Source: Nanoarchaeota archaeon
Lineage (GTDB): Archaea > EX4484-52 > LFW-46
Assembly (NCBI GenBank): GCA_018897155.1
Contig: JAHILE010000045.1
Coordinates: 1-64,000 of the forward strand
Direction of reading: 5' to 3'
DNA: 64,000 nucleotides
Shown here: piece after piece, positions 1-64,000 of the stretch
How positions within the stretch are numbered: position 1 is the first letter of the stretch
Layout: every line of letters begins with the position of its first letter
Program-made: the position numbers and the translations under genes
The notes under the pieces: model-generated
Told to the model about the DNA's origin: nothing
The model's input: only the letters and a program-made list of their open reading frames with translations
Databases searched by the model: none

Positions 1-104
1 AACATATGACTATTCGCTCTACACCTGCTGAAAAAGCAGGCGTTATTTGCTTTGCCAATGGAATTAGAGAGTATGATAGAATGCTTGAGTTGATTGAGCG
101 TTAG
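1..104 (+). CDS. 3' end of an unidentified gene cut by the window edge
   Basis: An open frame enters from the left edge and ends at a TAG (102-104). The visible tail of about 33 residues ends in MLELIER. An in-frame ATG sits at 6, but no promoter or ribosome binding site can be judged. I do not recognise the family. The gene converges on the cupin-like fragment, with about 20 bases between the two stops. Confidence 0.4.
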   Translation, partial: HMTIRSTPAEKAGVICFANGIREYDRMLELIER

Positions 105-123
105 CTAAAATCAACTAACAACC

Positions 124-315
124 TTAAACTGGGACAAAGCCTTCGTGCTTATGCCAGTCAAAAATCGCGCCTTTTGGAAGAAATATTTTTGTCATGCCTT
201 GCAGATTAGCGGATATTGGATCGTCTTTTGATAACAATAGTTGCCGTTTTCCAATGCCGCCGTGCGAATCAGTTAATTGGATATCGCTTATTCTTTTTTT
301 GAAAAGCTTGCTCAT
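124..315 (-). CDS. Truncated cupin-like protein
   Basis: A 64-codon frame reads like the first half of a small cupin: a beta-strand region followed by FDWHKHEG, which resembles the first metal-binding cupin motif. It stops four residues later, where a cupin would normally continue for at least 40 residues, so the second motif is missing. A TATA box (337-344) centred about 26 nt before the ATG at 315 supports a leaderless start there rather than at 321. This could be a decayed gene or a functional half-cupin; no activity is assigned. Confidence 0.45.
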   Translation of the reverse strand: MSKLFKKRISDIQLTDSHGGIGKRQLLLSKDDPISANLQGMTKIFLPKGAIFDWHKHEGFVPV

Positions 316-358
316 AAGCATAAAGGGTTAAGAAGAAATATATTGTTTCAGGAATCGT

Positions 359-541
359 TTATTCCCTAACAACCATTATCGGAATGGCATCTTTATTATA
401 TTCCTCGCGCGCAATCTTTAAAGGATCCATTTCCTTTGTCTTTATGAGCGGAGGCGCACCCATTGATAGCTGGAATGCGCGCGCGCCTAGGATGCGCGCG
501 ATTTCAAAACGATTGTAGTGAATTGTTTCTGCTGCCGCCAT
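359..541 (-). CDS. rpoK: DNA-directed RNA polymerase subunit K (Rpb6/omega homologue)
   Basis: This is the small RNA polymerase assembly subunit. The protein is about 60 residues and carries the RpoK/omega signature: RFEIARILGARA, then QLSMGAPPLI, then the conserved D-P-x-x-I-A-R-E-E run and a C-terminal IPIMVVR. Homologues are 55-60 residues, so I start at the ATG at 541 rather than at an in-frame codon 18 residues upstream. The upstream bases form the two-hairpin leader at 541-600. A TATA box near 645-652 predicts transcription from about 622, giving a leader of about 80 nt, unusual in a window where most first genes are leaderless. Confidence 0.93.
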   Translation of the reverse strand: MAAAETIHYNRFEIARILGARAFQLSMGAPPLIKTKEMDPLKIAREEYNKDAIPIMVVRE

Positions 542-600
542 TTTAAACCATCTCTTTATGCATTGGGTTTGAAAGCTTGAAAGCGCAAAACGCACTCAAG
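541..600 (-). promoter_or_regulatory. Two-hairpin start-site leader, rpoK copy
   Basis: On the minus strand hairpin I (576-600) pairs CTTGA with TCAAG and GCG with CGC. It is followed by TTTCAAACC (566-574), which can pair with GGTTTAAAA (541-549), whose last A is the A of the rpoK ATG. The ribosome-binding-like GAGATGG lies against that 3' strand, so stem II would bury the start site. A frame through the element reads K-L-S-N-P-M-H-K-E-M-V and stops 1 nt before the ATG. The same layout occurs before the P0, spt5 and aCPSF1 genes. Confidence 0.7.
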
Positions 601-659
601 TTTTCATGATAATAATCACAGGTTTCTTATATTATGCGGAAAGGTTTATAAATGGGTGA

Positions 660-2174
660 TTAGACGTTTTCTATCAAAGCCTGATTTTTAGGAAATATGT
701 GATTTCCATGATATTTTTGATATACTATTTCAATCACTTTCTTGCTTTGGCCAACATATTTGAGTGGATCAGATATTTCACGTATCACGTTTTCATCAAG
801 CCTGCTCGTTACGTCATCACATCCAAGAAGGATTTCAACAAAAGGCTTTTTTTCAGCTTTTACCTTAGTTGAAAGTTCGCCCATAAGATCGTGTGCTATT
901 GACCTTGGAAGTGGTTTTGAAGTTTTAATTCGGTCTGTTAGATAAGTCATGACTTGGGCAGATGTTACAACACCAAGAGAGCGTTCAACGCGTTCTATGC
1001 TTCGGGGCATGTTCAAATCAATATGGTATACAACATTTGCCAGGTTTCTTATGACTTCGTCACCCCATTTGAACATTATCTCAAGAGTTACTCTATCTGA
1101 TGCAGAACCCGAAAGGTCACGCGCATAAAACATAAGATCAGAGCTAAGTGCAGTCATCATTGCGCCACGCGTATAATTGGCAAACGAAACTGTTTGCTCT
1201 TCTTTTGTGGGGTTTCCACCTTTTTCATCTTTATGCGGCATACCTGCCGAACCCTTTTGTTTCCGTCCTCTATAAACGAAAAGGTTCACGTCATCACCCC
1301 TACCGTTTGCGATGTATGTTGCAAGGTTTGCCATAGTTTCTGCAGTTCTTGCTATTCCATATGCAAAATCGCTTATGAATTCTCTTCCAGGAGTCTGCGC
1401 CGCCGCATCCATGTATTTTAATCCCAGTGCTTCACAGTATGCTTTTTGAAGTTCAATACCATTAACATTGAGTGCAGTTGCTGAATGATGGTTTCCTGTT
1501 GAATCTCCCCACTTGCCAACAAGCGAGTTATTGTAGAAATGCTTAAGAAGGTTAATGTCTGATTGAAGCATTTCGGCGTAATGAGAAAACGGCCGTCCTG
1601 CATATGTGGGAAGCGCATCATATCTATGTGTCTGATCCATATGTGGTATATTGGACCAAGCCATGGATTTTTCAAGAGTTATGTCTCTTAGATTTTCAAG
1701 AGAATCTATAATTATTTCTGTAGCATTTTTAAGCTGCAATGCTTTTGCCGTTTCAGTACTATCTGCGCTTGTTCGAAACTTATTTATGTCCGATGCGGCT
1801 TCAGGACATATCTCCATTACAGCTTCTTCCCACGCATTATCTATGGCAATTACATCATGGCCTATTTCGTCTTCAATATCTATTATTCTCTGTGGGTTTA
1901 TACTTTGCAGATTCGCTGTTTTGATCAATACCGTTGCATGTTCTTGTGGAACTATATTGGGATACAATTCAGAAAGAACTTGGGTTGCTGCCGCTTGCGC
2001 CTTTAAGCAATAGCCAAACGTTGGAACCCGCCCAAAAATGGGTGACATTTCTAACGTTCCATATTTTCCAACAACAAGTATTCCGGGATCTGCTTTTGCA
2101 TCAAGACCCTTCTTCTTTGGAGTCGTTATAATATATGATTTATCGATTTCGTACATATCAGTCACTTTAATCAT
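660..2174 (-). CDS. purB: Adenylosuccinate lyase
   Basis: PurB cleaves SAICAR to AICAR and adenylosuccinate to AMP, releasing fumarate. The 504-residue protein belongs to the fumarase/aspartase superfamily and shows its signature loop GSAGMPHKDEKGGNP about residue 310, followed by ARDLSGSASDRV, plus an upstream histidine region STGNHHSA. The gene follows purC by about 21 nt, so product and substrate enzymes of consecutive purine steps are co-transcribed. The ATG at 2174 is used; an internal ATG six codons later, preceded by GTGACTGAT, is an alternative. Confidence 0.93.
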   Translation of the reverse strand: MIKVTDMYEIDKSYIITTPKKKGLDAKADPGILVVGKYGTLEMSPIFGRVPTFGYCLKAQAAATQVLSELYPNIVPQEHATVLIKTANLQSINPQRIIDIEDEIGHDVIAIDNAWEEAVMEICPEAASDINKFRTSADSTETAKALQLKNATEIIIDSLENLRDITLEKSMAWSNIPHMDQTHRYDALPTYAGRPFSHYAEMLQSDINLLKHFYNNSLVGKWGDSTGNHHSATALNVNGIELQKAYCEALGLKYMDAAAQTPGREFISDFAYGIARTAETMANLATYIANGRGDDVNLFVYRGRKQKGSAGMPHKDEKGGNPTKEEQTVSFANYTRGAMMTALSSDLMFYARDLSGSASDRVTLEIMFKWGDEVIRNLANVVYHIDLNMPRSIERVERSLGVVTSAQVMTYLTDRIKTSKPLPRSIAHDLMGELSTKVKAEKKPFVEILLGCDDVTSRLDENVIREISDPLKYVGQSKKVIEIVYQKYHGNHIFPKNQALIENV

Positions 2175-2195
2175 TCCGTCTGTTCTTTAATGAAT

Positions 2196-3260
2196 CTAAT
2201 ATGCTCGGGATTTTAGTCCCAAGGTACCAACAATCAATTGAATGTCTTCAACAAGCGCTTTATCACGTGGCCTTATGTCTGGTTCGAATTTTTTGCCAGT
2301 AAGTTTTTGAATTCCCATTATATATCTTACCGCAATCAGAATCTGTTGTTCCGGAGTGTATTTTTTATCTCCTTCGGACATACCTCTTGCGAATTCTTTT
2401 GAATAGGATACCGGATCTCTTCCTTCGTCTATTGCTTTGAGATAATCCTCTAAAGACCAATATCTTGAGGAATCAAAAGTGAATAACTCATCTTGTGAAA
2501 CAATTTTGCCTTTTCTATTGCGACCATTTTCGGTTTTAGTATCTGCAAGTATTATGCCTTTGTCATAAAGATATCCGAAGACAATTCCATATGCCATTTT
2601 GGAATTACTGCTTATCTCAGTGTATTCGTTAGGTGTGCATATGTTATTATCAAAAAGATATTGTGGAGATACAGACATATCGGTTTTACCTTTGGTTGAA
2701 GGGGTGCCCATGAGATATGGAAGTTTTTGATTAACGATAAGATTTTCAGATAATGGGTGTCCGCAAAATTCTTTTTCACCTTTAACAAAATATGCGTGAT
2801 ATAATGAAGTCTCAGTACTGCTTCTTGCAAGATATAATCTCAGAACGTTTTCGAAAGGTATTGTATCAAGATTTTCTGCAGCGATTACTGTCGCATTCAT
2901 GACAAGCCCGGGTATCTCAAACTGTGAGGTTCCTATTGCGGGTTCGACCATTTTTCTCATGAAGTTGTGATTTGTTGCCAGTACTTGATCTTTGAAAGGT
3001 ATATCCCCTCGTCCTTTATCATGTGTTGAGATACGCGGCGTTCTAACCATTATCCTTATAGGCTTTCCATCATCTGATAAAAGCGGTTTTTCATCGTTTG
3101 TTTGATATATCGAATCAGAAACTTTTCCAGGACGTACAATACACTTATTTAATTCCGGTACGCGCTTTATTATGTCTTCGGTCGGTGTTAATATGCCAAT
3201 TTCACTCAGATAGTTCTTAACAATCTCTCCTGCTTCAGATTCATCCAGAAATCTTGTCAT
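2196..3260 (-). CDS. purC: Phosphoribosylaminoimidazole-succinocarboxamide synthase
   Basis: PurC joins CAIR and aspartate with ATP to make SAICAR, the substrate of the adjacent PurB. Motifs visible are VRTPRISTHDKGRGDIPFKD (where bacterial enzymes have R-x-S-x-x-D), ILADTKTENG and DELFTFDSSRYW. At about 354 residues it is longer than the bacterial enzyme and nearer the size of eukaryotic forms. I start at the ATG at 3260, preceded by GGGGAT; ATG 3284 and TTG 3290 are in frame upstream. A TATA-like ATTTAAAA (3331-3338) predicts transcription from about 3310. No other purine gene is in the window. Confidence 0.92.
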   Translation of the reverse strand: MTRFLDESEAGEIVKNYLSEIGILTPTEDIIKRVPELNKCIVRPGKVSDSIYQTNDEKPLLSDDGKPIRIMVRTPRISTHDKGRGDIPFKDQVLATNHNFMRKMVEPAIGTSQFEIPGLVMNATVIAAENLDTIPFENVLRLYLARSSTETSLYHAYFVKGEKEFCGHPLSENLIVNQKLPYLMGTPSTKGKTDMSVSPQYLFDNNICTPNEYTEISSNSKMAYGIVFGYLYDKGIILADTKTENGRNRKGKIVSQDELFTFDSSRYWSLEDYLKAIDEGRDPVSYSKEFARGMSEGDKKYTPEQQILIAVRYIMGIQKLTGKKFEPDIRPRDKALVEDIQLIVGTLGLKSRAY

Positions 3261-3352
3261 GATATATCCCCGAAATAGACTCATCACCAAAACTAAACAA
3301 AACTTTGTTGTTTTGTTTTAGTCCTCAAACATTTAAAAACCCTTTTAGAAAT

Positions 3353-4141
3353 CTACAAAAGCCTTGCAAAAACATCCCATCCAAACATTATGAGCAGGAT
3401 AAGCGCGCCTACCACCTCTATTACTCGCCATTTTTTTGTTCCTTCAAGCACATCTGTTATTGTCAGGCACATCCATAGAAGAAAAACATATCCGCTCATT
3501 AGCGAAAATATCGAAAATTCCGGATGGCTCCAGACCCCGATAAGTTCCCCCATCATTTCGTCAAAAACCGTAAAAAGCGCGACAAAATAAGCGAGCCTTA
3601 TTTCACTCCACGATTTGAAAAGGGCGAGCGATACGGCAAACCATACTAATATTTCTATAGGCCTCAACGAAAAATCCAGATACAGCCAGTCAATAGCCAT
3701 GATGGCTGGCGTTAAAATAAGAAATCCGTAGGTAAGTTTTGGAAACCATACTTTTTTTTCATACGCTTCTTCAAAGACTTTTCCGAAATTATATGATGCC
3801 CAGAATATTGCGCCGTAGCCTGGAAGAATCCAAAGCGGAACGCCGCCGAAAATACCGCCGAGGTATGTGAAGTACCCTGCATTGACTCCGATAAGTTCGT
3901 GTAAGTATCCTACAACTGCGGCAAAAATAAGAAATACTTTGCCTTTTTTATCGCTTTCGCGCCAGAAAAAAATCCAAAGCAGCGATAAAATCAGCGTTGC
4001 TGTGAATTCGTCTTCAGTTTCCCGATAAAATATCAGGGTGCCTATGATTGCAGACACTACGAATATGAAAAAATCTTTTGCATCATGGAGCAGCGCGTCT
4101 TTTCTGCGTTTCAGATTGTCTTTTAGCATGAGAAAATCCAT
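3353..4141 (-). CDS. Polytopic membrane protein of unknown function
   Basis: The 262-residue protein has about eight hydrophobic segments separated by short charged loops, with a basic N-terminus (LKRRKDALLHD). Conserved-looking patches are HELIGVNAGYFTYLGG and VPLWILPGYGAIFW, which faintly recall carotenoid-hydratase/DUF-type membrane proteins. That resemblance is too weak for a name. GTGATATC sits directly before the ATG. The gene lies 18 nt downstream of the SpoIIM-like gene in the same direction, so the two probably form an operon. Confidence 0.75.
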   Translation of the reverse strand: MDFLMLKDNLKRRKDALLHDAKDFFIFVVSAIIGTLIFYRETEDEFTATLILSLLWIFFWRESDKKGKVFLIFAAVVGYLHELIGVNAGYFTYLGGIFGGVPLWILPGYGAIFWASYNFGKVFEEAYEKKVWFPKLTYGFLILTPAIMAIDWLYLDFSLRPIEILVWFAVSLALFKSWSEIRLAYFVALFTVFDEMMGELIGVWSHPEFSIFSLMSGYVFLLWMCLTITDVLEGTKKWRVIEVVGALILLIMFGWDVFARLL

Positions 4142-4159
4142 GATATCACATTAAGCAAA

Positions 4160-4999
4160 TCAAAGCGCAGGAGTTATCCAGACTTCTATGAACGCCGCAA
4201 TTATTAATAATGCGACGGAAAGGCCGAAAAGCGCTGCGGCATCTTTTATTATCCGCGTGTCTTGGTGGCGCTTTATGATTCCGATTGACAAAATACCCCC
4301 CGCAATTCCGGCAACAAAATACGCAGCTATTTCAGGAACGCCGTGCAGAGCAATTGAAATGAGGCCTGCCGGAAGGGAAATAAGGTAGCCATATACTGCG
4401 GAAAGGGGGTGGCTAATCTCTGACGCTGCTGCGCGCGCCATTCCTCCGACAAAAACAGCTATTATCGACGCATTCCATGCAAGTATGAATATGGCGCCTG
4501 CTCCGTAAAAGAATGACAGTATGAACGAAACAAATGCCACGGAGAAATTATTCAGGAATATCTGCATAAATCCTTTTCCTTCAAATGTCGCAAAGCCGGT
4601 TTTTATATTTTCTCCGCGGATGCTTGAAAGCGTTTTTATCTGCTCACTGAACGCGTCTTTTACAAAATCCGCTGGAAGGACGGTATACCAGAATGACGCA
4701 GCAACGATTATCCCGAGAAACAAAAATGTGTATATGTCAAAAGCCTTTTTGTGTATCTTAAGAAACCCCAAATCCAGGTGCTCATAATCTTCATCAAGCG
4801 TTTCTTCATTATTGAGCACATTATATATCATTGGAAACGATGCAAGCGTCACAAGAAACAGGAAGGTTGTCGAGATCTGTGATGGAAAAATATATGCTGC
4901 CAAAAAAAGGGAAACTGTGGTTGCCATCACGCCGTATATAAACACATGCCACGGCTTTTTTTCAGCATCATCAGAAGTTTCGATATTCTCAAGAACCAT
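4160..4999 (-). CDS. SpoIIM-family (DUF95) membrane protein
   Basis: The 279-residue protein begins with a short acidic cytoplasmic segment and two membrane helices, followed by a soluble loop and the SpoIIM core: FLNNFSVAFVSFILS, then GAGAIFILAWNAS, then LHGVPEIAAYFVAGIAGG, then a last helix ending IEVWITP. Members of this archaeal branch are multi-pass inner-membrane proteins of unknown role; the sporulation name is historical. It heads a two-gene unit with the downstream membrane protein. Confidence 0.82.
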   Translation of the reverse strand: MVLENIETSDDAEKKPWHVFIYGVMATTVSLFLAAYIFPSQISTTFLFLVTLASFPMIYNVLNNEETLDEDYEHLDLGFLKIHKKAFDIYTFLFLGIIVAASFWYTVLPADFVKDAFSEQIKTLSSIRGENIKTGFATFEGKGFMQIFLNNFSVAFVSFILSFFYGAGAIFILAWNASIIAVFVGGMARAAASEISHPLSAVYGYLISLPAGLISIALHGVPEIAAYFVAGIAGGILSIGIIKRHQDTRIIKDAAALFGLSVALLIIAAFIEVWITPAL

Positions 5000-5056
5000 T
5001 TATATACTTGTTGAAATGCGTATTTATAGATTGATTCATTTCAGAGATTAATTCTT

Positions 5057-5734
5057 TTACTTCGGAACTGTTTTTGCGCATTCGATGATATAAACGCCCG
5101 CATCTCTTTTCCATTCCTTATGCGCCTCAATAAGTTCTATTTTTTTCGAGAATAAAGGGCAATCAAGCACAAATGTCTCGAACTCTCCGCCTTCACCAGC
5201 AATATTTATTTTGTTTTTCTTTGATATTTCGATTAACTCGTTCACTGCTTTTTTATCTAGTTTTCTTCCAAGCCAGCTTTTGTCAAGGCCTTCTGCCGCA
5301 ACTGCTGTGATTACAACTTCGAATTTATTTTCAAGAAGCAGGTCCCAGTATTTTACGAGGTCAATATTCCACAAAGGCGCCTCAGATTTAAGCCCGAGTT
5401 TTTTCGCAATTGCATCGATGCGCTCCTTCTGGTAGTTTGAGTAAAGCGCGCCAGTTACGATACCGTCAACTTTTCCCTTTACCGTTGCGATGAGATTTTC
5501 AAGGTCCTTTAGTTCTTTTTCCTTTTCACCTTTTGTTTTTCCAGTAATTTGTGGGATGTTCATAAGATCTGCCTGCATCGCAGTGAGATGGACGTTTGGG
5601 TGGTGGAACATATAGCTGTCAGAACGCGCAGGCATCATTGTAAGAATATATGTGATTTCATGGCCTTTTTGCTTCATTGCATATATTGCGAAAATGGAAT
5701 CCTTTCCTCCGGAAATGAGTGCCGCGAGCTTCAT
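5057..5734 (-). CDS. dph6: Diphthine-ammonia ligase (Dph6-type ATP pyrophosphatase)
   Basis: This enzyme performs the ATP-dependent amidation that completes diphthamide on elongation factor 2. The 225-residue protein opens with the PP-loop SGGKDS at residues 8-13 and carries the family-specific GEGGEFETFVLDCPLF near 180-195. This separates it from tRNA-thiolating PP-loop enzymes. It starts 2 nt after the stop of a ubiquitin-like protein gene, so the two are translationally linked. The pairing suggests a functional connection, but the sequence does not show what it is. Confidence 0.9.
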   Translation of the reverse strand: MKLAALISGGKDSIFAIYAMKQKGHEITYILTMMPARSDSYMFHHPNVHLTAMQADLMNIPQITGKTKGEKEKELKDLENLIATVKGKVDGIVTGALYSNYQKERIDAIAKKLGLKSEAPLWNIDLVKYWDLLLENKFEVVITAVAAEGLDKSWLGRKLDKKAVNELIEISKKNKINIAGEGGEFETFVLDCPLFSKKIELIEAHKEWKRDAGVYIIECAKTVPK

Positions 5735-5736
5735 AA

Positions 5737-5937
5737 TTATCCGCCCGATACAACCTGAATAATCTCTATTTTGTCGTTGTTATTAAGCTCTTCGTTGTCC
5801 GGAATTATTTCTCCGCCGCGCTTTATCAGGACCATTTCCGGATTAATTTTGAGAATCTGAAGTACATCCAGCCCGATTGCGCCGTATCTTAGCGCGAGCT
5901 TCTTTTTCACTTTTCCGTATGTGACAAAAACGTGCAT
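5737..5937 (-). CDS. Ubiquitin-like sulfur-carrier/SAMP-type protein ending in Gly-Gly
   Basis: With the start at ATG 5937 the protein has 66 residues, typical of the MoaD/ThiS/SAMP beta-grasp family. It ends in QVVSGG, the diglycine tail that an E1-like enzyme adenylates. The stretch MVLIKRGGEIIPDNEELNNND matches the second half of a beta-grasp fold. The start is fixed by a TATA box at 5961-5968 centred about 27 nt upstream, making the mRNA leaderless; an upstream in-frame start at 6003 would lie behind the promoter. It may act in sulfur transfer or protein tagging. Confidence 0.85.
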   Translation of the reverse strand: MHVFVTYGKVKKKLALRYGAIGLDVLQILKINPEMVLIKRGGEIIPDNEELNNNDKIEIIQVVSGG

Positions 5938-5960
5938 ATCCGGTTTTAGTTCCTTTAATT

Positions 5961-5968
5961 TATATATA
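5961..5968. promoter_or_regulatory. Single palindromic TATA box shared by two divergent leaderless genes
   Basis: The octamer TATATATA is its own reverse complement. Its centre (5964.5) is 27.5 nt from the minus-strand ATG at 5937 and 26.5 nt from the plus-strand ATG at 5991. Both distances match an archaeal transcription start at the ATG itself. Only the side reading toward 5937 has a clearly purine-rich BRE-like flank (AAGGAAG on the minus strand), which may bias direction. Confidence 0.7.
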
Positions 5969-5990
5969 CTTCCTTTGACAATATCCTGAT

Positions 5991-6518
5991 ATGAACGCCT
6001 CAAATCCTCTTGAAGAAGATTATCAGAAGCTTACAAGGCAGGCAAGTTCGCTTCGGCCGCAAGGTGCGCAAAGGGCACCGCAATCCGCGGCACCGCGGCA
6101 GGATGAGTGCATTTTCTGCAAAATGGCCAAGAAAGAGATAAGGACGCGCCAAATCGAGGAGAATGCGAAATTTTCTGCGTTTCTTGACATCCAGCCAAAA
6201 GAGGCGGGGCATGTGATAATTCTTTCTAAAAGGCATTTTGCGCAGATGGATGAAATGGATGAGGTCGAGGCTTCTACTTTGGTAGACCTTATAAAAAGCG
6301 TTTCATCGCGCATGAAAAAAGTTCTCGGAGCAACCGGATTTACAGTCATTTCCCAGAACGGTATATCTTCGGCGCAGGCTGTTGCGCATTTTGCCGTGCA
6401 TGTGATTCCGACATATTCACAAAACGCCGTGGATTTGCCTGTGATGAACCTGATACAGCCGCAGAAAGTTCCGGAGTTTGTGATGGCTGATATTGAAAGG
6501 CTGCTAAGGAAGGTTTAG
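5991..6518 (+). CDS. HIT-family protein with the central catalytic histidine replaced
   Basis: HIT proteins are nucleotide hydrolases or transferases. The 175-residue protein has a disordered, Gln/Ala/Pro-rich N-terminus of about 38 residues, then CIFCKMAKKEI, FLDIQPKEAGHVIILSKRH and the C-terminal HIT segment. That segment reads H133-F-A135-V-H137-V-I-P where the family has H-x-H-x-H. The middle His, which forms the nucleotidyl intermediate, is Ala. I checked the codons (CAT TTT GCC GTG CAT). The fold is clear; activity is doubtful. Expression is leaderless from the shared TATA box. Confidence 0.85.
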   Translation: MNASNPLEEDYQKLTRQASSLRPQGAQRAPQSAAPRQDECIFCKMAKKEIRTRQIEENAKFSAFLDIQPKEAGHVIILSKRHFAQMDEMDEVEASTLVDLIKSVSSRMKKVLGATGFTVISQNGISSAQAVAHFAVHVIPTYSQNAVDLPVMNLIQPQKVPEFVMADIERLLRKV

Positions 6519-6520
6519 GT

Positions 6521-7003
6521 ATGCCGGCGCTAAAAGAGTTGAACAGCTTTCTAGGAATCGCTAGTTTATCTACGTACGCAGGCAGCGGACCTGAAGCAGA
6601 TCCGGAAGAGCTTGATTTTAAAGAGTTGGAATACGAAGAAGGAAAATGGCGTTACTTGGATAGCTACACAGGATTTTTTCAGTCATGGGGACGGGAAACT
6701 GTGTGGTATGATAAAAAGCCATTCTGGACTCAAGTATATGGCGGCGGAATGACAGAAAAATTTCAAATGGACAAAGATTTTGCGCACAAAACATTTGAAT
6801 TTCTCAAAAAAGCATTATCTGCCGGCGAAAAACAAAAGAGCTTTCAGCCTCGCGGCCCAAATAAATTCGTTGATGGTGATTGGGAATATATTTGCGAATG
6901 GAAGGGCGATATTTCAAAATTTGAAGGGCATGAAAAAATTAAACTTAAAGGAGAATTAGCATTTACGCATGATTTCTTGGGCGGCTTAGTTCTTGATGGG
7001 TGA
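6521..7003 (+). CDS. DUF5680-like protein
   Basis: The 160-residue protein starts 2 nt after the HIT gene stop. It shows the pattern LGIASLSTYAG, ELEYEEGKWRYLDSYTGFF, then a tryptophan-rich YGGGM region, as in the DUF5680 family of small soluble proteins often found beside HTH regulators in bacteria and archaea. No catalytic residues are known. No membrane segment or signal is visible. Confidence 0.7.
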   Translation: MPALKELNSFLGIASLSTYAGSGPEADPEELDFKELEYEEGKWRYLDSYTGFFQSWGRETVWYDKKPFWTQVYGGGMTEKFQMDKDFAHKTFEFLKKALSAGEKQKSFQPRGPNKFVDGDWEYICEWKGDISKFEGHEKIKLKGELAFTHDFLGGLVLDG

Positions 7004-7069
7004 AATCCAATATTTGATTAATTTATTCGATTGTGTCCGTATTTAAAGTTTCATTAAGATTCATATTTT

Positions 7070-8479
7070 ATGAATTCTTTACGTATGACCAAAATCGTCT
7101 GCACAATCGGACCAAAGACAGAATCTTATGAAATGCTTGAGAAGCTCGCGAAAGCAGGAATGAATGTTGCGCGCCTTAATTTCTCTCACGGCAGTTATGA
7201 AGAGCAGGGCGCAAAAATAAAGCGGATAAAAGAGCTTAATAAAAAAATAATCCATCCAATCGCGATTCTTCTTGACACGCAGGGGCCGGAGATAAGGACC
7301 GGCGTTCTGAAGGCAGACCTAAAGCTTCAGATGGGGGATAAATTCACATTTACTGTTGCAGATAAATTTGACGGAAAATGCGGCACTACAATCACATACA
7401 AGCAGATTGTCAAAGATGTGGAAAAAGGCCATATAATACTTGTTGATGACGGCATGCTGGAATTTGAGGTTGAAAAAATATCGGGAAACGATGTCATCTG
7501 CAAGGTGCTGAATTCAGGAATTCTTTCATCAAGAAAGGGTGTTAATATTCCGGGAATCAGTATAAACCTTCCGGCGCTTTCCGATAAAGATGTTAATGAT
7601 ATAAACTTCGGAATAAAAAATGAAGTCGATTATATTGCCGTATCTTTTGTGCGAAGGCCTGAAGAGATAACCGCCTTGCGCAAGCTTATAAAAGATGAGG
7701 GGGCAAGCACACTGATACTCGCGAAAATCGAGCACATGGATGCTGTGAATAATTTCGACAAGATTCTTGAAGTTTCCGATGGCATACTGGTTGCGCGCGG
7801 AGATCTTGGCGTGCAGGTGCCGTTTGAGGAAATTCCGATAATTCAGAGCAGGCTTATAGCAAAATGCAACAAGGCCGGAAAACCGGTGATTACAGCGACG
7901 CACATGCTTAACTCGATGACTGATTATCCCAGGCCGACTAGAGCTGAAGTTTCCGATGTTGCAAACAGCGTGCTGAATGGAACCGATGCAGTGATGCTTT
8001 CTGCAGAATCCGCAAAAGGAAAATACCCTGTTGAATCTGTTGCTGTAATGGATAAGATTTGCCGGGCGACAGAGAAAACACTTGAGAGCAATATTGAAAA
8101 AATGATTTCGGGAAAGACTGTTCCGGAAATTATCGCGCGAGCAGTTGCCCAGAGCGCGGAAGTTGTCGGGGCAAAGGCAATAATTACGTTTACGATAACC
8201 GGAAACACCGCGCAGACAATATCCAAATTCAGGACAAAAGTGCCAATATTTGCAATGACTGTTTCGGATAAAATCATTCGCGCGACATCCCTTTCATGGG
8301 GAGTCTATTCTTTTCGGATGCGCGAGTATTCGTCAACAGACACAATGATAAAGGACGGCCTGTCTATTTTAAAGGAGAAAGGCGCGCTTGCAAAAGGTGA
8401 TTTGATTGTGATAACGAGCGGCGTGCCGCTTGGAAAAGCAGGAATGACGAATTTGGCGGAGATTAGGAGAGTGGAATAA
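7070..8479 (+). CDS. pyk: Pyruvate kinase
   Basis: Converts phosphoenolpyruvate and ADP to pyruvate and ATP. Over 469 residues the full PK barrel is present: TKIVCTIGPKT at the N-terminus, ARLNFSHGS, the B domain, the active-site segment ILAKIEHMDAV, DGILVARGDLGVQVP and the signature PVITATHMLNSM, followed by the C-terminal regulatory domain. A TATA-like ATTTAAAG (7041-7048) is centred 26 nt before ATG 7070, supporting a leaderless start there; the alternative ATG 7085 is five codons downstream. Confidence 0.95.
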   Translation: MNSLRMTKIVCTIGPKTESYEMLEKLAKAGMNVARLNFSHGSYEEQGAKIKRIKELNKKIIHPIAILLDTQGPEIRTGVLKADLKLQMGDKFTFTVADKFDGKCGTTITYKQIVKDVEKGHIILVDDGMLEFEVEKISGNDVICKVLNSGILSSRKGVNIPGISINLPALSDKDVNDINFGIKNEVDYIAVSFVRRPEEITALRKLIKDEGASTLILAKIEHMDAVNNFDKILEVSDGILVARGDLGVQVPFEEIPIIQSRLIAKCNKAGKPVITATHMLNSMTDYPRPTRAEVSDVANSVLNGTDAVMLSAESAKGKYPVESVAVMDKICRATEKTLESNIEKMISGKTVPEIIARAVAQSAEVVGAKAIITFTITGNTAQTISKFRTKVPIFAMTVSDKIIRATSLSWGVYSFRMREYSSTDTMIKDGLSILKEKGALAKGDLIVITSGVPLGKAGMTNLAEIRRVE

Positions 8480-8532
8480 TGTTGTAATGTCTGTCAATAG
8501 TTAGATATGTTGGTATCTGCGAGGGCATCTAT

Positions 8533-9783
8533 TTAAGAGTCTTGTAAAAGCCATTTCCATAGTGGTATGAATTTAATCTTTCCTTTCATATTAAACCATT
8601 CAGAATCTTCTTCAGCATCATAGTCTTCAGTAAGGATTAAGAGTTTATGGCATTTTAGTTCTTCTCCGGCTTTAAGCAATGCACGTATTTCCCGCTTTTT
8701 GGTTTCAGGATTGCTGATATCGTAGCATACTTGAATAAGTTGGGTTACTGCCAATTCTTTTTTAACTACAAAATCGACTTCTTCCTGCTGTGCGTTTTTC
8801 CAGTAATATGCACGTATTTCATGATTCAGTTCCGCTTTTTTTAATTTGCATGCCACAATATTTTCATAAAGTTTTCCGATATTCGGACTGAATTTGAATG
8901 CTTTAGCGTGTATGATACCGTTATCAGTGCAGTAAATTTTCTTATTTGAAGATATTTGTTCCTTTACCTTAAATGAAAAACGAGGTATTGCAAAAACCAA
9001 AAACGCTTCTTCTAAATAGCCTAAGTATTTTTCGACAGTGTATGGGCTTTTGCATTTCGTTATTTTGCTTAAGGAATTATAGGACTGTTCGTTTGCAATA
9101 TTTGAAATTAAATACAGCGCAAGGTTTTCAATTCCTTCTGCAAAACGTATTTTATGCCGTTTTATAATGTCTTTGTAAAGTACGGAATCAAATAATGTCG
9201 AAAGATATTCTTTGAAATCCAGATGCTTCATCAAAGGCTCTGGATAGCCCCCATAGGTTATGTATTTTAGCAGCATTTCTTTTGTTTCGGAAGTTGTCAG
9301 CTCTTTTTTTTCAAAATGTAAAAATTCCTTGAATGAAAAAGGGAATATGTGAATGAGGCTGTGCCTTCCGGTAAGGTGCGTTGCCAGTTCCGCACTCAAA
9401 AGTTTCGCGTTGCTTCCGGTGATTATTAAATTATATCCTTGCCTCGCAAGCCGGTTTGCAAATAGTTCCCATTTCGGCAAATTCTGGATTTCGTCAAACA
9501 GTATGTATTTCGGGTTGTAGTATATTGAATTTAAAGCTGAAACAATTTCGTCATAGTTTTGTGTTTCTGAAAGCTTTTCATCATCAAAATTTACGTATCC
9601 AAAATTGCCTTGTTTATTCAGAAAATGAAGCGCGAAAAAAGACTTTCCAGCCCTTCTTGGGCCAATAATCACTTTTATCAGAGGGCTATTTAGTTTATTC
9701 GAATCATAGTCTCTCTCAGCATATGGCTCTTTTAGCTTATTTTCAAGCTCTCTTTTTTGGAGCAGTAAAATGTCTCGAATCAT
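8533..9783 (-). CDS. AAA-family ATPase with C-terminal DUF4143
   Basis: The protein begins with a P-loop (IGPRRAGKS) and Walker B (YILFDEIQN), followed by the arginine-containing GSNAKLL segment of the AAA_14 group. The C-terminal third is the DUF4143 domain with a nuclease-like EEVDFVV strand. Such ATPases are common accessory genes in archaea; their substrate is unknown. I use ATG 9783, placed six bases after GGTG, rather than a GTG nine bases upstream. It is a single gene between a housekeeping kinase and the accessory region. Confidence 0.85.
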   Translation of the reverse strand: MIRDILLLQKRELENKLKEPYAERDYDSNKLNSPLIKVIIGPRRAGKSFFALHFLNKQGNFGYVNFDDEKLSETQNYDEIVSALNSIYYNPKYILFDEIQNLPKWELFANRLARQGYNLIITGSNAKLLSAELATHLTGRHSLIHIFPFSFKEFLHFEKKELTTSETKEMLLKYITYGGYPEPLMKHLDFKEYLSTLFDSVLYKDIIKRHKIRFAEGIENLALYLISNIANEQSYNSLSKITKCKSPYTVEKYLGYLEEAFLVFAIPRFSFKVKEQISSNKKIYCTDNGIIHAKAFKFSPNIGKLYENIVACKLKKAELNHEIRAYYWKNAQQEEVDFVVKKELAVTQLIQVCYDISNPETKKREIRALLKAGEELKCHKLLILTEDYDAEEDSEWFNMKGKIKFIPLWKWLLQDS

Positions 9784-9792
9784 AAAAAACAC

Positions 9793-10333
9793 CTGATTTA
9801 TACGGATTCATGAATTTGTCAAATATATGCAATTTTGACATATTTGCTCGATTTTGAGCATTTTCATGTATTTTAAACATTATAATACGAGAAAGTTTAT
9901 ATATTTTTGTATTATGATGTTTTTCGTGTGTTTTGGTGTTCTAATGATTTTATTGTGTGTTTTAGTCAAAGCTTAGGGCTCGAGACGTAATAACTTGATA
10001 AATTTACATATGTTTTTGTGTGCGTTGTGGCTCAAACAATATCATTTTACTTTGTCTTGCGCCCTTACGATATAATGGTAAACTTTTGGACGAAAGCTTA
10101 CGATACAACCGTAAGCTATTTGGGGAATATTTGAAAACAAGGAAAAAACCGCGCGCGGAAAAATAATGTATTTGCTACTCTGGAAGTGGCTATTGGCGCG
10201 CGAGTTTGGGAAAAAAGGCGTGTGATGGCGAATTCGGCGAATGGAGTAGAAAAAGGCGCGCGAAAATTATTGTCCCATTTTTGAACCATATGGATCATTA
10301 GTGAGACAATGGTTGCGTTGAGGTAATGAGTAT
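9793..10333. other. 540-bp gap without a convincing gene
   Basis: The stretch is AT-rich in its left half. The right half is studded with GCGCGC tracts separated by A runs (for example around 10148, 10197 and 10257). A 73-codon frame on the minus strand (10116-10337) lacks a recognisable domain and crosses the hairpin at 10095-10117. I see no tRNA, no CRISPR repeats and no clear promoter beyond the upstream region of the ATPase gene. Confidence 0.5.
10095..10117. repeat. Perfect 8-bp hairpin
   Basis: AGCTTACG (10095-10102) and CGTAAGCT (10110-10117) form a perfect inverted repeat around a 7-base loop. A related half, CTTACGATATAATGG, lies about 30 bases upstream, so the motif CTTACGAT occurs twice. 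It could be a binding site or the end of a transcript from the broken nuclease gene. Confidence 0.4.
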
Positions 10334-11167
10334 TCAAAAATCTCTTGGAACTGCGAAAAAAGAGGATTGTTTGCGATATCTTCGGGGTGTAGGATTTCTG
10401 TAATTCGTTCTTATCGTATGGACTAATTGTGGTCTTGTGTGTGAATCAATATTTTCCCGCGATTCTTTAGTCCATCTATATCCACAATATTTACATTCGT
10501 TTGTATTTTTATAAATTTTAATTCTCTCGATTCTATGTCTTCCTTCAGTATAGGTGCTATTTTTGTAAGTGCCATCTGAATAGAAGTATCGAGTTTCGAT
10601 TCGATAGTTCCAAGGTATTCTTTCCATTCGTTCAAAATCTCTACCGATATGTTTTTTAACAAAAACTCTTTTACATACGGAGCATCTTGTAAAAACGAAT
10701 ATGAATATCATGATAATATCAATTATCAAGAGTGTAGAAAAGATGTCCGGATATTCTGGGATTAATACATATGACGTAATTCCAATTAAAATTGATAAAA
10801 CTAATGGATCTTGATAGAATGGTAATGGTTCGATTTCACTACCAAATTTTAAACCCTTTTTAATAACACTTGATACGTAATTTAGTTCTTTTGGATAAAT
10901 CCAAATGCATTTTATATTGTTTAAGCCATAAACCGATTTCTTTTCCTCATATCTTTTTCTTTATTCCATTCTTTCATTATCATTGCTTTTATCCCATCCA
11001 CCAGCATATTCGATATACGTATTATACTTTGGAAGAAAAAAATCAGCTCGTCTAAATCTCTTTGAATCTTCGTTCAAAAAAGTTATTTCTTTTTCTTGTT
11101 CATAGGTTATTCCTAAATTATCTAAAGCAGCACGAACTGCGCGTTCTCCATCAGATTCAATGTTCAT
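10334..11167 (-). pseudogene. Nuclease/membrane/zinc-ribbon gene interrupted by one in-frame TAA
   Basis: Reading one frame from 11167 to 10334 gives about 277 codons with a single internal stop, TAA at 10961-10963. Before it lies a restriction-endonuclease-like N-terminus (GERAVRAALDNLG, FRRADFFLP, YIEYAGGWDK). After it the same domain continues (KRYEEKK, NNIKCIWIYPKEL). Two hydrophobic helices follow, then a metal-binding region with CSVC and CKYC. Because the domain runs through the stop without a frame change, this is a nonsense mutation, a base-calling error or readthrough. No ATG lies just after the stop to restart the rest. Confidence 0.72.
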
Positions 11168-11215
11168 ATAGGTCCTCTTGAATATGTTTTAATTTTCTAA
11201 GGTGTTAATCAATTA

Positions 11216-11245
11216 GTATCCCTCGGCGTTAAGCTTGTTTCGCGC
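11216..11245. repeat. Duplicated aspS 3'-end fragment (distal copy)
   Basis: These 30 bases match 12078-12107 at 27 positions. On the minus strand they encode R-E-T-S-L-T-P-R-D-T, mirroring the AspRS C-terminus R-E-A-S-L-T-P-R-D-T, but no gene uses them here. Together with the aspS copy they flank the two-gene module at 11247-12024 as direct repeats. Confidence 0.6.
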
Positions 11246-11246
11246 G

Positions 11247-11420
11247 TCATTTCCCCTTCATCTGCGAATCAATAAGCTCCTTTTGCTGCGCGCTCCAGAC
11301 GTTGTCCGGAGTTTTTTTGATGTAGTCGACCCACAAATCTATGAATTTCAGGCGCTCCTTGAAGTTCTGCTCTTTCTTTTTGCGAAGCTCTTGCGCGCTG
11401 ATTTTGAGTTTAGTCGGCAT
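11247..11420 (-). CDS. Small charged partner of the nucleotidyltransferase
   Basis: A 57-residue protein, rich in Lys, Glu and Gln, begins LKISAQELRKKKEQNFKER and continues FIDLWVDYIKKTPDNVWS. Its ATG (11420) lies upstream of the nucleotidyltransferase stop (11410-11412), so the two genes overlap and are translationally coupled. Small proteins with a K-T-P-x-x-V-W-S-x-Q-Q motif beside predicted nucleotidyltransferases recur in archaea in my recollection. The arrangement resembles a toxin-antitoxin pair, but this is inference. Confidence 0.72.
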   Translation of the reverse strand: MPTKLKISAQELRKKKEQNFKERLKFIDLWVDYIKKTPDNVWSAQQKELIDSQMKGK

Positions 11421-12024
11421 ATAGCGCCTCCAAATGTTTTTTTGCAGTCTTTTCGGCTTTAAGCGACTTTATGAGTGATTTCAATTCTTCATTATTTAAT
11501 TTATCTTTGAAAAGTGAAAACAAAAAATAGGCGTCTTCAATGTCTTTTTCTCCGCTTAAATAAAATTTATATGCAATCTGCATCTCAAGAGGCGACAAAA
11601 AAAGCGTTTTATCGCCTATTTCAACGCGTATTTTTTTGTTTAAAGAATATCGCTCTATTTCATCTTTTACAAATTTGACTTCCATGTTAGGGATGATTTT
11701 ATTGTTCTCTGCAACGCGAATTGATGATCTATCGTTCAGTATTTCAAACGCATCCTTTTCGGTTGTTGAATTTATAATCCAATAGCCATTTTTAATAAGC
11801 GTTGCGTAAAGTTCTGAAAATCTTTCTTTGGATATGGGCTCGATAAGAACATCTATATCCTCTGTTGCGCGGCTTCTTCCGAAAAGTATTGCGACGTAGC
11901 CCGAAACAATAACATAATTTATTTGCAATGAATCAAGGATCTCGATAAAAGAAATTACGAAATTATCCAGTTCGTTTGTTTCTTTATCAAAAATTATATT
12001 ATTTCCGACCATTTTTGGAAGCAT
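11410..12024 (-). CDS. Nucleotidyltransferase-fold protein (MNT/AbiEii-like)
   Basis: The 204-residue protein carries a polymerase-beta-type core: SGYVAILFGRSRATEDIDVLI around residues 40-60, with D-I-D as the metal-binding pair. A later strand EVKFVKDE could give the third acid. A helical C-terminus ends KKHLEALYAD. Proteins of this kind act as toxins or antitoxins that transfer nucleotides to tRNA or partner proteins; here the substrate is unknown. The overlap with the 57-residue gene and the flanking aspS repeats mark the pair as an inserted accessory module. Confidence 0.75.
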   Translation of the reverse strand: MLPKMVGNNIIFDKETNELDNFVISFIEILDSLQINYVIVSGYVAILFGRSRATEDIDVLIEPISKERFSELYATLIKNGYWIINSTTEKDAFEILNDRSSIRVAENNKIIPNMEVKFVKDEIERYSLNKKIRVEIGDKTLFLSPLEMQIAYKFYLSGEKDIEDAYFLFSLFKDKLNNEELKSLIKSLKAEKTAKKHLEALYAD

Positions 12025-12058
12025 AACTCTATTTGTCGTCTTTTCTTTAAAAACGCTT

Positions 12059-13336
12059 TCACGGCGTCAGCCTTTCGGTATCCCTCGGCGTCAAGCTCGC
12101 TTCGCGCACATTCTCAAGATTCAGAATTTTCATTGTCAGTCGCTCGATTCCTATTGCCAGGCCCCCGTGCGGAGGCATGCCGTATTTGAAAAAGCGCAAG
12201 TGGTCAAAGCTCGCAGGGTTGATTCCTTTCTCTTTTATATTCGCGACGCGCTCGTCATACCTGTGCTCACGTATCCCACCGCTTGTGATTTCAAGGCCGT
12301 TGTAAAGCAAATCAAACGACAGCGTGCCTTCTTTTCCCTTGCGCATTATATAGAACGGCTTTTTTGCAAACGGGAATTCTGTGACAAAAACAAAGGATGT
12401 GCCGTGCTCCTTTTGCGCCCACTCAGAGAGCTTTCGCTCGCCTTCCGGAGTAAGGTCAGTTTTTTCGGTTTCGACTTTCATCTTAGCGAGGATTTCATTT
12501 GCTTCTGCAAGCGTCACGCGCGGTATTTTCTTTGGCACATCAAGCGTTATTTTGTACATGTCAAGAATATGCTTGCATCTTTTGTTCAATTCCGTGAAAA
12601 TGAACTGCATCATCTTCTCTTCCATCGCAAGCACATCTTCAAGTTCCTGCGCGACCATCTCCAAGTCAAACGAGGCATACTCGCACAAATGCCTTGGCGT
12701 GTGGTGCGGCTCTGCGCGATACACAAAACCGATGTCATAAACCCTATCTACGCCTGACGCAAGAACGCTTTCTTTTATCAACTGCGGGCTTTGCGCAAGG
12801 AATGCCTCCTTGTTGAAATAAAGAATCGGGAAATATTCTGTTCCGCCTTCTGTTGCCGCGCCTGTCAATCTTGATGAGAAAATCCGCATGAATGACTCTT
12901 TTTGCATAAATTCTTCCATCAAGTGAGTTATTTCGCTTTCAAGCCTGAAGACTGCCATGATTTCCGGTCTGCGCATGTCGATAAATCTCCAGTCCAACCT
13001 TCTGTCGAAATTCGATTCGATTTTCCCGACATCAATCGGAAGAGGGATTTCGGAATTCGCAATAACTTCAAGAGAATCCGGAACCATCTCAAATCCGTTT
13101 GGCGCGCGGTCATTTTTAACAGCGTTTCCAGAAACAGTAATCAATGTCTCTTTGTGTATCTCTTTGAACTGCGTAAAAAGAGGATTGTCAGCCTTTACAG
13201 TAATCTGCACAATGCCTTCGCGGTCGCGCAAAGTGATGAATATGAGTTTGCCCATGTTTCTGATGTCCTGCGCCCAGCCTGTTACGCGCGCGGATTTTCC
13301 TGCCTCAATCTGGTTTGAGTAATGCGTTCTTAACAT
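12059..13336 (-). CDS. aspS: Aspartyl-tRNA synthetase, archaeal type, probably non-discriminating
   Basis: This class II synthetase of 425 residues has an N-terminal OB-fold (VTGWAQDIRNMGKLIFITLRDREG) and the catalytic motifs: RPEIMAVFRLES, the motif 2 region YRAEPHHTPRHLCEY, and motif 3 GGLAIGIERLTM. In archaeal enzymes specificity for tRNA-Asp correlates with Trp26 and Lys85. Here the aligned positions are Gln in GWAQ and an A-P-N-G-F-E loop, closer to enzymes that also charge tRNA-Asn. If so, the cell needs a GatCAB amidotransferase, which is not in this window. The 3' end is duplicated at 11216-11245. Confidence 0.93.
   Translation of the reverse strand: MLRTHYSNQIEAGKSARVTGWAQDIRNMGKLIFITLRDREGIVQITVKADNPLFTQFKEIHKETLITVSGNAVKNDRAPNGFEMVPDSLEVIANSEIPLPIDVGKIESNFDRRLDWRFIDMRRPEIMAVFRLESEITHLMEEFMQKESFMRIFSSRLTGAATEGGTEYFPILYFNKEAFLAQSPQLIKESVLASGVDRVYDIGFVYRAEPHHTPRHLCEYASFDLEMVAQELEDVLAMEEKMMQFIFTELNKRCKHILDMYKITLDVPKKIPRVTLAEANEILAKMKVETEKTDLTPEGERKLSEWAQKEHGTSFVFVTEFPFAKKPFYIMRKGKEGTLSFDLLYNGLEITSGGIREHRYDERVANIKEKGINPASFDHLRFFKYGMPPHGGLAIGIERLTMKILNLENVREASLTPRDTERLTP
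12078..12107. repeat. aspS 3'-end segment matching the distal repeat
   Basis: This is the partner of 11216-11245, inside the last codons of aspS. The three differences are T/C transitions. The positions suggest that the nucleotidyltransferase module entered at the aspS 3' end and rebuilt the gene, leaving the old end 860 bases away. Confidence 0.6.
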
Positions 13337-13431
13337 AAAGTCACGAGTTAAATGGTGCGAGAAGGCTTATATTTATTGTTAATTGGCTTCCCTTTAGCTA
13401 AGCATATAAGCAACAAATACGAATTAATCTT

Positions 13432-13761
13432 ATGGCGGACAGACGAATCATTTATGGCACGATGATACTTATTTTCGTAGTTGTTGCAGGTGTCGGGCTT
13501 TATCTATTCAGTAAGCAATTGAATAATCAGTTCGATCAAATATCCGTTTCTGCTTCTTCTTCATCTTCTTTAGTAAACGGCACGTTTATCGCATGCGGAT
13601 GCGGGTGTTGCATTGGCGTTGAGCCGGAAGAAAAATGCCTGTATCATTCAAAAAAAGACAGTTTGCAGAAAATTATTGAAAAAGACAAGCAAGAGGCCAA
13701 GACTATGGAATGCCCTATGCTGGGATGTAATTATCCCATTAAATATACTTACTGTGATTGA
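13432..13761 (+). CDS. Membrane-anchored Cys-rich extracellular small protein
   Basis: The 109-residue protein has one N-terminal membrane helix (about residues 6-26), a Ser-rich spacer, and an outside domain with eight cysteines including CGCGCC, which could bind metal or form disulfides. A TATA box (CATATAAG, centre about 13405) is 26 nt before the ATG, so it is leaderless. I do not recognise the family. Confidence 0.75.
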   Translation: MADRRIIYGTMILIFVVVAGVGLYLFSKQLNNQFDQISVSASSSSSLVNGTFIACGCGCCIGVEPEEKCLYHSKKDSLQKIIEKDKQEAKTMECPMLGCNYPIKYTYCD

Positions 13762-13764
13762 TTC

Positions 13765-14019
13765 TCAAATATTTATGGCTAGCACCCATACAAGGTACCA
13801 GAAAGTGAGATAGGGTATGAGGCCGTTTGCATTAAGCCATGTTCCGTCCTTTAAGAAGAGTTTTTCCGCACCTTTTCTAATGCCCACTAATGCGGCAATG
13901 CCTGCGGGCAATGCGTAGGTTGCAACGCCCAATATCGATGAAACGCCGCCCATCGCCACTCCTGCGCCTGAGAAAAGTATCATTGATTTCAGTTCTTCAG
14001 TGATTTCGAATTTTTGCAT
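13765..14019 (-). CDS. Small membrane protein
   Basis: The 84-residue protein has two to three hydrophobic segments: one rich in Gly/Ala/Val (about 15-45) and one near the C-terminus (PYLTFWYLVWVLAIN). A TATA box in TTTTTAAATG (14041-14050) centred 26 nt upstream supports the ATG at 14019. It converges with the Cys-rich protein gene, leaving 3 bases between them. Function unknown. Confidence 0.68.
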   Translation of the reverse strand: MQKFEITEELKSMILFSGAGVAMGGVSSILGVATYALPAGIAALVGIRKGAEKLFLKDGTWLNANGLIPYLTFWYLVWVLAINI

Positions 14020-14118
14020 AACCTATATTAGAAACAGGGCTTTTTAAATGTTGATTTTGTTTCAGATATTCTTACTTTGTTATCACGAGAATATATGCCT
14101 TCGTGATTATAATAAAAT

Positions 14119-14481
14119 ATGGTCGATAGTACTAATCCTACAAAAACAGATTCTATTTTTGCCGAAAAAAAGGATTATATGCCGTTTGATGTTCTGAATT
14201 TTTGCCAATACTGCAATATGAGCAAATCAAAAGAAAACAATATGATTGATGCCTCAGGCATGCGCAGCGCAGCCCTTGATAGCGCAAAGAGTTACACGAA
14301 TCCCGCAGCTAAGGATAAAATGATACTGGACCTTGCCGGCGCGAAATCCAGTGTTTGCGAGCTTGAGGCAAAAGACCCGGAGACCTACAAAAAAGTTCTT
14401 GGAGTTTTCGAAAAAACAATCGATGCTGTTAATTATTTCACGGATTTTTGCACAAAAGAGTGCGCAAACCGTTCAACATAA
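14119..14481 (+). CDS. Hypothetical cytoplasmic protein with CxxC
   Basis: A 120-residue mostly helical protein with CQYC near residue 31 and C-T-K-E-C near the C-terminus, so four cysteines could form a metal site. A TATA-like ATATATGC (about 14091) lies 25 nt before the ATG. No known family is evident. It precedes the HerA-like gene in the same direction, but that gene has its own TATA box. Confidence 0.65.
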   Translation: MVDSTNPTKTDSIFAEKKDYMPFDVLNFCQYCNMSKSKENNMIDASGMRSAALDSAKSYTNPAAKDKMILDLAGAKSSVCELEAKDPETYKKVLGVFEKTIDAVNYFTDFCTKECANRST

Positions 14482-14537
14482 GATTGTCTTGCAATCCATG
14501 GATTACATATATATTTCTTTTCCTCTAATTTAGTGTT

Positions 14538-16511
14538 ATGCTCATCGGCGAAGTTTTCGGAAGCACAGGAACAAAGACTTTTAATTTCCGCGCGGAAAAG
14601 GAAGTGCGCAAACTTGATTTTGTAGTTGTTGAAGGCGAGAACAAGACCTGGGTCCTATCGCAGGTTGAAAATATTGAAAGCAGGCCTGACGGCAAGAACA
14701 TAGCATTTGCAAAAGCCATCGGATACAGGGAAGACGGAATCCTGAAAGTGCCTATGACGCCGATAAAGTCGAATGCAAGAGTCTATTCTGCAGACGCGGG
14801 CATAATTCAGGACACGCTTAAGCTTGACAAAAACGGGCTTTATCTCGGTTGCCTTGATGCGAACAAGGAAGTGCCGGTTTATATCGATCCGACAGATCTC
14901 ATCTCGCGGCATGTCGCAGTCCTTGCGGCAACAGGTTCCGGGAAATCATATACGGTTGCAGTTATTCTTGAAGAGCTTCTTGAAAAGAACATACCTATTG
15001 TTATAATAGATCCCCACGGAGAGCACACCTCTTTAGGGGTTGCAAACGATAATGCAGAAGAAATCGAGAAGGCGCAGAAATTCAACATTCTCTCAAAAAA
15101 CTATCTTGTTGTCGAATACAGCCCGGACACAAATGTCAATTCAGGTGCGCAGCAAATATCCTTTTCCGACAAGAATCTTGAAGCATCTGAAATACTTCAT
15201 CTTCTTCCGACAAAGCCGTCGTCCTCGCAGATAGGTGTGCTTTACAGCGCGATAAAGGAACTGAAAGAAATGGGCAAGCCGTACGAGCTAAAGGATATAA
15301 TCAAGGCAGTTGAAGACAACCAGAGCGCATCAAAATGGGCTGTTATAAACATGCTTGAAGTTGTCCGGGGCACAGGGCTTTTCTCGTCAAAGCCGACAAA
15401 TATCCGCGAGCTGGTCAAAGCAGGGCAGGCATCGATAATAAATCTGCGTGGCATAACACAGGAGATACAGACAGTTGTCGCATATAAAATTATCGAGAAG
15501 CTTTTTGAGGAACGTAAAGTTGGCCGAGTTCCGCCGATGTTTTTGGTGGTTGAAGAGGCGCATAATTTCTGCCCTGAAAAAGAAGTTCGGGCATCCTCAA
15601 AAATCATACGCACTGTTGCATCTGAAGGGAGAAAATTCGGCTTCGGCTTGTGCGTTATTTCGCAGAGGCCTGCTCGGGTTGACAAGAACGTGCTTTCACA
15701 GTGCAATACCCAGATTGTCCTTCGCATGACAAATCCGAATGACTTGAAAGCGGTTTCTTATGCAGAGGGGCTTACAAGTGGAATTGAGAAAGAGATAAAA
15801 AATCTAAATCCCGGAACAGCTTTGATTTTGGGCCGCGAATTTCCTATATTTGTGAATATCCGAATCCGAAGAACAAAGCACGGAGGCGTCACAGTCAATA
15901 TCAGCGAGCCTGTAAAAGAGGTTACTGAACTTTTAGCATTCCGGAATTACGAGAAAAAATACATCGAGAAAAAATTCGGGTCCGTTCATACGATATATTA
16001 TCCGTGCTGGCGCATATACGGCGAGAAGACCTACCTTATAGAAGCGGTGCGTGGCAAAGTGATTTTCGAGGATTCTGATGCGACAAAAGAGTGTGACATA
16101 GAGCTTAACGATGATCATGCGCTGATTCTGAGCGAAATGAAATTCAACAGGACTTTGCAGGAGCTTCTTGAGCGGACAAAATTGACTGAAGACGATCTTG
16201 TCAAGGCGCTGAAAGAATTGCGCGATAAAGGCTATGTAAATGAAAAAGAGGAGAATGAGAAATTCGTTTATGAAAAAACAGAAAAAAGCGTTTTTCGCGA
16301 CTTTGCAATAGAGCCTGCAACAATTGAAAAAGACAATAATTCAGAGACGCTGAAATTCGAGTTCACAAAAGAGGATGCTCTGAAGCGCGCGAAGCTTTTG
16401 TTTGGCGCGGTTGATAACATCGAGCCGGTCTATTATACATATTATCTTGACGAAAACCAGAAGTTCTTGATTGACGGCGTGACCGGGATAAAGAAAGAAA
16501 CCGGGAATTAG
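14538..16511 (+). CDS. HerA/DUF87-type hexameric ATPase
   Basis: HerA-family ATPases translocate DNA, typically with the NurA nuclease in end resection. The 657-residue protein has an N-terminal barrel (HAS) domain, Walker A AATGSGKSYT near residue 135, IDPHGEHTSLG, Walker B FLVVEEAHNFCP, and the FGLCVISQRPARVD sensor stretch with conserved Arg. The C-terminal 180 residues add a winged-helix-like region (LSEMKFNRTLQELLERTKLTEDDL), so it may be a paralogue rather than classical HerA. No nurA is adjacent. A TATA box centred near 14511 makes it leaderless. Confidence 0.85.
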   Translation: MLIGEVFGSTGTKTFNFRAEKEVRKLDFVVVEGENKTWVLSQVENIESRPDGKNIAFAKAIGYREDGILKVPMTPIKSNARVYSADAGIIQDTLKLDKNGLYLGCLDANKEVPVYIDPTDLISRHVAVLAATGSGKSYTVAVILEELLEKNIPIVIIDPHGEHTSLGVANDNAEEIEKAQKFNILSKNYLVVEYSPDTNVNSGAQQISFSDKNLEASEILHLLPTKPSSSQIGVLYSAIKELKEMGKPYELKDIIKAVEDNQSASKWAVINMLEVVRGTGLFSSKPTNIRELVKAGQASIINLRGITQEIQTVVAYKIIEKLFEERKVGRVPPMFLVVEEAHNFCPEKEVRASSKIIRTVASEGRKFGFGLCVISQRPARVDKNVLSQCNTQIVLRMTNPNDLKAVSYAEGLTSGIEKEIKNLNPGTALILGREFPIFVNIRIRRTKHGGVTVNISEPVKEVTELLAFRNYEKKYIEKKFGSVHTIYYPCWRIYGEKTYLIEAVRGKVIFEDSDATKECDIELNDDHALILSEMKFNRTLQELLERTKLTEDDLVKALKELRDKGYVNEKEENEKFVYEKTEKSVFRDFAIEPATIEKDNNSETLKFEFTKEDALKRAKLLFGAVDNIEPVYYTYYLDENQKFLIDGVTGIKKETGN

Positions 16512-16520
16512 AAAAACATA

Positions 16521-16701
16521 TGGACACGGCGCGATTTTCATCAGTTCTGGGTAGTTTTGCGCCTCGACGAAGTCGAGGTCGCTGGTTTTTCTCTTTATAC
16601 CCAGATTTGTTTTTCTCTTCTTCAAAAGAGAAAGAAACTGGATTTGAACGCGCGGCCTCTGCGTTGCGAACGCAGCGATCTACCAGCTGATCTACGTGCC
16701 C
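16521..16701 (-). tRNA. tRNA-Ala(CGC) with a 108-nt intron at position 59/60 in the T-loop
   Basis: Exon 1 (16701-16643) gives acceptor GGGCACG, a GATC/GATC D-stem, anticodon stem CTGCG/CGCAG with loop TTCGCAA (anticodon CGC), T-stem GCGCG and T-loop TTCAAA. Exon 2 (16534-16521) supplies T, CGCGC, the acceptor strand CGTGTCC and discriminator A; CCA is not encoded. The acceptor contains G3:U70, the alanine identity pair. Around the intron (16642-16535) is a canonical bulge-helix-bulge: helix TTCA/TGAA with 3-nt AAT bulges, each cut after the second base. A TATA-like element near 16729 predicts a start at about 16703. Confidence 0.88.
16535..16642 (-). other. Structured tRNA intron
   Basis: The 108-nt intron of tRNA-Ala contains two perfect stems: an 8-bp pair between 16598-16605 and 16546-16553 (TCTGGGTA with TACCCAGA on the minus strand), enclosing a hairpin at 16562-16578 (CCTCGAC, loop TTC, GTCGAGG). 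Near its 3' end CAGT/ACTG extends the splice-site helix. CTGATGA near the 3' end resembles a box C, but no matching box D arrangement is clear. Confidence 0.75.
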
Positions 16702-16747
16702 ACGCATAGAATTCTTTCAGAAATTATTTAAAAGGAACGTGTTGCGA

Positions 16748-16933
16748 TTACATTATTCCGAGTTTTTCAAACACGAACCAGATTGTCAGAAGAAGCAATG
16801 CAACTGCAGCCCAGCCGATGTTGGACGAAAACGCGCTGCCGAAAATCCAGATTTTGAGGATTTGATATCCTATGTAAATCGAAATAATATCCCGAAGGAT
16901 GCCGCGGAGCGCCATATAACTTATTGTGCGCAC
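16748..16933 (-). CDS. Small two-helix membrane protein
   Basis: The 61-residue frame has an N-terminal positively charged end, then two hydrophobic segments (about residues 15-32 and 39-56) ending VFEKLGIM. It fills the space between the tRNA and the next gene and has the hydrophobicity pattern of a real membrane protein. There is no family match. Start 16915 is an alternative. Confidence 0.5.
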   Translation of the reverse strand: MRTISYMALRGILRDIISIYIGYQILKIWIFGSAFSSNIGWAAVALLLLTIWFVFEKLGIM

Positions 16934-16955
16934 ACTCTTAATAATTTGATATTTC

Positions 16956-17366
16956 TTATTTTAGTATTTTGTAGTATTCCGGACCTTTTCCGCAACGAAT
17001 AAAACCTCGATTTTTTATAAAATCTTCCATGAGGCCAGTTGGAAAAACAATCATTGCTTTTGAAGGATAGTTTTTGCAGTCTTTGACTACGTCCATATAT
17101 ATTTCGGATCCAACACCTCTTTTCATATGATCTTCAAGTTCTTTATTGGATGCGCTTCTATGTTCTTTATCGGGAAATGTTCCATGAGGATCAAACCATA
17201 TCAGATCTGCAATTTCGTCAAAATCAGTTAAGTTTTTTAATCCTAATTTTTTGCGCGTTTCTTCGTACTTGCAATCTTTTAGATGCTTGAAGGTCACAGT
17301 AACAGATCCATGCGGTCGAGATGGATTTTCATAAATAATTTCATATTGATCTGTACGCTTTCCCAA
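16956..17366 (-). CDS. Hypothetical protein with GNAT-like C-terminus; start unusual
   Basis: The 136-residue protein ends with GVGSEIYMDVVKDCK, AMIVFPTGLMEDFIKNRGF and a final YYKIL, which resembles the last strands of a GNAT acetyltransferase without proving it. The first canonical in-frame start is TTG 17366, which has no ribosome binding site. The frame stays open and protein-like (L-K-V-D-I-R-K-T-L-G-K) up to ATA 17408, exactly where a TATA box (17430-17437) predicts the transcript to begin. A leaderless AUA start is therefore possible. Confidence 0.65.
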   Translation of the reverse strand: MGKRTDQYEIIYENPSRPHGSVTVTFKHLKDCKYEETRKKLGLKNLTDFDEIADLIWFDPHGTFPDKEHRSASNKELEDHMKRGVGSEIYMDVVKDCKNYPSKAMIVFPTGLMEDFIKNRGFIRCGKGPEYYKILK

Positions 17367-17478
17367 TGTTTTTCGGATATCAACTTTTAGAGTACTTTCA
17401 AGTGATATATCTTTAAATTAGGTTCTAACTTTATAAACTTTGTATGACATGTTCAAATAAGCGAATTATGTGATTTCT

Positions 17479-17988
17479 ATGATTTGGTCCGGCAAAAAAA
17501 CCGCAGAATGTATTGAAGGAGACAAGAAAATAGGGCCAAACGGCTGCGATTTGAAGATTTGCGAAATAGCTAAAGTTCCGGAAGATGCAACCATATACTT
17601 GCATGACAAAAAGCGCGGCTATCTTGTCAACGGCGAATTCAAGGAGCAGGCGGATGTAAAGAAACCGATTGCGCCGAATGCGGACGGCTTTTATGAGCTG
17701 TCTTACGGGGCATATGAGGTCCGAATTGCAAACAAGGTGAATGTGCCGAAGAACGCAGTTGGATTTGCATTTCCGCGCTCAACTTTCAATCGCCTTGGCA
17801 TAATAAAATCAGAAAGCGCGGTATGGGATTCAGGGTATTCCGGAATGGGCACATGCACAATAGTAGTCCCCTTGAAAAAAGCGCTTATTCATAAGGACGA
17901 ATATTGGGTCCAGTTTGTTCTTTTTGACGCAGAGGAAAGCGATAAGCAGTACAACGGTTTCTATCAGGGCGAGCTAAAGAAGCAATAA
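17479..17988 (+). CDS. dUTPase/dCTP deaminase superfamily protein
   Basis: The protein keeps the trimeric dUTPase-like signatures: FAFPRSTFNRLGI (nucleotide binding), AVWDSGYSGMGT (the catalytic-region loop) and a C-terminal YNGFYQGE arm. It is about 169 residues, nearer archaeal dUTPase-type proteins than bacterial Dcd. It likely hydrolyses dUTP, and substrate choice cannot be settled by eye. GTGAT six bases before ATG 17479 selects that start over the in-frame GTG at 17470. Confidence 0.82.
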   Translation: MIWSGKKTAECIEGDKKIGPNGCDLKICEIAKVPEDATIYLHDKKRGYLVNGEFKEQADVKKPIAPNADGFYELSYGAYEVRIANKVNVPKNAVGFAFPRSTFNRLGIIKSESAVWDSGYSGMGTCTIVVPLKKALIHKDEYWVQFVLFDAEESDKQYNGFYQGELKKQ

Positions 17989-18118
17989 CTCAGAAAGCGC
18001 TCCAATAGTTATTTAAAGTTCGTCAACTGTTGAATATGTGGTGCAAAAAATATAACCCTCTTAGTGATATGAATACCATACTATGACTGCCTTAAAATAA
18101 CCTGTTTGTGTGAAGCCT

Positions 18119-18850
18119 ATGATAAAGGAAGAAATTTCTCTTGATTCACTTGCAAAGAACATAGCGGGCGAAATCGTGCTTTCTGAAAATCCGGGCAATG
18201 CCATACAAAAATGGCGCAATATTTTCAAAGTCCCCCAGAGGCAGCTGGCCGATAAAATGGATGTAATGCCTTCGGTTATTTCGGATTATGAGAGCGGAAG
18301 GAGAAAGTCTCCTGGCATTCAGTTCATAAAGCGGATAGTTAATTCTCTTCTTGAAGTAGATCGCACAAATGGAAATACAGTTTCAAATGAGTTTCGGTCG
18401 ATCTATTCAAATGAGGTTCTAAGCGATGCGATTATTGATATGAAAGATTATTCAAATCCTATTTCGCTCGACGGCTTTGCAAAATCGATTGATGGATTGG
18501 TTATTAATGGTTTTGAGGGGCCGAGCAATGTCATACACGGCCATACGATAATAGATTCTCTTAAGGTTGTTATGGAACTTTCTCATACGGATTTGGCGCG
18601 CCTTTATGGACTAACAACTGAAAAAGCTATGATAATAACCAATGTAAGCTCCGGAAAAACAGCGCTTGTGGCAATAAAAGTGACAAACCTTAAGCCGAGC
18701 GCAGTCATTTTTCACGGCATAAAAGAAGTTGACCCTCTTGCAATTCGCATAGCAAAAACAGAGAAAATACCGATTATTTTGTCAAAAATGAGAACTGTGG
18801 ATGAACTTATCGTCGCTCTCAAGGTACATGCATCAAAGGAAAAGAAATGA
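18119..18850 (+). CDS. HTH transcriptional regulator (COG1709-like)
   Basis: The N-terminal region holds an XRE-type helix-turn-helix: VPQRQLADKMDVMPSVISDYESGRRKSPG. A C-terminal domain of about 130 residues is shared by a group of archaeal regulators and has a second HTH-like stretch (LSHTDLARLYGL) and a ligand-binding-like region. TTAAAAT centred about 25 nt before ATG 18119 supports a leaderless start there over GTG 18110. The target is unknown; the surface protein gene follows after a gap with its own TATA box. Confidence 0.85.
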   Translation: MIKEEISLDSLAKNIAGEIVLSENPGNAIQKWRNIFKVPQRQLADKMDVMPSVISDYESGRRKSPGIQFIKRIVNSLLEVDRTNGNTVSNEFRSIYSNEVLSDAIIDMKDYSNPISLDGFAKSIDGLVINGFEGPSNVIHGHTIIDSLKVVMELSHTDLARLYGLTTEKAMIITNVSSGKTALVAIKVTNLKPSAVIFHGIKEVDPLAIRIAKTEKIPIILSKMRTVDELIVALKVHASKEKK

Positions 18851-18916
18851 ACTTACTACACTCGTATGCATTTGGCAGCGCAAAAACTATTTATACATTA
18901 TCAAACAAATAGATGT

Positions 18917-20323
18917 ATGAAATTTTCAGGTATTCTATTGTCTTTGTTCATAACGGCAACGCTTTTTTCCATTCCGGTGCTTTCGGAGGAGATTGCATCG
19001 ACGCTTAATGTATCTATACTTTCTGAGAAAGATGCAATATTTCCCGGCGAATGCAACAAATACATTGCAACAGTGGATAATCATGGCGGTATGCAGAGAG
19101 TTGATTTTATAATCGAGGGAACAAGATTAGCTTGGATAACGCTTGGAGACGCATATTATGATTTCAATAACAGCGGCTCTAAAAACGTTATGTTTTACTT
19201 ATGTCCTCCGATAGGGACTCCTTCTGCAACACACAATTTCGTATTTAATGCGCGAGACCGCATAAACAATCGCACGACATCGCAGCCGTTTGCGATGTAT
19301 ATAATGGATCGCCCATATCTTGAATTGCGCGATGTGACCACATCAAAAGACAATTACAAGATTGGTGAGGATGTTGATTTCTCAGTTAATGTGCGTAATT
19401 TGGGACTTTCAGATGCAAAGAGAATCAAAATCCTTGCAGAAATATCCGGACAAGGTGCTCCGGAAAAACAGCGCCTTGAAATACCGCTTATAGAAGCAGA
19501 ACGAGGCGCCAGCGCAACAGGAAAATTTGAATTCGACAGGTTTGAGGCGCGCGGAAATTATGTGATAACCGGCTCAATAGTTGATGATATCGGCGATGTG
19601 CTTTACACAAAAACAAAGAATGTGCGAATCGAGGAAAAAAGCGAAGTGAAAAAAGACACTGCTGTAAAGAGCAATGCGCTTTCAAAGGAAGTGGTGATGA
19701 GTGCAATAAATACGGGAAACAAAAAAGAAACCGTGGTTTTTGAAAGCAGGGGATTGAGCTATCTTGCACTTTATTCTTTTAACCGGCAGCCGGATTCAAT
19801 AGAATACAGCGGGGCGCATAAAATATTCCGATGGACGTGCGATCTTGCGCCAGCAACATCATGTTCTGTATCATATGTTGTGGAATACTGGTTGTTCCTT
19901 GTGATTATAATTGCCGCTTTAGGAATCACCTACGTTGTCTATAGCATTGTTGAACAGCCAGAAATAAAGAAAAAATTGGTACGGGTGCACGAACGCGAGC
20001 ATACGGTTCACATAATAATCAAGAACAGGAGCAGAAAAGCGCTTCGTGAAGTGCATGTTGTTGACGTTATTCCGGACATTGTTTCTGTTGTGCCGAATTC
20101 ATTTTCTCCATCAATAAAGCCGATTGCAAAAGGAAAGAGGGGCGGGACCGAAATTGTCTGGACATTCGCAAAGCTTGAGCCCAAAGAAGAGCGCGTGCTG
20201 ACGTATAAGATACGGCCTCTTGTGATGCTGATGGGCAATGTCAGGCTTCCAAAGGCGCGCATCTACGCCGTAGACGCGCTTGGAAAGAAGTATCGCGCAG
20301 AAAGCGCGGTGATGGTGGATTAA
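18917..20323 (+). CDS. Secreted/membrane-anchored surface protein
   Basis: The start at ATG 18917 is set by TTTATACA 24 nt upstream. A signal peptide (MKFSGILLSLFITATLF, cleavage after about residue 22) precedes beta-rich CARDB-like domains (LELRDVTTSKDNYKIGEDVDF). A transmembrane helix near 19890-19950 (FLVIIIAALGITYVVYSIV) is followed by a further beta domain (VVDVIPDIVSVV, TEIVWTFAKLEPKE) of the DUF11-like type. Proteins of this build occur in archaeal cell envelopes; no enzymatic motif is seen. Confidence 0.8.
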   Translation: MKFSGILLSLFITATLFSIPVLSEEIASTLNVSILSEKDAIFPGECNKYIATVDNHGGMQRVDFIIEGTRLAWITLGDAYYDFNNSGSKNVMFYLCPPIGTPSATHNFVFNARDRINNRTTSQPFAMYIMDRPYLELRDVTTSKDNYKIGEDVDFSVNVRNLGLSDAKRIKILAEISGQGAPEKQRLEIPLIEAERGASATGKFEFDRFEARGNYVITGSIVDDIGDVLYTKTKNVRIEEKSEVKKDTAVKSNALSKEVVMSAINTGNKKETVVFESRGLSYLALYSFNRQPDSIEYSGAHKIFRWTCDLAPATSCSVSYVVEYWLFLVIIIAALGITYVVYSIVEQPEIKKKLVRVHEREHTVHIIIKNRSRKALREVHVVDVIPDIVSVVPNSFSPSIKPIAKGKRGGTEIVWTFAKLEPKEERVLTYKIRPLVMLMGNVRLPKARIYAVDALGKKYRAESAVMVD

Positions 20324-20448
20324 ATACACTTATTCTTGATGTGAACGACAAATAATAAATAAAATATTCTATCGGCAACTTGTATGCGTCAAATATAAAT
20401 GCTTAAAGACCGTTTCATACACAGTATAATAGAAAGCTTATATACTAG

Positions 20449-20476
20449 TGTAACATAATATTAACAATAAGTTACA
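20449..20476. promoter_or_regulatory. Operator-like inverted repeat at the restriction-modification 1 promoter
   Basis: TGTAAC (20449-20454) and GTTACA (20471-20476) form an inverted repeat just downstream of a TATA box CTTATATA (20438-20445) and across the predicted start at about 20467. A regulator bound here would block initiation. The first gene encodes a ribbon-helix-helix protein, so autoregulation is plausible. Confidence 0.5.
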
Positions 20477-20495
20477 TAATGTAATGGGTGTTGTG

Positions 20496-20645
20496 ATGGG
20501 TGTTGTTCGAATTGATGACAAGCTGATAAAAGAAGTCCAAGCGTGGCTGGATGAGAACGGAAATAAGTATAAACATCCAACTCTTTCTGCATTTGTAAAT
20601 AATGCCGTCTATGAGAAATTAAAAGAGGTTAAATCAAAAAAATAG
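20496..20645 (+). CDS. Ribbon-helix-helix (CopG/MetJ-type) small protein
   Basis: The 49-residue protein (53 if the ATG at 20484 is used) begins with a short strand VVRIDDKLIKEV followed by two helices, the second KHPTLSAFVNNAVYEKLKEV, the layout of RHH DNA-binding proteins. GGTG lies six bases before ATG 20496. Its stop overlaps the ribosome binding site of the methylase gene, so it leads the operon and is the likely controller of system 1. Confidence 0.75.
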   Translation: MGVVRIDDKLIKEVQAWLDENGNKYKHPTLSAFVNNAVYEKLKEVKSKK

Positions 20646-20653
20646 GTGTTCCG

Positions 20654-21658
20654 ATGAAAAAGAAATTAAGAATAATGTCTTTATTTGCCGGTTGCGGCGG
20701 CATGGATTTGGGATTCCTTATGGCTGAACACCCCGAACTGGCTTATGAGCTTGTTTGGGCTAATGATTTTGATAAAACCGCCTGCGAAACATACAAAAAG
20801 AATTTTAAGCACGACATAATATGCGGCGACATTTGGGATGTTGACTTAGAGAAGACACCAAGTGTGGATGTAATTGTTGGCGGTTTTCCATGCCAAGATT
20901 TTTCAATTCTTAGAGGGGAAAAAAGGCAGGGCTTCGACTCTAAAAGAGGGCTGTTATACACCAGATTTGTAGAAGCAGTTGCCAAAAAACTGCCGTTATT
21001 TTTTGTGGCTGAAAATGTTAAGGGGCTGCTTACAGCTCACGATGGATGGGCTATAAAAAAGATAAAAGAAGATTTTGAAAAAGTTGATCATGTCGGCTAC
21101 AAAGTCTGCCATAAACTGATAAACTTTGCAGATTACGGCGTGCCGCAAAATAGAGAAAGAGTAATAATCGTGGGAATAAGAAGCGACATAAAGGCAAGTT
21201 TTGTATTTCCCGAGCCGACGCATAAAGACAAGCATGTTCCTGCAAAAATTGCATTGTTAGGAGTGGAAACTGTGAAACTTAATAATGAAAAGATAAATAT
21301 TCAGCCTTCGACAAGAAAAAAACTTGAGTTAATTCCAGCAGGCGGCAATTATCGCAGTTTGCCCGGTTATGAAAATAGAAATTGGATGAGTTTAATATAT
21401 AAGCGGCTTCATCCAAATCAGCCATCCCCAACTATCGTGGCAAACGGAGGAGGAGGAACATGGGGATATCACTATTCAGAGCCAAGACCTTTAACAAACA
21501 GGGAGCGGGCAAGAATACAAACATTTCCCGACGATTTTGAATTTGCGGGCAATATTTCCGAAGTTAGAAAGCAGCTGGGCAATGCGGTTCCGCCGCAGGG
21601 AATAAAGCCTATTGCTGAACAGCTTCTTAGAGCTATAAATGGTGTTAAAACGGCTTAA
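20654..21658 (+). CDS. DNA (cytosine-5) methyltransferase, system 1
   Basis: The 334-residue protein shows the ordered m5C motifs: I LFAGCGGMDLGF, IV GGFPCQDFS with catalytic Cys, VI FVAENVKG, VIII QNRERVIIVG, and X QLGNAVPP near the end. It transfers a methyl group from SAM to C5 of cytosine in an unknown site. GGTG lies seven bases before the ATG. It is followed by a nuclease and, on the other strand, a Vsr gene. Confidence 0.93.
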   Translation: MKKKLRIMSLFAGCGGMDLGFLMAEHPELAYELVWANDFDKTACETYKKNFKHDIICGDIWDVDLEKTPSVDVIVGGFPCQDFSILRGEKRQGFDSKRGLLYTRFVEAVAKKLPLFFVAENVKGLLTAHDGWAIKKIKEDFEKVDHVGYKVCHKLINFADYGVPQNRERVIIVGIRSDIKASFVFPEPTHKDKHVPAKIALLGVETVKLNNEKINIQPSTRKKLELIPAGGNYRSLPGYENRNWMSLIYKRLHPNQPSPTIVANGGGGTWGYHYSEPRPLTNRERARIQTFPDDFEFAGNISEVRKQLGNAVPPQGIKPIAEQLLRAINGVKTA

Positions 21659-21700
21659 TCGCAAGTGATGCTTTATATTCTTTTCTACTCAATAGTGTTT

Positions 21701-22504
21701 ATGCCGAATTTGGATTTGAATAACGCTTCAGAGTACATTGGTATAAAAAGGGCTCTTCTTGAGCGTATAATAAAAGACGGGCGCGAATTGGAGCGCGTTA
21801 AAGAAGGCAGAAAATATGTTTTAAAAAGTGAAGATATTGATGTTTGGAAGCAGAGAAAACAGCAGAGACTTGTTGGCTTGGATAAAAACGATTTTATCAA
21901 GGCGTTTAAGTTTGCGATAGAAATTAATTATGCAGGTCATACAAGAGCGGATTTTGGCACGGCGAGGCAAAGAAGTGTAACTCAAGCTGTTGAAAATTGG
22001 ACCCAAGGCGCCCTTGCAGAAATAGCACTTGCAAAGTTTATCAAACAAAAATTCAATGTGGATATTGAGCTTGAGTACCGAATATTTGAAGATTCTATTG
22101 TCGGTCAGGACATAGTGTCGGTTAAACGGCGGGGCGTCGCAAATCCTCCAAGAAAACGCATAAGCGTCAAAAGCGGAAAAGAAAATGGAATGATGCTGAT
22201 TGTTCCAGTCAATGAAGTCGAAAGAGACGAGAGGGTTTCGGATTCTTATGTTTTCGTAAGGGTGTTTTACCCAACTGATTTTATCTTGAGGCTCTTAAGA
22301 GACCTTCCAGACATTTCGGATAAAAAAGATAAAATTCCTGAATTTTCTGGCTCTAAAGCGGAAATTGTCGGATATTGTCCGAAAGGTGAACTTGAGAAGA
22401 GGGCAGTTCCAGAAGCAGGCATAGAGGAAGAGCGGTACGTTAAGCCAAGCGGAAAAATGCATAACAGCGACGTCGATTGGCAAAGATTTGCCAACGAACT
22501 ATAA
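21701..22504 (+). CDS. Putative type II restriction endonuclease, system 1
   Basis: The protein (267 residues from ATG 21701) begins with an excisionase-like helix-turn-helix (NASEYIGIKRALLERII, RKYVLKSEDIDVWKQRK). It continues into a domain with ALAEIALAKFI, a DIVSVKR strand and ISVKSGK, which fits a PD-(D/E)XK arrangement by position only. Its place after the methylase is the main reason for the call. A TATA box (TTTATATT, 21672-21679) centred about 25 nt before ATG 21701 suggests its own leaderless promoter, separate from the methylase. Confidence 0.65.
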   Translation: MPNLDLNNASEYIGIKRALLERIIKDGRELERVKEGRKYVLKSEDIDVWKQRKQQRLVGLDKNDFIKAFKFAIEINYAGHTRADFGTARQRSVTQAVENWTQGALAEIALAKFIKQKFNVDIELEYRIFEDSIVGQDIVSVKRRGVANPPRKRISVKSGKENGMMLIVPVNEVERDERVSDSYVFVRVFYPTDFILRLLRDLPDISDKKDKIPEFSGSKAEIVGYCPKGELEKRAVPEAGIEEERYVKPSGKMHNSDVDWQRFANEL

Positions 22505-22897
22505 CTTTTTAACCAGCCTTGAGATGCATGACTTTGCATCTTTCTTGATTTCATGTTCCCATATTTTCACTACTTTGAAGCCTTGTTCTTTAAGGATTTT
22601 TTCGTTTTCTCTATCTCTTTTTACAGTTCTTTCAATTTTTGGCAACCAGTAGTCTTTATGACTTTTTGGCTCATTATAGCATTTTGGACATTTGTGCCAA
22701 AAGCAACCGTGCAGAAAAACCGCAGTATTCGTTTCGTATATTAGACTGTCTGGACTCCCTCTTATTTTTGGATGCATCTTATGTTTTATTTTTTTGGCTT
22801 TCAAATAATTATGCATCTTTTTTTCTTGAGACGTCCATTTACTTCGTATTCTTGACATTGTTCTGCTTCTTTGCTCTTTTGTAAGTGTATCTGTCAT
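22499..22897 (-). CDS. vsr: Very-short-patch-repair endonuclease (Vsr), system 1
   Basis: Vsr nicks next to T:G mismatches produced by deamination of 5-methylcytosine. The protein has RSRTMSRIRSKWTSQE, GSPDSLIY with the catalytic Asp, FLHGCFWHKCPKC (zinc and active-site His) and IWEHEIKK. I start at ATG 22897 (MTDTLTKEQRS), typical for the family. Its last six bases overlap the end of the convergent nuclease gene. Confidence 0.92.
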   Translation of the reverse strand: MTDTLTKEQRSRTMSRIRSKWTSQEKKMHNYLKAKKIKHKMHPKIRGSPDSLIYETNTAVFLHGCFWHKCPKCYNEPKSHKDYWLPKIERTVKRDRENEKILKEQGFKVVKIWEHEIKKDAKSCISRLVKKL

Positions 22898-23039
22898 ATA
22901 TACGCTATAGATATTCAAGACATTTTATTAATGTTTTGAAAACTATCGTTGTGACTATTATGCCCGAAAGATTCTAATTAACCCTACCGGTAACCGTATT
23001 CAAAAATTCACTAAAGATTAAAGAAAAAGAACTATAAAA

Positions 23040-23079
23040 GCAGCCGCACTCGCGCCTAATTACGCAAAAGTGCAGCTGC
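23040..23079 (-). terminator. Terminator-like hairpin after the ribosomal protein operon
   Basis: GCAGC-C-GCACT (23040-23050) pairs with AGTGC-A-GCTGC (23069-23079): ten base pairs with one C/A mismatch. On the minus strand it follows the L12 gene by 29 bases and is trailed by TTTTATAG and a T-rich run, as expected for termination of the cluster. Confidence 0.6.
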
Positions 23080-23108
23080 CTCATTAGCATTTGCTTCTGC
23101 TAGAAAGT

Positions 23109-23414
23109 TTATCCGAACAGCGCGCCGAGTCCAGCAGCTGCTTCTTCTTCCTTCTTTGCAGTGTCTTCTTTCTTTTCTTCCTTCTTTTCAGCCTTTGCTT
23201 CTCCGCCAGCCGCTGCAGGTGCTGCCGCAACTTGTGCGACTGCTGCCTTTGCGATAGCTTCGTCGATGTTCACGCCATCAAGAGCTGAAACAAGGGCTTT
23301 GACTTTTGCGTCATCAACCTTTGCTCCCGCTGATTCGAGAACTTTTTTCACGCCATTTTCATCGACTTTTTGCCCTGCGCTGTGCAGAAGCATTGCAGTG
23401 TAGATATATTCCAT
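23109..23414 (-). CDS. rpl12: Ribosomal protein P1 (L12)
   Basis: The stalk protein of 101 residues has the N-terminal dimerisation domain ([35 protein letters not shown]), an Ala-rich hinge, a charged Lys/Glu stretch and the universal tail [10 protein letters not shown] that contacts elongation factors. GGTGAT lies eight bases before the ATG. It is the last gene of the L11-L1-P0-L12 cluster. Confidence 0.96.
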
Positions 23415-23439
23415 AATATCACCATTAAATCATTAGTTA

Positions 23440-23631
23440 TCAATATTCATCAATTACGTAGGTTGTATTCAAAATTTTTGCTGAAACATTATTATTTTTT
23501 AGGAACTCTATAAATCCATCTTCACTATGTTTATCACCTTTATCATGGTATGCGCGAAGATATTTTTTCATTTCTACATCAGTCATGTTGGATTCGACCT
23601 CTATTCGAACAGGTCTTCCAGGTATCTCCAT
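23440..23631 (-). CDS. Small hypothetical protein inside the ribosomal cluster
   Basis: A 63-residue acidic protein (EIPGRPVRIEVESN, ending NTTYVIDEY) occupies the space between the P0 and L12 genes, which are usually adjacent in archaea. AAATATATTT upstream could give it a separate promoter. I do not recognise it. Confidence 0.55.
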   Translation of the reverse strand: MEIPGRPVRIEVESNMTDVEMKKYLRAYHDKGDKHSEDGFIEFLKNNNVSAKILNTTYVIDEY

Positions 23632-23684
23632 TTTTTGAGTGCTCTATAAGATATCTCAAATATATTTCTCATATATTTCACGAA

Positions 23685-24530
23685 TTACTGAATCTTTGCA
23701 GTACTTTTCACCGAAATCGCCTGCAGATTTGCCTTTGCAAGCAGGTGCGGAATTATTTCCTTTTCAAGGATTGTTGCGTTTATGCCGAGGTTCAGTGCAT
23801 TTCTATAAGCTTCAGATAGTTTCAGAAGCACAACGTCTTTTGTGAGGTAGTTTGCATTATATGCAAGATTGAAAGCATTCCTATATGCCTGCACAATCTG
23901 ATTAACATAAGCGGCTTCATCAACTGCAAGCAAATCTTTTCCATAGACAATGCCGCCTTCATATATTCCAGGCACATTCAGGCATATTTCCATTGGCTTT
24001 ATATTTAGTTTTCCAAGAATTCCTGCAGCGGCTTCGTTTATGACTTCACCCTGTTTTACTAGTGTTTTTGTTTCTTTGATCACTATATTAGGTCCCTGTA
24101 TTGCTGCTTTTATCCCTGCTTTTTGAAATTCTGCGATTGCAGGTCCTGGAGGCAGGTTTGTCGGGCCTTCTTGAACTATGATGTCTATCGGCGCAATATC
24201 TCCTGCTTTTGCCGATGCTTCTGATTTGTTCTTTTCGATTTTCTTGTATAGCTTGAATGGATTGTCTGTGCTTACAATCAATGCAGGAATATGAACTTTG
24301 AGTTTTGTGAGTTCGCTGATTTTGTCTTTTTTCTTCTGCGATGCTTCAATTGCCCTGTAAATGACGCTTTTCTTTGTGACGATTATTTCGGCTGAACCGC
24401 GCAATCCCTTTTTTATGTTTTGAAGCATCGAAGAAGGAAGCTTGCTTATGTCGACAATCCCGACAGTTGCATTTGATTCAATAAGCTTTTCAAGATCTTT
24501 TACTTTTTCAGTTTTCCATTTTTGAACCAT
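23685..24530 (-). CDS. rplP0: Ribosomal protein P0 (L10) without the acidic C-terminal tail
   Basis: The 281-residue protein matches archaeal P0: an rRNA-binding N-terminus (KDLEKLIESNATVGIVDIS), the insertion domain with GPTNLPPGP, and a helical spine for P1 dimers. It ends STAKIQ, without the charged hinge and L-G-A-L-F-G tail found in most archaeal P0 proteins of about 310-340 residues. The bases after the stop do not code for the missing tail in any frame, so it is not a recent frameshift. The start lies in a two-hairpin leader. Confidence 0.93.
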   Translation of the reverse strand: MVQKWKTEKVKDLEKLIESNATVGIVDISKLPSSMLQNIKKGLRGSAEIIVTKKSVIYRAIEASQKKKDKISELTKLKVHIPALIVSTDNPFKLYKKIEKNKSEASAKAGDIAPIDIIVQEGPTNLPPGPAIAEFQKAGIKAAIQGPNIVIKETKTLVKQGEVINEAAAGILGKLNIKPMEICLNVPGIYEGGIVYGKDLLAVDEAAYVNQIVQAYRNAFNLAYNANYLTKDVVLLKLSEAYRNALNLGINATILEKEIIPHLLAKANLQAISVKSTAKIQ

Positions 24531-24589
24531 TTTTAATCATCTCTTTTTACATTGGATTAAAAAGCTTGAAAATCTCGAAGATTTTCAAG
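24530..24589 (-). promoter_or_regulatory. Two-hairpin start-site leader, P0 copy
   Basis: Hairpin I is a perfect 11-bp stem (24565-24589; CTTGAAAATCT, loop TCG). Stem II pairs TTTTTAATC (24555-24563) with GATTAAAAA (24530-24538), whose last A is the A of the P0 ATG. A mini-ORF of 16 codons begins just after the L1 stop behind GAGGTA and reads MFILKIFEIFKLFNPM, running through hairpin I and ending within the loop of stem II. The layout matches the rpoK, spt5 and aCPSF1 leaders. Confidence 0.72.
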
Positions 24590-24603
24590 ATAAACATTAC
24601 CTC

Positions 24604-25230
24604 TTAAATTAATTTTACCGGCGCGCCCATCGTCGCTTTCAAATAAACCGCCTTTATGTTCTGCTTTCCATTCGGAAGGCGCTTTTCAACTCCTGCAAGA
24701 ACTGCTTCAAGGTTTTTTCCAAGTGCGTCATCATTCATTTGTTCCATTCCTATCGGGCAGCTTATTACCGGTGCGTCTTTTACAACAACCCTTACTGTTT
24801 TTTTCAAGCGCTCTATCAAGGGCTTTGGATCAACTGTGCCTGGAAGCGGTTTTGGCATTTTTCCTTTAGGACCAAGCCGCTTACCGAGGGATTTTCCGAT
24901 GCGCGCCATAAACTGCGGTTCGGATATGAAATAATCAATATTTCTTAAAAGTATCTTCTGCTCTTTTGCACTTCCCTCTATTTGCGCAAGTCTCTGTTCA
25001 TTTATAAGTTCATCAGCTTTGTCCTTTGCAGTGACTACGAGGTTTGCTCCAATTACACCTACTTTTACATCTTTGCCTCTGCCTTCTGGAAGAATTACTT
25101 CTTCAACAAAACGGTTTTCCTGTTTTTTTGAGTCATAATGCTTAAGATTAATAATTACGTCGATTGTCTGGTTGAAGTTTCTCTTAGGCTCCTGCTTTCT
25201 TATTTCCGCGAGCTGTTTTGAAATGTCCAT
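24604..25230 (-). CDS. rpl1: Ribosomal protein L1
   Basis: The 208-residue protein carries the L1 signature around GKRLGPKGKMPKPLPG and the C-terminal KATMGAPVKL. It forms the mobile L1 stalk at the ribosomal exit site and in methanogens represses its own mRNA. GGGTGT lies upstream of the ATG. It is followed by the P0 gene after a 73-base leader and preceded by L11. Confidence 0.96.
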   Translation of the reverse strand: MDISKQLAEIRKQEPKRNFNQTIDVIINLKHYDSKKQENRFVEEVILPEGRGKDVKVGVIGANLVVTAKDKADELINEQRLAQIEGSAKEQKILLRNIDYFISEPQFMARIGKSLGKRLGPKGKMPKPLPGTVDPKPLIERLKKTVRVVVKDAPVISCPIGMEQMNDDALGKNLEAVLAGVEKRLPNGKQNIKAVYLKATMGAPVKLI

Positions 25231-25243
25231 AAATACACACCCT

Positions 25244-25999
25244 CTATTTCTTTGTATCTTTCTTAGCAGCTGGTGCAGTACCTACCACAGCCGCTGCTCC
25301 AGCAGGCGCTTCCTTCGGCATCACCATTTCCATTATATCTTTTGGTATGCCAAGTTCCTCGAGTTTGTGCTTGATTCTGAATGCTTCCTGTCCCTTCATT
25401 TCTTCGACAGTCTTCTTTGCAAGTGTTTCGAACCTCTCGCGTCTTGCTTTTGATTCTTCTGCCATTGTCTTCTTTTCTTCTTCGATTTGCTTGAGCTCTT
25501 CTGTTGAAAGCTCTGTTTTTTCCTGTGTAATTTCAATATCATAAACGCCTTTTTCTATGTCTTTTACAAGTTCTTTTGCAGGTTTTCCTTCAACAAGAAC
25601 TCCGAGCGATACGCAGCTTCCGACAACCATCTTTACGCCGTTTTTGAGGTTGCGTGAAAGCATCCCATCTTCCTTCATCTTTGCGATTTTGATTGCTTGT
25701 TCGATTCTCATATCTGCGATATTTTCAATACCTGATTTTGATGCGAGCTTATCAAGTTTTAATTCTTTTTTAATAAGTTCTGCAGTACTTGGGCTTCCCA
25801 CTTTTATTGAGAATTCCTTTGTTGCAGGATCAACTATGACTTTAACAGGTACTTTTATTCCAGCAAATGCTTTTGTCTTTTCATTGATTTGATCCACTAT
25901 TGCCTTTACATTGACTCCAAGCGGTGCGAGTCCCGGACCTAAAGGCGGTCCCGGCGTTGCCTTTCCGCCATCAACTATAACATCGAATGTTTTTGACAT
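25244..25999 (-). CDS. rpl11: Ribosomal protein L11 with a long C-terminal extension
   Basis: The first about 160 residues are standard L11: GGKATPGPPLGPGLAPLGVNV, then the rRNA-binding C-domain up to GVYDIEI. A further about 90 residues follow. They form a Glu/Lys/Arg-rich probable coiled coil (LKQIEEEKKTMAEESKARRER), a short folded-looking segment (LEELGIPKDIMEMVMPK) and an Ala/Gly/Pro tail ending in lysines. Archaeal L11 is normally about 160 residues, so this is lineage-specific. It could reach the stalk base, where P0 lacks its own tail. Confidence 0.94.
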   Translation of the reverse strand: MSKTFDVIVDGGKATPGPPLGPGLAPLGVNVKAIVDQINEKTKAFAGIKVPVKVIVDPATKEFSIKVGSPSTAELIKKELKLDKLASKSGIENIADMRIEQAIKIAKMKEDGMLSRNLKNGVKMVVGSCVSLGVLVEGKPAKELVKDIEKGVYDIEITQEKTELSTEELKQIEEEKKTMAEESKARRERFETLAKKTVEEMKGQEAFRIKHKLEELGIPKDIMEMVMPKEAPAGAAAVVGTAPAAKKDTKK

Positions 26000-26015
26000 A
26001 AAATCATCTCATAAG

Positions 26016-26327
26016 TTAAGCTGTTGCGTTCATGGTTACATGGCAAATTTTTCGTACATAGGGATCGTATGTTGTTGGATTAACTAAACAAAAATCTTTT
26101 CCTTCCAAATCAGCTACAACCTTGTGTGTAAAGTCATTGTAAACCGCAGGTACTTCAATCATCATGTGTTCGCTCGTATTTCCTTTTAGCATATCTTCAA
26201 GGCGTGCAGCACTGATATTATCACCCAATTTCTTAAGGCAATATAGGATTTCTGGAATTGAGGTGGGATATCTTTCAAGTCTTATTTTATTGGAACCACT
26301 TTTCAATCTAATAAAGTCGACAGTCAT
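26016..26327 (-). CDS. Hypothetical protein coupled to spt5
   Basis: The 103-residue protein begins MTVDFIRLKSGSNKIRLER and contains two short predicted helices and several strands. Its ATG overlaps the spt5 stop (ATGA), so it is translated together with Spt5 and upstream of L11, where most archaea have no gene. No family is recognised; the position implies a ribosome- or transcription-linked role. Confidence 0.68.
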   Translation of the reverse strand: MTVDFIRLKSGSNKIRLERYPTSIPEILYCLKKLGDNISAARLEDMLKGNTSEHMMIEVPAVYNDFTHKVVADLEGKDFCLVNPTTYDPYVRKICHVTMNATA

Positions 26328-26755
26328 TTAATCACTTTCAATAAATCTAATTTAATTGTAATCGGTATCGGAACCGCGCTTTCGATGAGCTCGATTCTTG
26401 CTTCGCGTTTGTCTTCATCGATTCGCACAATCTTTGCTTTTTCGTGCTTGAAAGGGCCACCGATTACTTCGACAATATCATTTACTTTCATTGTGATTTC
26501 TTTTGTTGCGACTTTCATGAATGTTTCAAGCTGCTCTATTGCAACCGGCTTGTTTATCAGGCCGCGAACATGAGGTACGCCTCGAAGGACATCTGTGATG
26601 CCTTCTTCAGAGCCTTCTATGAAAAGATAGCCTTTCAATTCTGCAGGCGCAAATATTGATTTTATGTCAACCGGCTTCATATGGGCTTTTGTGGTCAGTG
26701 TGTCCAGTACAGTTCTTTCACGTCCTACAGTTGTCCTTATTGTGAGTATTGTCAT
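26324..26755 (-). CDS. spt5: Transcription elongation factor Spt5 (NusG)
   Basis: The 143-residue protein has an NGN domain (ILTIRTTVGRERTVLDTL, AELKGYLFIEG, VPHVRGLI) and a C-terminal KOW domain (VNDIVEVIGGPFKHEKAKIVRID). It binds the RNA polymerase clamp to keep it processive and links to the ribosome. The ATG lies in tandem two-hairpin leaders. SecE is encoded upstream as in most archaeal genomes. Confidence 0.95.
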   Translation of the reverse strand: MTILTIRTTVGRERTVLDTLTTKAHMKPVDIKSIFAPAELKGYLFIEGSEEGITDVLRGVPHVRGLINKPVAIEQLETFMKVATKEITMKVNDIVEVIGGPFKHEKAKIVRIDEDKREARIELIESAVPIPITIKLDLLKVIK

Positions 26756-26802
26756 TTTTAATCATTCTCCAATTGCATTGGATTAAAAAGCTTGGTACAA
26801 GC
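26755..26802 (-). promoter_or_regulatory. Two-hairpin start-site leader, spt5 proximal copy
   Basis: Hairpin I is GCTTG-TAC-CAAGC (26790-26802). Stem II pairs TTTTTAATC (26781-26789) with GATTAAAAA (26755-26763); its last A starts the spt5 ATG. GGAGAATG, a ribosome binding site, lies in the loop beside stem II. A mini-ORF beginning at the end of the distal copy reads MACTKLFNPMQLEND and stops 2 nt before the spt5 ATG. Confidence 0.72.
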
Positions 26803-26805
26803 CAT

Positions 26806-26892
26806 GATTTTTAATCATTCTCCATTTGACTGGATTAAAATCATCTCGTTTGCTGTTACAAACTTGAAGCTTTTGAGCTTCGCTCAAAAAGC
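26806..26892 (-). promoter_or_regulatory. Two-hairpin leader, spt5 distal copy
   Basis: GATTTTAATC (26833-26842) pairs with GATTAAAAATC (26806-26816) around a loop containing GGAGAATG, the same as in the proximal copy, but here the element precedes the ATG of a 15-codon mini-ORF instead of spt5. Upstream are hairpins GTTTG/CAAAC (26848-26863) and an imperfect stem with TTC-type loop at 26869-26892. The pair of copies looks like a tandem duplication that kept its structure. Confidence 0.6.
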
Positions 26893-26923
26893 ATAAAACT
26901 TGATTTTCCTGATAAACATACAC

Positions 26924-27097
26924 TTATACTGCGCCGATAGCCACCATGATAATGTAAATCACATATCCAATTAATCCCATTAAAAGCGCACCTATTCCCG
27001 TAACCTTTGCAGCTGCCACGAATTCCTCACGGCTTGGTTTCTTCATAATTTGGAGCACGCGGATATATTTTTGCAAATAATCTCTGATTGGCATCAT
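26924..27097 (-). CDS. secE: Preprotein translocase subunit SecE (Sec61 gamma)
   Basis: The 57-residue protein has the amphipathic N-terminal helix (DYLQKYIRVLQIMKKPSREEF) and one membrane helix (GIGALLMGLIGYVIYIIMVAIG), the layout of archaeal SecE/Sss1, which clamps SecY. The proline-containing KKPSREEF is diagnostic. Start 27097 or the adjacent ATG 27094. Position before spt5 is the standard archaeal order. Confidence 0.92.
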   Translation of the reverse strand: MMPIRDYLQKYIRVLQIMKKPSREEFVAAAKVTGIGALLMGLIGYVIYIIMVAIGAV

Positions 27098-27099
27098 GA

Positions 27100-27250
27100 T
27101 CACTTATAACATTTTTTTGAGAGAAATAGTTGTTAAACTAAATCCCTCCTGCCGAAGCAGTCATGAAAATCTTTACGCATATTGTTCAGATTTTCAAGCT
27201 TTTCAAAGTTGAAGCGAGCCTCAACTATTGAAAATTGTTGCGGGTCTTAT
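27100..27250 (-). promoter_or_regulatory. Long structured 5' leader of the secE-spt5-ribosomal cluster
   Basis: A TATA box in ATTTATAAATC (about 27269-27279) predicts transcription from about 27250, giving a leader of about 150 nt. It can form GTTGA/TCAAC, TGAAAATC/GATTTTCA (an 8-bp stem around a 17-base loop) and CTGC-TTCG-GCAG, a classic stable UUCG tetraloop, at 27150-27161. A mini-ORF reads MRKDFHDCFGRRDLV. Such a leader is a likely site for feedback by a ribosomal protein, but no known L1 site is clear. Confidence 0.5.
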
Positions 27251-27288
27251 TTTCTTTGCGCTAAAGATTTATAAATACATTGGAATAC

Positions 27289-27459
27289 CTATTCTTCACA
27301 TCTGCCGCTTGAAAGGCAGCCGTATGTGTTGCAACCAAATAGATAACATTCCTCTGTTGGTGATGCAGATTTTGGAATGAACTCTTCCAACCGTTTCTGT
27401 TTTGTATTTTTTTCTATTTCAAATATTCTGTCTGAGTAAATTTTATTTATGTCTGCCAT
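27289..27459 (-). CDS. Small Cys-rich protein
   Basis: A 56-residue protein with a charged helical N-terminus (KIYSDRIFEIEKNTKQKRLEE, cut here to its core) ends in CYLFGCNTYGCLSSGRCEE. The four cysteines could bind zinc or an iron-sulfur cluster. GTGAT lies four bases before the ATG, and TTTAAATA (about 27489) gives a promoter between the aRF1 stop and this gene. Function unknown. Confidence 0.65.
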   Translation of the reverse strand: MADINKIYSDRIFEIEKNTKQKRLEEFIPKSASPTEECYLFGCNTYGCLSSGRCEE

Positions 27460-27503
27460 AAAATCACTTAAATTAGTGGCACCAGAATTATTTAAATCTT
27501 GTT

Positions 27504-28688
27504 TTATTCCACTACATATCTTAATATGGCGCCAATTCCGCCCAACTGTATAAATTGCGCGCCTTCCTGCGTTTCTACAGATACTAGCTCGAATTTCGCG
27601 CCGGTGTTTTTCGCCAGCTCTTCGAGTTTTGCAAATACGTCAATTTCATCAGGCGTTATTTGCGCGCTGCATTTAGGGCAGAATGTTGGAGCATGCTCTG
27701 CTCGTTTAACAATCTCATCTTCATGGCTGCAGGCCGTGCATTTGATGGAATACGCTTTGAATTCAAAGCCTTCCGAAACAATCAATGTATCAACAGCGCC
27801 GATAGACATCGCTTTTTCAACTTCGAGAAACCCATAGGTTACAAGCCGCGTGTCTTTTTTCAGGTGCTCGAAGAATTTGTTCAGGATTTCCTTTTCTTTC
27901 ATCACTGATGCTTCTTTTAGGATGTCGCTTGAGCGCTCGACAAGCTCGCGCAATCCGTCTTCTCCTGCATAACCCGTATCTTTTATTCCGAGTATTTTTT
28001 TCTTTACGGATTCAAAAAGAAAGTTGCCGTTAACGAATTCGTCTTTTATTTGTCCCGGACCTCCGACAATTATTCCGACAATGTCTTTTTCTACTTCAAA
28101 AGTCTTGTTCACAAGATCCCCGAAGTCTTTCATGAATTTGAAAAGAATCTCTTCTCTTATTCGCGAGAAACGGATGCTTGATTGTCCTCCTTTTCTCTGT
28201 TTTCCGGGCACGTGCGATGTTTTTTTGACAGCTACGCTTATTGCTTTTCCGCGAAGGAATGCGACAGTGGCTTCATGGGTGTCAATTGAAATCAAGCCGT
28301 AGTTTTCCCGCTCGCGTATCATGTCCTGAAGCGGCTCAAGCACAAATGTCTGATCGCATCTGTAAATGCGCGTGGTTACCGGTTCAGGCGGAATGATTTC
28401 CCAGATGCGCATGTCTGTTTGGCCTTCGTTCTCAGAAATATTGCCGCAAAGTATGGCCAGGCCATTTTCCGGCGTGACTTTATAGTTCTTCAGCTTCTGG
28501 CCCGCTCTTTCAAGAGCGGTTGTTACATTTTTTCGTGTTGTTCGAGATTTTATGTTTTCTGCAGTCGCCGCCTCGTTGAATACGAGGTTTCTTATCTCGT
28601 TTATATTGTAACCTTTCGGAATGTATATGCTCACAAGATCAGTGTGCCTGCCGCGCATTTTTGACAGCTCTGTGACAAGGCGCTTCAA
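27504..28688 (-). CDS. prf1: Peptide chain release factor aRF1
   Basis: aRF1 decodes all three stop codons. Seen are the NIKS motif (AENIKSRTTR) near residue 42, the GGQ loop (RKGGQSSIRFSR) for peptidyl-tRNA hydrolysis and the C-terminal domain with CTACSHED and CPKC. The first canonical start is TTG 28688, but it lacks a ribosome binding site and the frame is open upstream (I-N-P-N-Y-T-S-K-Q-L). GGTGAT lies three bases before an in-frame ATC at 28715, and homologues have about 10 more residues here, so the true start may be AUC. Confidence 0.93.
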   Translation of the reverse strand: MKRLVTELSKMRGRHTDLVSIYIPKGYNINEIRNLVFNEAATAENIKSRTTRKNVTTALERAGQKLKNYKVTPENGLAILCGNISENEGQTDMRIWEIIPPEPVTTRIYRCDQTFVLEPLQDMIRERENYGLISIDTHEATVAFLRGKAISVAVKKTSHVPGKQRKGGQSSIRFSRIREEILFKFMKDFGDLVNKTFEVEKDIVGIIVGGPGQIKDEFVNGNFLFESVKKKILGIKDTGYAGEDGLRELVERSSDILKEASVMKEKEILNKFFEHLKKDTRLVTYGFLEVEKAMSIGAVDTLIVSEGFEFKAYSIKCTACSHEDEIVKRAEHAPTFCPKCSAQITPDEIDVFAKLEELAKNTGAKFELVSVETQEGAQFIQLGGIGAILRYVVE

Positions 28689-28831
28689 TTGTTTTGAGGT
28701 ATAATTTGGATTGATAGAATCACCGGATACGATATGACTACATTAATCTATGGATAATAAATAATCTAATATATTGAATGGAGAAGAAATTTTAATAAAT
28801 CGATGCTATAATATCACTGAATTGCTTTTTT

Positions 28832-29068
28832 CTAAATAATTGTTAAATTCAGCTCAAAATGTACGCCACGCTCGTTAGTTTTAATTATATAATATACATT
28901 TTCTTTTATCGGCGTCAGGTCCCCAAGTTCAATAGGGGGTTTTGGGACGGGAATTTCAACGCTAAGGAAATTTCCATTCCCATATCTTGTTTGAAAGTAG
29001 CTTCCGCAATTTATCGACACAAAATCGCTTTCATACGAGTTCAAATATTTTTTCGAACAGTTATCCAT
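28832..29068 (-). CDS. Small hypothetical protein
   Basis: The 78-residue protein is strand-rich (NFLSVEIPVPKPPIELGD, ENVYYIIKTNERGVHFELNL) and has two cysteines near the N-terminus. TTTTTAAAAT centred about 24-26 nt before ATG 29068 fits a leaderless start, which supports a real gene. No family recognised. Confidence 0.6.
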   Translation of the reverse strand: MDNCSKKYLNSYESDFVSINCGSYFQTRYGNGNFLSVEIPVPKPPIELGDLTPIKENVYYIIKTNERGVHFELNLTII

Positions 29069-29175
29069 GCGCTTATCTTATTTATTAATTTTAAAAATGT
29101 TTATTTCTGGTTAATTTAACAATTTTTGAACTATTTGAGTGATTATGACTTAATTCAAGACAAATAAACGCGGAA

Positions 29176-31359
29176 TCACTTTGAATTAATTCTATTGCTT
29201 TCTGTCTTTTGCTTAGAAGAAGCAATATCCCATGTAGCCTTATTTTCGGGCACGGCAGTTTGCACAGTTTTTGATTTGTTGTTATTCCATGCATCCTTTG
29301 TCTTGCACTTCGGGTCAATGCATAGAATCCACGGCCGTTTGCCTTTGGAAATAATTTTCACTATCGGCGAATTGCATTCTTTGCAGATATCCTTTGTTGT
29401 CTTGAGCATGCCAACCTGCGGCAGCGGATATGATGTTCTGCATCCGTCTGCATATCCCGAACATCCGACAAAGCGTTTTTTTGTCATTTTGGAAACAATC
29501 ACTCGAAGGTCTTTTCCGCAAGCAGGGCAAATGCCTACAATATTTTCAACTGCAGCGGTTTCATTTAATGCTATAAGAAGCGCGCCTCCGACCTCTTTTT
29601 CCTTAAGCCTGAATTTTGAAAGTTCGCTTGTCAGTTCTGCTTCTGCTTCTGAAAGCACGTCTTTTGGCAATCTTTTCTTTTTTTCAATATCTGCTATCTC
29701 ATCTTCAAACCTGCGCGTGAGTTCAACAGAAACAATCTCGGGCAGGTATTTTTCAAGTACGCTGCTTGTCTTCAGGCCAAGGTCACTTACTTCGATTGGC
29801 GTGCCTTTTACATAGCCGCGCAGCACCAGGTTGTTGACGATTTCCGCGCGCGTCGCCTTTGTTCCAATATTCAGCCGTTCCATCTCGCGAATAATTGATG
29901 CCGGCGTGTACCTTCGCGGAGGCTCTGTTTCTTTTGCAAGAAGATTGAGCTTTTTCACATCGATTTTCTGCCCTTCTGTTAGAGGCGGAAGAATGACGTC
30001 CTTGTTTTTTGAATACGGCGCGTAAAGCAAATACCAATTCGGCTCAACATTTCTTTTTCCGGATGCGTTGAATATGTGCGGGCCGATATTTAGTTTTGCC
30101 GCTATGTTTTCGTTTAATGCGGCGTCGCCGAATGTTGCAATAAAGCGCTTTACAACAAGGTCGTAGACCTTCTTTTCATAGGGGTTCAGGGACTTTGGAG
30201 CCTCGCCGGTCGGGTGTATTGCAGGGTGCGCTTCGTCTGTTTTTTGGCCCTCATTCGGAACAAGCGTTTTCTTTGACAGAACGATTTTTGCGATTTGCGC
30301 ATATTCTGCCTGTTTTGCGAGATTTTCAAGAATGCTCCTGAGATTAAGCACTGCCGGCAGCTTTTGCGACGATGTTCGCGGATAGCTGATAAGCGCTGCT
30401 TCATATAGTTTTTGCGCTATTTCCTGTGTCATTTTTGGGGATAGTTTAAATGTTCTGTAAGCTTCTGTCTGAAGGTCTGTCAGGTTGAATGGCTCCGGAG
30501 GCTTGTGCATTACTGTCTTTTTATTAACTTTAGAGACAATCGCGTCTTTTCCAGTGCATTCTTCAACTATTTTCTTTGCGTCAGCTTCTTTTTCGATTTT
30601 TGAGCCTTGCTCAAAAAGCTTCGAGCTTTGCGAGATGATTTTTTCGTTTTCATAAAGCGCAGAGAAGTCTTTTGCTTGGAGCTCAATCTGCCAGAAGGGA
30701 GTCGATTTGAATGCTTTTATTGCAAGCTCTTTGTCTGCAAGAATTTTCAAAGTAGGTCCCTGCACTCTGCCGGAACTCATTATTTTGTATTTGCCGGCGC
30801 TTTTCATTGCAAGTGTGAGTGCGCGCGATACATTTATGCCGAAATAATAATCAAGAATATGCCGTGTAACGCCGGCATTGGCAAGGTCGCGTTCGATGTG
30901 CGGGCTTGCATTGTCGTAGGATTTTTCAAGTTCTGCTTTTGTAAGCGTGGAGTATTTCATCCTCTTTGCATCATTGACTTTGCAGATGAATCGCAGGATG
31001 TTGTATGCGATGACTTCGCCTTCTATATCAAAGTCTGTTCCGACAACAAAGCTGTCAGCGTCTTTTGCAAGCGCTTTTAGCGTATCATAATAGTTCTTGA
31101 CATAGGCGGCGTCTTTTGAAATCTTGAAAGTCGGCAGCCATTCGACGTCAAAAACCGGGTAGGTCCAGGTGCCGCTTTTCTGCTTTAAGCCAAATATGTG
31201 GCCGACTGCAGGCACAACTACGATTGTCTTTCCATTGCGCGTGATTTCGTAGTATTTGACTGATTTGATGGATTTTACTGCGCGCTTTCCATCGGCGATT
31301 GAGGCAGAAATTCTATCTGCAGCATTCGGTTTTTCGGCAATCAGAAGCTCGTATGACAT
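29176..31359 (-). CDS. topA: DNA topoisomerase I (type IA)
   Basis: Relaxes negative supercoils by a transient 5'-phosphotyrosine. The 727-residue protein has a TOPRIM domain (LLIAEKPNAADRI, GTDFDIEGEVI), the active-site segment ALISYPRTSSQKLP with Tyr near 320, the SGRVQGPTL loop, PASIIREMERLNIGTKATRAEI and two C-terminal zinc ribbons (CPACGKDL, CKECNSP). It is not reverse gyrase: no helicase half is present, arguing against a hyperthermophile. TTTATAAG at 31390-31397 is the TATA box. Confidence 0.95.
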   Translation of the reverse strand: MSYELLIAEKPNAADRISASIADGKRAVKSIKSVKYYEITRNGKTIVVVPAVGHIFGLKQKSGTWTYPVFDVEWLPTFKISKDAAYVKNYYDTLKALAKDADSFVVGTDFDIEGEVIAYNILRFICKVNDAKRMKYSTLTKAELEKSYDNASPHIERDLANAGVTRHILDYYFGINVSRALTLAMKSAGKYKIMSSGRVQGPTLKILADKELAIKAFKSTPFWQIELQAKDFSALYENEKIISQSSKLFEQGSKIEKEADAKKIVEECTGKDAIVSKVNKKTVMHKPPEPFNLTDLQTEAYRTFKLSPKMTQEIAQKLYEAALISYPRTSSQKLPAVLNLRSILENLAKQAEYAQIAKIVLSKKTLVPNEGQKTDEAHPAIHPTGEAPKSLNPYEKKVYDLVVKRFIATFGDAALNENIAAKLNIGPHIFNASGKRNVEPNWYLLYAPYSKNKDVILPPLTEGQKIDVKKLNLLAKETEPPRRYTPASIIREMERLNIGTKATRAEIVNNLVLRGYVKGTPIEVSDLGLKTSSVLEKYLPEIVSVELTRRFEDEIADIEKKKRLPKDVLSEAEAELTSELSKFRLKEKEVGGALLIALNETAAVENIVGICPACGKDLRVIVSKMTKKRFVGCSGYADGCRTSYPLPQVGMLKTTKDICKECNSPIVKIISKGKRPWILCIDPKCKTKDAWNNNKSKTVQTAVPENKATWDIASSKQKTESNRINSK

Positions 31360-31494
31360 TTTATTCTGGTTTGTGTAAGGCGAAGAAAGTTTATAAGCTT
31401 TGTAAGGAATCTGATTTTTGAGGGTATTTTTGAAACTTTGTTATGAATTAAAATGTTTATAAATACTGTTGGGTAATTGTATTATGTGAGTGAT

Positions 31495-31824
31495 ATGGCA
31501 TATAAGAATAATTCAAAAGGTCTTGAAATGGCTGACGTTAAAATTCAAGAATCTGACGTAGATGAAGTGTATGCTGCTGCAATTAAACCTAAGATGCACA
31601 ATTTTGAATCCGCCGTACATCGGATTGAAGAACAACATGGACAACCATATGCTATAGGTGCTCTCGTTAAAGCAAGGGAGAAATTATTGGATGACGTGCC
31701 CGGAATGGTGACATTTGATGGAAGAGGACACGCAATTATGAAAAACACATCCAGTAATGATGCATATTTAAAAGGTAATGAATGGATAGAACATGAATTG
31801 AGGAAAAAGAATGTTTTGAAATAA
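31495..31824 (+). CDS. Hypothetical helical protein
   Basis: From ATG 31495 the protein has 109 residues (MAYKNNSKG), is charged and mainly helical, with H-x-x-x-x-x-H-R-I-E-E-Q-H-G around residue 45. GAGTGAT directly precedes the ATG. A TATA box (31456-31463) predicts transcription from about 31485, so starts further upstream are excluded. No family recognised. Confidence 0.62.
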   Translation: MAYKNNSKGLEMADVKIQESDVDEVYAAAIKPKMHNFESAVHRIEEQHGQPYAIGALVKAREKLLDDVPGMVTFDGRGHAIMKNTSSNDAYLKGNEWIEHELRKKNVLK

Positions 31825-31869
31825 TTTTAGCTTTATAATAATTTGCCTTTGACATTTCCTTAAGTATAA

Positions 31870-32196
31870 TTAATCCTTCAGCCTTAACACAAAATTCTTA
31901 TCGGCCTCTACAAGTTCAGTTATCGGAACAAGCCGCCAGCCGGCATTGTCGCGCTTGATACAATAGACGCATTCGCCTCCGAATTCTTCTGCGACTTTCT
32001 CAAGATGCCGGACTTCTGCTTTGTTAAGATAAATAATATCTGATGCAGTTGATTTGCACTCGATTATCAGGATTTTGCCATTTCTTGCACAGACTAAATC
32101 AGGCTTTTTGCTTCCGCCCGAACGGATTACTGTCCAGCCGTCGGATTCAAGATGCAGTTTCAACGCGCGCTCAAATGCATAGCCTTTTTTGTACAT
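31870..32196 (-). CDS. hjc: Holliday junction resolvase Hjc
   Basis: The 108-residue nuclease has the archaeal Hjc pattern: KGYAFERALKLHLES with catalytic Glu, a SGGSKKPDLVCARNGKILIIECKST core (shown only in part, E-C-K being the PD-(D/E)XK triad) and a C-terminal dimer helix. It cuts four-way junctions during recombination. It follows the HaeII-like nuclease by about 30 bases in the same direction. Confidence 0.92.
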   Translation of the reverse strand: MYKKGYAFERALKLHLESDGWTVIRSGGSKKPDLVCARNGKILIIECKSTASDIIYLNKAEVRHLEKVAEEFGGECVYCIKRDNAGWRLVPITELVEADKNFVLRLKD

Positions 32197-32226
32197 GTGA
32201 ATCCTCTTGAAGAAATTCTGCCGCGT

Positions 32227-33291
32227 TTATAATGGATTTGCCTGCAGCGACCATTTTCCTTTAAGCTGTTTTATGTCATATCCTCTTTCCTTCAAGAAAG
32301 GCGCGATTTCAGTTGTTGTCGGAAACTCAGAATTGAATTCTCTTTTTAAATCGGAAATAAGGGGCTTTCCCAAAGAAGATTCATACTTTTGCGAGAGGCA
32401 TAGCGCATACCATTCTTTCAAATTGGAAAATGTTATTATTCCTTGAATCCTGCTGCTAAAAGGCAGTTGCTTCATAACTGTGTTTACTGTTTTTGCTTCA
32501 GCGTCAAGGCAAACCAATATTATTTTGTCCGCGCTTATTGTGTCAGAAACGTCTTCCGCCAATTCCTCGCTCAAAGAAACATGCTTTACTTGAACAGCAG
32601 GCCCGAAATTAGACCACATATCTAAGCCTCTGTCGGCCGCGTTGGTGACGCCCGCTCGAAATAGCTTTGCAGGCATGCTTATTCTCTTTTTATTTTTCGA
32701 AAGCCCGAGCGTCAATTTAATGAAATCCTTAAAATCGCTTAAAATCTCTTCATTAGAATCTTTTATTGATATGCTGACTTCCGCATTTAATGCGCGCACA
32801 ATCGCGCTGAACAGCGCGTAAACGGTTATTTCATACGCTTTGTCCACGCTTCTCTTTAAGCCGGGATTTTGCGCAAATAATGATAGGAACTCATCAAGCC
32901 CGAAAGTTTTCGGCGTTGCGGAATCAATATATCTATATGCGCCGAGCACCATCGATAGCCTTTCCTGAAGCCTGTGGTATATGTAGTTTTCGACAAGCCC
33001 TCCGTTTTTTTTGTTGAATTCCGCCAGTTCCCTGAGAAATTCCGGCGGCATTGCGTTAGGCTCGAAAAGATTGTCTTGGAATTTTTGAGATGATGTGGAA
33101 ACTCTTCCGATAAGCCTTCTGCTGACCTCATCTCTCCATTTTTTGCTGATATTTTTATAGGATTCAAAATCAGAAGGATTTGCGCTATTTTCGCTCCTAT
33201 AATGGTGCAGAATTTCCGCAATCTGTATGGGCTTGTATAAATGAACTCTGCTCTTTCTTATAATTTTATCCAGCGCAATTTTGCTTTTAAT
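32227..33291 (-). CDS. HaeII-like type II restriction endonuclease with an AUU start
   Basis: HaeII cuts RGCGCY. The C-terminal part contains ITNAADRGLDMW-like DRGLDMWSNFGPAVQVKHVSL, where D and the Q-x-K pair form the active site. The first ATG (33051) would omit 80 upstream codons that read as conserved protein (ALDKIIRKSRVHLYKPIQIA, KKWRDEVSRRLIGRVSTSS). None of those codons is ATG, GTG or TTG. GGTGAT stands five bases before an ATT (33291-33289) that overlaps the methylase stop as ATTAA, so AUU initiation by coupling is likely, giving about 354 residues, close to HaeII. Confidence 0.85.
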   Translation of the reverse strand: MKSKIALDKIIRKSRVHLYKPIQIAEILHHYRSENSANPSDFESYKNISKKWRDEVSRRLIGRVSTSSQKFQDNLFEPNAMPPEFLRELAEFNKKNGGLVENYIYHRLQERLSMVLGAYRYIDSATPKTFGLDEFLSLFAQNPGLKRSVDKAYEITVYALFSAIVRALNAEVSISIKDSNEEILSDFKDFIKLTLGLSKNKKRISMPAKLFRAGVTNAADRGLDMWSNFGPAVQVKHVSLSEELAEDVSDTISADKIILVCLDAEAKTVNTVMKQLPFSSRIQGIITFSNLKEWYALCLSQKYESSLGKPLISDLKREFNSEFPTTTEIAPFLKERGYDIKQLKGKWSLQANPL

Positions 33292-34282
33292 AAGACATCA
33301 CCATTTGCAATGAAGTTTGTTTGCAGCCATTTTTAGTCGCGATTATGGCCGGAAGCGGCTCGGATCGCATTGCCGCAATCATTCTTTTTGCCACTTCTCG
33401 AATCATATTCACAGGAACGCTGTTTCCGGCAAGCTTCTTTATCTGCGCGTCCGGAACAGCCATTTTGAAGCTTTTTGGAAATCCTTGCAGCAAAAGCTGC
33501 TCTCTTGGGGTGAGGCGCCGTATTCCATCCACCAGCAAATAATTATGCGATGCTCCAGATCTCAGGGCGCACGAATATTCATGAACTCCTATATGGCCTT
33601 CTTTGTTTTCGTGCCAGATAGACGGCTTCGGGACTTTCTTTTCTCCGATTTTAGCCAATCTTTTTTTAACAATATCCTCGGAAGCAAAATACTTTTTATC
33701 CACCATATCGTGCGATTCTATAATTTCGATTAGGCGCGCTTCCCTTTTTAATGGCTCAGGAAACGTAAATGGATAGTTTTTCTTAAATCCGACAATAATA
33801 ACCCGCTCTCTTTTTTGAGGCAGCCCATAATCCAGCGCATTTAATACTTTCCAATGAGTCTGATACCCCAATTGTTCGAGCTTAAACAGTATTGCTTTGA
33901 ACGTTCTTCCTTTGTCATGGCTTGCGAGCCGTTTAACGTTTTCCAGCAAAAATGCTTCCGGCTCCTTTTCTTTCAATATTCTCTCAATTTCGAAAAATAA
34001 TGTTCCTCGAGTATCCGCAAATCCTAACCCCTTGCCAATTATGCTAAATGGCTGGCATGGAAAGCCCGCAAGCAGCAGGTCATGATCCGGAATTTCGCTT
34101 GAAGGTATTTTGGTGATGTCTCCTTTTGGCATTTCCCCAAAGTTCGCTTCATACATTTTTTGAGCCGCAGAATCAAATTCAGAAGAAAATACGCACAAAC
34201 CTCCCAATTCTTCAAAAGGAATCCTAATGCCGCCGATTCCCGCAAAAAGATCTATGAATTTAAACGCTCGCTCCATATTCAT
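33287..34282 (-). CDS. DNA (cytosine-5) methyltransferase, HaeII-like system 2
   Basis: The 331-residue enzyme has motif I LFAGIGGIRIPFEE, motif IV AGFPCQPFS with the catalytic Cys, motif VI FLLENVK, motif VIII QKRERVIIVG and motif X LAGNSVPV. It is paired with the HaeII-like nuclease and so likely methylates RGCGCY. A TATA-like TTAATAAG centred about 24-26 nt before ATG 34282 suggests a leaderless mRNA, divergent from the Vsr gene. Confidence 0.93.
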   Translation of the reverse strand: MNMERAFKFIDLFAGIGGIRIPFEELGGLCVFSSEFDSAAQKMYEANFGEMPKGDITKIPSSEIPDHDLLLAGFPCQPFSIIGKGLGFADTRGTLFFEIERILKEKEPEAFLLENVKRLASHDKGRTFKAILFKLEQLGYQTHWKVLNALDYGLPQKRERVIIVGFKKNYPFTFPEPLKREARLIEIIESHDMVDKKYFASEDIVKKRLAKIGEKKVPKPSIWHENKEGHIGVHEYSCALRSGASHNYLLVDGIRRLTPREQLLLQGFPKSFKMAVPDAQIKKLAGNSVPVNMIREVAKRMIAAMRSEPLPAIIATKNGCKQTSLQMVMSY

Positions 34283-34340
34283 TCAATATGTGTTTTCGCG
34301 CTTATTAACCTTGCCATATCCATTAATTTAATGGCTTGAT

Positions 34341-34757
34341 ATGGCGGACACAGTCACTAAAAAAGAAAGAAGCAGAATCATGGCTAAAATAAAAAGCAAG
34401 AACACCCGAGTTGAAATGACCTTTAGAAAACAGCTGCGCACAAATGAAATACGTTATCGCTTAAACTATGCGCTGGAAGGGAAGCCGGATATTGTGATTC
34501 CTTCAAAGAAACTCGCAATATTTATTGACGGCTGTTTTTGGCACGGATGCGCAAAGCATTTCAGGATGCCAAAATCCAATAAAGCATATTGGCGCTCAAA
34601 GATAGAAAGAAATATGGCGCGGGACAAAGCCGTGAAAAAAACTCTGAAATCAAAAGGGTGGAAAGTGATGCGTATTTGGGAGCATGAAATTAAAAACAGT
34701 TCTGAAAGAGCCGCGAAAAGGGTAAAACGCGTTTTAAACCCGTTTAAAAGTATATAA
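34341..34757 (+). CDS. vsr: Very-short-patch-repair endonuclease (Vsr), system 2
   Basis: The 138-residue protein has RSRIMAKIKSKNT, EGKPDIVIP with catalytic Asp, IFIDGCFWHGCAKHF and RIWEHEIKN. It protects sites methylated by the adjacent m5C enzyme from deamination mutations. Only about 40 percent of positions agree by eye with the system 1 Vsr, so it is not a recent duplicate. Its stop overlaps the TATA box of the RNA at 34782-34840. Confidence 0.92.
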   Translation: MADTVTKKERSRIMAKIKSKNTRVEMTFRKQLRTNEIRYRLNYALEGKPDIVIPSKKLAIFIDGCFWHGCAKHFRMPKSNKAYWRSKIERNMARDKAVKKTLKSKGWKVMRIWEHEIKNSSERAAKRVKRVLNPFKSI

Positions 34758-34781
34758 AGGTTCTGTTTTATATAGTCAAAC

Positions 34782-34840
34782 ATCCCGCATTCGTCAGCGC
34801 TTCGAGCAAGTGCGATGAATCAGCGTGTTACTTGCGGGAT
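34782..34840 (+). ncRNA. Candidate 59-nt structured RNA
   Basis: ATCCCGCA (34782-34789) and TGCGGGAT (34833-34840) form an 8-bp closing stem. Inside, TTCGTC pairs with GATGAA and GCGCTT with AAGTGC across a single bulged A (36 bases in all, including a CGAGC loop), leaving a 13-base single strand before the closing stem. A TATA box TATATAAA (34751-34758) is centred 26 nt before 34781, so transcription would begin exactly at the stem. The class is unknown. Confidence 0.5.
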
Positions 34841-34869
34841 ACATATAATAATTAACTGATATGAATTTT

Positions 34870-35145
34870 ATGTTTGAAATCAAAGGAAATAATGTGATGA
34901 TGTCGGTTACAGTAAAGCCGCTCTCACATAGATTTAAAATACTGGTCGATGAAAACAGAATTATCATATGCTTGAAGAGCATACCTGAAGACAATAAGGC
35001 GAATATCGAACTTATAAAAGGGCTTGAGAGGCTTTTGAAAAAACATCTTTCGATTGTTTCGGGCGAAAAGTCAAAAAAAAAGAAATTGTTGATATACAAC
35101 GCAACTGAAAGCGAAATCAGACGCGCGTTTGAACGATCTCGGTAG
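34870..35145 (+). CDS. DUF167 (YggU-family) protein
   Basis: A protein of about 91 residues with the DUF167 pattern: VKPLSHRFKILVDENRIII, then EDNKANIELIKGLERLLKK and SIVSGEKSKKKKLLI. These small beta-alpha proteins are widespread with unknown function. A TATA-like CATATAAT (34842-34849) is centred 25 nt before ATG 34870, which favours that start over 34861. Confidence 0.85.
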   Translation: MFEIKGNNVMMSVTVKPLSHRFKILVDENRIIICLKSIPEDNKANIELIKGLERLLKKHLSIVSGEKSKKKKLLIYNATESEIRRAFERSR

Positions 35146-35331
35146 GAGATTAATATTTATCAAATTCACCATTTGTTTATATTCGGAATTGACTTCCGAT
35201 TATTGATTGGAAAATCAAAAACATCCAAATACAGATAATGTTAATCTCTTTCTGAATTGGCGTGCGTAATTTGAATCGTATTCTTTTGCTAATGACTAAA
35301 AATAACATTTAATGTAATTTGAGTGATATCT
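35146..35331. other. Intergenic stretch with two small hairpins
   Basis: TCGGAA/TTCCGA (35183-35199) and TTGATT/AATCAA just after it are inverted repeats between the DUF167 and dnaG genes; they may end the DUF167 transcript. No gene is seen. Confidence 0.35.
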
Positions 35332-36666
35332 ATGGCAAAACTAGCACAAACATCAGTGAAATACCTGATAAAGGCAAAATTTGACGCAAGTGGAATAGTT
35401 GAAAAACCCGATGTTATCGGGGCTCTTTTTGGACAAACTGAAGGCCTTCTTGGTCCTGAGCTTGATTTGAGGGAGCTTCAGCGAACCGGTCGAATAGGCA
35501 GAATCGAAGTGAAAAGCGTTTCGCAAAGAGGAAAGGCTGTTGGAGAAATTACAATACCATCGAGCCTTGACAGCACAGAAACTGCACTTATCGCAGCATC
35601 TCTTGAAACAATAGATCGCGTAGGTCCGTGTGATGCTAAAATACATATAGAATCTGTTGAGGATCTTCGCACAATAAAGAGAAACTACATTGTCGAACGG
35701 GCAAAGGAACTTCTTGCAGGCCTTCTTAATCAGATGCCGGATACAGCGGTTATGAGTGAGGAGCTTATGCAGAACCTTAGAACCGCAGAAGTTGTGGAAT
35801 TCAAGGGCTTGCCAGCAGGTCCGGATGTTTTAACAGGCGATGCAATAATAGTTTGCGAAGGAAGAGCTGATGTTGTAAACCTGCTTAAACACGGTGTGAA
35901 AAATGCTGTAGCAATAGGCGGAACTTCCGTTCCCCAGGCTTTTGCAGAAATCTTCCGTGAAAAAGAAGTTACTGTTTTCCTTGATGGAGACCGCGGAGGA
36001 GATATAATCCTTAAAGAGCTGCAGCAGCTTGGAGAAATTGATTTTGTTGCAAGAGCTCCTGAAGGAAAGGAAGTTGAGGAGCTGACAAAGAAAGAAATAT
36101 TCAAAGCGCTTAGGGACAAGGTTCCAACAGGGCAGGCGACTGATATCAGGCCACTTTCGCAGCCGCAGCATCAACAGACTGTGAATCACGGGGCTGACTT
36201 TATTTCGCAGAATGAACGGGCTGAGCCTTTTGATGTTTTGGAAACATCTGAATCAAAGGAAAAATCCGCGCAGTTCAAGAGCTATTCTGTGAAGACCTCT
36301 ACACCTATTTTATCGAACACGAGGCGCGTAACATCTGTTTCATCATCAAGCGCGCCAATGAAAAAGAAGGCCCTTGATAGCGAAACGTCAGCCAAATTCA
36401 AGGAGCATTTGAGCGAGCTTGTAGGGACGCGCGCTGCAGCAATCTTTGACAAGGACAGCAATTTTGTCGGAAGAGTGCCTGTGAAGGAAATAACAACGTC
36501 TCTTAAGCAGATTGAGAGCCCTTCTGCAGTGATTCTTGACGGATATATAGACAAGTTTCTTGTGAAAGCTGCTGAGGATGCCGGAGTGCAGTTCTTAATC
36601 GGCACATCGCTGAAAGACAAGCCGTTTTCGAGCAAACTGTCGATAATCAGCGAGAACGAATTATAA
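35332..36666 (+). CDS. dnaG: Archaeal DnaG primase-like protein (exosome subunit)
   Basis: The 444-residue protein has the archaeal N-terminus (VKYLIKAKFDASGIVEKPDVIGALFGQTEGLLG), here abbreviated to key runs AKFDASGIVEKPDVIGALF and QTEGLLG, and a TOPRIM domain (IIVCEGRADVVNLL, VTVFLDGDRGGDII). In archaea it binds the RNA-degrading exosome and has some primase activity. GAGTGAT with five-base spacing selects ATG 35332 over a start three codons upstream. A G/C-rich terminator follows at 36680. Confidence 0.95.
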   Translation: MAKLAQTSVKYLIKAKFDASGIVEKPDVIGALFGQTEGLLGPELDLRELQRTGRIGRIEVKSVSQRGKAVGEITIPSSLDSTETALIAASLETIDRVGPCDAKIHIESVEDLRTIKRNYIVERAKELLAGLLNQMPDTAVMSEELMQNLRTAEVVEFKGLPAGPDVLTGDAIIVCEGRADVVNLLKHGVKNAVAIGGTSVPQAFAEIFREKEVTVFLDGDRGGDIILKELQQLGEIDFVARAPEGKEVEELTKKEIFKALRDKVPTGQATDIRPLSQPQHQQTVNHGADFISQNERAEPFDVLETSESKEKSAQFKSYSVKTSTPILSNTRRVTSVSSSSAPMKKKALDSETSAKFKEHLSELVGTRAAAIFDKDSNFVGRVPVKEITTSLKQIESPSAVILDGYIDKFLVKAAEDAGVQFLIGTSLKDKPFSSKLSIISENEL

Positions 36667-36679
36667 ATTAGACTTATTT

Positions 36680-36702
36680 GCGGCGCCAAAAAATGGCGCC
36701 GC
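36680..36702 (+). terminator. GC-rich hairpin after dnaG
   Basis: GCGGCGCCA (36680-36688) and TGGCGCCGC (36694-36702) form a perfect 9-bp stem with an AAAAA loop, 14 bases after the dnaG stop. A T run (TTTTT) follows ten bases later. It separates dnaG from the methyltransferase gene. Confidence 0.65.
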
Positions 36703-36725
36703 GATATCCTTTTTATGATGTTTTT

Positions 36726-37652
36726 ATGGAAAATCAATCAGAGCTTTCTGAAAAATTAGAGAATATCTGTAATGTGTTTAATATAACTCAGGTTCTGGAT
36801 TTGAAAATAAATAACAAATATATACAAAAATATTATTTAGTAAACAGAATTCCATATTCTTTATTTCACAGCAGTACGGACCTAATTCATATGGCAATAA
36901 GTCGTGATGGTTTATACAAAGAAGATGATTTATTTGAACCTGCAAGAATTGTGGGCAATTATATCAATAAATCAGCAGGGCGAAGTGTTTTGGAATTGGC
37001 TACGGGGCGCGGGGCAAATTCGGTTTATCTTTCCCGTAAATTTTCGGCTACAAAATTCTATGGGATAGACATATCTAAAGGGCAGTTGGAATACGCTTTT
37101 AAGAAAGCGAAAATCGTTCATAATTATTATCCTGATTTTGGCGATTATCACGACCTTAGCAGATTCAAAAATGAAACGTTTGATATCGTTTTTGTAGTCG
37201 AGGCGTTATGTTACAGCACCGATAAAAACAAGGTTTTGGCAGAAGCTTACCGCGTTTTAAAGAAAGATGGCGTTTTCATCATATTTGACGGATATTCAAA
37301 CAAAAATCTAAATCAATTATTGCATGAGGAAAGAATCGCATTACAGCTTGCCGGAAAGGGAATGGCGATGGAAAAATTTGAGAGCTATCGGAGTTTTATC
37401 CGCAAAGCAAAAAAAGAGAAGTTTAAGATAGATTTTGAAGAAAACGTCTCGCAATTTGTTCTTCCAAATATGGAGCGTTTCGAAAAGAAAGCCGCTTCAT
37501 TTTTTAAACGCCCAAAAACAGCCAAGATACTCTCACGGATTCTTCCGAAAGAATTTACTTACAATATAATTTCAGGGTATTTATCAACAACACTGATGAG
37601 ACAGAATATATGTAATTATATGATAACTGTATTAAAGAAAGAAAAAAGATAA
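36726..37652 (+). CDS. SAM-dependent methyltransferase (Methyltransf_11 type)
   Basis: The 308-residue protein (from ATG 36726, MENQSELSEK) has a class I methyltransferase core: VLELATGRGANSVYLSRKF (SAM-binding motif I), YGIDISKGQLEYA (acidic motif II), FDIVFVVEALCY, and EAYRVLKKDGVFIIFDGYS. The helical N- and C-terminal extensions may bind substrate; it could be a lipid or small-molecule methylase. It is followed 4 bases later by the M20 gene frame. Confidence 0.82.
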   Translation: MENQSELSEKLENICNVFNITQVLDLKINNKYIQKYYLVNRIPYSLFHSSTDLIHMAISRDGLYKEDDLFEPARIVGNYINKSAGRSVLELATGRGANSVYLSRKFSATKFYGIDISKGQLEYAFKKAKIVHNYYPDFGDYHDLSRFKNETFDIVFVVEALCYSTDKNKVLAEAYRVLKKDGVFIIFDGYSNKNLNQLLHEERIALQLAGKGMAMEKFESYRSFIRKAKKEKFKIDFEENVSQFVLPNMERFEKKAASFFKRPKTAKILSRILPKEFTYNIISGYLSTTLMRQNICNYMITVLKKEKR

Positions 37653-37674
37653 TCTATTGATAGGTGTTTTGAAA

Positions 37675-38790
37675 ATGGCTAATCAATCCCGCATTGTCGC
37701 GCTGACACAAAAACTCATCCGCACAAATTCCGAGAATCCCGGAGGAACAGAGAAAGCAGTCGCGCAAATTGTCGAAAAAGAGCTTATGGATTGCGGATTT
37801 GTTGTAAAGACTTACGAGTTTGCAAAGGACAGGACAAATGTTGTTGGCGTTCTGAAAGGAAAAAATTCCGCCAAGTCATTATTACTCACACCGCATATTG
37901 ATACCGTGCCTGCAGGCGGTGGCTGGAAGCACAATCCTTTTGGCGCGGAAATCTTCGATGGCAAAATCTACGGCAGGGGCGCAGCAGACTGCAAGTGCAA
38001 TATTGCGATTTGCCTTGAAGTGGCGCGCCTTTTGAAAGAAAACAACATAAAGCTAGATTACGACTTGATAATCGCTGCAACTGCAGATGAGGAAATGGGC
38101 AGCAAACTTGGGTTGATTCCGCTTCTTGAAAAACAAATCATAAAGCCAACGCAAACACTTGTTATGGATGTAGAGGGATTCAAAATCGCAATAATGCAAA
38201 AGGGCGTATTGCAAATGAAGGCGACGGTATATGGAAAGAAAGCGCATGGCGCGTATCCCTGGAAAGGCGAAAATGCAGTTGAAGCGGCGTCAAAGGCGAT
38301 AGTCGAATTAAAGAACTACGAGTTTAACGTTAAGCCGCACCAGCTTGTCCATCCGCCGACAATCAATATCGGGATTATTAAGGGCGGCGAAGCAGTAAAT
38401 ATTGTGCCGGATGTTTGCGAATTTACAATAGATGCAAGATACCTGCCGGGTATGGATGCTGACGCACTCATTCTTGAAATAAAAAAAACCATTGAAAAAG
38501 CAACTAAAAATTACAAATTAGAAACACTGAATATTCAGCTGCCTTACGAAATGAACAGGAACAGCCCGCTTATAACAAAACTTGAATTTGCGATGAAAAA
38601 TAACGGGGTTGAGCCCAAAATAGATGGTTCTGAGGGCGCTACTGTGATGACATTTTTTCAGAATTATAAAATACCTGCGGTATCGTTTGGCATTGGCCCT
38701 GATATGGCGCACCAGACAGACGAATATGTTGAAGTTGACGCGCTCGTATATGGCGCGAATGTTCTTTTAGATTTCTTGAAAGAATTCTGA
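37675..38790 (+). CDS. M20-family metallopeptidase/deacylase (ArgE/DapE-like)
   Basis: The 371-residue enzyme has LLTPHIDTVPAGG, GRGAADCKCN, the catalytic ATADEEMGS with Glu-Glu, and the dimerisation lid domain (QLVHPPTINIGIIKGGEAVNIVPD). Members hydrolyse N-acyl amino acids or diaminopimelate precursors; substrate cannot be assigned without neighbours of a pathway. GGTG with eight-base spacing selects ATG 37675. Confidence 0.88.
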   Translation: MANQSRIVALTQKLIRTNSENPGGTEKAVAQIVEKELMDCGFVVKTYEFAKDRTNVVGVLKGKNSAKSLLLTPHIDTVPAGGGWKHNPFGAEIFDGKIYGRGAADCKCNIAICLEVARLLKENNIKLDYDLIIAATADEEMGSKLGLIPLLEKQIIKPTQTLVMDVEGFKIAIMQKGVLQMKATVYGKKAHGAYPWKGENAVEAASKAIVELKNYEFNVKPHQLVHPPTINIGIIKGGEAVNIVPDVCEFTIDARYLPGMDADALILEIKKTIEKATKNYKLETLNIQLPYEMNRNSPLITKLEFAMKNNGVEPKIDGSEGATVMTFFQNYKIPAVSFGIGPDMAHQTDEYVEVDALVYGANVLLDFLKEF

Positions 38791-38812
38791 TGCCTGCAAA
38801 GGAGGGTATATT

Positions 38813-39490
38813 ATGATAAAAGCCATAATATTCGACTGGGATGATGTTATTGTAGCTGGCTCGACAAAAGGCTATATTAACTGCTACCATGAAACACTGT
38901 CAAGGCTTGGCGTCTTTCTTGAAGCAGAAGAAGAAAAGCGAAGGATTTTTGAGAACTGGGGGAAGGCTCCAAAAGCCGAACTGAGCGGTTTGCTAAAAGA
39001 ACATCCCGGAAAGCTTGACGAAGCATACAGATTATATGACGGCATTCTACTTAATTCAGATACGTTTGTCAACTGCGTAAAACCAATAAATGGAGTGAAC
39101 ATACTGCTAGAAAATCTGGCAAAAAAATATGCTCTCGCGATTGCTACCGGAATTCATCCTGTTTTGCTGAAGAAAATCATGGACAAATTCAACACTCCGA
39201 AAGTTTTTTCAAAAATAATTTCTGCATATGATATCGAAGAGAAAAATCAGAAGCCTTCGCCTTATTCTCTTAATGAGATAATGGCGTTTCTTAAAGTAAA
39301 ATCCGAAGAGACGATTTATGTCGGCGACGCAAAGAACGATGTTTTGATGGCAAGAAACGCGCGTATAGAACCTATTGTTGTGCTTACAGGCCATTTGTCA
39401 AAGTCGGAAGCTGAAGTCTTGAAAGTAAAGCACATAATTCCGGACGTAACCGAAATTGAAGAAGTTCTTGAATCAATTGGCAGCAAGTGA
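38813..39490 (+). CDS. HAD-superfamily phosphatase
   Basis: The 225-residue protein has the four HAD motifs: IIFDWDDV (nucleophile Asp 8), an A-T-G threonine motif, a KPSPYSL lysine motif and VGDAKNDVLMA. The cap helices match the phosphoglycolate-phosphatase-like group. The strong ribosome binding site GGAGG before the ATG is one of the few full Shine-Dalgarno matches here. It follows M20 by 22 bases. Confidence 0.87.
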   Translation: MIKAIIFDWDDVIVAGSTKGYINCYHETLSRLGVFLEAEEEKRRIFENWGKAPKAELSGLLKEHPGKLDEAYRLYDGILLNSDTFVNCVKPINGVNILLENLAKKYALAIATGIHPVLLKKIMDKFNTPKVFSKIISAYDIEEKNQKPSPYSLNEIMAFLKVKSEETIYVGDAKNDVLMARNARIEPIVVLTGHLSKSEAEVLKVKHIIPDVTEIEEVLESIGSK

Positions 39491-39494
39491 ACTT

Positions 39495-40109
39495 TTATTT
39501 CACTTCAACTTTCCTGACTTCAACGCTTCTTATCGGGAATATCTTTGCCGCCGCTTCATGTATTACTCGCGTCAGTTTTTCGTTGTTCATAGTCATGACC
39601 GCTTCATCAAGCGGCCTTCCCGCAAGCATTTCGCTCGAGGTTTTTATAGTGAGCGCGCGAAGGTGTTTTCTTACTGTAGTATTTGCTTTTTTTGCTGTGA
39701 TTATTGTCATTTTCAGGCGCAGTTTCTTGTCCTTTAGCGTGATGTCCTGAATTGAGTCGACGCGTGAGCTCCATCTTCGAATAAGGCGTGCCAATGCATC
39801 TTTTAGAAGTTCCTGACCGGAGTATTCTGTTTTTGCCTTTTTGCCATCAATTCCTGTAATTTTTAGGCTTGCTGTTGTGTGCATTTGCTTGTAATTCTTT
39901 GTAAGCTCAGATAATGAGACTTTTACAGTCCTTCCAATAATATTAGAATCCTTCAAAGAAGGAATTTCTGCAATTACTTCTTCGCCAAAAACACTTGGAG
40001 ACGACACCATATACCATGATTTTTTTGACCATGTGTCCTTTCCAGCCTTTGGCTTTGCTGCTGTATCTGCTTTTTTCGCTTCTCCGGGCTGTTGCATTAT
40101 TTCAACCAT
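39495..40109 (-). CDS. rps3ae: Ribosomal protein eS1 (S3Ae)
   Basis: The 204-residue protein has the S3Ae pattern: WSKKSWYMVSSPSVFGEEVI, IGRTVKVSLSELTKN, LIRRWSSRVDSI and a conserved C-terminus IFPIRSVEVRKVEV. It belongs to the small subunit near the mRNA exit. GTGATTTC immediately precedes the ATG. It lies between an HAD gene and the GAN nuclease, an order seen in several archaea. Confidence 0.95.
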   Translation of the reverse strand: MVEIMQQPGEAKKADTAAKPKAGKDTWSKKSWYMVSSPSVFGEEVIAEIPSLKDSNIIGRTVKVSLSELTKNYKQMHTTASLKITGIDGKKAKTEYSGQELLKDALARLIRRWSSRVDSIQDITLKDKKLRLKMTIITAKKANTTVRKHLRALTIKTSSEMLAGRPLDEAVMTMNNEKLTRVIHEAAAKIFPIRSVEVRKVEVK

Positions 40110-40192
40110 GAAATCACATATTTAGTACATATTACCTTACAATAACCATACATTAATGCGGAAGATTTATTAAGGTTATGGAAAGCCATACG

Positions 40193-41608
40193 CTAAGGCT
40201 CCACATTAACTTCCGCTAAATCAACAACATCTGTTTCATTTTCCCATTTTTTTATAAGAAGCGGATCTATAAGCTGTATGAACTTTGCTTCAGTTCCAAG
40301 AGGTATTTTGGCTCCGGCAGCGTTTGTATGGCCTCCACCTTCCCCGCCAAGCTCTTTCGAGGCTTGTAGAATCGCCTTTCCAAGATTTGCTTCGTTGGAG
40401 TTTATTAGTATCCTTCCTGAAACTTTAACACCGTTGTCAGAATTCGCAAATCCGATGGCAACATTGGCTTTAAGTATTGAGCGCATTGCAATTGAAACTG
40501 ACGTGCCTATCATGTTGTCGGAAATATTGTTTCCAGCAATCACATAAACTGCGTTATCTGTTTTGACAAAGAGATCTTTATTTGTTTTTATCCATTCAAG
40601 GTACACAGCGATTTTCTTTCTGTACGCACCCATTATAGTGTCTGCAGAATCAATATGCCCAAGGCATAATTTCATACCCTCTACAGGTTTTTCTATCCTT
40701 CCGCAGGCGTTAAGTATTGTTGTAAATTCACGTATTTCGTAGTTGTTATGAAGCTTGTAGACATTTCCTATTAATGTTCCGGGTTTGACTCCTGCATGCG
40801 TTGCCTCTATCAGAAGCGCGCTTGCAAGCTTTTTTTCATCATCCTTTGAAAGATCCGCAAGCCGCAGCCATGCGCCTGCTTTGTCTTTGATAGGGATGCC
40901 GTAGTTGTTAAGAAATTGCAATGCTCCGGATTGATCTCCCGATATGTTTGGAATAAAAGGATCTGTCGAGTATTCAATCGCTTTAATTAGCGGCCTCGTA
41001 TATCTTCCGAAAAGCCGCAAGCCTTTATCGACTTTTAATTTTCCTGCAAGCTCAGCATCTTTTACAAACATCTCATTTACGCCTTTGTAATTTCCGTTGA
41101 CTTTTTGCATGTCGCCGGCAGCGCCTATCACTGCGAGATCCACAAGCTTCCATGCCTTTGAAGTGAGCATCCGGCATACCAGATAGGCCACTCCAGCTCC
41201 TGAGATTTCATCTTTTCCGTCGATTCCTGTCAGATGGGGGTTTACGTGGATTAGTCCGTCCCACGAAAGATCAACTGGCTGATGATGGTCTGCGACAACG
41301 ATTTTTTTCCCGGGAAAGAATTCTTTTATTGCGTCAAGCTGACCGCTTCCAAGATCTGTAAAAATCCACAAGTCTGCAGAATCCTTGTCTTTTGACAGAT
41401 CCTGTGCAACATCGCGCTCAAGCTGCTTTACAAAGTCAATTTCAAAATTTTTTTTCAGCGCGTTTAGCGTTTCATGCATTATGGCTCCGGCGCATATTCC
41501 GTCGGCATCAAAATGAGTCACGACGCGTATGTGGCCTTTTTCTGATTTGATAACGTCTGCTGCGCGCGAAGCTAATGCGAGAAGAGAATTAAGGTTGTCT
41601 GTGTTCAT
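40193..41608 (-). CDS. DHH-family exonuclease (RecJ/GAN-like)
   Basis: The 471-residue protein carries the DHH phosphoesterase motifs: VVTHFDADGICA, WIFTDLGSGQ, VVADHHQP and AVIGAAGDMQ, and a C-terminal DHHA1 domain ending GGEGGGHTNAAGA. In Thermococcus the related GAN binds GINS and degrades DNA 5' to 3'; other archaeal relatives act on RNA. Both are possible here. Its rps3ae neighbour is a conserved archaeal association. Confidence 0.9.
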   Translation of the reverse strand: MNTDNLNSLLALASRAADVIKSEKGHIRVVTHFDADGICAGAIMHETLNALKKNFEIDFVKQLERDVAQDLSKDKDSADLWIFTDLGSGQLDAIKEFFPGKKIVVADHHQPVDLSWDGLIHVNPHLTGIDGKDEISGAGVAYLVCRMLTSKAWKLVDLAVIGAAGDMQKVNGNYKGVNEMFVKDAELAGKLKVDKGLRLFGRYTRPLIKAIEYSTDPFIPNISGDQSGALQFLNNYGIPIKDKAGAWLRLADLSKDDEKKLASALLIEATHAGVKPGTLIGNVYKLHNNYEIREFTTILNACGRIEKPVEGMKLCLGHIDSADTIMGAYRKKIAVYLEWIKTNKDLFVKTDNAVYVIAGNNISDNMIGTSVSIAMRSILKANVAIGFANSDNGVKVSGRILINSNEANLGKAILQASKELGGEGGGHTNAAGAKIPLGTEAKFIQLIDPLLIKKWENETDVVDLAEVNVEP

Positions 41609-41659
41609 AGATGACTTATTGCGCGCAAAGTATTAAAAATTAAATGCGCTATTTTGTTT

Positions 41660-41995
41660 ATGGAATCTGATCGTTCTGATGCTGAAAAAATCAGGATATT
41701 CGATAAATGCAATGCCGGCTTTCTGGATTTTGTATATGGCGGCCCTTCCCAATGCTTGTTTGTATGGAAAGGCGACCTGTCAAAAGCAATCAGCCTGTAT
41801 TCTTGCATTCAAAGTGTGATGAAAGAATTTGAAATCGGGAACATCCATTTTGGAAAATTGTCCCATTGCGATGCTGCATGGGGCAATTGCGCATATATTA
41901 TGATGGACGATGTTTTGAGCCCGCAGCAAAAATATAAAATCATAAAGGGCATAGAATCAAAAGGATATGCAACCGCTGTTGAGCCGCTTTTCTGA
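41660..41995 (+). CDS. Hypothetical protein
   Basis: The 111-residue protein (from ATG 41660) begins MESDRSDAEKIRIFD and contains four cysteines in GGPSQCLF, SLYSCIQ, LSHCDAAWGNC. It is divergent from the GAN gene. The family is not recognised. Confidence 0.6.
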   Translation: MESDRSDAEKIRIFDKCNAGFLDFVYGGPSQCLFVWKGDLSKAISLYSCIQSVMKEFEIGNIHFGKLSHCDAAWGNCAYIMMDDVLSPQQKYKIIKGIESKGYATAVEPLF

Positions 41996-42043
41996 ATTTA
42001 TGGTACCATATGCTTATATTCCCGACCGCATCATAGATTATTA

Positions 42044-42415
42044 ATGTGGCGCGGCGTAATTATCGAGGAAAGTTTGAATGATAAATCGCTTCTGAACTTA
42101 GCGAAAATTGTTGAAACAAAAAAGTCGACATTGGAAGGCGAGAAAAAAGCAGGAACTATGACATTTCACAAAATCGAGCTGTTTGATGCAGATAAAGAAA
42201 AGTTTTTGAATCTGGCGCGCACATCAATAAAAGACAAATTCTATTTGCATATCTGTAGCGGTGGCGTAATGGTTGTTGTTTACAAAAACAGTATGTTTGA
42301 ATTCTCGAAAAATGATTGTGGCAAAATAAATGAAGCGCGCGACTACGGCGCAGAGCACGGTATTTTAAGAGAGCAGATGGATTTTGAAGTGCTGGTTGAT
42401 GCGCCTTGGGCTTAA
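42044..42415 (+). CDS. Hypothetical archaeal protein
   Basis: The 123-residue protein starts MWRGVIIEESL, contains a helix, several strands (FYLHICSGGVMVVVYKN) and EHGILREQMDFEVLVD. Similar short proteins with an N-terminal M-W-x-G-V-I-I-E-E-S-L occur in archaeal genomes; their role is unknown to me. A TATA box TTATATT (42014-42020) is centred 27 nt before the ATG, so the gene is leaderless. Confidence 0.7.
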   Translation: MWRGVIIEESLNDKSLLNLAKIVETKKSTLEGEKKAGTMTFHKIELFDADKEKFLNLARTSIKDKFYLHICSGGVMVVVYKNSMFEFSKNDCGKINEARDYGAEHGILREQMDFEVLVDAPWA

Positions 42416-42506
42416 AATAAGGCAAAGCATAGCGAAAAATTATCGGCAATTCTCGAATGTGCGGAATCAAATAACCTTTATAAAGTTTAATTATCCAGTA
42501 AACGAT

Positions 42507-43256
42507 ATGCTTAATTCTGAGTTGATTACTGATGCAAAAAACAGATGCTCACAAACTGGATTTTTAAGAACCGGATTTTCGGTGAAACTTTCAGGTGCAG
42601 AAGGTGGCCATGAAAATGGAAAGCTGAAAACCGGAACAACAACTGTCGGGCTTGTCTGCAAGGACGGGATTGTCTTGGCAACAGACAATAAAGCTACAAT
42701 GGGACATCTGATTGCGTCAAAGACGGCAAAGAAAATACTTGAAGTGTCGCCTAAAATGGCGGTAACGATTGCAGGGGATGTTGGAGATGCGCAGGCGGTT
42801 GTAAGGCTCCTTAGCGCGGAACTCCGATTATATACTCTTTCAGAAAAAGTGCTTACTGTAAAAGCAGCAGCAACGCTTCTTGGAAATATGTTAAGAGATG
42901 CATACAAGTCATGGATGCCGGAAATGATACAGCTCATACTTGGCGGCGCAGATGACAGGGGCGTAATGCTTTATTCAATAACTGCGGACGGCGCAGTTAT
43001 GATTGAGGACGAGTATACTTTCAGCGGTTCAGGGTCGGTAATTGCAATAGGTGTGCTTGAAGATGCATACAAAAAAGACATGCCTGTTGATGAGGGGATA
43101 AAACTTTCGGTAAGGGCGATAAAAGCGGCGCGTGAGCGCGACGTATTCACTGGCGGAAAGGATATAAACGTTGTTACAATAACGCAAAAGGACGGCGTGA
43201 AATGGGTTCCGCAGGATAAAATAAATTTGATTATAAAGGAAACGGACAAAAAGTAA
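42507..43256 (+). CDS. psmB: Proteasome subunit beta
   Basis: The start at ATG 42507 is fixed by TTTATAAA (42478-42485) 25 nt upstream; a start 41 codons earlier would lie before the promoter. The 249-residue precursor has a propeptide of about 43 residues ending KLKTG, then the mature N-terminus TTTVGLVCKDG with catalytic Thr1, Asp in ATDNKATMG, and Lys in SKTAKKI. The propeptide is longer than in many archaea (often 6-10 residues). No alpha subunit is nearby. Confidence 0.93.
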   Translation: MLNSELITDAKNRCSQTGFLRTGFSVKLSGAEGGHENGKLKTGTTTVGLVCKDGIVLATDNKATMGHLIASKTAKKILEVSPKMAVTIAGDVGDAQAVVRLLSAELRLYTLSEKVLTVKAAATLLGNMLRDAYKSWMPEMIQLILGGADDRGVMLYSITADGAVMIEDEYTFSGSGSVIAIGVLEDAYKKDMPVDEGIKLSVRAIKAARERDVFTGGKDINVVTITQKDGVKWVPQDKINLIIKETDKK

Positions 43257-43487
43257 ATCAAGGATTTTGCAAAAAATTAGATATTTCAGAAAAGGAGTTC
43301 TAAACCCAAACATATTTTTAGCGAGAATTGAATTGATGCAGAAATGGATAGTATTGCTCAAAATGATAACATAATAATTGATAGTCAATTGGCGGTTTTT
43401 TTGCAAGTTATGCTATATTTATGGCATTAGTTTCTAATGCAGAAATAGCCGGCAACAAATAAGTCTATTAACTGGTGAAACACGTCA
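43257..43487. other. Gap between psmB and the aCPSF1 leader
   Basis: About 230 bases are AT-rich with no convincing gene. GCTATATTTATG near 43410-43422 could be the TATA box for aCPSF1, which would give a long leader of about 160 nt containing both hairpin elements. Confidence 0.45.
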
Positions 43488-43552
43488 TGAAAGCTTGCAC
43501 ATAACGCGCTTTCAAGCTTTTGAACCCAAGGAAAATGAGGAATGGTCCAAAA
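43488..43552 (+). promoter_or_regulatory. Two-hairpin leader, aCPSF1 distal copy
   Basis: Hairpin I pairs TGAAAGC (43488-43494) with GCTTTCA (43508-43514). Stem II pairs TTTTGAACC (43518-43526) with GGTCCAAAA (43544-43552), eight of nine pairs. Its sequence differs from the other copies on both strands, yet pairing is kept, which is covariation. GAGGAATGG lies beside stem II. The element precedes a 10-codon mini-ORF (MLRIKLSNPN) that runs into the proximal copy. Confidence 0.68.
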
Positions 43553-43553
43553 T

Positions 43554-43606
43554 CTTGATGCTTCGCATCAAGCTTTCAAACCCAAATTAAATGAGATGGT
43601 TTAAAA
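43554..43606 (+). promoter_or_regulatory. Two-hairpin start-site leader, aCPSF1 proximal copy
   Basis: Hairpin I is CTTGATGC-TTC-GCATCAAG (43554-43572), a perfect 8-bp stem. Stem II pairs TTTCAAACC (43574-43582) with GGTTTAAAA (43598-43606), whose last A starts the aCPSF1 ATG. GAGATGG overlaps the 3' strand. From AAGCTTTC to the ATG it is nearly identical to the rpoK copy, although the two genes are 43 kb apart. Confidence 0.72.
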
Positions 43607-45486
43607 TGGAACTAAAAGAATTAATCGAACGCCTTCCAAAGGCAGCGATGATAACTAGCGCAGGATTTGAAGGCGCTGAAGTTGTGCTTTATACGAAAAG
43701 CAAGAAGTTTTTCGTTGAGAGCTCAGATGAAATAAAGGCACTTGTTTCTGAAATTCATAAGAGAATAGATGTTCGGCCGGACCCGGAAATATGCACTGAG
43801 CAGGAATCTGCAAAATCGAAAATAAAAGAGCTGGTTCCAAAAGAAGCTGCTGTTGAGAAGATAGAATTTGAGCCGGAGTTCGGCAAAGTTATAATTTATG
43901 CACAAAAGCCGGGTGTTGTAATAGGCAAGGCAGGGGAAACTTTGCGCGCAATAAAAGAACAGACCGTCTGGAGCCCTGAAATACAGCGAGTTCCGCTATT
44001 CGTTTCAAATATTGTCAATAAAGCGCGGGAAATCGTGCATGAAGAGGCTAAATACCGAAGAAAATTCTTGACAAAAATCGGCGAAAAAATCCAGCTGAAA
44101 AAAGGCGCAAAAGAAGGCTGGGTAAGGCTTTCATTTTTAGGCGGATTTAGGGAAGTCGGAAGATCGTGCCTGTTTTTGCAGACAAAAGAGAGCCGAGTTC
44201 TTTTGGACTGTGGGGAAGGCATGTCGAATATAGATGCCCATCCATCAATAGATGTTCCTGAATTTGATCTTGGCAGGCTTGACGCGATCATAGTATCTCA
44301 TGCGCATCTTGACCACTCGGGATTTGTGCCATATCTTTATGAATACGGTTATGAAGGTCCTGTTTATTCGACGCTCCCTACAAGAGACTTGATGACGATG
44401 CTTCAGCTTGATTATATAGACATCGCCCAGCGCGAACACGGCCGATCGCCATATAGCTCAAAAGGTATCAAGAATGCCATTAAGCATTCAATAACTTTGG
44501 ATTACAACGAAGTCTGTGATATAACGCCAGACATGCGGTTGACTTTTCAGAATGCCGGGCATATTCTTGGTTCTGCAATAACGCACCTTCATATAGGTGA
44601 AGGGTTTTACAATCTCGTTTATTCAGGCGACATAAAATTCGGCAGGACACACTTGTTTGAGCCGGCTTTTACAAACTTTTCGCGTGTTGAAGGTCTTGTT
44701 ATAGAAAGCACTTATGGCGCGCAGGGGGATATCGTTCCACAACTGCAGGTTGGCGAACAAAAAATTATCGACATAATAAAGAGGGTTTCGGCAGAGAAAG
44801 GCAAGGTGATAATTCCTTCATTTTCCGTTGGAAGATCGCAGGAAATCATGGTAATACTTGCAGAATGCGCGAGAAAGGGCATTCTTGATGTTCCCGTATA
44901 TCTTGACGGCATGGTTTGGGATGCAACTGCCATACACACAACATATCCCGAATTTTTGTCGCGCGAACTTCAAAAGCAGATATTTCATAACGATATAAAC
45001 CCATTTGTGGGTGAGCATTTCAAGAAAGTGACCGGCTCGAACGAAAGAAAAGCGGTTATAGAAAGCCCTGAATCAGGCGTTATAATAACGACATCAGGAA
45101 TGATGACTGGCGGGCCTGTGATGGAATACGTCCGCGAGCTTGGCGACAGCAAAAAGAACACTCTTGTTTTTGTCGGATATCAGGCAGAAGGCACACTTGG
45201 CTCAAAAATACAGCGCGGTTTCCGAGATATTCCAATACCTGGAAGTGACGGAAGCATGAAGTCAATGCGACTTGAAATGGATATTCAGACTGTTGAAGGA
45301 TTTTCAGGGCACTCTGATAGGAACCAGTTGATGAATTTTGTTTCGCATTTGAGGGCGCGTCCAGAAAAAATCATAGTCAATCATGGAGAGGTTTCAAAGT
45401 CCTTGAATCTTGCAAGCGCCATTCACAAGACATTCAGGATTGATACAGAAGTTCCAGGAAATATGGATGCGATGAGGCTGAGGTAG
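43606..45486 (+). CDS. aCPSF1 (FttA), KH-domain beta-CASP ribonuclease
   Basis: aCPSF1 is the archaeal transcription termination factor and RNase. The 626-residue protein has N-terminal KH domains (VVIGKAGETLRAIKEQT), the metallo-beta-lactamase core FLGGFREVGRS, SHAHLDHSGFVP, GHILGSAITHLH, SGDIKFGRT, and the beta-CASP motifs with PSFSVGRSQE and SGHSDRNQL, INHGE-like VNHGEVSKS. GAGATGG supports the start at ATG 43606 (MELKELIERL). It is preceded by tandem two-hairpin leaders. Confidence 0.95.
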   Translation: MELKELIERLPKAAMITSAGFEGAEVVLYTKSKKFFVESSDEIKALVSEIHKRIDVRPDPEICTEQESAKSKIKELVPKEAAVEKIEFEPEFGKVIIYAQKPGVVIGKAGETLRAIKEQTVWSPEIQRVPLFVSNIVNKAREIVHEEAKYRRKFLTKIGEKIQLKKGAKEGWVRLSFLGGFREVGRSCLFLQTKESRVLLDCGEGMSNIDAHPSIDVPEFDLGRLDAIIVSHAHLDHSGFVPYLYEYGYEGPVYSTLPTRDLMTMLQLDYIDIAQREHGRSPYSSKGIKNAIKHSITLDYNEVCDITPDMRLTFQNAGHILGSAITHLHIGEGFYNLVYSGDIKFGRTHLFEPAFTNFSRVEGLVIESTYGAQGDIVPQLQVGEQKIIDIIKRVSAEKGKVIIPSFSVGRSQEIMVILAECARKGILDVPVYLDGMVWDATAIHTTYPEFLSRELQKQIFHNDINPFVGEHFKKVTGSNERKAVIESPESGVIITTSGMMTGGPVMEYVRELGDSKKNTLVFVGYQAEGTLGSKIQRGFRDIPIPGSDGSMKSMRLEMDIQTVEGFSGHSDRNQLMNFVSHLRARPEKIIVNHGEVSKSLNLASAIHKTFRIDTEVPGNMDAMRLR

Positions 45487-45528
45487 TAGAGTTAGGCGCG
45501 CGGGAAGGGGCGGACGACCTAGGGGATT

Positions 45529-46071
45529 TTACATCGATGACTTTACTTTCTTACGCTTGCCAAATACCTTGTAAATCTTCTTTACCATTTTGATTTGCCT
45601 CTTTTGGAGGTAAAGTAAATGCCTAATGAAACCATCATCATTCAGTTTTTTAGGGCTGTCTCCAAGCGGGTAAAAAAATATTTTCTCTTTGAATGTCCCT
45701 AATTTCTCGGCATCTCTCTTTAAAGTATCCGCTTCCTTTTTTAATGAATAGAACGCTTTCTTTGTTTCTGGTTCGATTTCGATTGTTCTTTCTTTTAAAA
45801 ATTTAATTTCAATCTCATTTATAGCCTCTTTTGCTTCTTTAGGATGCCACTCTTCAATGTGTGTATAGAAATCGACATATTTTTCTTCTTCTCTCAAATT
45901 TCTGTCCAAATGTATTTTTATCTTGCACACTGGACATATTAATGATTTTTGTATTTTTGTCATAGTTATCACATTGCGCATTTCCGGATTCTTCTTTACA
46001 AAGGAAAGTTCCTTTCGCATCAGCCGCTTGCTTGAAACGACATCTTTTAACAGATTTTGCTTTGATTTCAT
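45529..46071 (-). CDS. Hypothetical protein with a zinc-finger-like motif and coiled coil
   Basis: The 180-residue, strongly basic protein contains CPVCKIKIHLDRN, then YTHIEEWHP, which together could form a C2H2-type zinc site (C-x2-C ... H-x4-H). A long charged coiled-coil-like stretch follows (LKKEADTLKRDAEKLGTFK). I do not recognise the family. Confidence 0.62.
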   Translation of the reverse strand: MKSKQNLLKDVVSSKRLMRKELSFVKKNPEMRNVITMTKIQKSLICPVCKIKIHLDRNLREEEKYVDFYTHIEEWHPKEAKEAINEIEIKFLKERTIEIEPETKKAFYSLKKEADTLKRDAEKLGTFKEKIFFYPLGDSPKKLNDDGFIRHLLYLQKRQIKMVKKIYKVFGKRKKVKSSM

Positions 46072-46125
46072 ACAATCCCTCTTTAATTGGCTTGAGTAGT
46101 ATAACTGTCTCTATGCACGAGTTTG

Positions 46126-47052
46126 TTATAAACTTTTTTGTTTTTCTTGCAATTCTTCAAGTCTTTTCTTTTTAGTTTCAAGATTTGAAAGTGCACCATC
46201 ATATTGTTCAGTACTAATTTTTCCGATAGATTTCTGGCTGTCCCAAATTCGTTTAGCTCGCGTCAATGAGGGCACTTCTTTTTCTAATTCTTTTAGTTCT
46301 TTTACATCATCCTTTAACATTTTTTTCATTTCTGACTCCGACTTAATCTTCTTGCATATTTCGAGCACCTCAAATGCCGCACGTATGTTTGTTTTGAATT
46401 CCTCATTAGATGGATGCTGAGGAAATGATGTTTCTATCAGGTGTATGCTTGGATTTATCCTAAATGGTAGTTTTGTGCTAGGATTCACATTTGGACCATG
46501 ACTCGGTTTCTCTTTATTTTCTTTACGTTTCGTTCTATTGTCAGCACCCTTTTTGAACAATCTTACGCATTCTGCAAACATTTCTTTAATCTTGGCTTCA
46601 TTTATTTCGTTTGACTTTATGGTAAACTCGGACGGAAGGTATTTCGGTTTATCCTTATATACATCATTTACCTTTTCATCAACTGAAGTTTTCCAATTAG
46701 GCCCTAATTTTGATAATTTAGTTAACAAATCTTTTCTCTCAGCATTATGAATGTCAGTCAATATATTTTTTAATTTTTTTACAGAATCCACTTTATCAAA
46801 AGCCAGTCCAATGGTGATTTGAGCATTTTTGTTGATAGTTACATATATATTCGGCTCAGCAGATGCTTTTAACGATTCCTTTGGAGAACCATTCAAATCG
46901 AATCCAATCCAATCCTCACCTCTTTCATCGTCAGGACTAATAAGGTCTTCAATCTCTTTATCTGTTCTTGTTGGCACCCAAACGTCATTATTTATGACGG
47001 TTTTCGTCAGATTATACAATTCGATAAATTTTTTGATTTTTTTCGCGTCCAT
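46126..47052 (-). CDS. Hypothetical protein
   Basis: The 308-residue hydrophilic protein has a folded-looking N-terminal half (NDVWVPTRTDKEIEDLI, EPNIYVTINKNAQITIGLAF), a linker rich in Lys and Asn, a strand-rich middle (PFRINPSIHLIETSFP) and a C-terminal coiled coil (LEKEVPSLTRAKRIWDSQK). GGTGATTTT lies before the ATG. With the flanking genes (180 and 127 residues) it forms a block of unknown proteins on the minus strand. Confidence 0.62.
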   Translation of the reverse strand: MDAKKIKKFIELYNLTKTVINNDVWVPTRTDKEIEDLISPDDERGEDWIGFDLNGSPKESLKASAEPNIYVTINKNAQITIGLAFDKVDSVKKLKNILTDIHNAERKDLLTKLSKLGPNWKTSVDEKVNDVYKDKPKYLPSEFTIKSNEINEAKIKEMFAECVRLFKKGADNRTKRKENKEKPSHGPNVNPSTKLPFRINPSIHLIETSFPQHPSNEEFKTNIRAAFEVLEICKKIKSESEMKKMLKDDVKELKELEKEVPSLTRAKRIWDSQKSIGKISTEQYDGALSNLETKKKRLEELQEKQKSL

Positions 47053-47065
47053 AAAATCACCAATA

Positions 47066-47449
47066 TTATATTTTCTTTTCTGAAAATTGTTTTGCCATTT
47101 CCGAAAGAGGCAAACCGAGCATTTCTTGACAGAATTTATCCGCGGATTGTGTTAATGCAGTTTTTCCGTCAGTTAGTTTAATCAGCGAAGGATTTTTTCC
47201 CACGTAAAAGCCGCCAGCGCCCCTTATATCCTTCCCCATTTTAGTGCACCAAAGCTCTCGGAATTGCTCGTCGGATACAACCCCTCCGCGATTGTATATT
47301 CTACCCCATAATTCCACGCGGTCGCGCATCCAATCAGGTACTTCTACTGAAGATTTTTCATCAAGTAGGGACTGTATTTTTTTCGCGAGACGCTGAAGTT
47401 CGTCTCGGGTTTCCATCACTATTTTTTTCTCTGTTTCAGTTAATGCCAT
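47066..47449 (-). CDS. Hypothetical protein
   Basis: The 127-residue protein is helical at the N-terminus (TETEKKIVMETRDELQRLAKK) and has DWMRDRVELWGRIYNRGG and GKDIRGAGGFYVG. GTGATAAC precedes the ATG. It is 13 bases upstream of the 308-residue gene in the same direction. No recognised family. Confidence 0.6.
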   Translation of the reverse strand: MALTETEKKIVMETRDELQRLAKKIQSLLDEKSSVEVPDWMRDRVELWGRIYNRGGVVSDEQFRELWCTKMGKDIRGAGGFYVGKNPSLIKLTDGKTALTQSADKFCQEMLGLPLSEMAKQFSEKKI

Positions 47450-47539
47450 GTTATCACATTCACTATTTTGATTATAACCTTTTTAAACTTTACTATTATG
47501 TTTTAAAATATGAATAACAAAATTTATTATTAGCATATT

Positions 47540-47646
47540 GTACTTAGAAGTATTTAAGTACCTATGTAACTTAATGATATATGAGGGGGTGCGCTAATCA
47601 GCAGGTTATTTTAAGAATTATTGGTGGATGGGCTTTCACCCACCAA
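47540..47646 (+). other. Intergenic repeats upstream of the 47-residue gene
   Basis: GTACTT/AAGTAC (47540-47561) is an inverted repeat overlapping a TATA-like TATTTAAG (47551-47558) that predicts a start at 47581, and TTGGTGG/CCACCAA (47621-47646) forms a 7-bp hairpin downstream. A 32-codon frame opens at ATG 47581 but crosses the hairpin and looks random. The first repeat could be an operator. Confidence 0.35.
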
Positions 47647-47703
47647 AAACGCCTATTTAAATTCTGCCATACATTATAATAAGATACTAATAACGTGATA
47701 TAA

Positions 47704-47847
47704 ATGGCAAAGCCAATCAGAGCAACACCGACATTAAGGGGCAAGGACGCAGCCGAATTTTTGAGAAGAATGCGCATCGAAGAAACACGCCCGATAACGG
47801 AAAAGGACAGGGAATTAGCGAGACGCATAGCGGCATTTAAGCTCTAA
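47704..47847 (+). CDS. Small antitoxin-like protein
   Basis: The 47-residue basic protein starts MAKPIRATPTLRGKDAAEFL and ends LARRIAAFKL. Similar short archaeal proteins with R-A-T-P-T-L-x-G-K-D-A often sit beside GNAT acetyltransferases in my recollection. GTGAT lies four bases before the ATG. Its stop is 2 bases from the end of the convergent GNAT gene. Confidence 0.72.
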   Translation: MAKPIRATPTLRGKDAAEFLRRMRIEETRPITEKDRELARRIAAFKL

Positions 47848-47849
47848 GC

Positions 47850-48404
47850 TTATTCGCGCTTAATTCTTATCAGGTTCAGCAGATCGCGATACATGGGCAA
47901 AGTGCCCTTTTCTCTTGCTTTCAGGACGGCAAAATCCATCTTCTTGTAAAAGTGTACTGCATCCTTCTTTGCATCAACGATGAGAAACCGGCACCCTATG
48001 GCTACTTGCTCATTTATTGCAACGAGCTTTTTTATGGCAAAATCGGTTGTTAGCGTGCCTATTCCACGTCTTGCATAATCCTTGCTTACGCAAAGTCTGC
48101 CTACCTTTAACGCGGGCATAGTTTTGTATTCTACACCCTTGTCCAGAAAAGTCTGTCCGAGAAAGGTTCCATGAACCCGTACAGCATCTGCAAGCAACGT
48201 AATATATGCAACAAGCTCATTATTTTTCTTGTAAAACCAGAGGTATGTGTAGGATATGCCCATTTCCTGATTTCCTAGGGCGTCTTCTATCAGGAATTGC
48301 TTGAGTTCTGTATTATCAGTTTTGAAGGTTTCGAGAATATTTTTGTGTTTCTCCGAGATTAGTTCAATATCCAAATCTTCCCGGAAAATACTCTCTTCTG
48401 CCAT
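47850..48404 (-). CDS. GNAT-family N-acetyltransferase
   Basis: The 184-residue protein has the GNAT core: ELVAYITLLAD, VGRLCVSKDYARRGIGTLTTDFA with the acetyl-CoA-binding R-R-G-I-G-T, and HFYKKMDFAVL. Some GNATs of this type are toxins that acetylate aminoacyl-tRNA and are blocked by a small partner. The 47-residue neighbour would fit, though here they converge instead of sharing an operon. A TATA-like CTTATAAAAT lies about 30 bases upstream. Confidence 0.82.
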   Translation of the reverse strand: MAEESIFREDLDIELISEKHKNILETFKTDNTELKQFLIEDALGNQEMGISYTYLWFYKKNNELVAYITLLADAVRVHGTFLGQTFLDKGVEYKTMPALKVGRLCVSKDYARRGIGTLTTDFAIKKLVAINEQVAIGCRFLIVDAKKDAVHFYKKMDFAVLKAREKGTLPMYRDLLNLIRIKRE

Positions 48405-48499
48405 AGAATCTACTGTTATTTATCGGAAGAATTTTATAAGCTCAAACTAATGGAACCCATTTCGGATTCTTTTGATTCAGCCATACCCATTTTCGGGTA

Positions 48500-49759
48500 T
48501 CATCTTGATACAAGATAATCGCTTCTTGCTTGTTCAATCTCCGCTACAACCGTATCGCCTAATTTTCCTTCTTTCAGAAGCACAGGTTTGTACGCGAAAT
48601 TCCTGCCGATTGGCGTTCCGTCATCCATTTCAGTTACAAGGACATCTCCCTTCCAGCCGAGCCATTCTTCGTTTTTCATATCCGCATATTTCATTGAAAG
48701 TGTTTTCACTTCATCCGAGCGGTTCTTTATTTTCCAAGAAGGTATCTGGTCCGGCATTGAGGCTGCTTTTGTCAGCGGCCTTACGCTATAATTGTATGCC
48801 TTGAGAACATCCGGCTTTATTTCGTTTATCAGTGCGATAGTTTTTCCGAAATCCTCGTCGCTTTCGCCAGGGAAGCCTATGATGACGTCTGTTGCTATTG
48901 TTGTGTTCGAGTATGCTTTTCTGAATTCCGCAACAATGTTTTTGTACTGTTCTGCGGTGTATTCGCGCTTCATTTCTGCAAGTATTTTGTTCGAGCCCGA
49001 TTGCATCGGAATTTCCAAATATTTGTAGATTTTCGGGTGGTTGTATGCAAGAATCAAATCCTTAAGTATCGGCATAACATTTGTAGGATTCATTGAGCCG
49101 AGCTTTATTCTGAATTCTCCGGGAATTGATGTGAGCTTTCTAAGCAGTGCCGGAAGGCGCGAGCCATTATCTTTTCCATAAGCTGCAACATCCTGCGCAA
49201 CAAGATGTATTTCCCTTGCCCCGGAAGCCACAGCATTCTGCACTTCGCGGATAATTCTATCCGGTTCGTTGCTTATCAATATGCCGCGCGTTATCGCATC
49301 AATACAATATGAGCAGTTTTCCGAGCATCCGTCAGATATGGGGATTATTGCAACATACTGATTTATTTTCAGTTTCGGAGAATTTATGAGCTGAATGGGC
49401 TTGTCCTTGAATCTGAGGACCCGTGTGTTTGACTGCATCTTTTCAAGTATTTCAACAACATGTGCTGTTGAGCTGACTGCAGCAATGCTTGCAGTCGGTG
49501 CCACTTCCTCGATTTTTTCTTTTATTATTTCAGTTAGGCAGCCCATTACAAGAACGCGTTTTCTTTGCATATTAAGCTCTGATAGCCTGCGAAGAATCTT
49601 GTTTTCAGTTGATAGCTGAAGCGCGCATGTGTTAAGTATTATGACTTCCGCCGAATCAAAAGGCACCATCTGGTGGCCAGCTTCTGCAATCAGTCCTGCA
49701 ATTGTCTCAGAAGAAGAAACATTGCTTTCGCATCCGTAAGTTTCTATATTAATTTTCAT
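48500..49759 (-). CDS. tRNA methylthiotransferase (MtaB/Cdkal1-type radical SAM)
   Basis: Adds a methylthio group to t6A37 of tRNA. From ATG 49759 the protein has 419 residues: an N-terminal UPF0004 domain (NIETYGCESNVSSSET, with Cys in ILNTCAL and VMGCLTE), the radical SAM cluster CSENCSYC, IPMQSGSNKILAEMKREY, VIIGFPGESDEDF and a C-terminal TRAM domain. GGTG nine bases upstream selects this ATG over in-frame codons further out that lie in the hairpin region. Confidence 0.92.
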   Translation of the reverse strand: MKINIETYGCESNVSSSETIAGLIAEAGHQMVPFDSAEVIILNTCALQLSTENKILRRLSELNMQRKRVLVMGCLTEIIKEKIEEVAPTASIAAVSSTAHVVEILEKMQSNTRVLRFKDKPIQLINSPKLKINQYVAIIPISDGCSENCSYCIDAITRGILISNEPDRIIREVQNAVASGAREIHLVAQDVAAYGKDNGSRLPALLRKLTSIPGEFRIKLGSMNPTNVMPILKDLILAYNHPKIYKYLEIPMQSGSNKILAEMKREYTAEQYKNIVAEFRKAYSNTTIATDVIIGFPGESDEDFGKTIALINEIKPDVLKAYNYSVRPLTKAASMPDQIPSWKIKNRSDEVKTLSMKYADMKNEEWLGWKGDVLVTEMDDGTPIGRNFAYKPVLLKEGKLGDTVVAEIEQARSDYLVSR

Positions 49760-49798
49760 TTTTGACACCCACATACTTAGAAAAAATGAAATCCTTTC

Positions 49799-49867
49799 GC
49801 AAGCTTTCGCTTGCTCTAGGCTTTTCGACATTATGTCGAAAAAGTTTCGAGTTCGCGAGCAGCGAAC
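49799..49867 (-). promoter_or_regulatory. Three-hairpin leader before the methylthiotransferase gene
   Basis: Three hairpins are packed in 69 bases: GCAAGC-GAAA-GCTTGC with a GNRA tetraloop (49799-49814), a 9-10-bp stem around CTTTTTCGACAT/TGTCGAAAAG (49821-49844), and GTTCGC-TGCTC-GCGAAC (49851-49867). They lie 40-108 bases upstream of the ATG on its coding strand. The structure is far above background and could be a riboswitch-like or protein-binding leader. Confidence 0.5.
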
Positions 49868-49930
49868 GAGATGACTTTCATAGTTCTCCCCGTTATTATT
49901 ATGTAGTGCAAAGCTTAAATTCATAATTGA

Positions 49931-50632
49931 TTAAGCGCCAAGCCTTCTTAGAACGAGATTGAAGAACATCTTCGGGGATTCAAGCATGCTGAATTTCGCC
50001 TCTTTTTTTCCGCGCCAGATTATCGGCACTTCTTTTATCGAATATCCTGCGTGTTTTATGCGCCAGAGCATTTCGATATCGAATTCAAAGCTGCTTGAGC
50101 GCATTGCAGGCATTATTTTTTCGATAGCTTCGCGCGAAAAAATCTTTGCTCCGCATTGAGTATCGTGAATTTCGAGGCCAAAAAGCAGTTTGGCAAGCGA
50201 ATTAAGCGCTTTGCTTCCAAATTTTTGCATCTCGCCTCTTGATTCGAATATTCTTGAGCCTTCGATTTTTCGCGAGGCTATTACACAATCCGCGCTTTCT
50301 ATGACTGCGGAGATAAGCTTTTCATATTCTTCCGGCGTTACTGCATTATCCGCATCAACAAATCCGAGATAATCGCCACTCGCGGCATTAAATCCCGCAA
50401 ACACTCCGCCGCCTTTTCCAAGCCTTCGGGCAAATTCAAGAACTTTGACGTTTTTGAAGCGCTTTGCGATTTTTGCTGTTTTATCCAGACAGCCGTCGCA
50501 TACAACAATCAGCTCGATAAGAAGCCCGTTTTTGCGAGATGCTTTCGAAAACTCAGAATATGCCTTAAGTGTTGAGGTTATGCGCGCCTCTTCATTATAT
50601 GCAGGGATTATTATCGAAATATTTTGGGGCAT
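49931..50632 (-). CDS. Family 2 glycosyltransferase (dolichyl-phosphate mannose synthase-like)
   Basis: The 233-residue protein has ISIIIPAYNEEARI, VVCDGCLDKTAKIA, GKGGGVFAGFNAASGDYLGFVDADNA (key D-A-D) and GAKIFSREA, the GT2 pattern of DPM1/ALG5-like enzymes that load sugars on dolichyl phosphate. Its ATG overlaps the stop of the next upstream gene (TGATG), so it is translationally coupled to the membrane glycosyltransferase, consistent with donor-lipid synthesis and use. Confidence 0.88.
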   Translation of the reverse strand: MPQNISIIIPAYNEEARITSTLKAYSEFSKASRKNGLLIELIVVCDGCLDKTAKIAKRFKNVKVLEFARRLGKGGGVFAGFNAASGDYLGFVDADNAVTPEEYEKLISAVIESADCVIASRKIEGSRIFESRGEMQKFGSKALNSLAKLLFGLEIHDTQCGAKIFSREAIEKIMPAMRSSSFEFDIEMLWRIKHAGYSIKEVPIIWRGKKEAKFSMLESPKMFFNLVLRRLGA

Positions 50633-52080
50633 CAAACAACCTTTTGTTTTTGGAATATATAATAATCGCATTTGGAGTCATTTCCATAGTAAATCGTTTT
50701 GCTGTTTTTTTGTATGTCTCTTGCAAATGCCTTTATAGTATTCGAGCATTCAATATCCTCTTCCGGGCACGGAAAATCGCATGAATTGAATATCGCATAT
50801 CCTGTTTCATCATGTATTGCGTCGTAATTGTTCTGCGTGAAAATCAGCGAGTAATATATCGGCGTTATTTTTAGGTCCGAATAAACCACTATGTTTCGCG
50901 TTGAGGAAAATAAAGGACCTTTCCCGAAATCCATTTTCGAGTATGTTTTCTCGAATTCTGAAATATTTCCGACTTCCTTCGCCCTTTCAATATCTACAAG
51001 AACGAGATTCCATACAGTTATTGACAAGAAGATTATCGAAATTACTGAGGCAATCTGCTTGTACGGCGCTTTTTCAAACATTCGCAGAATCTCAAAAAAG
51101 CCGTATGCTGCGATGATGAATAGATAGGGGAGGAAAGCCAGCATGTATCTGGCTTCCTTGTGGTTCAGGAGCGTGAAATAGATTATGAGGAACAGCCCGG
51201 CTACAAAAACAGGCAGTTTTTCTTTATCCTGCCAGAGTTTTCCTGCCACAAAATAGATTATTCCGATAGCAGTAAATGCGAGAAATGTGCTTTGAATCCA
51301 CAGTTCATTAAAATAGAATCCATATCCCAAATCATAAAGCCAGGAATATATTTTTGTTATGTTTTTGTTCGCGGAAATGAATGGTTTTGCAAAAGAGCCG
51401 TAAAGATACTCATTTATGAGAAGGTAGGGAATTACCAAAAACAGCACCCCCGACATAAAATCATATATTTTATTAAGGGTGCTTTCAAAACTAAACGCGC
51501 CTTTTTTGCCGTATTTTTCTGATATTATGATTGAAACCGCTATTGCCGCCGCAACCGCAGCCATTGGGAATCGCGTAAGGAATGCCATCGATACAAATAT
51601 GCCTGTGATGAACATTGATTTTTCTGATTTTATCGAGATGTATGCGTATATGGCAGCCATTGCGAAGAAAAGCGAGATTATATCGCTTAAAAGAAGCGTG
51701 CTGAAATAGAAATATATTTTCGTGAAAGCAAGAAGCACTGCCGCAGTAATGCCTTCCTTTTCGCCAAATGCGCGCCTTCCAATAAGATAGGTAAGAACGA
51801 TTGTGCCTGCAGAAAAAAGCATTGCCATAGTGCGGCCTGCAGACAGCGGATCAAATCCGAGTTTCCAAAGAATTCCAGAGAAAAGAGGCATTATGGGAGG
51901 CCTTATTTCTTCCCAGAACCCTATTGAACATCCGGAAAAAATATATTTTCCCATTCCGATATAAACTGCTTCATCCCACCATAACGGATTATTGTGGTAT
52001 AGAGTAAGGATTTGAAGCGCTATGAATAGAATCAGGGCTATGTAAAAAATTATCACGTATTTCTTATTTTCGGGATGCAT
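50632..52080 (-). CDS. Membrane glycosyltransferase of the ArnT/PMT type
   Basis: The 482-residue protein has about 10-11 membrane helices and the first-loop acidic motif WWDEAVYIGMGKYIF used by GT-C enzymes to bind lipid-linked sugar. A conserved RPPIMPLFSG follows and the C-terminal about 100 residues form a soluble extracytoplasmic domain with Cys residues (NSCDFPCPEED). It likely transfers a sugar from dolichyl phosphate to a lipid or protein outside the membrane. GATATAAA about 28 bases before the ATG is the probable TATA. Confidence 0.85.
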   Translation of the reverse strand: MHPENKKYVIIFYIALILFIALQILTLYHNNPLWWDEAVYIGMGKYIFSGCSIGFWEEIRPPIMPLFSGILWKLGFDPLSAGRTMAMLFSAGTIVLTYLIGRRAFGEKEGITAAVLLAFTKIYFYFSTLLLSDIISLFFAMAAIYAYISIKSEKSMFITGIFVSMAFLTRFPMAAVAAAIAVSIIISEKYGKKGAFSFESTLNKIYDFMSGVLFLVIPYLLINEYLYGSFAKPFISANKNITKIYSWLYDLGYGFYFNELWIQSTFLAFTAIGIIYFVAGKLWQDKEKLPVFVAGLFLIIYFTLLNHKEARYMLAFLPYLFIIAAYGFFEILRMFEKAPYKQIASVISIIFLSITVWNLVLVDIERAKEVGNISEFEKTYSKMDFGKGPLFSSTRNIVVYSDLKITPIYYSLIFTQNNYDAIHDETGYAIFNSCDFPCPEEDIECSNTIKAFARDIQKNSKTIYYGNDSKCDYYIFQKQKVV

Positions 52081-52168
52081 GTGAGATATTATTGGATGAA
52101 ATCAGATATAAAAACATAATCTAATAAATATCCGCAGGTTTTATTGGCGTTTTATGGATTCTTTGATA

Positions 52169-52879
52169 TCAATAATATCCGGAACATTCGGTTTGATTTT
52201 CTTTGTCAATGTATTGCGGACATATTTCTTTGAGCAGTTCAGTGCGTGTCAGGAATTGTTCAACTTTCTTATCATTTATAATGAGCGTAGGGTACTTGGT
52301 TATGTTGTACTTATTTTTTAGAAGTATTACCATCGGCTCATTTATGAAGTCGCTGTCTATCGCAAATATGAGTATCTTGTTTTCAAAGGCCTGCTTAAGG
52401 TTTGAAAGAATGACTCCTTGGGACTCAAGACAGACTTTGCAATCGTTGCTGAAAAAATAAAGGACGGTTACAGAATCCCCACTACATGTCTTTTTGAATT
52501 CTTCGGATAGAAGCCAATACTTAAGGTTTGAAAGAAGATATTGCCTTTTAAGAAACAGGTAATTCGTGCTGTTCACGTTTTTGCTTTTTTCATAATCCAG
52601 CATCTGATTAAGCGTCGGCGCAAGCGTTCTTATGTTGTTTTCAAGCGTCTGGTATAATGTAGGGCATTTTTCCGTCCCCTGTATACTTTCAAGATAAAGA
52701 TATTGAAGCTGCAAGCTCGTGAATTCAAGCTCTTGTTGCTTTACAACTTCCTGAACATAGCCCCGTTTATAATCGTCAAAGAAGTTTCCAAGAAGAAAGC
52801 CGAGCGTAAATACCATGATTGTAATAACCAGAGCTACTGCGTATTTGTCTTTTCTTAGATTTCGCATTTCAGCCTGCAT
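52169..52879 (-). CDS. Membrane-anchored thioredoxin-fold protein
   Basis: One N-terminal membrane helix (VALVITIMVFTLGFLLGNFF) is followed by a helical spacer and a thioredoxin-like domain with FFSNDCKVCLES (C-x2-C active site) and NITKYPTLIIN (cis-proline loop). The domain would face outside and act in disulfide exchange. A 15-base direct repeat (AAAAAGATGGTAAT core) links its ribosome binding region to the end of the glycosyltransferase gene upstream. Confidence 0.78.
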   Translation of the reverse strand: MQAEMRNLRKDKYAVALVITIMVFTLGFLLGNFFDDYKRGYVQEVVKQQELEFTSLQLQYLYLESIQGTEKCPTLYQTLENNIRTLAPTLNQMLDYEKSKNVNSTNYLFLKRQYLLSNLKYWLLSEEFKKTCSGDSVTVLYFFSNDCKVCLESQGVILSNLKQAFENKILIFAIDSDFINEPMVILLKNKYNITKYPTLIINDKKVEQFLTRTELLKEICPQYIDKENQTECSGYY

Positions 52880-52912
52880 ATTACCATCTTTTTAGTTTAT
52901 AATTTCTTAAAA

Positions 52913-54160
52913 TTACCATCTTTTTACGCGCTTTAAAACAAGAAGCTCAAACATCGAGCCCACCCAGATGAACGATAGGATAATATAGTATACCACAAAA
53001 TATAAAAGCAGCGGGATTATCTGGTATGCTGAAAGCTTTTCACTGCCATTTTTAAACCCCTTCAGCATCCAGTAAATGCCTATTGCAAATATCAGAATTA
53101 TTATGAATATCTTCGTGTAGTCATACATTAGAAGAAGCGATTTGAGTTCTACAGCAGTGTATCGTGGAATATATATATTAAAGTTCAGCAGAAACAGATT
53201 TGATATTTTCGTAATTATCGGCGATATAAAATACTTGAAAAAAAGAGTGACCGTTATAAAAGGCAATATTAGCCCCATTACAAGTGTTGGAAGCTGGAAA
53301 ATTCCGAAATCGCCGTATTTTTTATTTAATAACATATCGCGGTACTGGTATATTGTTATTACCGAACCTTTGAACCATCGGCATCTTTGATTGTAGAGTT
53401 CTGATAGGTTCTTAGGCGCTATTGTAAGCACTTCACCCGTAGTGCTTTGCAGGATTTTGTAGTGGTTTCTTTGTATTCTATAGCATATTTCCTGGTCCTC
53501 TACAATTGTTTTTTCGTCAAAGCCTCCTATTTTTTGTATCGCGCTTTTTCTGTAAATGCTGAAAGGGCCGGATGTAACATGAATGCTGTTCATGCTTGAA
53601 AAAATACATTTGAGAAATCCGTAGAGCAGATACTCTAATGCCTGAAGCCTTTGAAGAATTGTTTTTGGCTGATACACTTTCATTAGCGGAGACACCGCGG
53701 CAATATCCCCCTCGTAAAAGTATCGCATCATTTCTTTTAGCGTGTCGCTTCTCACCATAGAATCTGCGTCAAGGCATGCTACAAAATCTCCTTTTGCGCG
53801 TTTTATTCCCTCATTTAGAGCTGCGCCTTTTCCCAAATTTTTCTGATTGATTAGCAGCAGCTTAAAATGATGTTCCTTTTGCATAAAACCCTCGGCAATG
53901 TTTTGGGTTTTGTCTTTTGAGCCGTCGTTGACTACAATTATTTCAAGCAGATCTTTTGGATAATCTAAGTTCATTAACGATTCAAGCGTCTTTCCTATGG
54001 ATTCTTCTTCATTGTATGCAGGCACTATAACGCTTACCGAAGGAATCGTATCGAGCCTTTTTGGAGGCGGACGTTTCTCAAAAAAAGTGATAAGAAGAAA
54101 AACCGAGACATAAAGCGAAAAGAAATACACTGCCCAGAAAACAATATCAGAGAAATACAT
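52913..54160 (-). CDS. Processive family 2 membrane glycosyltransferase
   Basis: The 415-residue protein has an N-terminal helix, the GT2 domain (VSVIVPAYNEEESIGKTLES, VVNDGSKDKT, VACLDADSMV, GPFSIYRKSAI, EDQEICYRI) and the QRCRWFKGS motif (QxxRW) of processive synthases, followed by about four membrane helices. It resembles hyaluronan/poly-GlcNAc synthase-like enzymes and could build an extracellular polymer. GGTG lies nine bases before the ATG. Confidence 0.87.
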   Translation of the reverse strand: MYFSDIVFWAVYFFSLYVSVFLLITFFEKRPPPKRLDTIPSVSVIVPAYNEEESIGKTLESLMNLDYPKDLLEIIVVNDGSKDKTQNIAEGFMQKEHHFKLLLINQKNLGKGAALNEGIKRAKGDFVACLDADSMVRSDTLKEMMRYFYEGDIAAVSPLMKVYQPKTILQRLQALEYLLYGFLKCIFSSMNSIHVTSGPFSIYRKSAIQKIGGFDEKTIVEDQEICYRIQRNHYKILQSTTGEVLTIAPKNLSELYNQRCRWFKGSVITIYQYRDMLLNKKYGDFGIFQLPTLVMGLILPFITVTLFFKYFISPIITKISNLFLLNFNIYIPRYTAVELKSLLLMYDYTKIFIIILIFAIGIYWMLKGFKNGSEKLSAYQIIPLLLYFVVYYIILSFIWVGSMFELLVLKRVKRW

Positions 54161-54175
54161 GATAGTTTCACCATT

Positions 54176-54514
54176 TTAAAGAAGCTTTAGTTTTCCTGCA
54201 ACAGCATCTATTTTATCATCATCTTCAGGCCCGATACCAACGCATGTCGCAGTTCCTGGCTCAAGCTGTGTTTTTCCAGCATCGCGGATTAATGCTGCGG
54301 GAATTTTCGCCTTTTTTGCAGTCATAAAAACATCTATTAGCTCTTTTTCGCCAGAAACTTTCAATATTACCTTTTTCTGGCCTTCGGATTCCCATGATTC
54401 TGCCGAATCGAAATCTGCTTTTTTATACGATTCAAGGGATGCATGCGCGGCCTGCGCGGCAAGCTTACCTTTTGTCATTTTCAGATCTGCGCGAATTATT
54501 ATTGCCTGTTTCAT
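54176..54514 (-). CDS. pth2: Peptidyl-tRNA hydrolase, Pth2 type
   Basis: Releases peptides from stalled peptidyl-tRNA. The 112-residue protein has the Pth2 pattern KQAIIIRADLKMTKGKLAAQ, AAHASLESYKKA, IRDAGKTQLEPGTATCVGIGP (only key parts shown) and D-K-I-D near the end. A TATA box CTTTTTATACC (about 54536-54546) is centred 26 nt before the ATG, so it is leaderless. Confidence 0.95.
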   Translation of the reverse strand: MKQAIIIRADLKMTKGKLAAQAAHASLESYKKADFDSAESWESEGQKKVILKVSGEKELIDVFMTAKKAKIPAALIRDAGKTQLEPGTATCVGIGPEDDDKIDAVAGKLKLL

Positions 54515-54562
54515 AGAATGAATTTGTGCGGACAGGTATAAAAAGGCTCTTATTTTGTTAGG

Positions 54563-55288
54563 CTATCTCTTTCCATGAACCTCATTTTTCAATCTTTCGA
54601 AGAATTCTTGCATAAAACCCATTCTTTCTTTAGCGATTTCTTTTGCTTTTTGAGTATATAATTTGTCGGGTATGTGTATGACTTTTGTCACAAAATCAAG
54701 GTTTGGCGAGTGTTTTGACGGGTTTTTTATTCTTCCGTTCGGCTTTCCGCCGACAAGATTATCGCTTATATATTCTTCAATTGGCGTATCTACGTATATT
54801 TTTTCGCCATGTTCTCCGGCAACCATGAAAAGGCGCGCGATTCCGACTGCTCCGAGCGTGTCGAGCTTATCCGCGTCAAAAAGTATTTTTGCTTCTATTG
54901 TCTTTGGCTCGTTGCCGGTTCTGAAGCGATGGCATGCTATGCTGTGTTTTACTTTCTCTATTTTTTCAGGAGGGAAGTTAAGCTCTTTTAGTATTTTTTC
55001 AGACATGACAGAGCCAAGAACTGCGTGATCAGTATTTCCAGTATTGTCGCCGGCTTCTTTAACGCGCGCGATATCGTGAAGAAGAACTGAGGCTTCAAGG
55101 ACATCTTTGTCAACATCTTTTTCGCCATCTGCAATCTCCGTTCGCTTGCTTTCGGCTCTTGCAGCCATCTCTGCGTCTGCAAGATGCATGCATAAATCAT
55201 GGACGCGCATTACATGGTCCATACTGTGCGCGGAGCCGGAAAGTTCTTTTTCCATGATTGCCTTAATTTTCTGTTGAATTTCGTTCAT
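54563..55288 (-). CDS. HD-domain phosphohydrolase
   Basis: The 241-residue protein has the HD metal-binding order: H in HSMDHVMRVHDL, HD in ASVLLHDIARVKE, H in SIACHRFRTG and D in LFDADKLDTLG. This matches the family related to YedJ/uncharacterised metal-dependent phosphohydrolases. ATG 55288 (MNEIQQK) is preferred to the TTG 12 bases upstream. It lies 28 bases after the aIF2-gamma stop. Confidence 0.85.
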   Translation of the reverse strand: MNEIQQKIKAIMEKELSGSAHSMDHVMRVHDLCMHLADAEMAARAESKRTEIADGEKDVDKDVLEASVLLHDIARVKEAGDNTGNTDHAVLGSVMSEKILKELNFPPEKIEKVKHSIACHRFRTGNEPKTIEAKILFDADKLDTLGAVGIARLFMVAGEHGEKIYVDTPIEEYISDNLVGGKPNGRIKNPSKHSPNLDFVTKVIHIPDKLYTQKAKEIAKERMGFMQEFFERLKNEVHGKR

Positions 55289-55316
55289 AAGAAATCGCAA
55301 TTGAATGTTTGTGGGG

Positions 55317-56570
55317 TTATTGCTTGATTACGCCCCAACCAATGAGCCGCCATTTGCTTTCTATCTGGCGCGATAGCGCGACTTTGTCCCCGATTGATGC
55401 GCATACCGGAATTTTTAGTAGGAATTCGGCAACTTTTCCGGGTTTTGTGCAAATTCCAATCGTTCTTGAAGTATTGACATTCATGAGCAAGGCATCATTT
55501 TGCTTTACTTCATTTTTCACCTGTTTTGCATCAACAAGGCGCTCAAAAGTGTGCATTTCAAGCTTTAAATTATTGAATACGGCGGGGAGTTTTCCTTCAA
55601 GCCCAAGAACATTTCCAACAAGGTTATCTGATTTTGCTAGAGACGGATCTAAGAGAGTTCCGACACTAAGAAGCCCTCCGGGTTTTCCGGCATCAAGCGA
55701 TGCATTGCCCTGATTTATACTTACAATCGTTGATTTAAGAGGAACCCATTTACTCTCCTTTTTTGCACCAGGGCGTATTTCTATTTTGTCGCCTTTTTTT
55801 AGATTCCCGCGCACAAGGCTTCCTCCGACCACGCCGCCGACAAGTTCAGATATATCGGTTCCGGGCCGGTTTACATCAAAGCTTCGCGCGATATACATAA
55901 TAGGGTCTGCATTCGAATCATGCGGCTTTGGCTGTATTATATCAGTTATTGCTGCAAGAAGAACATCAATGTTTGCCTGATGCTGCGCAGAAACAGGAAT
56001 TATCGGCGCGTTTTCTGCAACCGAGCCTTTGATAAAAGCCTTTATCTGGCCGTAGTTTTTTCGCATCTGTGCCTCATCAACAAGATCCACTTTGTTTTGC
56101 ACAATAACTATATTTTTTATTCCTGCGATATTTAAGACCATTAGATGCTCTGCAGTTTGCGGCTGCGGGCATTGTTCATTTGCCGCGATTACCAAAAGCG
56201 CGCCATCCATAAGAGATGCTCCTGTCAGCACTGTCGCCATCAATGTTTCGTGTCCGGGGCAGTCGATTACAGACAAGGCACGGACATATTCGGTATTAAC
56301 TTCATGTTCTAAGCATTTCGGCATTGTGGTGTATGCTTTAATGCTCTCGCACTTTGGGCATTTTCTTATTTCCATATCTGCGTAACCGAGGCGAATTGAA
56401 ATGCCGCGCTTCAGCTCTTCGGAATGTTCGTCTGTGAATTTTCCGGTAAGCGCCTGAGTAAGCGTGGTTTTTCCATGGTCGACGTGGCCGACAATTCCGA
56501 TGTTCATTTCCGGAAGGTGCCTGTCTGCTTTGTTTTGCGCAACATCCGATTCTGATTTTTTAGAAACCAT
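55317..56570 (-). CDS. eif2g: Translation initiation factor aIF2 gamma subunit
   Basis: Binds GTP and Met-tRNAi. The 417-residue GTPase has G1 GIVGHVDHGKTTL, switch I around RGISIRLGYAD, G3 VIDCPGHETLM, G4 VQNKVDL and two beta-barrel domains. The zinc knuckle is altered: CPKCES is followed by MPKCLEH instead of a second C-x2-C, so the fourth ligand may be His. ATTTAAAT centred 26 nt upstream makes it leaderless. Confidence 0.95.
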   Translation of the reverse strand: MVSKKSESDVAQNKADRHLPEMNIGIVGHVDHGKTTLTQALTGKFTDEHSEELKRGISIRLGYADMEIRKCPKCESIKAYTTMPKCLEHEVNTEYVRALSVIDCPGHETLMATVLTGASLMDGALLVIAANEQCPQPQTAEHLMVLNIAGIKNIVIVQNKVDLVDEAQMRKNYGQIKAFIKGSVAENAPIIPVSAQHQANIDVLLAAITDIIQPKPHDSNADPIMYIARSFDVNRPGTDISELVGGVVGGSLVRGNLKKGDKIEIRPGAKKESKWVPLKSTIVSINQGNASLDAGKPGGLLSVGTLLDPSLAKSDNLVGNVLGLEGKLPAVFNNLKLEMHTFERLVDAKQVKNEVKQNDALLMNVNTSRTIGICTKPGKVAEFLLKIPVCASIGDKVALSRQIESKWRLIGWGVIKQ

Positions 56571-56699
56571 AGAACCATTAATTGAAAAGAAAGATTTAAA
56601 TAGAAAGGCGAAACATAAAATGCAAGCACGTAGATGAAAACAGCTAAACTATCCGCAGGCTAAAAAGTTATTTAAATAAACCTTAGCATAGGTATTTTT

Positions 56700-58478
56700 A
56701 TGCCAAAAATAACTGACGAAATCATGCGCGAAGCAGAAAACAAGCATTATGATTTTCAGACAGGGTGCTATTTCTCAGGCTCAAAGAAAATCCGCGGCGC
56801 ACGCCTTATATGGAGCGACAAAATCAGTGATATGTATTGGAATTATGCGACTAAAATCAATGCAGATGAAAAAACCAAGGGCGCGTTAATAAAAGAAATT
56901 ATCGCTTTTTACAAAGAAAAAAACAGGCAGCCTGAATTGTATATCACGCCGTTTACTGAGCCGAAGAATCTTGCAGAGTATGCAAAACTAATTGGCTTTA
57001 AATTAGCATTTAGAGATGCTTGGATGTTTTATGAGGGGCAAAAAAAACAAATCAAAACGCTTGAAAATTTTATAATAAAGCAAGTCAAGACAAAAGAAGA
57101 AATGAAACTCTTTATTGATGTTTTTCATCAGGCGTATGGCGGCGCAACTCTGAACGAACCTTATGGAGCGCTTCCAAAAGAATACGGAGAATGCCTTATT
57201 AATTCGTTTACAAATCCGCTAAAAGGAAAAACCACCATTCATTATTTAGGGCTTTTAAACGGGATTGCGGTTGGCATTGCAACCCTGTTTTATTCAGAAA
57301 AATTCGGATGCATCACTAATGTTGGAGTTGTTTCGTTTCAAAGAAAAAAAGGAATCGGGGCTCTTTTAACAATAAATGCGATTGCGGATTCGATTAAGAA
57401 TAAAGCTGAAATAGTGTTTTTGTATACTGAAGAAGGCAGCATCAATGAAAAATACTATCAAAAACTTGGCTTTTCTACAAAATTTATCGGTGAATCATTT
57501 TTGCTTGATGCTCTTGAATACGGAGTTTACCAAACCGTTAATTCCTGCGTAAAGATAAAACCAAATGAAAATGTGGTAATACTCACAGACAATAAAATAA
57601 AGGCAGTTGCGGCGCGTATTGCCGATGCCGTAAAGAAAATAACGCCCAATATTAAGACATACACACTTAATGATTACGGAAAACGGCCTTTTAAAATACC
57701 GCCATTTATTCTTGAAGACATCAAAAAATCCGATGCTGCATTCGTTATTACCGAGTACATTTATGGTGATATGCCCGTACTTTATGAACCGGTGAATGGC
57801 GCAGTTACTAAAAGCCGGACGCGCATGGCTGCATTAGTCGATATAGACGAATCGCTGTTAAAAGACGGGATGAATGCAGATTATGAAAAAATCGGCAAGT
57901 TTTCAAAGAAAATATATCGCATTGTTAAAAATGCTAAGAAAATACGCGTTATTACCGATTTAGGAACTGATATTACTGTAACTCTCGGCTATAAATGGGC
58001 TGTGTTTGACGGAATTCCAAGACCCGGAAAATGGGTTAATTTGCCTGATGGAGAGGTATTGACTGCGCCAAAAAATGTTGATGGCGTAGTTGTTGTTGAT
58101 GGCAGTATAGAATTTCTGGGAATTTTGACACAACACCCTATGAAAATTGAAATCAAAGACGGCTTTGCACAAAAAGAAAGCGTATCATGTGCGCGTAAGG
58201 AAATAAAAGACAAATTTACTGAACTCGTTTTTACAACGGACGAAAATTCAAGCCGTGTAGGAGAGTTCGCATTCGGAACTAACTTATTCCTAAAAAATTT
58301 GTCAGGCAATCTGCTTCAGGACGAGAAATTTCCAAGCATCCATATCGCATTCGGAGACCCGCACGGAAGCCTGACAGGGGCAAAGTGGAGGAGCAATAAT
58401 CACATGGATGCAATTATATTAAAGCCGACAGTATTTGTTGATGATGTTAAGGTTATGGAAAAGGAAAATATCTTATAG
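56700..58478 (+). CDS. Fusion of a GNAT acetyltransferase and an M29-like aminopeptidase
   Basis: Residues 1 to about 275 form a GNAT region: LLNGIAVGIATLFYSEKFGC, VVSFQRKKGIGALLTINAIA (acetyl-CoA loop) and KYYQKLGFSTKF. From about 285 the protein matches M29 (thermophilic) aminopeptidases: NLPDGEVLTAPKNVDG, SSRVGEFAFGTN, FPSIHIAFGDPHGS and NNHMDAIIL, which keep the Glu, Glu, His, His and Asp metal ligands. The stretch between the domains has no stop or frame change, so this is a true 592-residue fusion. ATTTAAAT at about 56674 supports a leaderless start. Confidence 0.82.
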   Translation: MPKITDEIMREAENKHYDFQTGCYFSGSKKIRGARLIWSDKISDMYWNYATKINADEKTKGALIKEIIAFYKEKNRQPELYITPFTEPKNLAEYAKLIGFKLAFRDAWMFYEGQKKQIKTLENFIIKQVKTKEEMKLFIDVFHQAYGGATLNEPYGALPKEYGECLINSFTNPLKGKTTIHYLGLLNGIAVGIATLFYSEKFGCITNVGVVSFQRKKGIGALLTINAIADSIKNKAEIVFLYTEEGSINEKYYQKLGFSTKFIGESFLLDALEYGVYQTVNSCVKIKPNENVVILTDNKIKAVAARIADAVKKITPNIKTYTLNDYGKRPFKIPPFILEDIKKSDAAFVITEYIYGDMPVLYEPVNGAVTKSRTRMAALVDIDESLLKDGMNADYEKIGKFSKKIYRIVKNAKKIRVITDLGTDITVTLGYKWAVFDGIPRPGKWVNLPDGEVLTAPKNVDGVVVVDGSIEFLGILTQHPMKIEIKDGFAQKESVSCARKEIKDKFTELVFTTDENSSRVGEFAFGTNLFLKNLSGNLLQDEKFPSIHIAFGDPHGSLTGAKWRSNNHMDAIILKPTVFVDDVKVMEKENIL

Positions 58479-58592
58479 AATAAAAGATAGGATACGTTTT
58501 GAGATAGGTTGATTTCTACATAGTAAAATAAAACGTAGCGGCGCGCATAATCCATAGTTGTAATTTAAATAATTTAATGATGGAAGAACAAA
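58479..58592. other. Upstream part of the 58.5-58.8 kb gap
   Basis: No gene is seen. It ends with ATTTAAAT (58563-58570), a TATA-like box that would start a transcript at about 58593. Confidence 0.4.
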
Positions 58593-58668
58593 GCGCCTCC
58601 AATGAAAGAGGCGCAAAATAAACTCAATGATCAACTAAATAATAACCATTACTCAATTATTTTTTTTT
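58593..58668 (+). ncRNA. Candidate small RNA of about 75 nt
   Basis: GCGCCTC (58593-58599) and GAGGCGC (58608-58614) form a perfect 7-bp hairpin at exactly the start predicted from the TATA-like box at 58563-58570. An A/U-rich tail of about 45 nt follows and ends in nine T residues (58660-58668), a typical archaeal termination signal. There is no ORF longer than 14 codons. The class is unknown. Confidence 0.45.
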
Positions 58669-58794
58669 CGCTGGTTTTGGTCCTATCATTTAAGTCACCT
58701 ATGGAAGACGAGGAATGGGTTATGGGTGGGTCAACCACACATATCTTATGAACGACTGAGATTATATACTCCATTATGGAGTTTATTGAAGCCG
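58669..58794. other. Rest of the gap before the C39-like gene end
   Basis: The region is unremarkable apart from a short GTGGGTCAACCACAC imperfect palindrome (about 58724-58739). No gene or promoter is evident. Confidence 0.35.
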
Positions 58795-59361
58795 TTAAAT
58801 TTTATCTTTAGAATACGGTTTTGATGCATGTGTTTGGTAAACCCTTCCCGATTTGACAAGAACATTCGCATCATTCACCTTTAAGCTAATTTCCTGCGCG
58901 ATTTTTACATCGCGCGGCAATACCGCCATTATCCATCTATTTCCCCTTGTCAGGCGGTCGTTCCAGAATTCTTCAAAAACCTTTTTGTTTACTTCATGCC
59001 GCGGGCCGTACCACGGATCGCAGAAAAACACATTTTTTGCAGTTACTTTAATCATCACGCTGTAATGCCCGATTTCGCTGATGTTGTCGGTCCAATCAAT
59101 TATCACCGGCAGATGCGCCTTCAAAAATGCTTTTACAGTTGCCATATTTGCATTTTCATGCACAAAGCATGAGAACCCGATTTTTTTGCAAGCATCAATC
59201 ATTCCCTGATGGTGCGTGCCGCATTTTTCGCTTGTGTTTGCAATACGCGCGATTTCATCTTCTGTTTTTTTGATCCCAAGCGTTTCAAGAACCATCTTAA
59301 GGCAGGTGGGGCCGCAGAAATAGCAGTTCTTCTGGTGGTGGTAAGGAACTTTAACAGGCAT
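58795..59361 (-). CDS. C39-like papain-fold peptidase
   Basis: The protein (188 residues from ATG 59361) begins VPYHHQKNCYFCGPTCLKMVL with the catalytic Cys of C39_2-type peptidases, then a helix region, ISEIGHYSVMIKV with the catalytic His, and VFFCDPWYG with the Asp. No ABC transporter follows, so it is not a bacteriocin exporter; it may cleave leader peptides or act on cell proteins. A palindromic TATA box at 59384-59390 is centred 26 nt before the ATG. Confidence 0.8.
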   Translation of the reverse strand: MPVKVPYHHQKNCYFCGPTCLKMVLETLGIKKTEDEIARIANTSEKCGTHHQGMIDACKKIGFSCFVHENANMATVKAFLKAHLPVIIDWTDNISEIGHYSVMIKVTAKNVFFCDPWYGPRHEVNKKVFEEFWNDRLTRGNRWIMAVLPRDVKIAQEISLKVNDANVLVKSGRVYQTHASKPYSKDKI

Positions 59362-59383
59362 AGTAATACATGGTAAGGTACAC

Positions 59384-59390
59384 ATATATA
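59384..59390. promoter_or_regulatory. Palindromic TATA box between the C39-like gene and an RNA region
   Basis: ATATATA lies 26 nt from the minus-strand ATG at 59361, and in the other direction predicts a start at about 59413, where a GC-rich structured region begins. This is the second case in the window of one symmetric TATA box placed to serve both strands. Confidence 0.5.
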
Positions 59391-59411
59391 GAAAATGCAT
59401 TTTTGGATAGT

Positions 59412-59515
59412 GCTGGGCGGGTAGACTGTAGAAGTTACGCCAACAAGGTCTGGCATTGTTCCATGGAGCTGCGGAATGGGCATGCTTCGGGGAAGCTTTA
59501 CGGTAGCTGATTAGA
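59412..59515 (+). ncRNA. GC-rich structured RNA candidate of about 105 nt
   Basis: In this AT-rich intergenic context the segment is strikingly GC-rich and begins at the start predicted by the palindromic TATA box. Possible stems include GCTT-CGGGG-AAGC, TTGTTCC/GGAATGG (with wobbles) and GCCA/TGGC. I compared it by eye with SRP RNA, RNase P RNA, 5S rRNA and tRNA signatures and found none of their conserved cores. No long ORF is present. It may be a new or highly diverged RNA. Confidence 0.42.
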
Positions 59516-59610
59516 AAACTGCTTCGAATGGCTGAAATATTTGTTTAATAAAGATATGAGCGAATTTATTATTCAATTTATATTGTGATTTAATAGATCG
59601 AGTTGATGCA

Positions 59611-60150
59611 ATGGCTCCAAAAAAAGCAGATGTAAAAACAGATTTAAAAGAAGAATTGACTATAAAAAAAGGTGACGCTGAAGTGCCGGCAGAGAATGGT
59701 GGTGCAAAATTGGCTGTAACGCATGGAGATACTGTAAAAGTTCATTATACAGGAACCCTTGAAGACGGAACTGTTTTTGACAATTCGGAAAGCCACGGCA
59801 CTCCGCTTGAGTTTCAGATTGGCGCGAATCAGGTAATTCCCGGATTTGAAAACGCAATGGTCGGCATGAAAGAAGGCGAAGAAAAAAATGTCAAGCTTTC
59901 AGTGGCAGACGCTTACGGAGAATACAATCCGCAGATGGTCGGGAAAGTGCCTAAAGCTCAGCTTCCGAAAGGCCAGGAGCCGAAAATCGGAATGATTCTG
60001 ATGGTCGGCTTGCCAAACGGAATGCAAGTGCCTGTAAAGATAGTGGCTGTCGATGCCGAATCGGTTTCAATTGATCTTAACCATCCCCTTGCAGGAAAGG
60101 CGCTGAATTTCAAGATTAAGATTGTGGGAATTGGCGATTCGAAGCAATAA
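59611..60150 (+). CDS. FKBP-type peptidyl-prolyl isomerase
   Basis: The 179-residue protein has a 35-residue charged N-terminus, then the FKBP core: VKVHYTGTLEDGTVFDNS, PGFENAMVGMKEGEEK, AYGEYNPQ and, after an inserted flap (SlyD-like IF domain, VGKVPKAQLPKG), the closing strand NFKIKIVGIG. It speeds proline isomerisation and has chaperone activity in related archaea. TTTATATT at 59577-59584 is the likely TATA box. Confidence 0.9.
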   Translation: MAPKKADVKTDLKEELTIKKGDAEVPAENGGAKLAVTHGDTVKVHYTGTLEDGTVFDNSESHGTPLEFQIGANQVIPGFENAMVGMKEGEEKNVKLSVADAYGEYNPQMVGKVPKAQLPKGQEPKIGMILMVGLPNGMQVPVKIVAVDAESVSIDLNHPLAGKALNFKIKIVGIGDSKQ

Positions 60151-60156
60151 ATGAAA

Positions 60157-60402
60157 TTATCCTCTAAACGCCTTTGCGCAATGAACGCAGCAGAAAACGA
60201 CATCCTTTCCTTTGATTTTTTCGCGATGCCCCCCTTCAAACACTTTGCAGCCGCAATGCGCGCAAACCGTAAGTCTCGGCTCTACGGCAAAATCAACAAG
60301 ATCGTCGAAATGCATTAGTATGCGCTTTACAAACGCCTTGCCTTCGGGCGTGAGTGCGTATGTTTTTTTCTCGCGCGCGCCGGGAATTCCCGTCTTAATA
60401 AA
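60157..60402 (-). pseudogene. 5'-truncated winged-helix regulator with a C-terminal zinc ribbon
   Basis: The frame ending at 60157 reads REKKTYALTPEGKAFVKRIL, the wing of a PadR/ArsR-like DNA-binding domain, followed by a Cys-rich tail with C-A-H-C-G-C and C-C-V-H-C. The recognition helix and everything before it are missing: the frame carries on without start codon into sequence that is coding on the other strand. Its 5' end is cut near 60396-60402, at the same point where the LamG gene begins abruptly. Confidence 0.6.
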
Positions 60403-60963
60403 GTGTCTGTCGAACTGTGGGCAAATCCGGCAAACTCCGGCAACTACACCATTCTTGAGAGGTCCGGCACATACAGGTTATATATCAATAATTCGAGGAT
60501 TATGGGCGGAATATATAATGGAACCGGCTGGCATGAAACGCAGGGCGCAACTATTCTTTCAGATAATATATGGCATTACTTTGCCATGGCATACTCCAAC
60601 GAAAGCGGGCTGAAGCTCTATCTTGACGGTGTCCAAGACGCATCGCTCGGCGTCGGCGGGCAGATAAAAACAGAATCATCTAAATCATTGCAGAATTATC
60701 GGTTGTATGCATATTTTGCTTACATTATTACTGCCGCAATATTGGCTATGGCGTGGTTTGCAATAAAGAAAAGGCAGGTGGGCAAAAATCCGAAATATGA
60801 AGAACCTGCGCATGGAACCGAAGCTGCAAAGATTGCGGCAGAAAAGCCAGCCATAAAAACTCCTGAAAAAAAGAAAAAAGCGCGCAAAATGCCTGCTTCA
60901 AAAGATAATCTGGATGATATGGAGAAGCGGATAGAGGAAATAAAGAAGAAACTGAATGAATGA
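60403..60963 (+). CDS. LamG/concanavalin-like membrane protein, probably 5'-truncated
   Basis: The 186-residue frame opens at GTG 60403 directly inside a LamG domain (SVELWANPANSGNYTILER, NIWHYFAMAYSNESGLKLYLDG). It lacks the expected signal peptide and first strands. After the domain come one membrane helix (AYFAYIITAAILAMAWFA) and a Lys/Glu-rich cytoplasmic tail. No ribosome binding site or TATA box fits the GTG. It is likely the 3' part of a larger surface protein gene. Confidence 0.65.
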   Translation: MSVELWANPANSGNYTILERSGTYRLYINNSRIMGGIYNGTGWHETQGATILSDNIWHYFAMAYSNESGLKLYLDGVQDASLGVGGQIKTESSKSLQNYRLYAYFAYIITAAILAMAWFAIKKRQVGKNPKYEEPAHGTEAAKIAAEKPAIKTPEKKKKARKMPASKDNLDDMEKRIEEIKKKLNE

Positions 60964-61062
60964 TCAATATTAATATCTTCGGATATTGAATGATAATACC
61001 CTATTCTATTATATACCGGCTGAACAAAAAACGCATATAATGACAAATACCCAATTAACAAT

Positions 61063-63804
61063 ATGCTTTACGTTCACGAAAAACCACCCCACGCGCTTTT
61101 GGCAAAGGAAGTTGTAAAGCATCTTAGCTCCCACGAATCGTGCGGGCTTTCTTCCGGTGAATCAGAAAAACGGTTGCAGAAAAACGGCCCGAATACACTA
61201 GATACAAAAAAGAAAATTACAGCGCTTGATATATACGCCAGGCAGTTCAAAAGCGCGGTAATCGCGATTCTTGCATTTGCTTCAGTTATTTCATATTCTA
61301 TCGGCGAGATGATTGAGGCATATGCGATACTTGGAATGATATTTGTTGTTACGCTTATCGGTTTTTATCAGGAGTACAAGGCAGAGAACATTCTTGAGTC
61401 AATAAAAAATATGGTTGTGACGCGTGTCCGGGTCTTTCGCAACGGAAAAATTGCCGAAATTTCCTCAATTGGACTTGTTGCAGGTGACATGATTTTTCTT
61501 GAGGCTGGAGATAAGGTTCCTGCAGATGCAAGGATTGTCCGCTCAAGCGAGCTTTATGTGGATGAATCATCTATGACTGGTGAATCCAATCCTGTTTTGA
61601 AAAGGGATTGCGTTCTTTCTGAGGATACGCCGCTTGCAGACCGGAAAAACATGCTTTTTATGGGAAGTTATGTTTCAGGAGGTAATGCCAGCGCAATAGT
61701 CACGCACACAGCGGAAAGGACAGAGATAGGAAAAATAGCAAAAGAAGTGCCGCAAGACGAGGAAACGCCTCTTGAGAAAAGTGTTAGTGATTTTGGTAAG
61801 AAGCTTTCTGCAATAGTTATTGTTCTTGGCATTTTCATGATTGTGTTTCAAGTGCTAAAAGGAGCGCCGATAGAGGATATTCTTATAGTGAGCATCGCAG
61901 TGGCAGTTTCCGGGATTCCGGAAGGCCTTCCAATAATAATGACTATCGGCCTTTCGCACGGCGTTCACGCAATGGCAAAAAAGAACGCACTTATAAGAAA
62001 AATGGGCGCTGTGGAAACTCTTGGCTGCGTCAGTGTGATATGCACTGATAAGACAGGAACACTGACTAAAAATGAGATGACGGTTGCTAAACTTTATTCG
62101 AATGATTCGATTATCGGTGTTCAAGGTACGGGATACAGTCCTGAAGGCGCGCTTATCTTGAATGGTAAAAAAATTACTGCAAAAAATAATGAGACGCTGA
62201 ATCGCTTCATTACTGCAGGAGTGCTGTGCAACAACGCGCGCCTGAAAAAGGAAGATAACGGATGGTTCGTAATGGGCGATTCCACAGAGGGGAGCCTCAT
62301 TGTTCTTGGCAAAAAGGCAGGCCTTTCGGAGGATCAGCTGAGTATTGAATATGAGCGCGCCGGAGAGCTGACATTCACATCCGAGCGCAAGTGCATGAGT
62401 ACGATCCATATAAAAGGCGGCGATAGGTATATGTTTTCAAAAGGCGCGCCAGGCTATCTTCTTGAGAATTGCGCCCACATAGAAAAAGACGGCAAGATAA
62501 CACTTCTTTCAAAAAAAGAAAAAGAGAAAATAATCGAAACCTATGAATCATTTTCTTCAGAAGCGCTTCGTGTAATCGCGATTGCATATAAGACATTGCC
62601 TTCAGGAAAAATGCCAAGGGTAAAAGACGAAATCGCTGATGAAAAAGATCTCATTTTTCTCGGTCTTGCAGGAATCCAGGATCCTATTCGTGACGGCGTA
62701 AAAGAATCTATTGAAGCATGCAGAAAAGCAGGCATAAAAACCGTGATGATAACTGGTGATCACATCACAACAGCAACCTCAATTGCCCGCGAAATTGGCC
62801 TGATAAAAAGCAACGAGCTTGTTATGGAAGGCTCCGAGCTTGACAAATTGTCTGAGGAAGAATTCTCATCTATTGTGGAGCGAATTTCTGTTTATGCTCG
62901 GGTGACTGCAGAGCATAAGCTGCGGATAATTGCGGCTTTTGAAAAAAAAGGACACGTTGTTGCAATGACAGGTGATGGCGTGAATGACATAATCGCGCTG
63001 AAAAAAGCGCACGTCAGCATAAGTATGGGCCTTAAAGGGACGGATATCGCAAAAGAAGCATCTGACATAATACTTCTTGACGATAATTTTAATACAATTG
63101 TTTCAGCGATAAAAGAGGGGCGCTCGACATATAATAACCTGAAGAATGCTATGCGATTTATGCTTTCGATATCTTACGCAGAAATGTGTGTGGTTGTAAC
63201 TGCAATACTCATTGGAATTCCACTTCCGATTACTGCGCTGATGGTGCTTTTTATAAATCTTGTGACTGATGACCTTCCGGGTATGGGAATGAGCATGGAC
63301 TCTGCAAAACACGAGGTTATAAACAGGAATCCACGGAAAAAAGACGAGCCTTTGATAGACCGAAGCACTCTTGAATCAATAATTTATAACGGCACAATTT
63401 TCACAATTGCAGTTCTCGGGTTTTTTTCAATAAATTATTTTTATTTTGGCGAAGATCTGCTTAAAAGCCAGACCGTAGCTTTTGCATCGCTAATGGCAAT
63501 GGAGATAATATTTGCCTACGGCATAAAGATTGATGGCGTGCAAAGCATAAAGCATGCATTCTCAAACAAGTCTTTGAATTTTATGGTTGTTTTGGCAACA
63601 ATAGCTGCAATTCTTGCAATAGAACATCCCTTGCTTCAGTCAATTTTTGAGACAACCGGACTCACTTTATTAGAATGGATTTCAGTGATTCTGGCAAGCA
63701 CAATTGTTGTTGCGATAATTATCCTTTTGCGCGGCAAAGCAGAAGAAAAAGAGCGCGCAATTGTTAAGGATCTTGAGGGTATAAAACGGGCAATAAGCGG
63801 TTAA
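61063..63804 (+). CDS. P-type cation-transporting ATPase (Ca2+/Na+ group, P2)
   Basis: The 913-residue pump has the actuator loop DESSMTGES, the M4 motif SGIPEGLP, the phosphorylation site CTDKTGTLT with Asp 329, the nucleotide-binding KGAPGYLL region, TGDGVND and ten membrane helices. M6 reads INLVTDDLP, similar to the N-x-x-T-D calcium ligands of SERCA-like pumps, so Ca2+ is likely but Mg2+, Na+ or H+ cannot be excluded. CATATAAT 25 nt before the ATG gives a leaderless start. Confidence 0.93.
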   Translation: MLYVHEKPPHALLAKEVVKHLSSHESCGLSSGESEKRLQKNGPNTLDTKKKITALDIYARQFKSAVIAILAFASVISYSIGEMIEAYAILGMIFVVTLIGFYQEYKAENILESIKNMVVTRVRVFRNGKIAEISSIGLVAGDMIFLEAGDKVPADARIVRSSELYVDESSMTGESNPVLKRDCVLSEDTPLADRKNMLFMGSYVSGGNASAIVTHTAERTEIGKIAKEVPQDEETPLEKSVSDFGKKLSAIVIVLGIFMIVFQVLKGAPIEDILIVSIAVAVSGIPEGLPIIMTIGLSHGVHAMAKKNALIRKMGAVETLGCVSVICTDKTGTLTKNEMTVAKLYSNDSIIGVQGTGYSPEGALILNGKKITAKNNETLNRFITAGVLCNNARLKKEDNGWFVMGDSTEGSLIVLGKKAGLSEDQLSIEYERAGELTFTSERKCMSTIHIKGGDRYMFSKGAPGYLLENCAHIEKDGKITLLSKKEKEKIIETYESFSSEALRVIAIAYKTLPSGKMPRVKDEIADEKDLIFLGLAGIQDPIRDGVKESIEACRKAGIKTVMITGDHITTATSIAREIGLIKSNELVMEGSELDKLSEEEFSSIVERISVYARVTAEHKLRIIAAFEKKGHVVAMTGDGVNDIIALKKAHVSISMGLKGTDIAKEASDIILLDDNFNTIVSAIKEGRSTYNNLKNAMRFMLSISYAEMCVVVTAILIGIPLPITALMVLFINLVTDDLPGMGMSMDSAKHEVINRNPRKKDEPLIDRSTLESIIYNGTIFTIAVLGFFSINYFYFGEDLLKSQTVAFASLMAMEIIFAYGIKIDGVQSIKHAFSNKSLNFMVVLATIAAILAIEHPLLQSIFETTGLTLLEWISVILASTIVVAIIILLRGKAEEKERAIVKDLEGIKRAISG

Positions 63805-63813
63805 ACGACCCAT

Positions 63814-64000
63814 CTAGTATTTTCTTGTTTGAGGGTAATCATTTAATTCATTAACAAAAGGGTCATTTTTTGTTTCATGAGGCACATTATTAAAATCCCG
63901 ACCTATTGAAGTATCTTTCAAATAATCCGGATCGAGATGCGGCGAATATACGAATTTATTTGGTGCTGAAATTTCAAATTCTAAAGCGAGATCGTCTTCT
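63814..64000 (-). CDS. 3' end of an unidentified gene cut by the window edge
   Basis: A minus-strand frame ends at TAG (63814-63816) after about 62 visible codons, ending LNDYPQTRKY. The part seen is acidic and hydrophilic, with many Asn and Asp. It converges with the P-type ATPase gene. The family is not recognisable from this fragment. Confidence 0.6.
   Translation of the reverse strand, partial: EDDLALEFEISAPNKFVYSPHLDPDYLKDTSIGRDFNNVPHETKNDPFVNELNDYPQTRKY

Follow-up and report, generated by a model that had tools for sequence, protein, structure and literature searches.

Mobile repeats are usually regarded as sources of promoters or terminators, and protein-coding palindromes are best known from Rickettsia, whose palindromic elements were reportedly described by Ogata et al. 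in 2000 and 2002. Those elements are dispersed palindromes with many copies, several of which lie in frame inside unrelated proteins (PMC10969869). The TAACTGA repeats of marine Beggiatoaceae are found genome-wide directly upstream of start codons and have been proposed to have a role in translation (PMC4679880), and the archaeal L7Ae k-turn leader is bound by the protein that its gene encodes (PMC6298567). The repeats described here come from the genome of an uncultured archaeon whose sole congener in our collection, LFW-46, belongs to the lineage p__EX4484-52, a DPANN group that is sister to the Nanohaloarchaeota (PMC8561730). A search of the literature on this lineage, on archaeal palindromic elements and on mobile elements that bear a Shine-Dalgarno (SD) sequence found no report of these repeats among the papers covered.

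The window, that is, the whole 64-kb stretch of DNA that was analyzed, had been noted in a preliminary description to hold six two-hairpin copies, and direct reading of the sequence bore out their positions and orientations. On the reverse strand, the copy at rpoK has hairpin I at 576 to 600 (CTTGAG...CTTTCAAG; sequence reading and fold) and stem II at 541 to 574 (sequence reading, covariation and 57.2 bits with R1, a covariance model of stem II). Its 5' arm TTTCAAACC (574 to 566) and 3' arm GGTTTAAAA (549 to 541) enclose a loop with GAGAT, and the last A of the 3' arm is the A of the start codon of rpoK (Rpb6/RpoK; 362 to 541, reverse strand; PF01192, E value of 2.3e-10). At rplP0 (L10/P0; 23688 to 24530, reverse strand; PF00466 and PF17777), hairpin I lies at 24565 to 24589 (sequence reading and fold) and stem II at 24530 to 24563 (TTTTTAATC/GATTAAAAA; sequence reading, R1 scan and orthologue comparison), both on the reverse strand, with AAGAGAT in the loop and the end of the stem on the A of the start codon. 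The proximal copy at spt5 (26755 to 26806, reverse strand; sequence reading, R1 scan and orthologue comparison) consists of hairpin I at 26806 to 26791 and stem II at 26789 to 26755, with GGAG in the loop, and is docked on spt5 (26327 to 26755, reverse strand; PF03439 and PF00467). In tandem with it stands a distal unit (26809 to 26892, reverse strand; R1, 25.3 bits) with a hairpin module in inverted orientation at 26892 to 26841 and stem II TTTTAATC/GATTAAAA at 26840 to 26809. On the forward strand, the distal unit at aCPSF1 (43485 to 43552; R1, 61.7 bits), which is followed by the next unit and not by a start codon, has hairpin I at 43485 to 43516 and stem II arms TTTTGAACC (43518 to 43526) and GGTCCAAAA (43544 to 43552). 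The proximal unit (43553 to 43606, forward strand; sequence reading and R1 scan), with hairpin I at 43554 to 43572 and stem II arms TTTCAAACC (43574 to 43582) and GGTTTAAAA (43598 to 43606), is docked on the ATG at 43606, which we took as the start of aCPSF1/FttA (43606 to 45483, forward strand; PF17214 KH_TffA and PF10996 Beta-Casp) in place of the longer open reading frame (ORF) start at 43591. The earlier claim that stem II ends on the A of the start codon thus holds for the downstream copy at each of the four genes and not for the distal spt5 and upstream aCPSF1 units, which run into the next unit (...AAAAT/C). An extra, undocked copy that is absent from the preliminary description lies antisense to the secE-spt5 operon (27189 to 27237, forward strand; R1, 24.7 bits, E value of 0.006).

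Scanning with covariance models found many more copies in the genome and in its congener, as the preliminary description had envisaged, with covarying stems and a bias of the docked copies to informational genes. R1, the columns of which include the TG after the stem and so slightly favor docked matches, gave 106 matches in the own genome at an E value of ≤10, of which we read about 94 individually, and 91 at an E value of ≤0.1 with stricter filters; in LFW-46, there were 148 matches at an E value of ≤0.1. Other families of the order had few or none, except for one (f7) with about 2 to 30 per genome, and shorter related modules of the form TCATG...CAAGCTTTT...AAAA are present in f7 and a few other families. 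R2, a model of the start-docked class, matched 56 places here, 133 in LFW-46 and no more than 3 in each of the other genomes, which points to a genus-level expansion of the docked class, the genus being represented by two genomes in the collection searched, with LFW-46 89% complete and part of its copies retrieved. Several contigs (C2, C21, C25, C26 and C46) end within the same unit, and copy numbers are therefore minimal.

All copies that were read consist of a variable hairpin module that starts with TC and ends with GC, followed by TTT-stem II-AAA, giving two hairpins in about 42 to 84 nt. The hairpin module is of one of several types (TCATG..CAAGC, TCATCTCG..CGAAGC, TCCTTTC..AAGGC or TCCGTTCG..CTCGGC) and may have either orientation. 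Units are arranged singly, in tandem or nested; in the nested cases at C17:10259, C58:2137 and C46:37076 and in L138 of LFW-46, a whole unit splits the loop of another just before ATGG. The left neighbor is A or G and the right neighbor is almost always T, also away from genes. About two-thirds of the copies lie off gene starts, whether in intergenic DNA, in arrays (tandem or nested) or in frame within ORFs, and we therefore rejected a stand-alone riboswitch or protein leader as the whole story.

The preliminary description held that pairing of stem II, rather than its sequence, is conserved, and covariation well beyond that of shuffled alignments upholds this. The string AAGCTTTYNAAYCC, a core without any letters of the 3' arm, SD or start codon, occurs at 23 sites in the 1.43-Mb genome, compared with 0 for the reversed control. 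In an alignment (A2) of 20 copies that were all drawn from this pattern set and are free of complementarity-based selection bias, the consensus TTTYNAAYC with GRTTNRAAA is paired in 94.4% of cells, and the covariation score is 0.255, compared with 0.095 ± 0.018 for shuffles (reached in 0 of 500) and ≤0.119 for slid registers. One stem II pair in A2 occurs as all four Watson-Crick types (UA, GC, CG and AU), and at another, CG and UA are about equally common. For docked copies, the covariation score is 0.340, versus 0.086 shuffled. Perfect stems were found in 38 of 62 copies at starts (6.4 expected by shuffling) and in 44 of 109 away from genes (9.9 expected), the arms in these counts having been placed partly by complementarity, which inflates absolute pairing; in a further alignment (A3), the rows were restricted to copies in which at least 7 of the 9 positions pair, a choice that inflates absolute values in the same way and leaves the pattern of compensatory change unaffected. 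Since stem II covaries off genes as well as at starts, its pairing is a trait of the repeat family and not of leader RNA as such. The folds of isolated leaders are modest (z score of -3.0 for the whole P0 leader and -0.25 to -1.8 for the others), with an AU-rich and weak stem II, and the case for pairing thus rests on covariation and not on energy.

Three features set the copies at gene starts apart: their SD-like loop, their exact register with the AUG and the choice of genes. We called a copy docked when the last base of stem II is the A of an ATG that opens an ORF of at least 45 codons; 70 of the 213 nonredundant copies from both species are docked in this sense, a few of them being chance or in-ORF cases, as ORF starts were assigned mechanically and arms were placed partly by complementarity. 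In the set defined by AAGCTTTYNAAYCC only, about 10 of the 22 distinct copies are docked. An SD-like loop motif (GGAG, GAGG, AGGA, GAGAT, GGGG or GAAG, a list drawn up after the loops had been seen) is present in 51 of 57 docked copies and 17 of 99 other long-loop copies (Fisher test, 1.5e-19), and the loops of undocked copies mostly read GTGAAT or GCGAAT. The 3' end of the 16S rRNA has a canonical anti-SD, CTGGATCACCTCC, and the energies of duplexes with it differ between docked and undocked loops (P = 7e-5). The loop motif of docked units is thus a candidate SD, complementary to the 16S 3' end and located at the start codon, from which translation may be initiated. At about 11 nt, the spacing from the loop SD to the AUG exceeds the usual distance unless stem II forms, and this counts against a translation-initiation module. 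In several docked cases, on direct reading, excising the unit would place a native SD (GTGAT or GAGGT) at the usual distance from the ATG. Insertion of a unit between the SD and the AUG, with the unit now supplying the SD, would produce this arrangement. The earlier statement that the genome uses mostly leaderless mRNAs is not established, given the canonical 16S anti-SD and a modest SD signal at 32 other gene starts in the window (mean duplex energy of -4.0 kcal/mol, compared with -3.0 kcal/mol for shuffled sequence).

With regard to the genes, the preliminary description took all targets to be transcription or translation factors. A strong bias to ribosomal proteins, RNA polymerase, Spt4/5, FttA and elongation factors is indeed present, but AtpF, an Na+/H+ exchanger, an HAD hydrolase, PRC-barrel proteins and NDK are docked as well. 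Pfam assignments for docked genes here include the ribosomal proteins S11, P0, L4, S5, S27e and L15; RpoK, RpoF, Spt5, FttA, an RNase PH-family exosome subunit and EF-1 beta; and an SSB-like protein, topoisomerase VI-A, two HerA-like ATPases (one of them at C3:40449), Sec61 beta, prefoldin, AtpF, a PRC barrel and an HAD protein. In LFW-46, Pfam assigned RpoB, TFB, RpoE, Spt4, L30, S12, S14, S19 and S28e, together with EF-2, SerRS, Rpp30, RadA, topoisomerase VI-B, NDK, the exchanger and further genes, and L3, S5, S11 and SecE were added by sequence reading or orthology. Ribosomal-protein genes account for 14 of about 67 docked genes, compared with about 2.8 expected (P of about 5e-7) on an assumed background of 62 per about 1,500 genes. 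PADLOC gave no match for six docked proteins of unknown function.

The two species share 70 to 85% DNA identity, and comparing them lets gain, loss and compensatory change be read directly. In LFW-46, spt5 has no unit and a plain GGTGG leader (CAGGTGGCTCACAATG), and secE, just upstream, has a docked unit there and none here. The starts of P0 and of the gene at C41:12130 have a unit here that is absent from LFW-46, and the corresponding position in the window (16510 to 16521) lacks the copy that LFW-46 has at L155. About ten orthologous starts are docked in both species, namely those of HerA, S11, the gene at C4:8661, S5, a HerA-like protein, the MPEIVTYK protein, L3, PRC, EF-1 beta and aCPSF1. 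At these starts, stem II nearly always differs between the species yet is largely paired; at aCPSF1, for instance, the docked unit of LFW-46 occupies the equivalent position, and its stem II is paired but different. The aCPSF1 leaders of two genomes of another family contain no unit. In LFW-46, one array, of 126 to 157 nt and 95 to 100% identical, stands before four start codons that belong to unrelated genes.

Copies within coding sequences are also informative. UvrC contains two in-frame units (66 and 42 nt, 108 nt in total) and IleS one (51 nt), all of which are absent from the LFW-46 orthologues, and other units lie in ORFs for Fic, ferredoxin, radical SAM and GatB proteins. The length of the in-ORF units is divisible by 3 in 7 of 7 cases, and the lengths of free units are mixed (remainders of 0, 1 and 2 in 11, 8 and 4 docked and 17, 5 and 13 other units). 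With nested units, near-identical arrays, presence and absence at orthologues, and in-frame insertions, the family is apparently mobile, and we infer that transposition gave rise to the copies; the near-identical arrays could also reflect gene conversion between existing copies. No repeat copies were found at the ends of the transposases at the Y1_Tnp loci (three here and one in LFW-46), and the L187 copies 0.4 to 1.5 kb from a Y1_Tnp locus belong to rpiB and another gene. IS200/IS605 ends were accordingly rejected as the source of the repeats, there being no shared ends at the transposase loci inspected. The empty sites in IleS and UvrC differ by substitutions and show no clear target-site duplication, and across the repeats neither terminal inverted repeats nor target-site duplications were demonstrated, the junctions being A/G^T only. 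The ATGAAA-docked units at C29:5425 and C46:17165 had suggested that the native target sequence might have been copied in inverted form into the 5' arm of stem II; this is unsupported in general, since at IleS and spt5 both arms arrive with the insert.

Together, the repeat family, its docking, the SD bias, the covariation, the turnover between species and the in-frame inserts favor a mobile palindromic repeat, resembling the Rickettsia palindromic elements, of which a subclass has probably been co-opted as a portable translation-initiation module. Units would insert singly, in tandem or nested, typically between a left-hand A or G and a right-hand T; most insertions would fall off gene starts, a few being kept in frame within proteins, and a subclass with a GGAG, GAGG or GAGAT loop would end exactly at the start-codon A. 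Such an insertion would displace the native SD, the element would supply its own in the loop of stem II and the AUG would sit at the base of the helix. The lack of a Y1 transposase at the repeats and of a demonstrated duplication or terminal inverted repeat counts against mobility, and for the ten or so starts docked in both species, shared ancestry or selection fits as well as reinsertion. If the palindrome were instead purely selfish, docking would reflect only a preference for insertion at A^TG(G), together with the survival of those insertions between SD and AUG that the gene can tolerate. The right junction, nearly always A^T even off genes, the nested insertions before ATGG and the abundance of copies between genes and even inside proteins agree with this, but an SD-like loop nearly confined to docked copies, the bias to ribosomal and RNA polymerase genes, and the poor tolerance of SD loss expected of essential genes make a repeat with no function quite unlikely.

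A shared cis-regulatory RNA regulon, in which a protein or small RNA binds the leader and ties the translation of informational genes to growth, with the other copies being decayed or by-products, seems unlikely as well. Such a regulon would account for the functional bias of docked genes, which is strong in both species though the genes mostly differ, for a loop motif class specific to docked copies and for the persistence of pairing at about ten orthologous starts, at most of which both arms of stem II differ between the species. Its membership, however, turns over between congeners (spt5, P0 and secE) and includes noninformational genes, one hairpin I can stand in for another whatever its sequence, orientation or type, stem II covaries also away from genes, and Rfam at gathering score matched only a tRNA in the 64-kb window and no structured-RNA family for the repeats. 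Hairpin I followed by CTTTT, on a direct reading, resembles a terminator, and palindromes could be operators, but that the inverted repeats act at the DNA level, as a transcription-factor site, promoter or terminator with an incidental RNA fold, is highly improbable, as the exact start-codon register and the loop SD make sense on mRNA and stem II sequence is freely exchanged with pairing kept, unlike a sequence-specific operator. To return to the co-opted mobile repeat, coordinated regulation via the docked leaders is possible, and we suggest, tentatively, that the palindrome may serve as a working 5' leader of many transcription and translation genes, inserted exactly at their starts, replacing the native SD with one in a covarying hairpin loop, and perhaps rewiring a growth regulon whose membership changes from one sister species to the other.

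In summary, we describe a repeat family that docks at the starts of the most essential genes with a putative ribosome-binding motif of its own and a stem whose pairing persists through sequence change. If co-option is correct, it would be one way for selfish palindromes to turn into translation leaders shared among genes, and with the in-frame copies, the known range of protein-coding palindromes would grow to include DPANN archaea. The likeness to the Rickettsia elements, in the many dispersed palindromes and the in-frame protein copies, is one of behavior; the units here are shorter (about 42 to 84 nt with two hairpins), reside in a DPANN archaeon and include a large start-docked subclass with SD-like loops. 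Like REP/BIME sequences, which are mobilized by Y1 RAYT proteins, they form hairpins in tandem and inverted arrangements at high copy number, but here no Y1 transposase is flanked by repeats and no conserved tetranucleotide was shown at the hairpin foot. The archaeal L7Ae leader is likewise a structured 5' leader near the start codon of an informational gene, whereas the present repeats are a single mobile family that serves dozens of genes, and neither a protein ligand nor a k-turn was identified for them. With the TAACTGA repeats, the family shares a genome-wide distribution concentrated at start codons; the TAACTGA units are direct repeats of 7 nt that show little SD character and no gene-function pattern (PMC4679880), whereas those described here form covarying hairpins, contain an SD and are biased to informational genes.

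Many of the undocked copies, i.e., those in which stem II does not end at the A of a start codon, share the open frame (D)FQAFxPxxxxEWxK. In G000, the genome that contains the window, in-frame units are located in the genes for UvrC (stretch L028, contig position C15:20636), IleS (L121, C55:15807), a Fic protein (L045, C27:661), a dicluster ferredoxin (L002, C3:27703), a radical SAM protein (L012, C27:10221), and GatB (L093, C35:13423). The rpiB gene (L187:394-930) has the N-terminal extension MQAQYGKIMQTQKIMKINDFQAFQSLASL, which resembles a repeat unit that is translated and has been joined on 5' of the usual start. The congener LFW-46 has a distinct subfamily ending in ...AATGATTCAAAGTGA (L165, L159, L175, L181, L182, and L178), with stops in the FQAF frame (FQAFEPDDTCK*), as if these copies were placed at C-termini.

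The start of P0 reads ATC[unit]ATGGTTCAAAAATGG in the window and GGTGATTATTATCGTTCAAAAATGG in LFW-46 (L200, near position 1480), where it lacks any ATG, as if the unit and the ATG had gone in one loss; a GTG a few codons 5' may serve as the start.

One unit, AACCCGATAACGTTTGTGAATGGTTG, holds the ends of five G000 contigs (C2, C21, C25, C26, and C46), and therefore the assembly was broken by the repeat. In f7, another family of the same order, two-hairpin modules occupy the loop of a larger inverted repeat, such as GTCAAAGACATA...TATGTCTTTG (L060, L062, and L081). Four unrelated start codons of LFW-46 (L127, L131, L144, and L146) each have a hairpin array in front of them that is nearly the same in all four cases, and the left parts of these arrays are mosaic, which suggests that whole leader cassettes were recently spread or gene converted.

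Follow-up and report, generated by a model that had tools for sequence, protein, structure and literature searches.

The window, a stretch of 64,000 nucleotides from a Nanoarchaeota archaeon (genome G000 below), carries on its minus strand an interrupted gene for tRNA-Ala(CGC) (Table 1). The gene reads GGGCACG...GCGCGTTCAAA, followed by 108 nt and then TCGCGCCGTGTCCA, with the intron lying in the T-loop at 59/60, which is listed as a non-canonical intron position (PMC4090602). ARAGORN called the spliced 73-nt RNA as tRNA-Ala(cgc) and made no call at all on the unspliced gene, in which Rfam detected only a weak, partial tRNA (30.9 bits). Splicing restores an acceptor stem of GGGCACG/CGTGTCC that includes G3:U70, along with a T-stem of GCGCG/CGCGC. 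A chance control yielded a 3′ exon with 12/12 restoration in 0.3% of 20,000 random 250-nt stretches of the window, which is about the share of random stretches that overlap the true 3′ exon, indicating that this exon is not a chance match. The sequence-only reading of this DNA, which had described a long, structured 108-nt intron at 59/60 in an archaeal tRNA-Ala(CGC) gene, with a canonical bulge-helix-bulge (BHB) and a perfect G3:U70 tRNA after splicing, was correct, and its coordinates were exact. The Thermoproteales context in which it had placed such introns is not applicable here; the nearest named genome, LFW-46, belongs to p__EX4484-52, a DPANN lineage.

Table 1. Features at the interrupted tRNA-Ala(CGC) gene, and the EndA gene of the same genome. 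Positions are those of the window unless a contig is named.
Feature	Position	Strand	Basis or remark
TATA-like box TTTTAAATA, -24 to -32 of tRNA-Ala(CGC)	16725..16733	-	sequence; the sister gene has a similar upstream stretch
tRNA-Ala(CGC), whole interrupted gene	16701-16521	-	59-nt exon 1 + 108-nt intron at 59/60 + 14-nt exon 2
5′ exon, positions 1-59, 3′ end TTCAAA	16643..16701	-	sequence; ARAGORN on spliced RNA
BHB 5′ half: TTCA helix strand + AA/T bulge	16642..16648	-	sequence
Intron, 108 nt at 59/60, dispersed-repeat copy	16535..16642	-	
S1, pyrimidine strand CTTTCTCTTTT	16624..16634	-	three-strand register
S2, purine strand, hairpin partner of S1	16611..16621	-	register; hairpin covariation
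P3 5′ strand TCTGGGTA, within conserved ACAARTCYGGGTR block	16598..16605	-	
S3, purine strand mirroring S2 (proposed third strand)	16587..16597	-	three-strand register
P4 hairpin CCTCGAC/GTCGAGG	16562..16578	-	covariation
P3 3′ strand TACCCAGA	16546..16553	-	
BHB 3′ half: TGAA helix strand + AA/T bulge	16534..16540	-	sequence
3′ exon, T60 to A73, 14 nt including A73	16521..16534	-	sequence
Empty site behind the stop codon of the neighbor gene	16509..16520	+	LFW-46 holds an intergenic copy, G001 C48:11668-11825
EndA gene	L036:1474-2331 (G000 C48:52943-53224)	-	

The sister genome, LFW-46 (LFWA-IV; G001 below), comes from a contaminated groundwater site in Australia. Its orthologous tRNA-Ala(CGC) gene adjoins the same gene and is interrupted at the same site. 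The exons of the two genes differ by one base, exon 2 being identical, although the introns have diverged (72 of 107 aligned bases identical, ~67%), and the promoter-like box is common to both species, with the same TTTAAATAATTTCT stretch upstream of the LFW-46 gene. A second, intact tRNA-Ala(CGC) elsewhere, if joined by a lack of expression of the interrupted gene, would have spoken against the sequence-only reading; the tRNA matches obtained for this genome, which is 96% complete, include no second gene. The conservation of the exons, the common promoter-like box and the lack of another tRNA-Ala(CGC) make it very improbable that the interrupted gene is dead.

When this genome was searched by blastn with the tRNA-Ala(CGC) gene, the intron body was matched on other contigs. 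The intron proved to be a single copy of a dispersed, genus-restricted repeat of ~100 bases, which the sequence-only reading had missed, together with the copies behind stop codons and the three-strand mirror architecture. The repeat interrupts 8 of this genome's tRNA genes and 11 of those in LFW-46. Besides Ala(CGC), the genes broken in the T-loop in this genome are Ser(GCT), Leu(GAG), Asp(GTC), Ile(GAT), Thr(GGT), Pro(GGG) and Pro(CGG), the last being a reading of a multi-intron tRNA; those in LFW-46 are Ala(CGC), Asp, Ser(GCT), Ser(GGA), Pro(GGG), Pro(CGG), Pro(TGG), Leu(CAG), Leu(CAA) and a tRNA read as Arg. The tRNA-Ser(CGA) gene of LFW-46 contains the repeat body in the anticodon loop and is the sole copy at 37/38, most others being at 59/60 in the T-loop; the 37/38 intron of tRNA-Ser(CGA) in this genome has a different body. 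In tRNA-Ser(GCT) of both species, the repeat body is inverted relative to the tRNA.

Covariance models of seven bodies and of 19 cores were searched against 34 genomes of the order, which are all the genomes available for the phylum. The repeat was detected in this genome and one other, LFW-46, and the comparison of copies is thus one of two genomes, both MAGs. A repeat family spanning the order or the phylum was rejected, the weak hits outside the two genomes of the genus being chance-like. Among named genomes the repeat was found only in LFW-46, and a search of IMG/VR for viral carriage gave no exact pattern match. Unrelated low-complexity hairpins were rejected as an explanation because the copies have the conserved ACAARTCYGGGTR block and a covarying P4 hairpin, and a box C/D RNA in the intron was rejected because other copies lack the C-box-like motif seen in the Ala copy.

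Short hairpin introns unrelated to the repeat are present at 59/60 in the Gln, Arg(TCG) and Arg(CCT) genes of this genome, and in other genera of the order tRNA-Ala genes contain short T-loop introns whose bodies are likewise unrelated, indicating that 59/60 is an older hotspot. Several tRNA genes (L037:1-3801, L044 and L042) have two or three introns, located in the D-loop, the anticodon and the T-loop, and only about 13 tRNAs of this genome score strongly by Rfam. A second repeat type was observed directly 3′ of many mature tRNA ends in LFW-46 (L066-L076 and others), examples being TCTACAACC...GGGTTGGAGAGC or TTTTTTGTTTTGC...GCAAAACAAAAAAGCC.

Eight copies of the ~100-base repeat lie outside tRNA genes, on contigs C35, C23 and C6 of this genome and on contigs C13, C18, C48, C63 and C22 of LFW-46. 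In all of the copies with a sequenced left end (7/7), the first base follows without a gap on the TAA that closes an ORF of 100-657 codons, against a background in which only 8% of random TAAT have at least 60 open codons upstream; the left end of the eighth copy, on C22, is lost at the contig end. The intergenic copies lack the closing 3′ strands present in the tRNA copies, which leaves the limits of the mobile unit uncertain. The copy on C48 lies between the neighbor gene and tRNA-Ala(CGC) of LFW-46, where the window has an empty site. Among tRNA genes, Ile and Leu(GAG) are filled in this genome only, and Ser(GGA) and Pro(TGG) are filled in LFW-46 only. At the orthologous sites filled in both species (Ala, Asp, Ser(GCT), Pro(CGG) and Pro(GGG)), the S1-S2-S3 classes differ between the species, which is a sign of rapid turnover. 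Taken together, the filled and empty sites and the different classes at common sites point to gain and turnover of the repeat at the DNA level since the species split.

The BHB of tRNA-Ala(CGC) is a canonical 3-4-3 motif with a complete helix, and every T-loop copy is able to adopt the 3-4-3 form. A BHB was found in all 21 tabulated T-loop introns (18 repeat copies and 3 short hairpins); those of Ala, Asp and Gln were read by hand from sequence and the others were taken from an automatic table, and the isotypes of multi-intron genes were assigned by eye and supported in part by ARAGORN. With G-U counted as a pair, the 4-bp central helix was complete save in two repeat copies, Ile of this genome and Leu(CAA) of LFW-46, which have 3/4. 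The last bases of the intron match the exon purine 57, with TTCG/CGAA in Leu(GAG) and both Asp genes and TTCA/TGAA in most others, the exception being tRNA-Ile, in which TTCA occurs with CGAA. Genes for EndA and for the ligase RtcB are both present in this genome. We infer that the repeat-carrying tRNAs are spliced in vivo: the ends of the insert would form the BHB, EndA would cut it, RtcB would seal the exons and a normal tRNA would remain. Insertions in tRNA genes would thus survive because their BHB-forming ends allow removal by splicing.

The sequence-only reading had further held that this intron implies a splicing endonuclease of broad specificity. A T-loop intron with a canonical BHB needs no special splicing endonuclease, and the T-loop position alone therefore demands no relaxed specificity of EndA. 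The single EndA gene of this genome encodes a protein in which an extra loop occupies the ARMAN-loop position and the catalytic Lys156 is replaced. Wherever a genome of the order was hit with PF01974, it had one clear EndA gene. In the EndA of the order (L036 and L192-L217), Lys156 is changed to Ala or Ser in 27/27, Tyr115 and His125 are kept, and an insertion of 6-7 residues with a conserved FGK is located at the position of the ARMAN-specific loop; Lys156 is kept in M. jannaschii EndA and in the EndA of one genome outside the order. The EndA of the order is possibly a new type. A lysine of the ARMAN-specific loop of ARMAN-2 EndA is described as helping the cleavage of diverse introns (PMC12397907). 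Broad specificity of the present EndA is thus possible, given the insertion at the corresponding position, although the enzyme lacks Lys156; the inference of the sequence-only reading is only partly right, the canonical BHB demanding no such breadth.

The repeat body is arranged in the order S1 (pyrimidine), loop, S2 (purine), ACAARTCYGGGTR, S3 (purine) and P4 hairpin, in which both purine strands are complementary to S1, S2 in antiparallel and S3 in parallel orientation, so that S3 mirrors S2. The three strands were compared in a fixed register over 23 copies and twelve columns, giving 276 positions. S1:S2 pairing fits 260/276 positions, and S3 read parallel to S1 is complementary at 267/276 (97%), whereas the best antiparallel register reached 73% and slid parallel registers at most 59%. 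When S3 was re-paired among copies, the observed fit was reached in 0 of 20,000 trials (mean 208, sd 9.3), and the hairpin covariation was reached in 0 of 500 shuffles, although the copies form about four sequence classes, so that the covariation amounts to a handful of independent events and relatedness inflates the permutation results. Both T-A-A and C-G-G were present in 7 of the 12 columns, with the three strands changing together. In class a, the length of the terminal run of S3 tends to track that of S1 (r 0.71, permutation p 0.03). A class II intrastrand triplex would be expected to covary in just this way, with all strands switching from T-A-A to C-G-G, suggesting that S1, S2 and S3 form a triplex of this class (purine-motif). 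Nested hairpin inserts were seen at the same two points, both in the S2-S3 loop, in several copies (L038, L144, L145, L186 and L138). A P4-like hairpin, GGCGAC...GTCACC, is found in the anticodon intron of a likely tRNA-Gly (G000 C54:1108-1193, L187), which suggests that P4 itself may be a modular repeat.

The same strands could be read without a triplex, with S3 serving as an alternative Watson-Crick partner of S1 in an RNA switch between S1:S2 and S1:S3. In single copies, S3 does pair antiparallel with S1 over about 9-12 nt, but the common antiparallel register falls far behind the parallel one, and the least mirror-symmetric classes (Ile and class c) clearly follow the mirror, so such a switch is quite improbable. 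Readings of S3 as a direct repeat or as an alternative pairing were both rejected, being weaker than the mirror. Granted a third strand, it could work in RNA, where a triplex in introns and at mRNA 3′ ends would protect the RNA or compact the intron so that the splice sites meet. The copies do lie in transcribed places, within tRNA introns and directly behind stop codons, and the inverted tRNA-Ser copies would transcribe Y-Y-R, the common U.A-U type. Most copies, however, transcribe Y-R-R, and purine-motif RNA triplexes, here of A.A-U and G.G-C triplets, are disfavoured; moreover, some intergenic copies have lost S3 or contain large nested inserts. We consider a triplex acting in RNA unlikely and a triplex in DNA, either single-stranded during replication or recombination or as H-DNA, more likely.

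Our preferred account is that of a mobile, spliceable, genus-specific triplex repeat that moves at the DNA level, and we put its probability as a whole at roughly 0.68. A small DNA repeat of this kind, unstable and mobile through a folded single strand or through recombination, would enter T-loops, aided by the TTCRAAT sequence common to tRNA genes, and would enter stop-codon borders as well. The repeat could be linked to no transposase, integrase or target-site rule. Three IS200-type Y1 transposase genes were found, and an IS200/IS605 origin was provisionally set aside, the single flank read by eye having no resemblance to the repeat. In a test for MITEs, CGGTTTC...GAAACCG-like ends were present in the tRNA copies only, where they are explained by the BHB inner helix, and the AAAT repeats at the borders of the repeat are inseparable from the requirements of the BHB and the T-loop.

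Movement at the DNA level has to be weighed against an ordinary family of archaeal tRNA introns that spreads by RNA-mediated transposition of the Thermoproteales kind (reverse splicing, reverse transcription and recombination), with the Y/R-rich body as an inert hairpin. Such transposition would account for homologous introns at two positions and across many isoacceptors (Fujishima 2010, as cited in PMC4090602), as does the age of the 59/60 hotspot, with its unrelated short introns in other genera of the order. Neither the inverted copy in tRNA-Ser(GCT) nor the copies behind stop codons, which are without the 3′ splice part, are expected from reverse splicing, and a hairpin alone leaves the mirror agreement of S3 unexplained. 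RNA-mediated spread thus seems to us a minority prospect, well behind movement as DNA. A more specific form of the preferred account, which we advance tentatively and at slightly worse than even odds, is that the repeat is an archaeal counterpart of introners: a mobile non-coding triple-helix element that enters T-loops of tRNA genes and sites following stop codons, and that tRNAs tolerate since its ends supply the missing parts of a BHB, which an EndA without the classical catalytic lysine then processes.

These results bear on the origin and spread of archaeal tRNA introns. The filled and empty sites, the inverted copy, the second position and the intergenic copies in two sister genomes make models of spread directly testable. 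The three-strand covariation would be evolutionary evidence of selection on a triple helix, which is rare. The genes broken by the repeat also explain how a large share of this lineage's tRNAs escapes standard tRNA finders.

Several known systems resemble the repeat in part. The transposition of tRNA introns in Thermoproteales (Fujishima 2010, cited in PMC4090602) likewise places homologous introns in different isoacceptors and positions; the present host is a DPANN (EX4484-52) genus, and the repeat adds, relative to that account, inverted and post-stop-codon copies, empty and filled sites in two species and a three-strand core. In Caldiarchaeum, gain of an archaeal tRNA intron through a mobile DNA element has also been proposed (Sugahara et al. 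2012, PMC3293823), but that element is 1.8 kb, codes for a recombinase and is described at one tRNA-Thr locus, whereas the repeat is ~100 nt, non-coding and present in many tRNA genes. The bacterial class II intrastrand triplex repeat TM_ECO (Holder et al. 2015, PMC4666352) consists of a pyrimidine stem, a loop, a purine stem, a loop and a mirror purine stem, and has been linked to genome rearrangement. Like the archaeal repeat, it is dispersed and has Y-R-R on one strand with C-G-G and T-A-A triplets. The archaeal repeat differs in its A/T-rich stems of ~12 nt, in its second loop of about 13 nt or longer, compared with the limit of 1-6 nt in the published triplex catalogue, and in forming spliceable introns in tRNA genes, TM_ECO being described there as always intergenic. 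Introners, the mobile spliceosomal introns of eukaryotes (PMC11782384), are similar in that a dispersed element makes introns by bringing or completing splice signals; they are removed by the spliceosome, whereas the predicted splicing of the repeat is carried out on tRNA by protein enzymes, through the BHB, EndA and RtcB.
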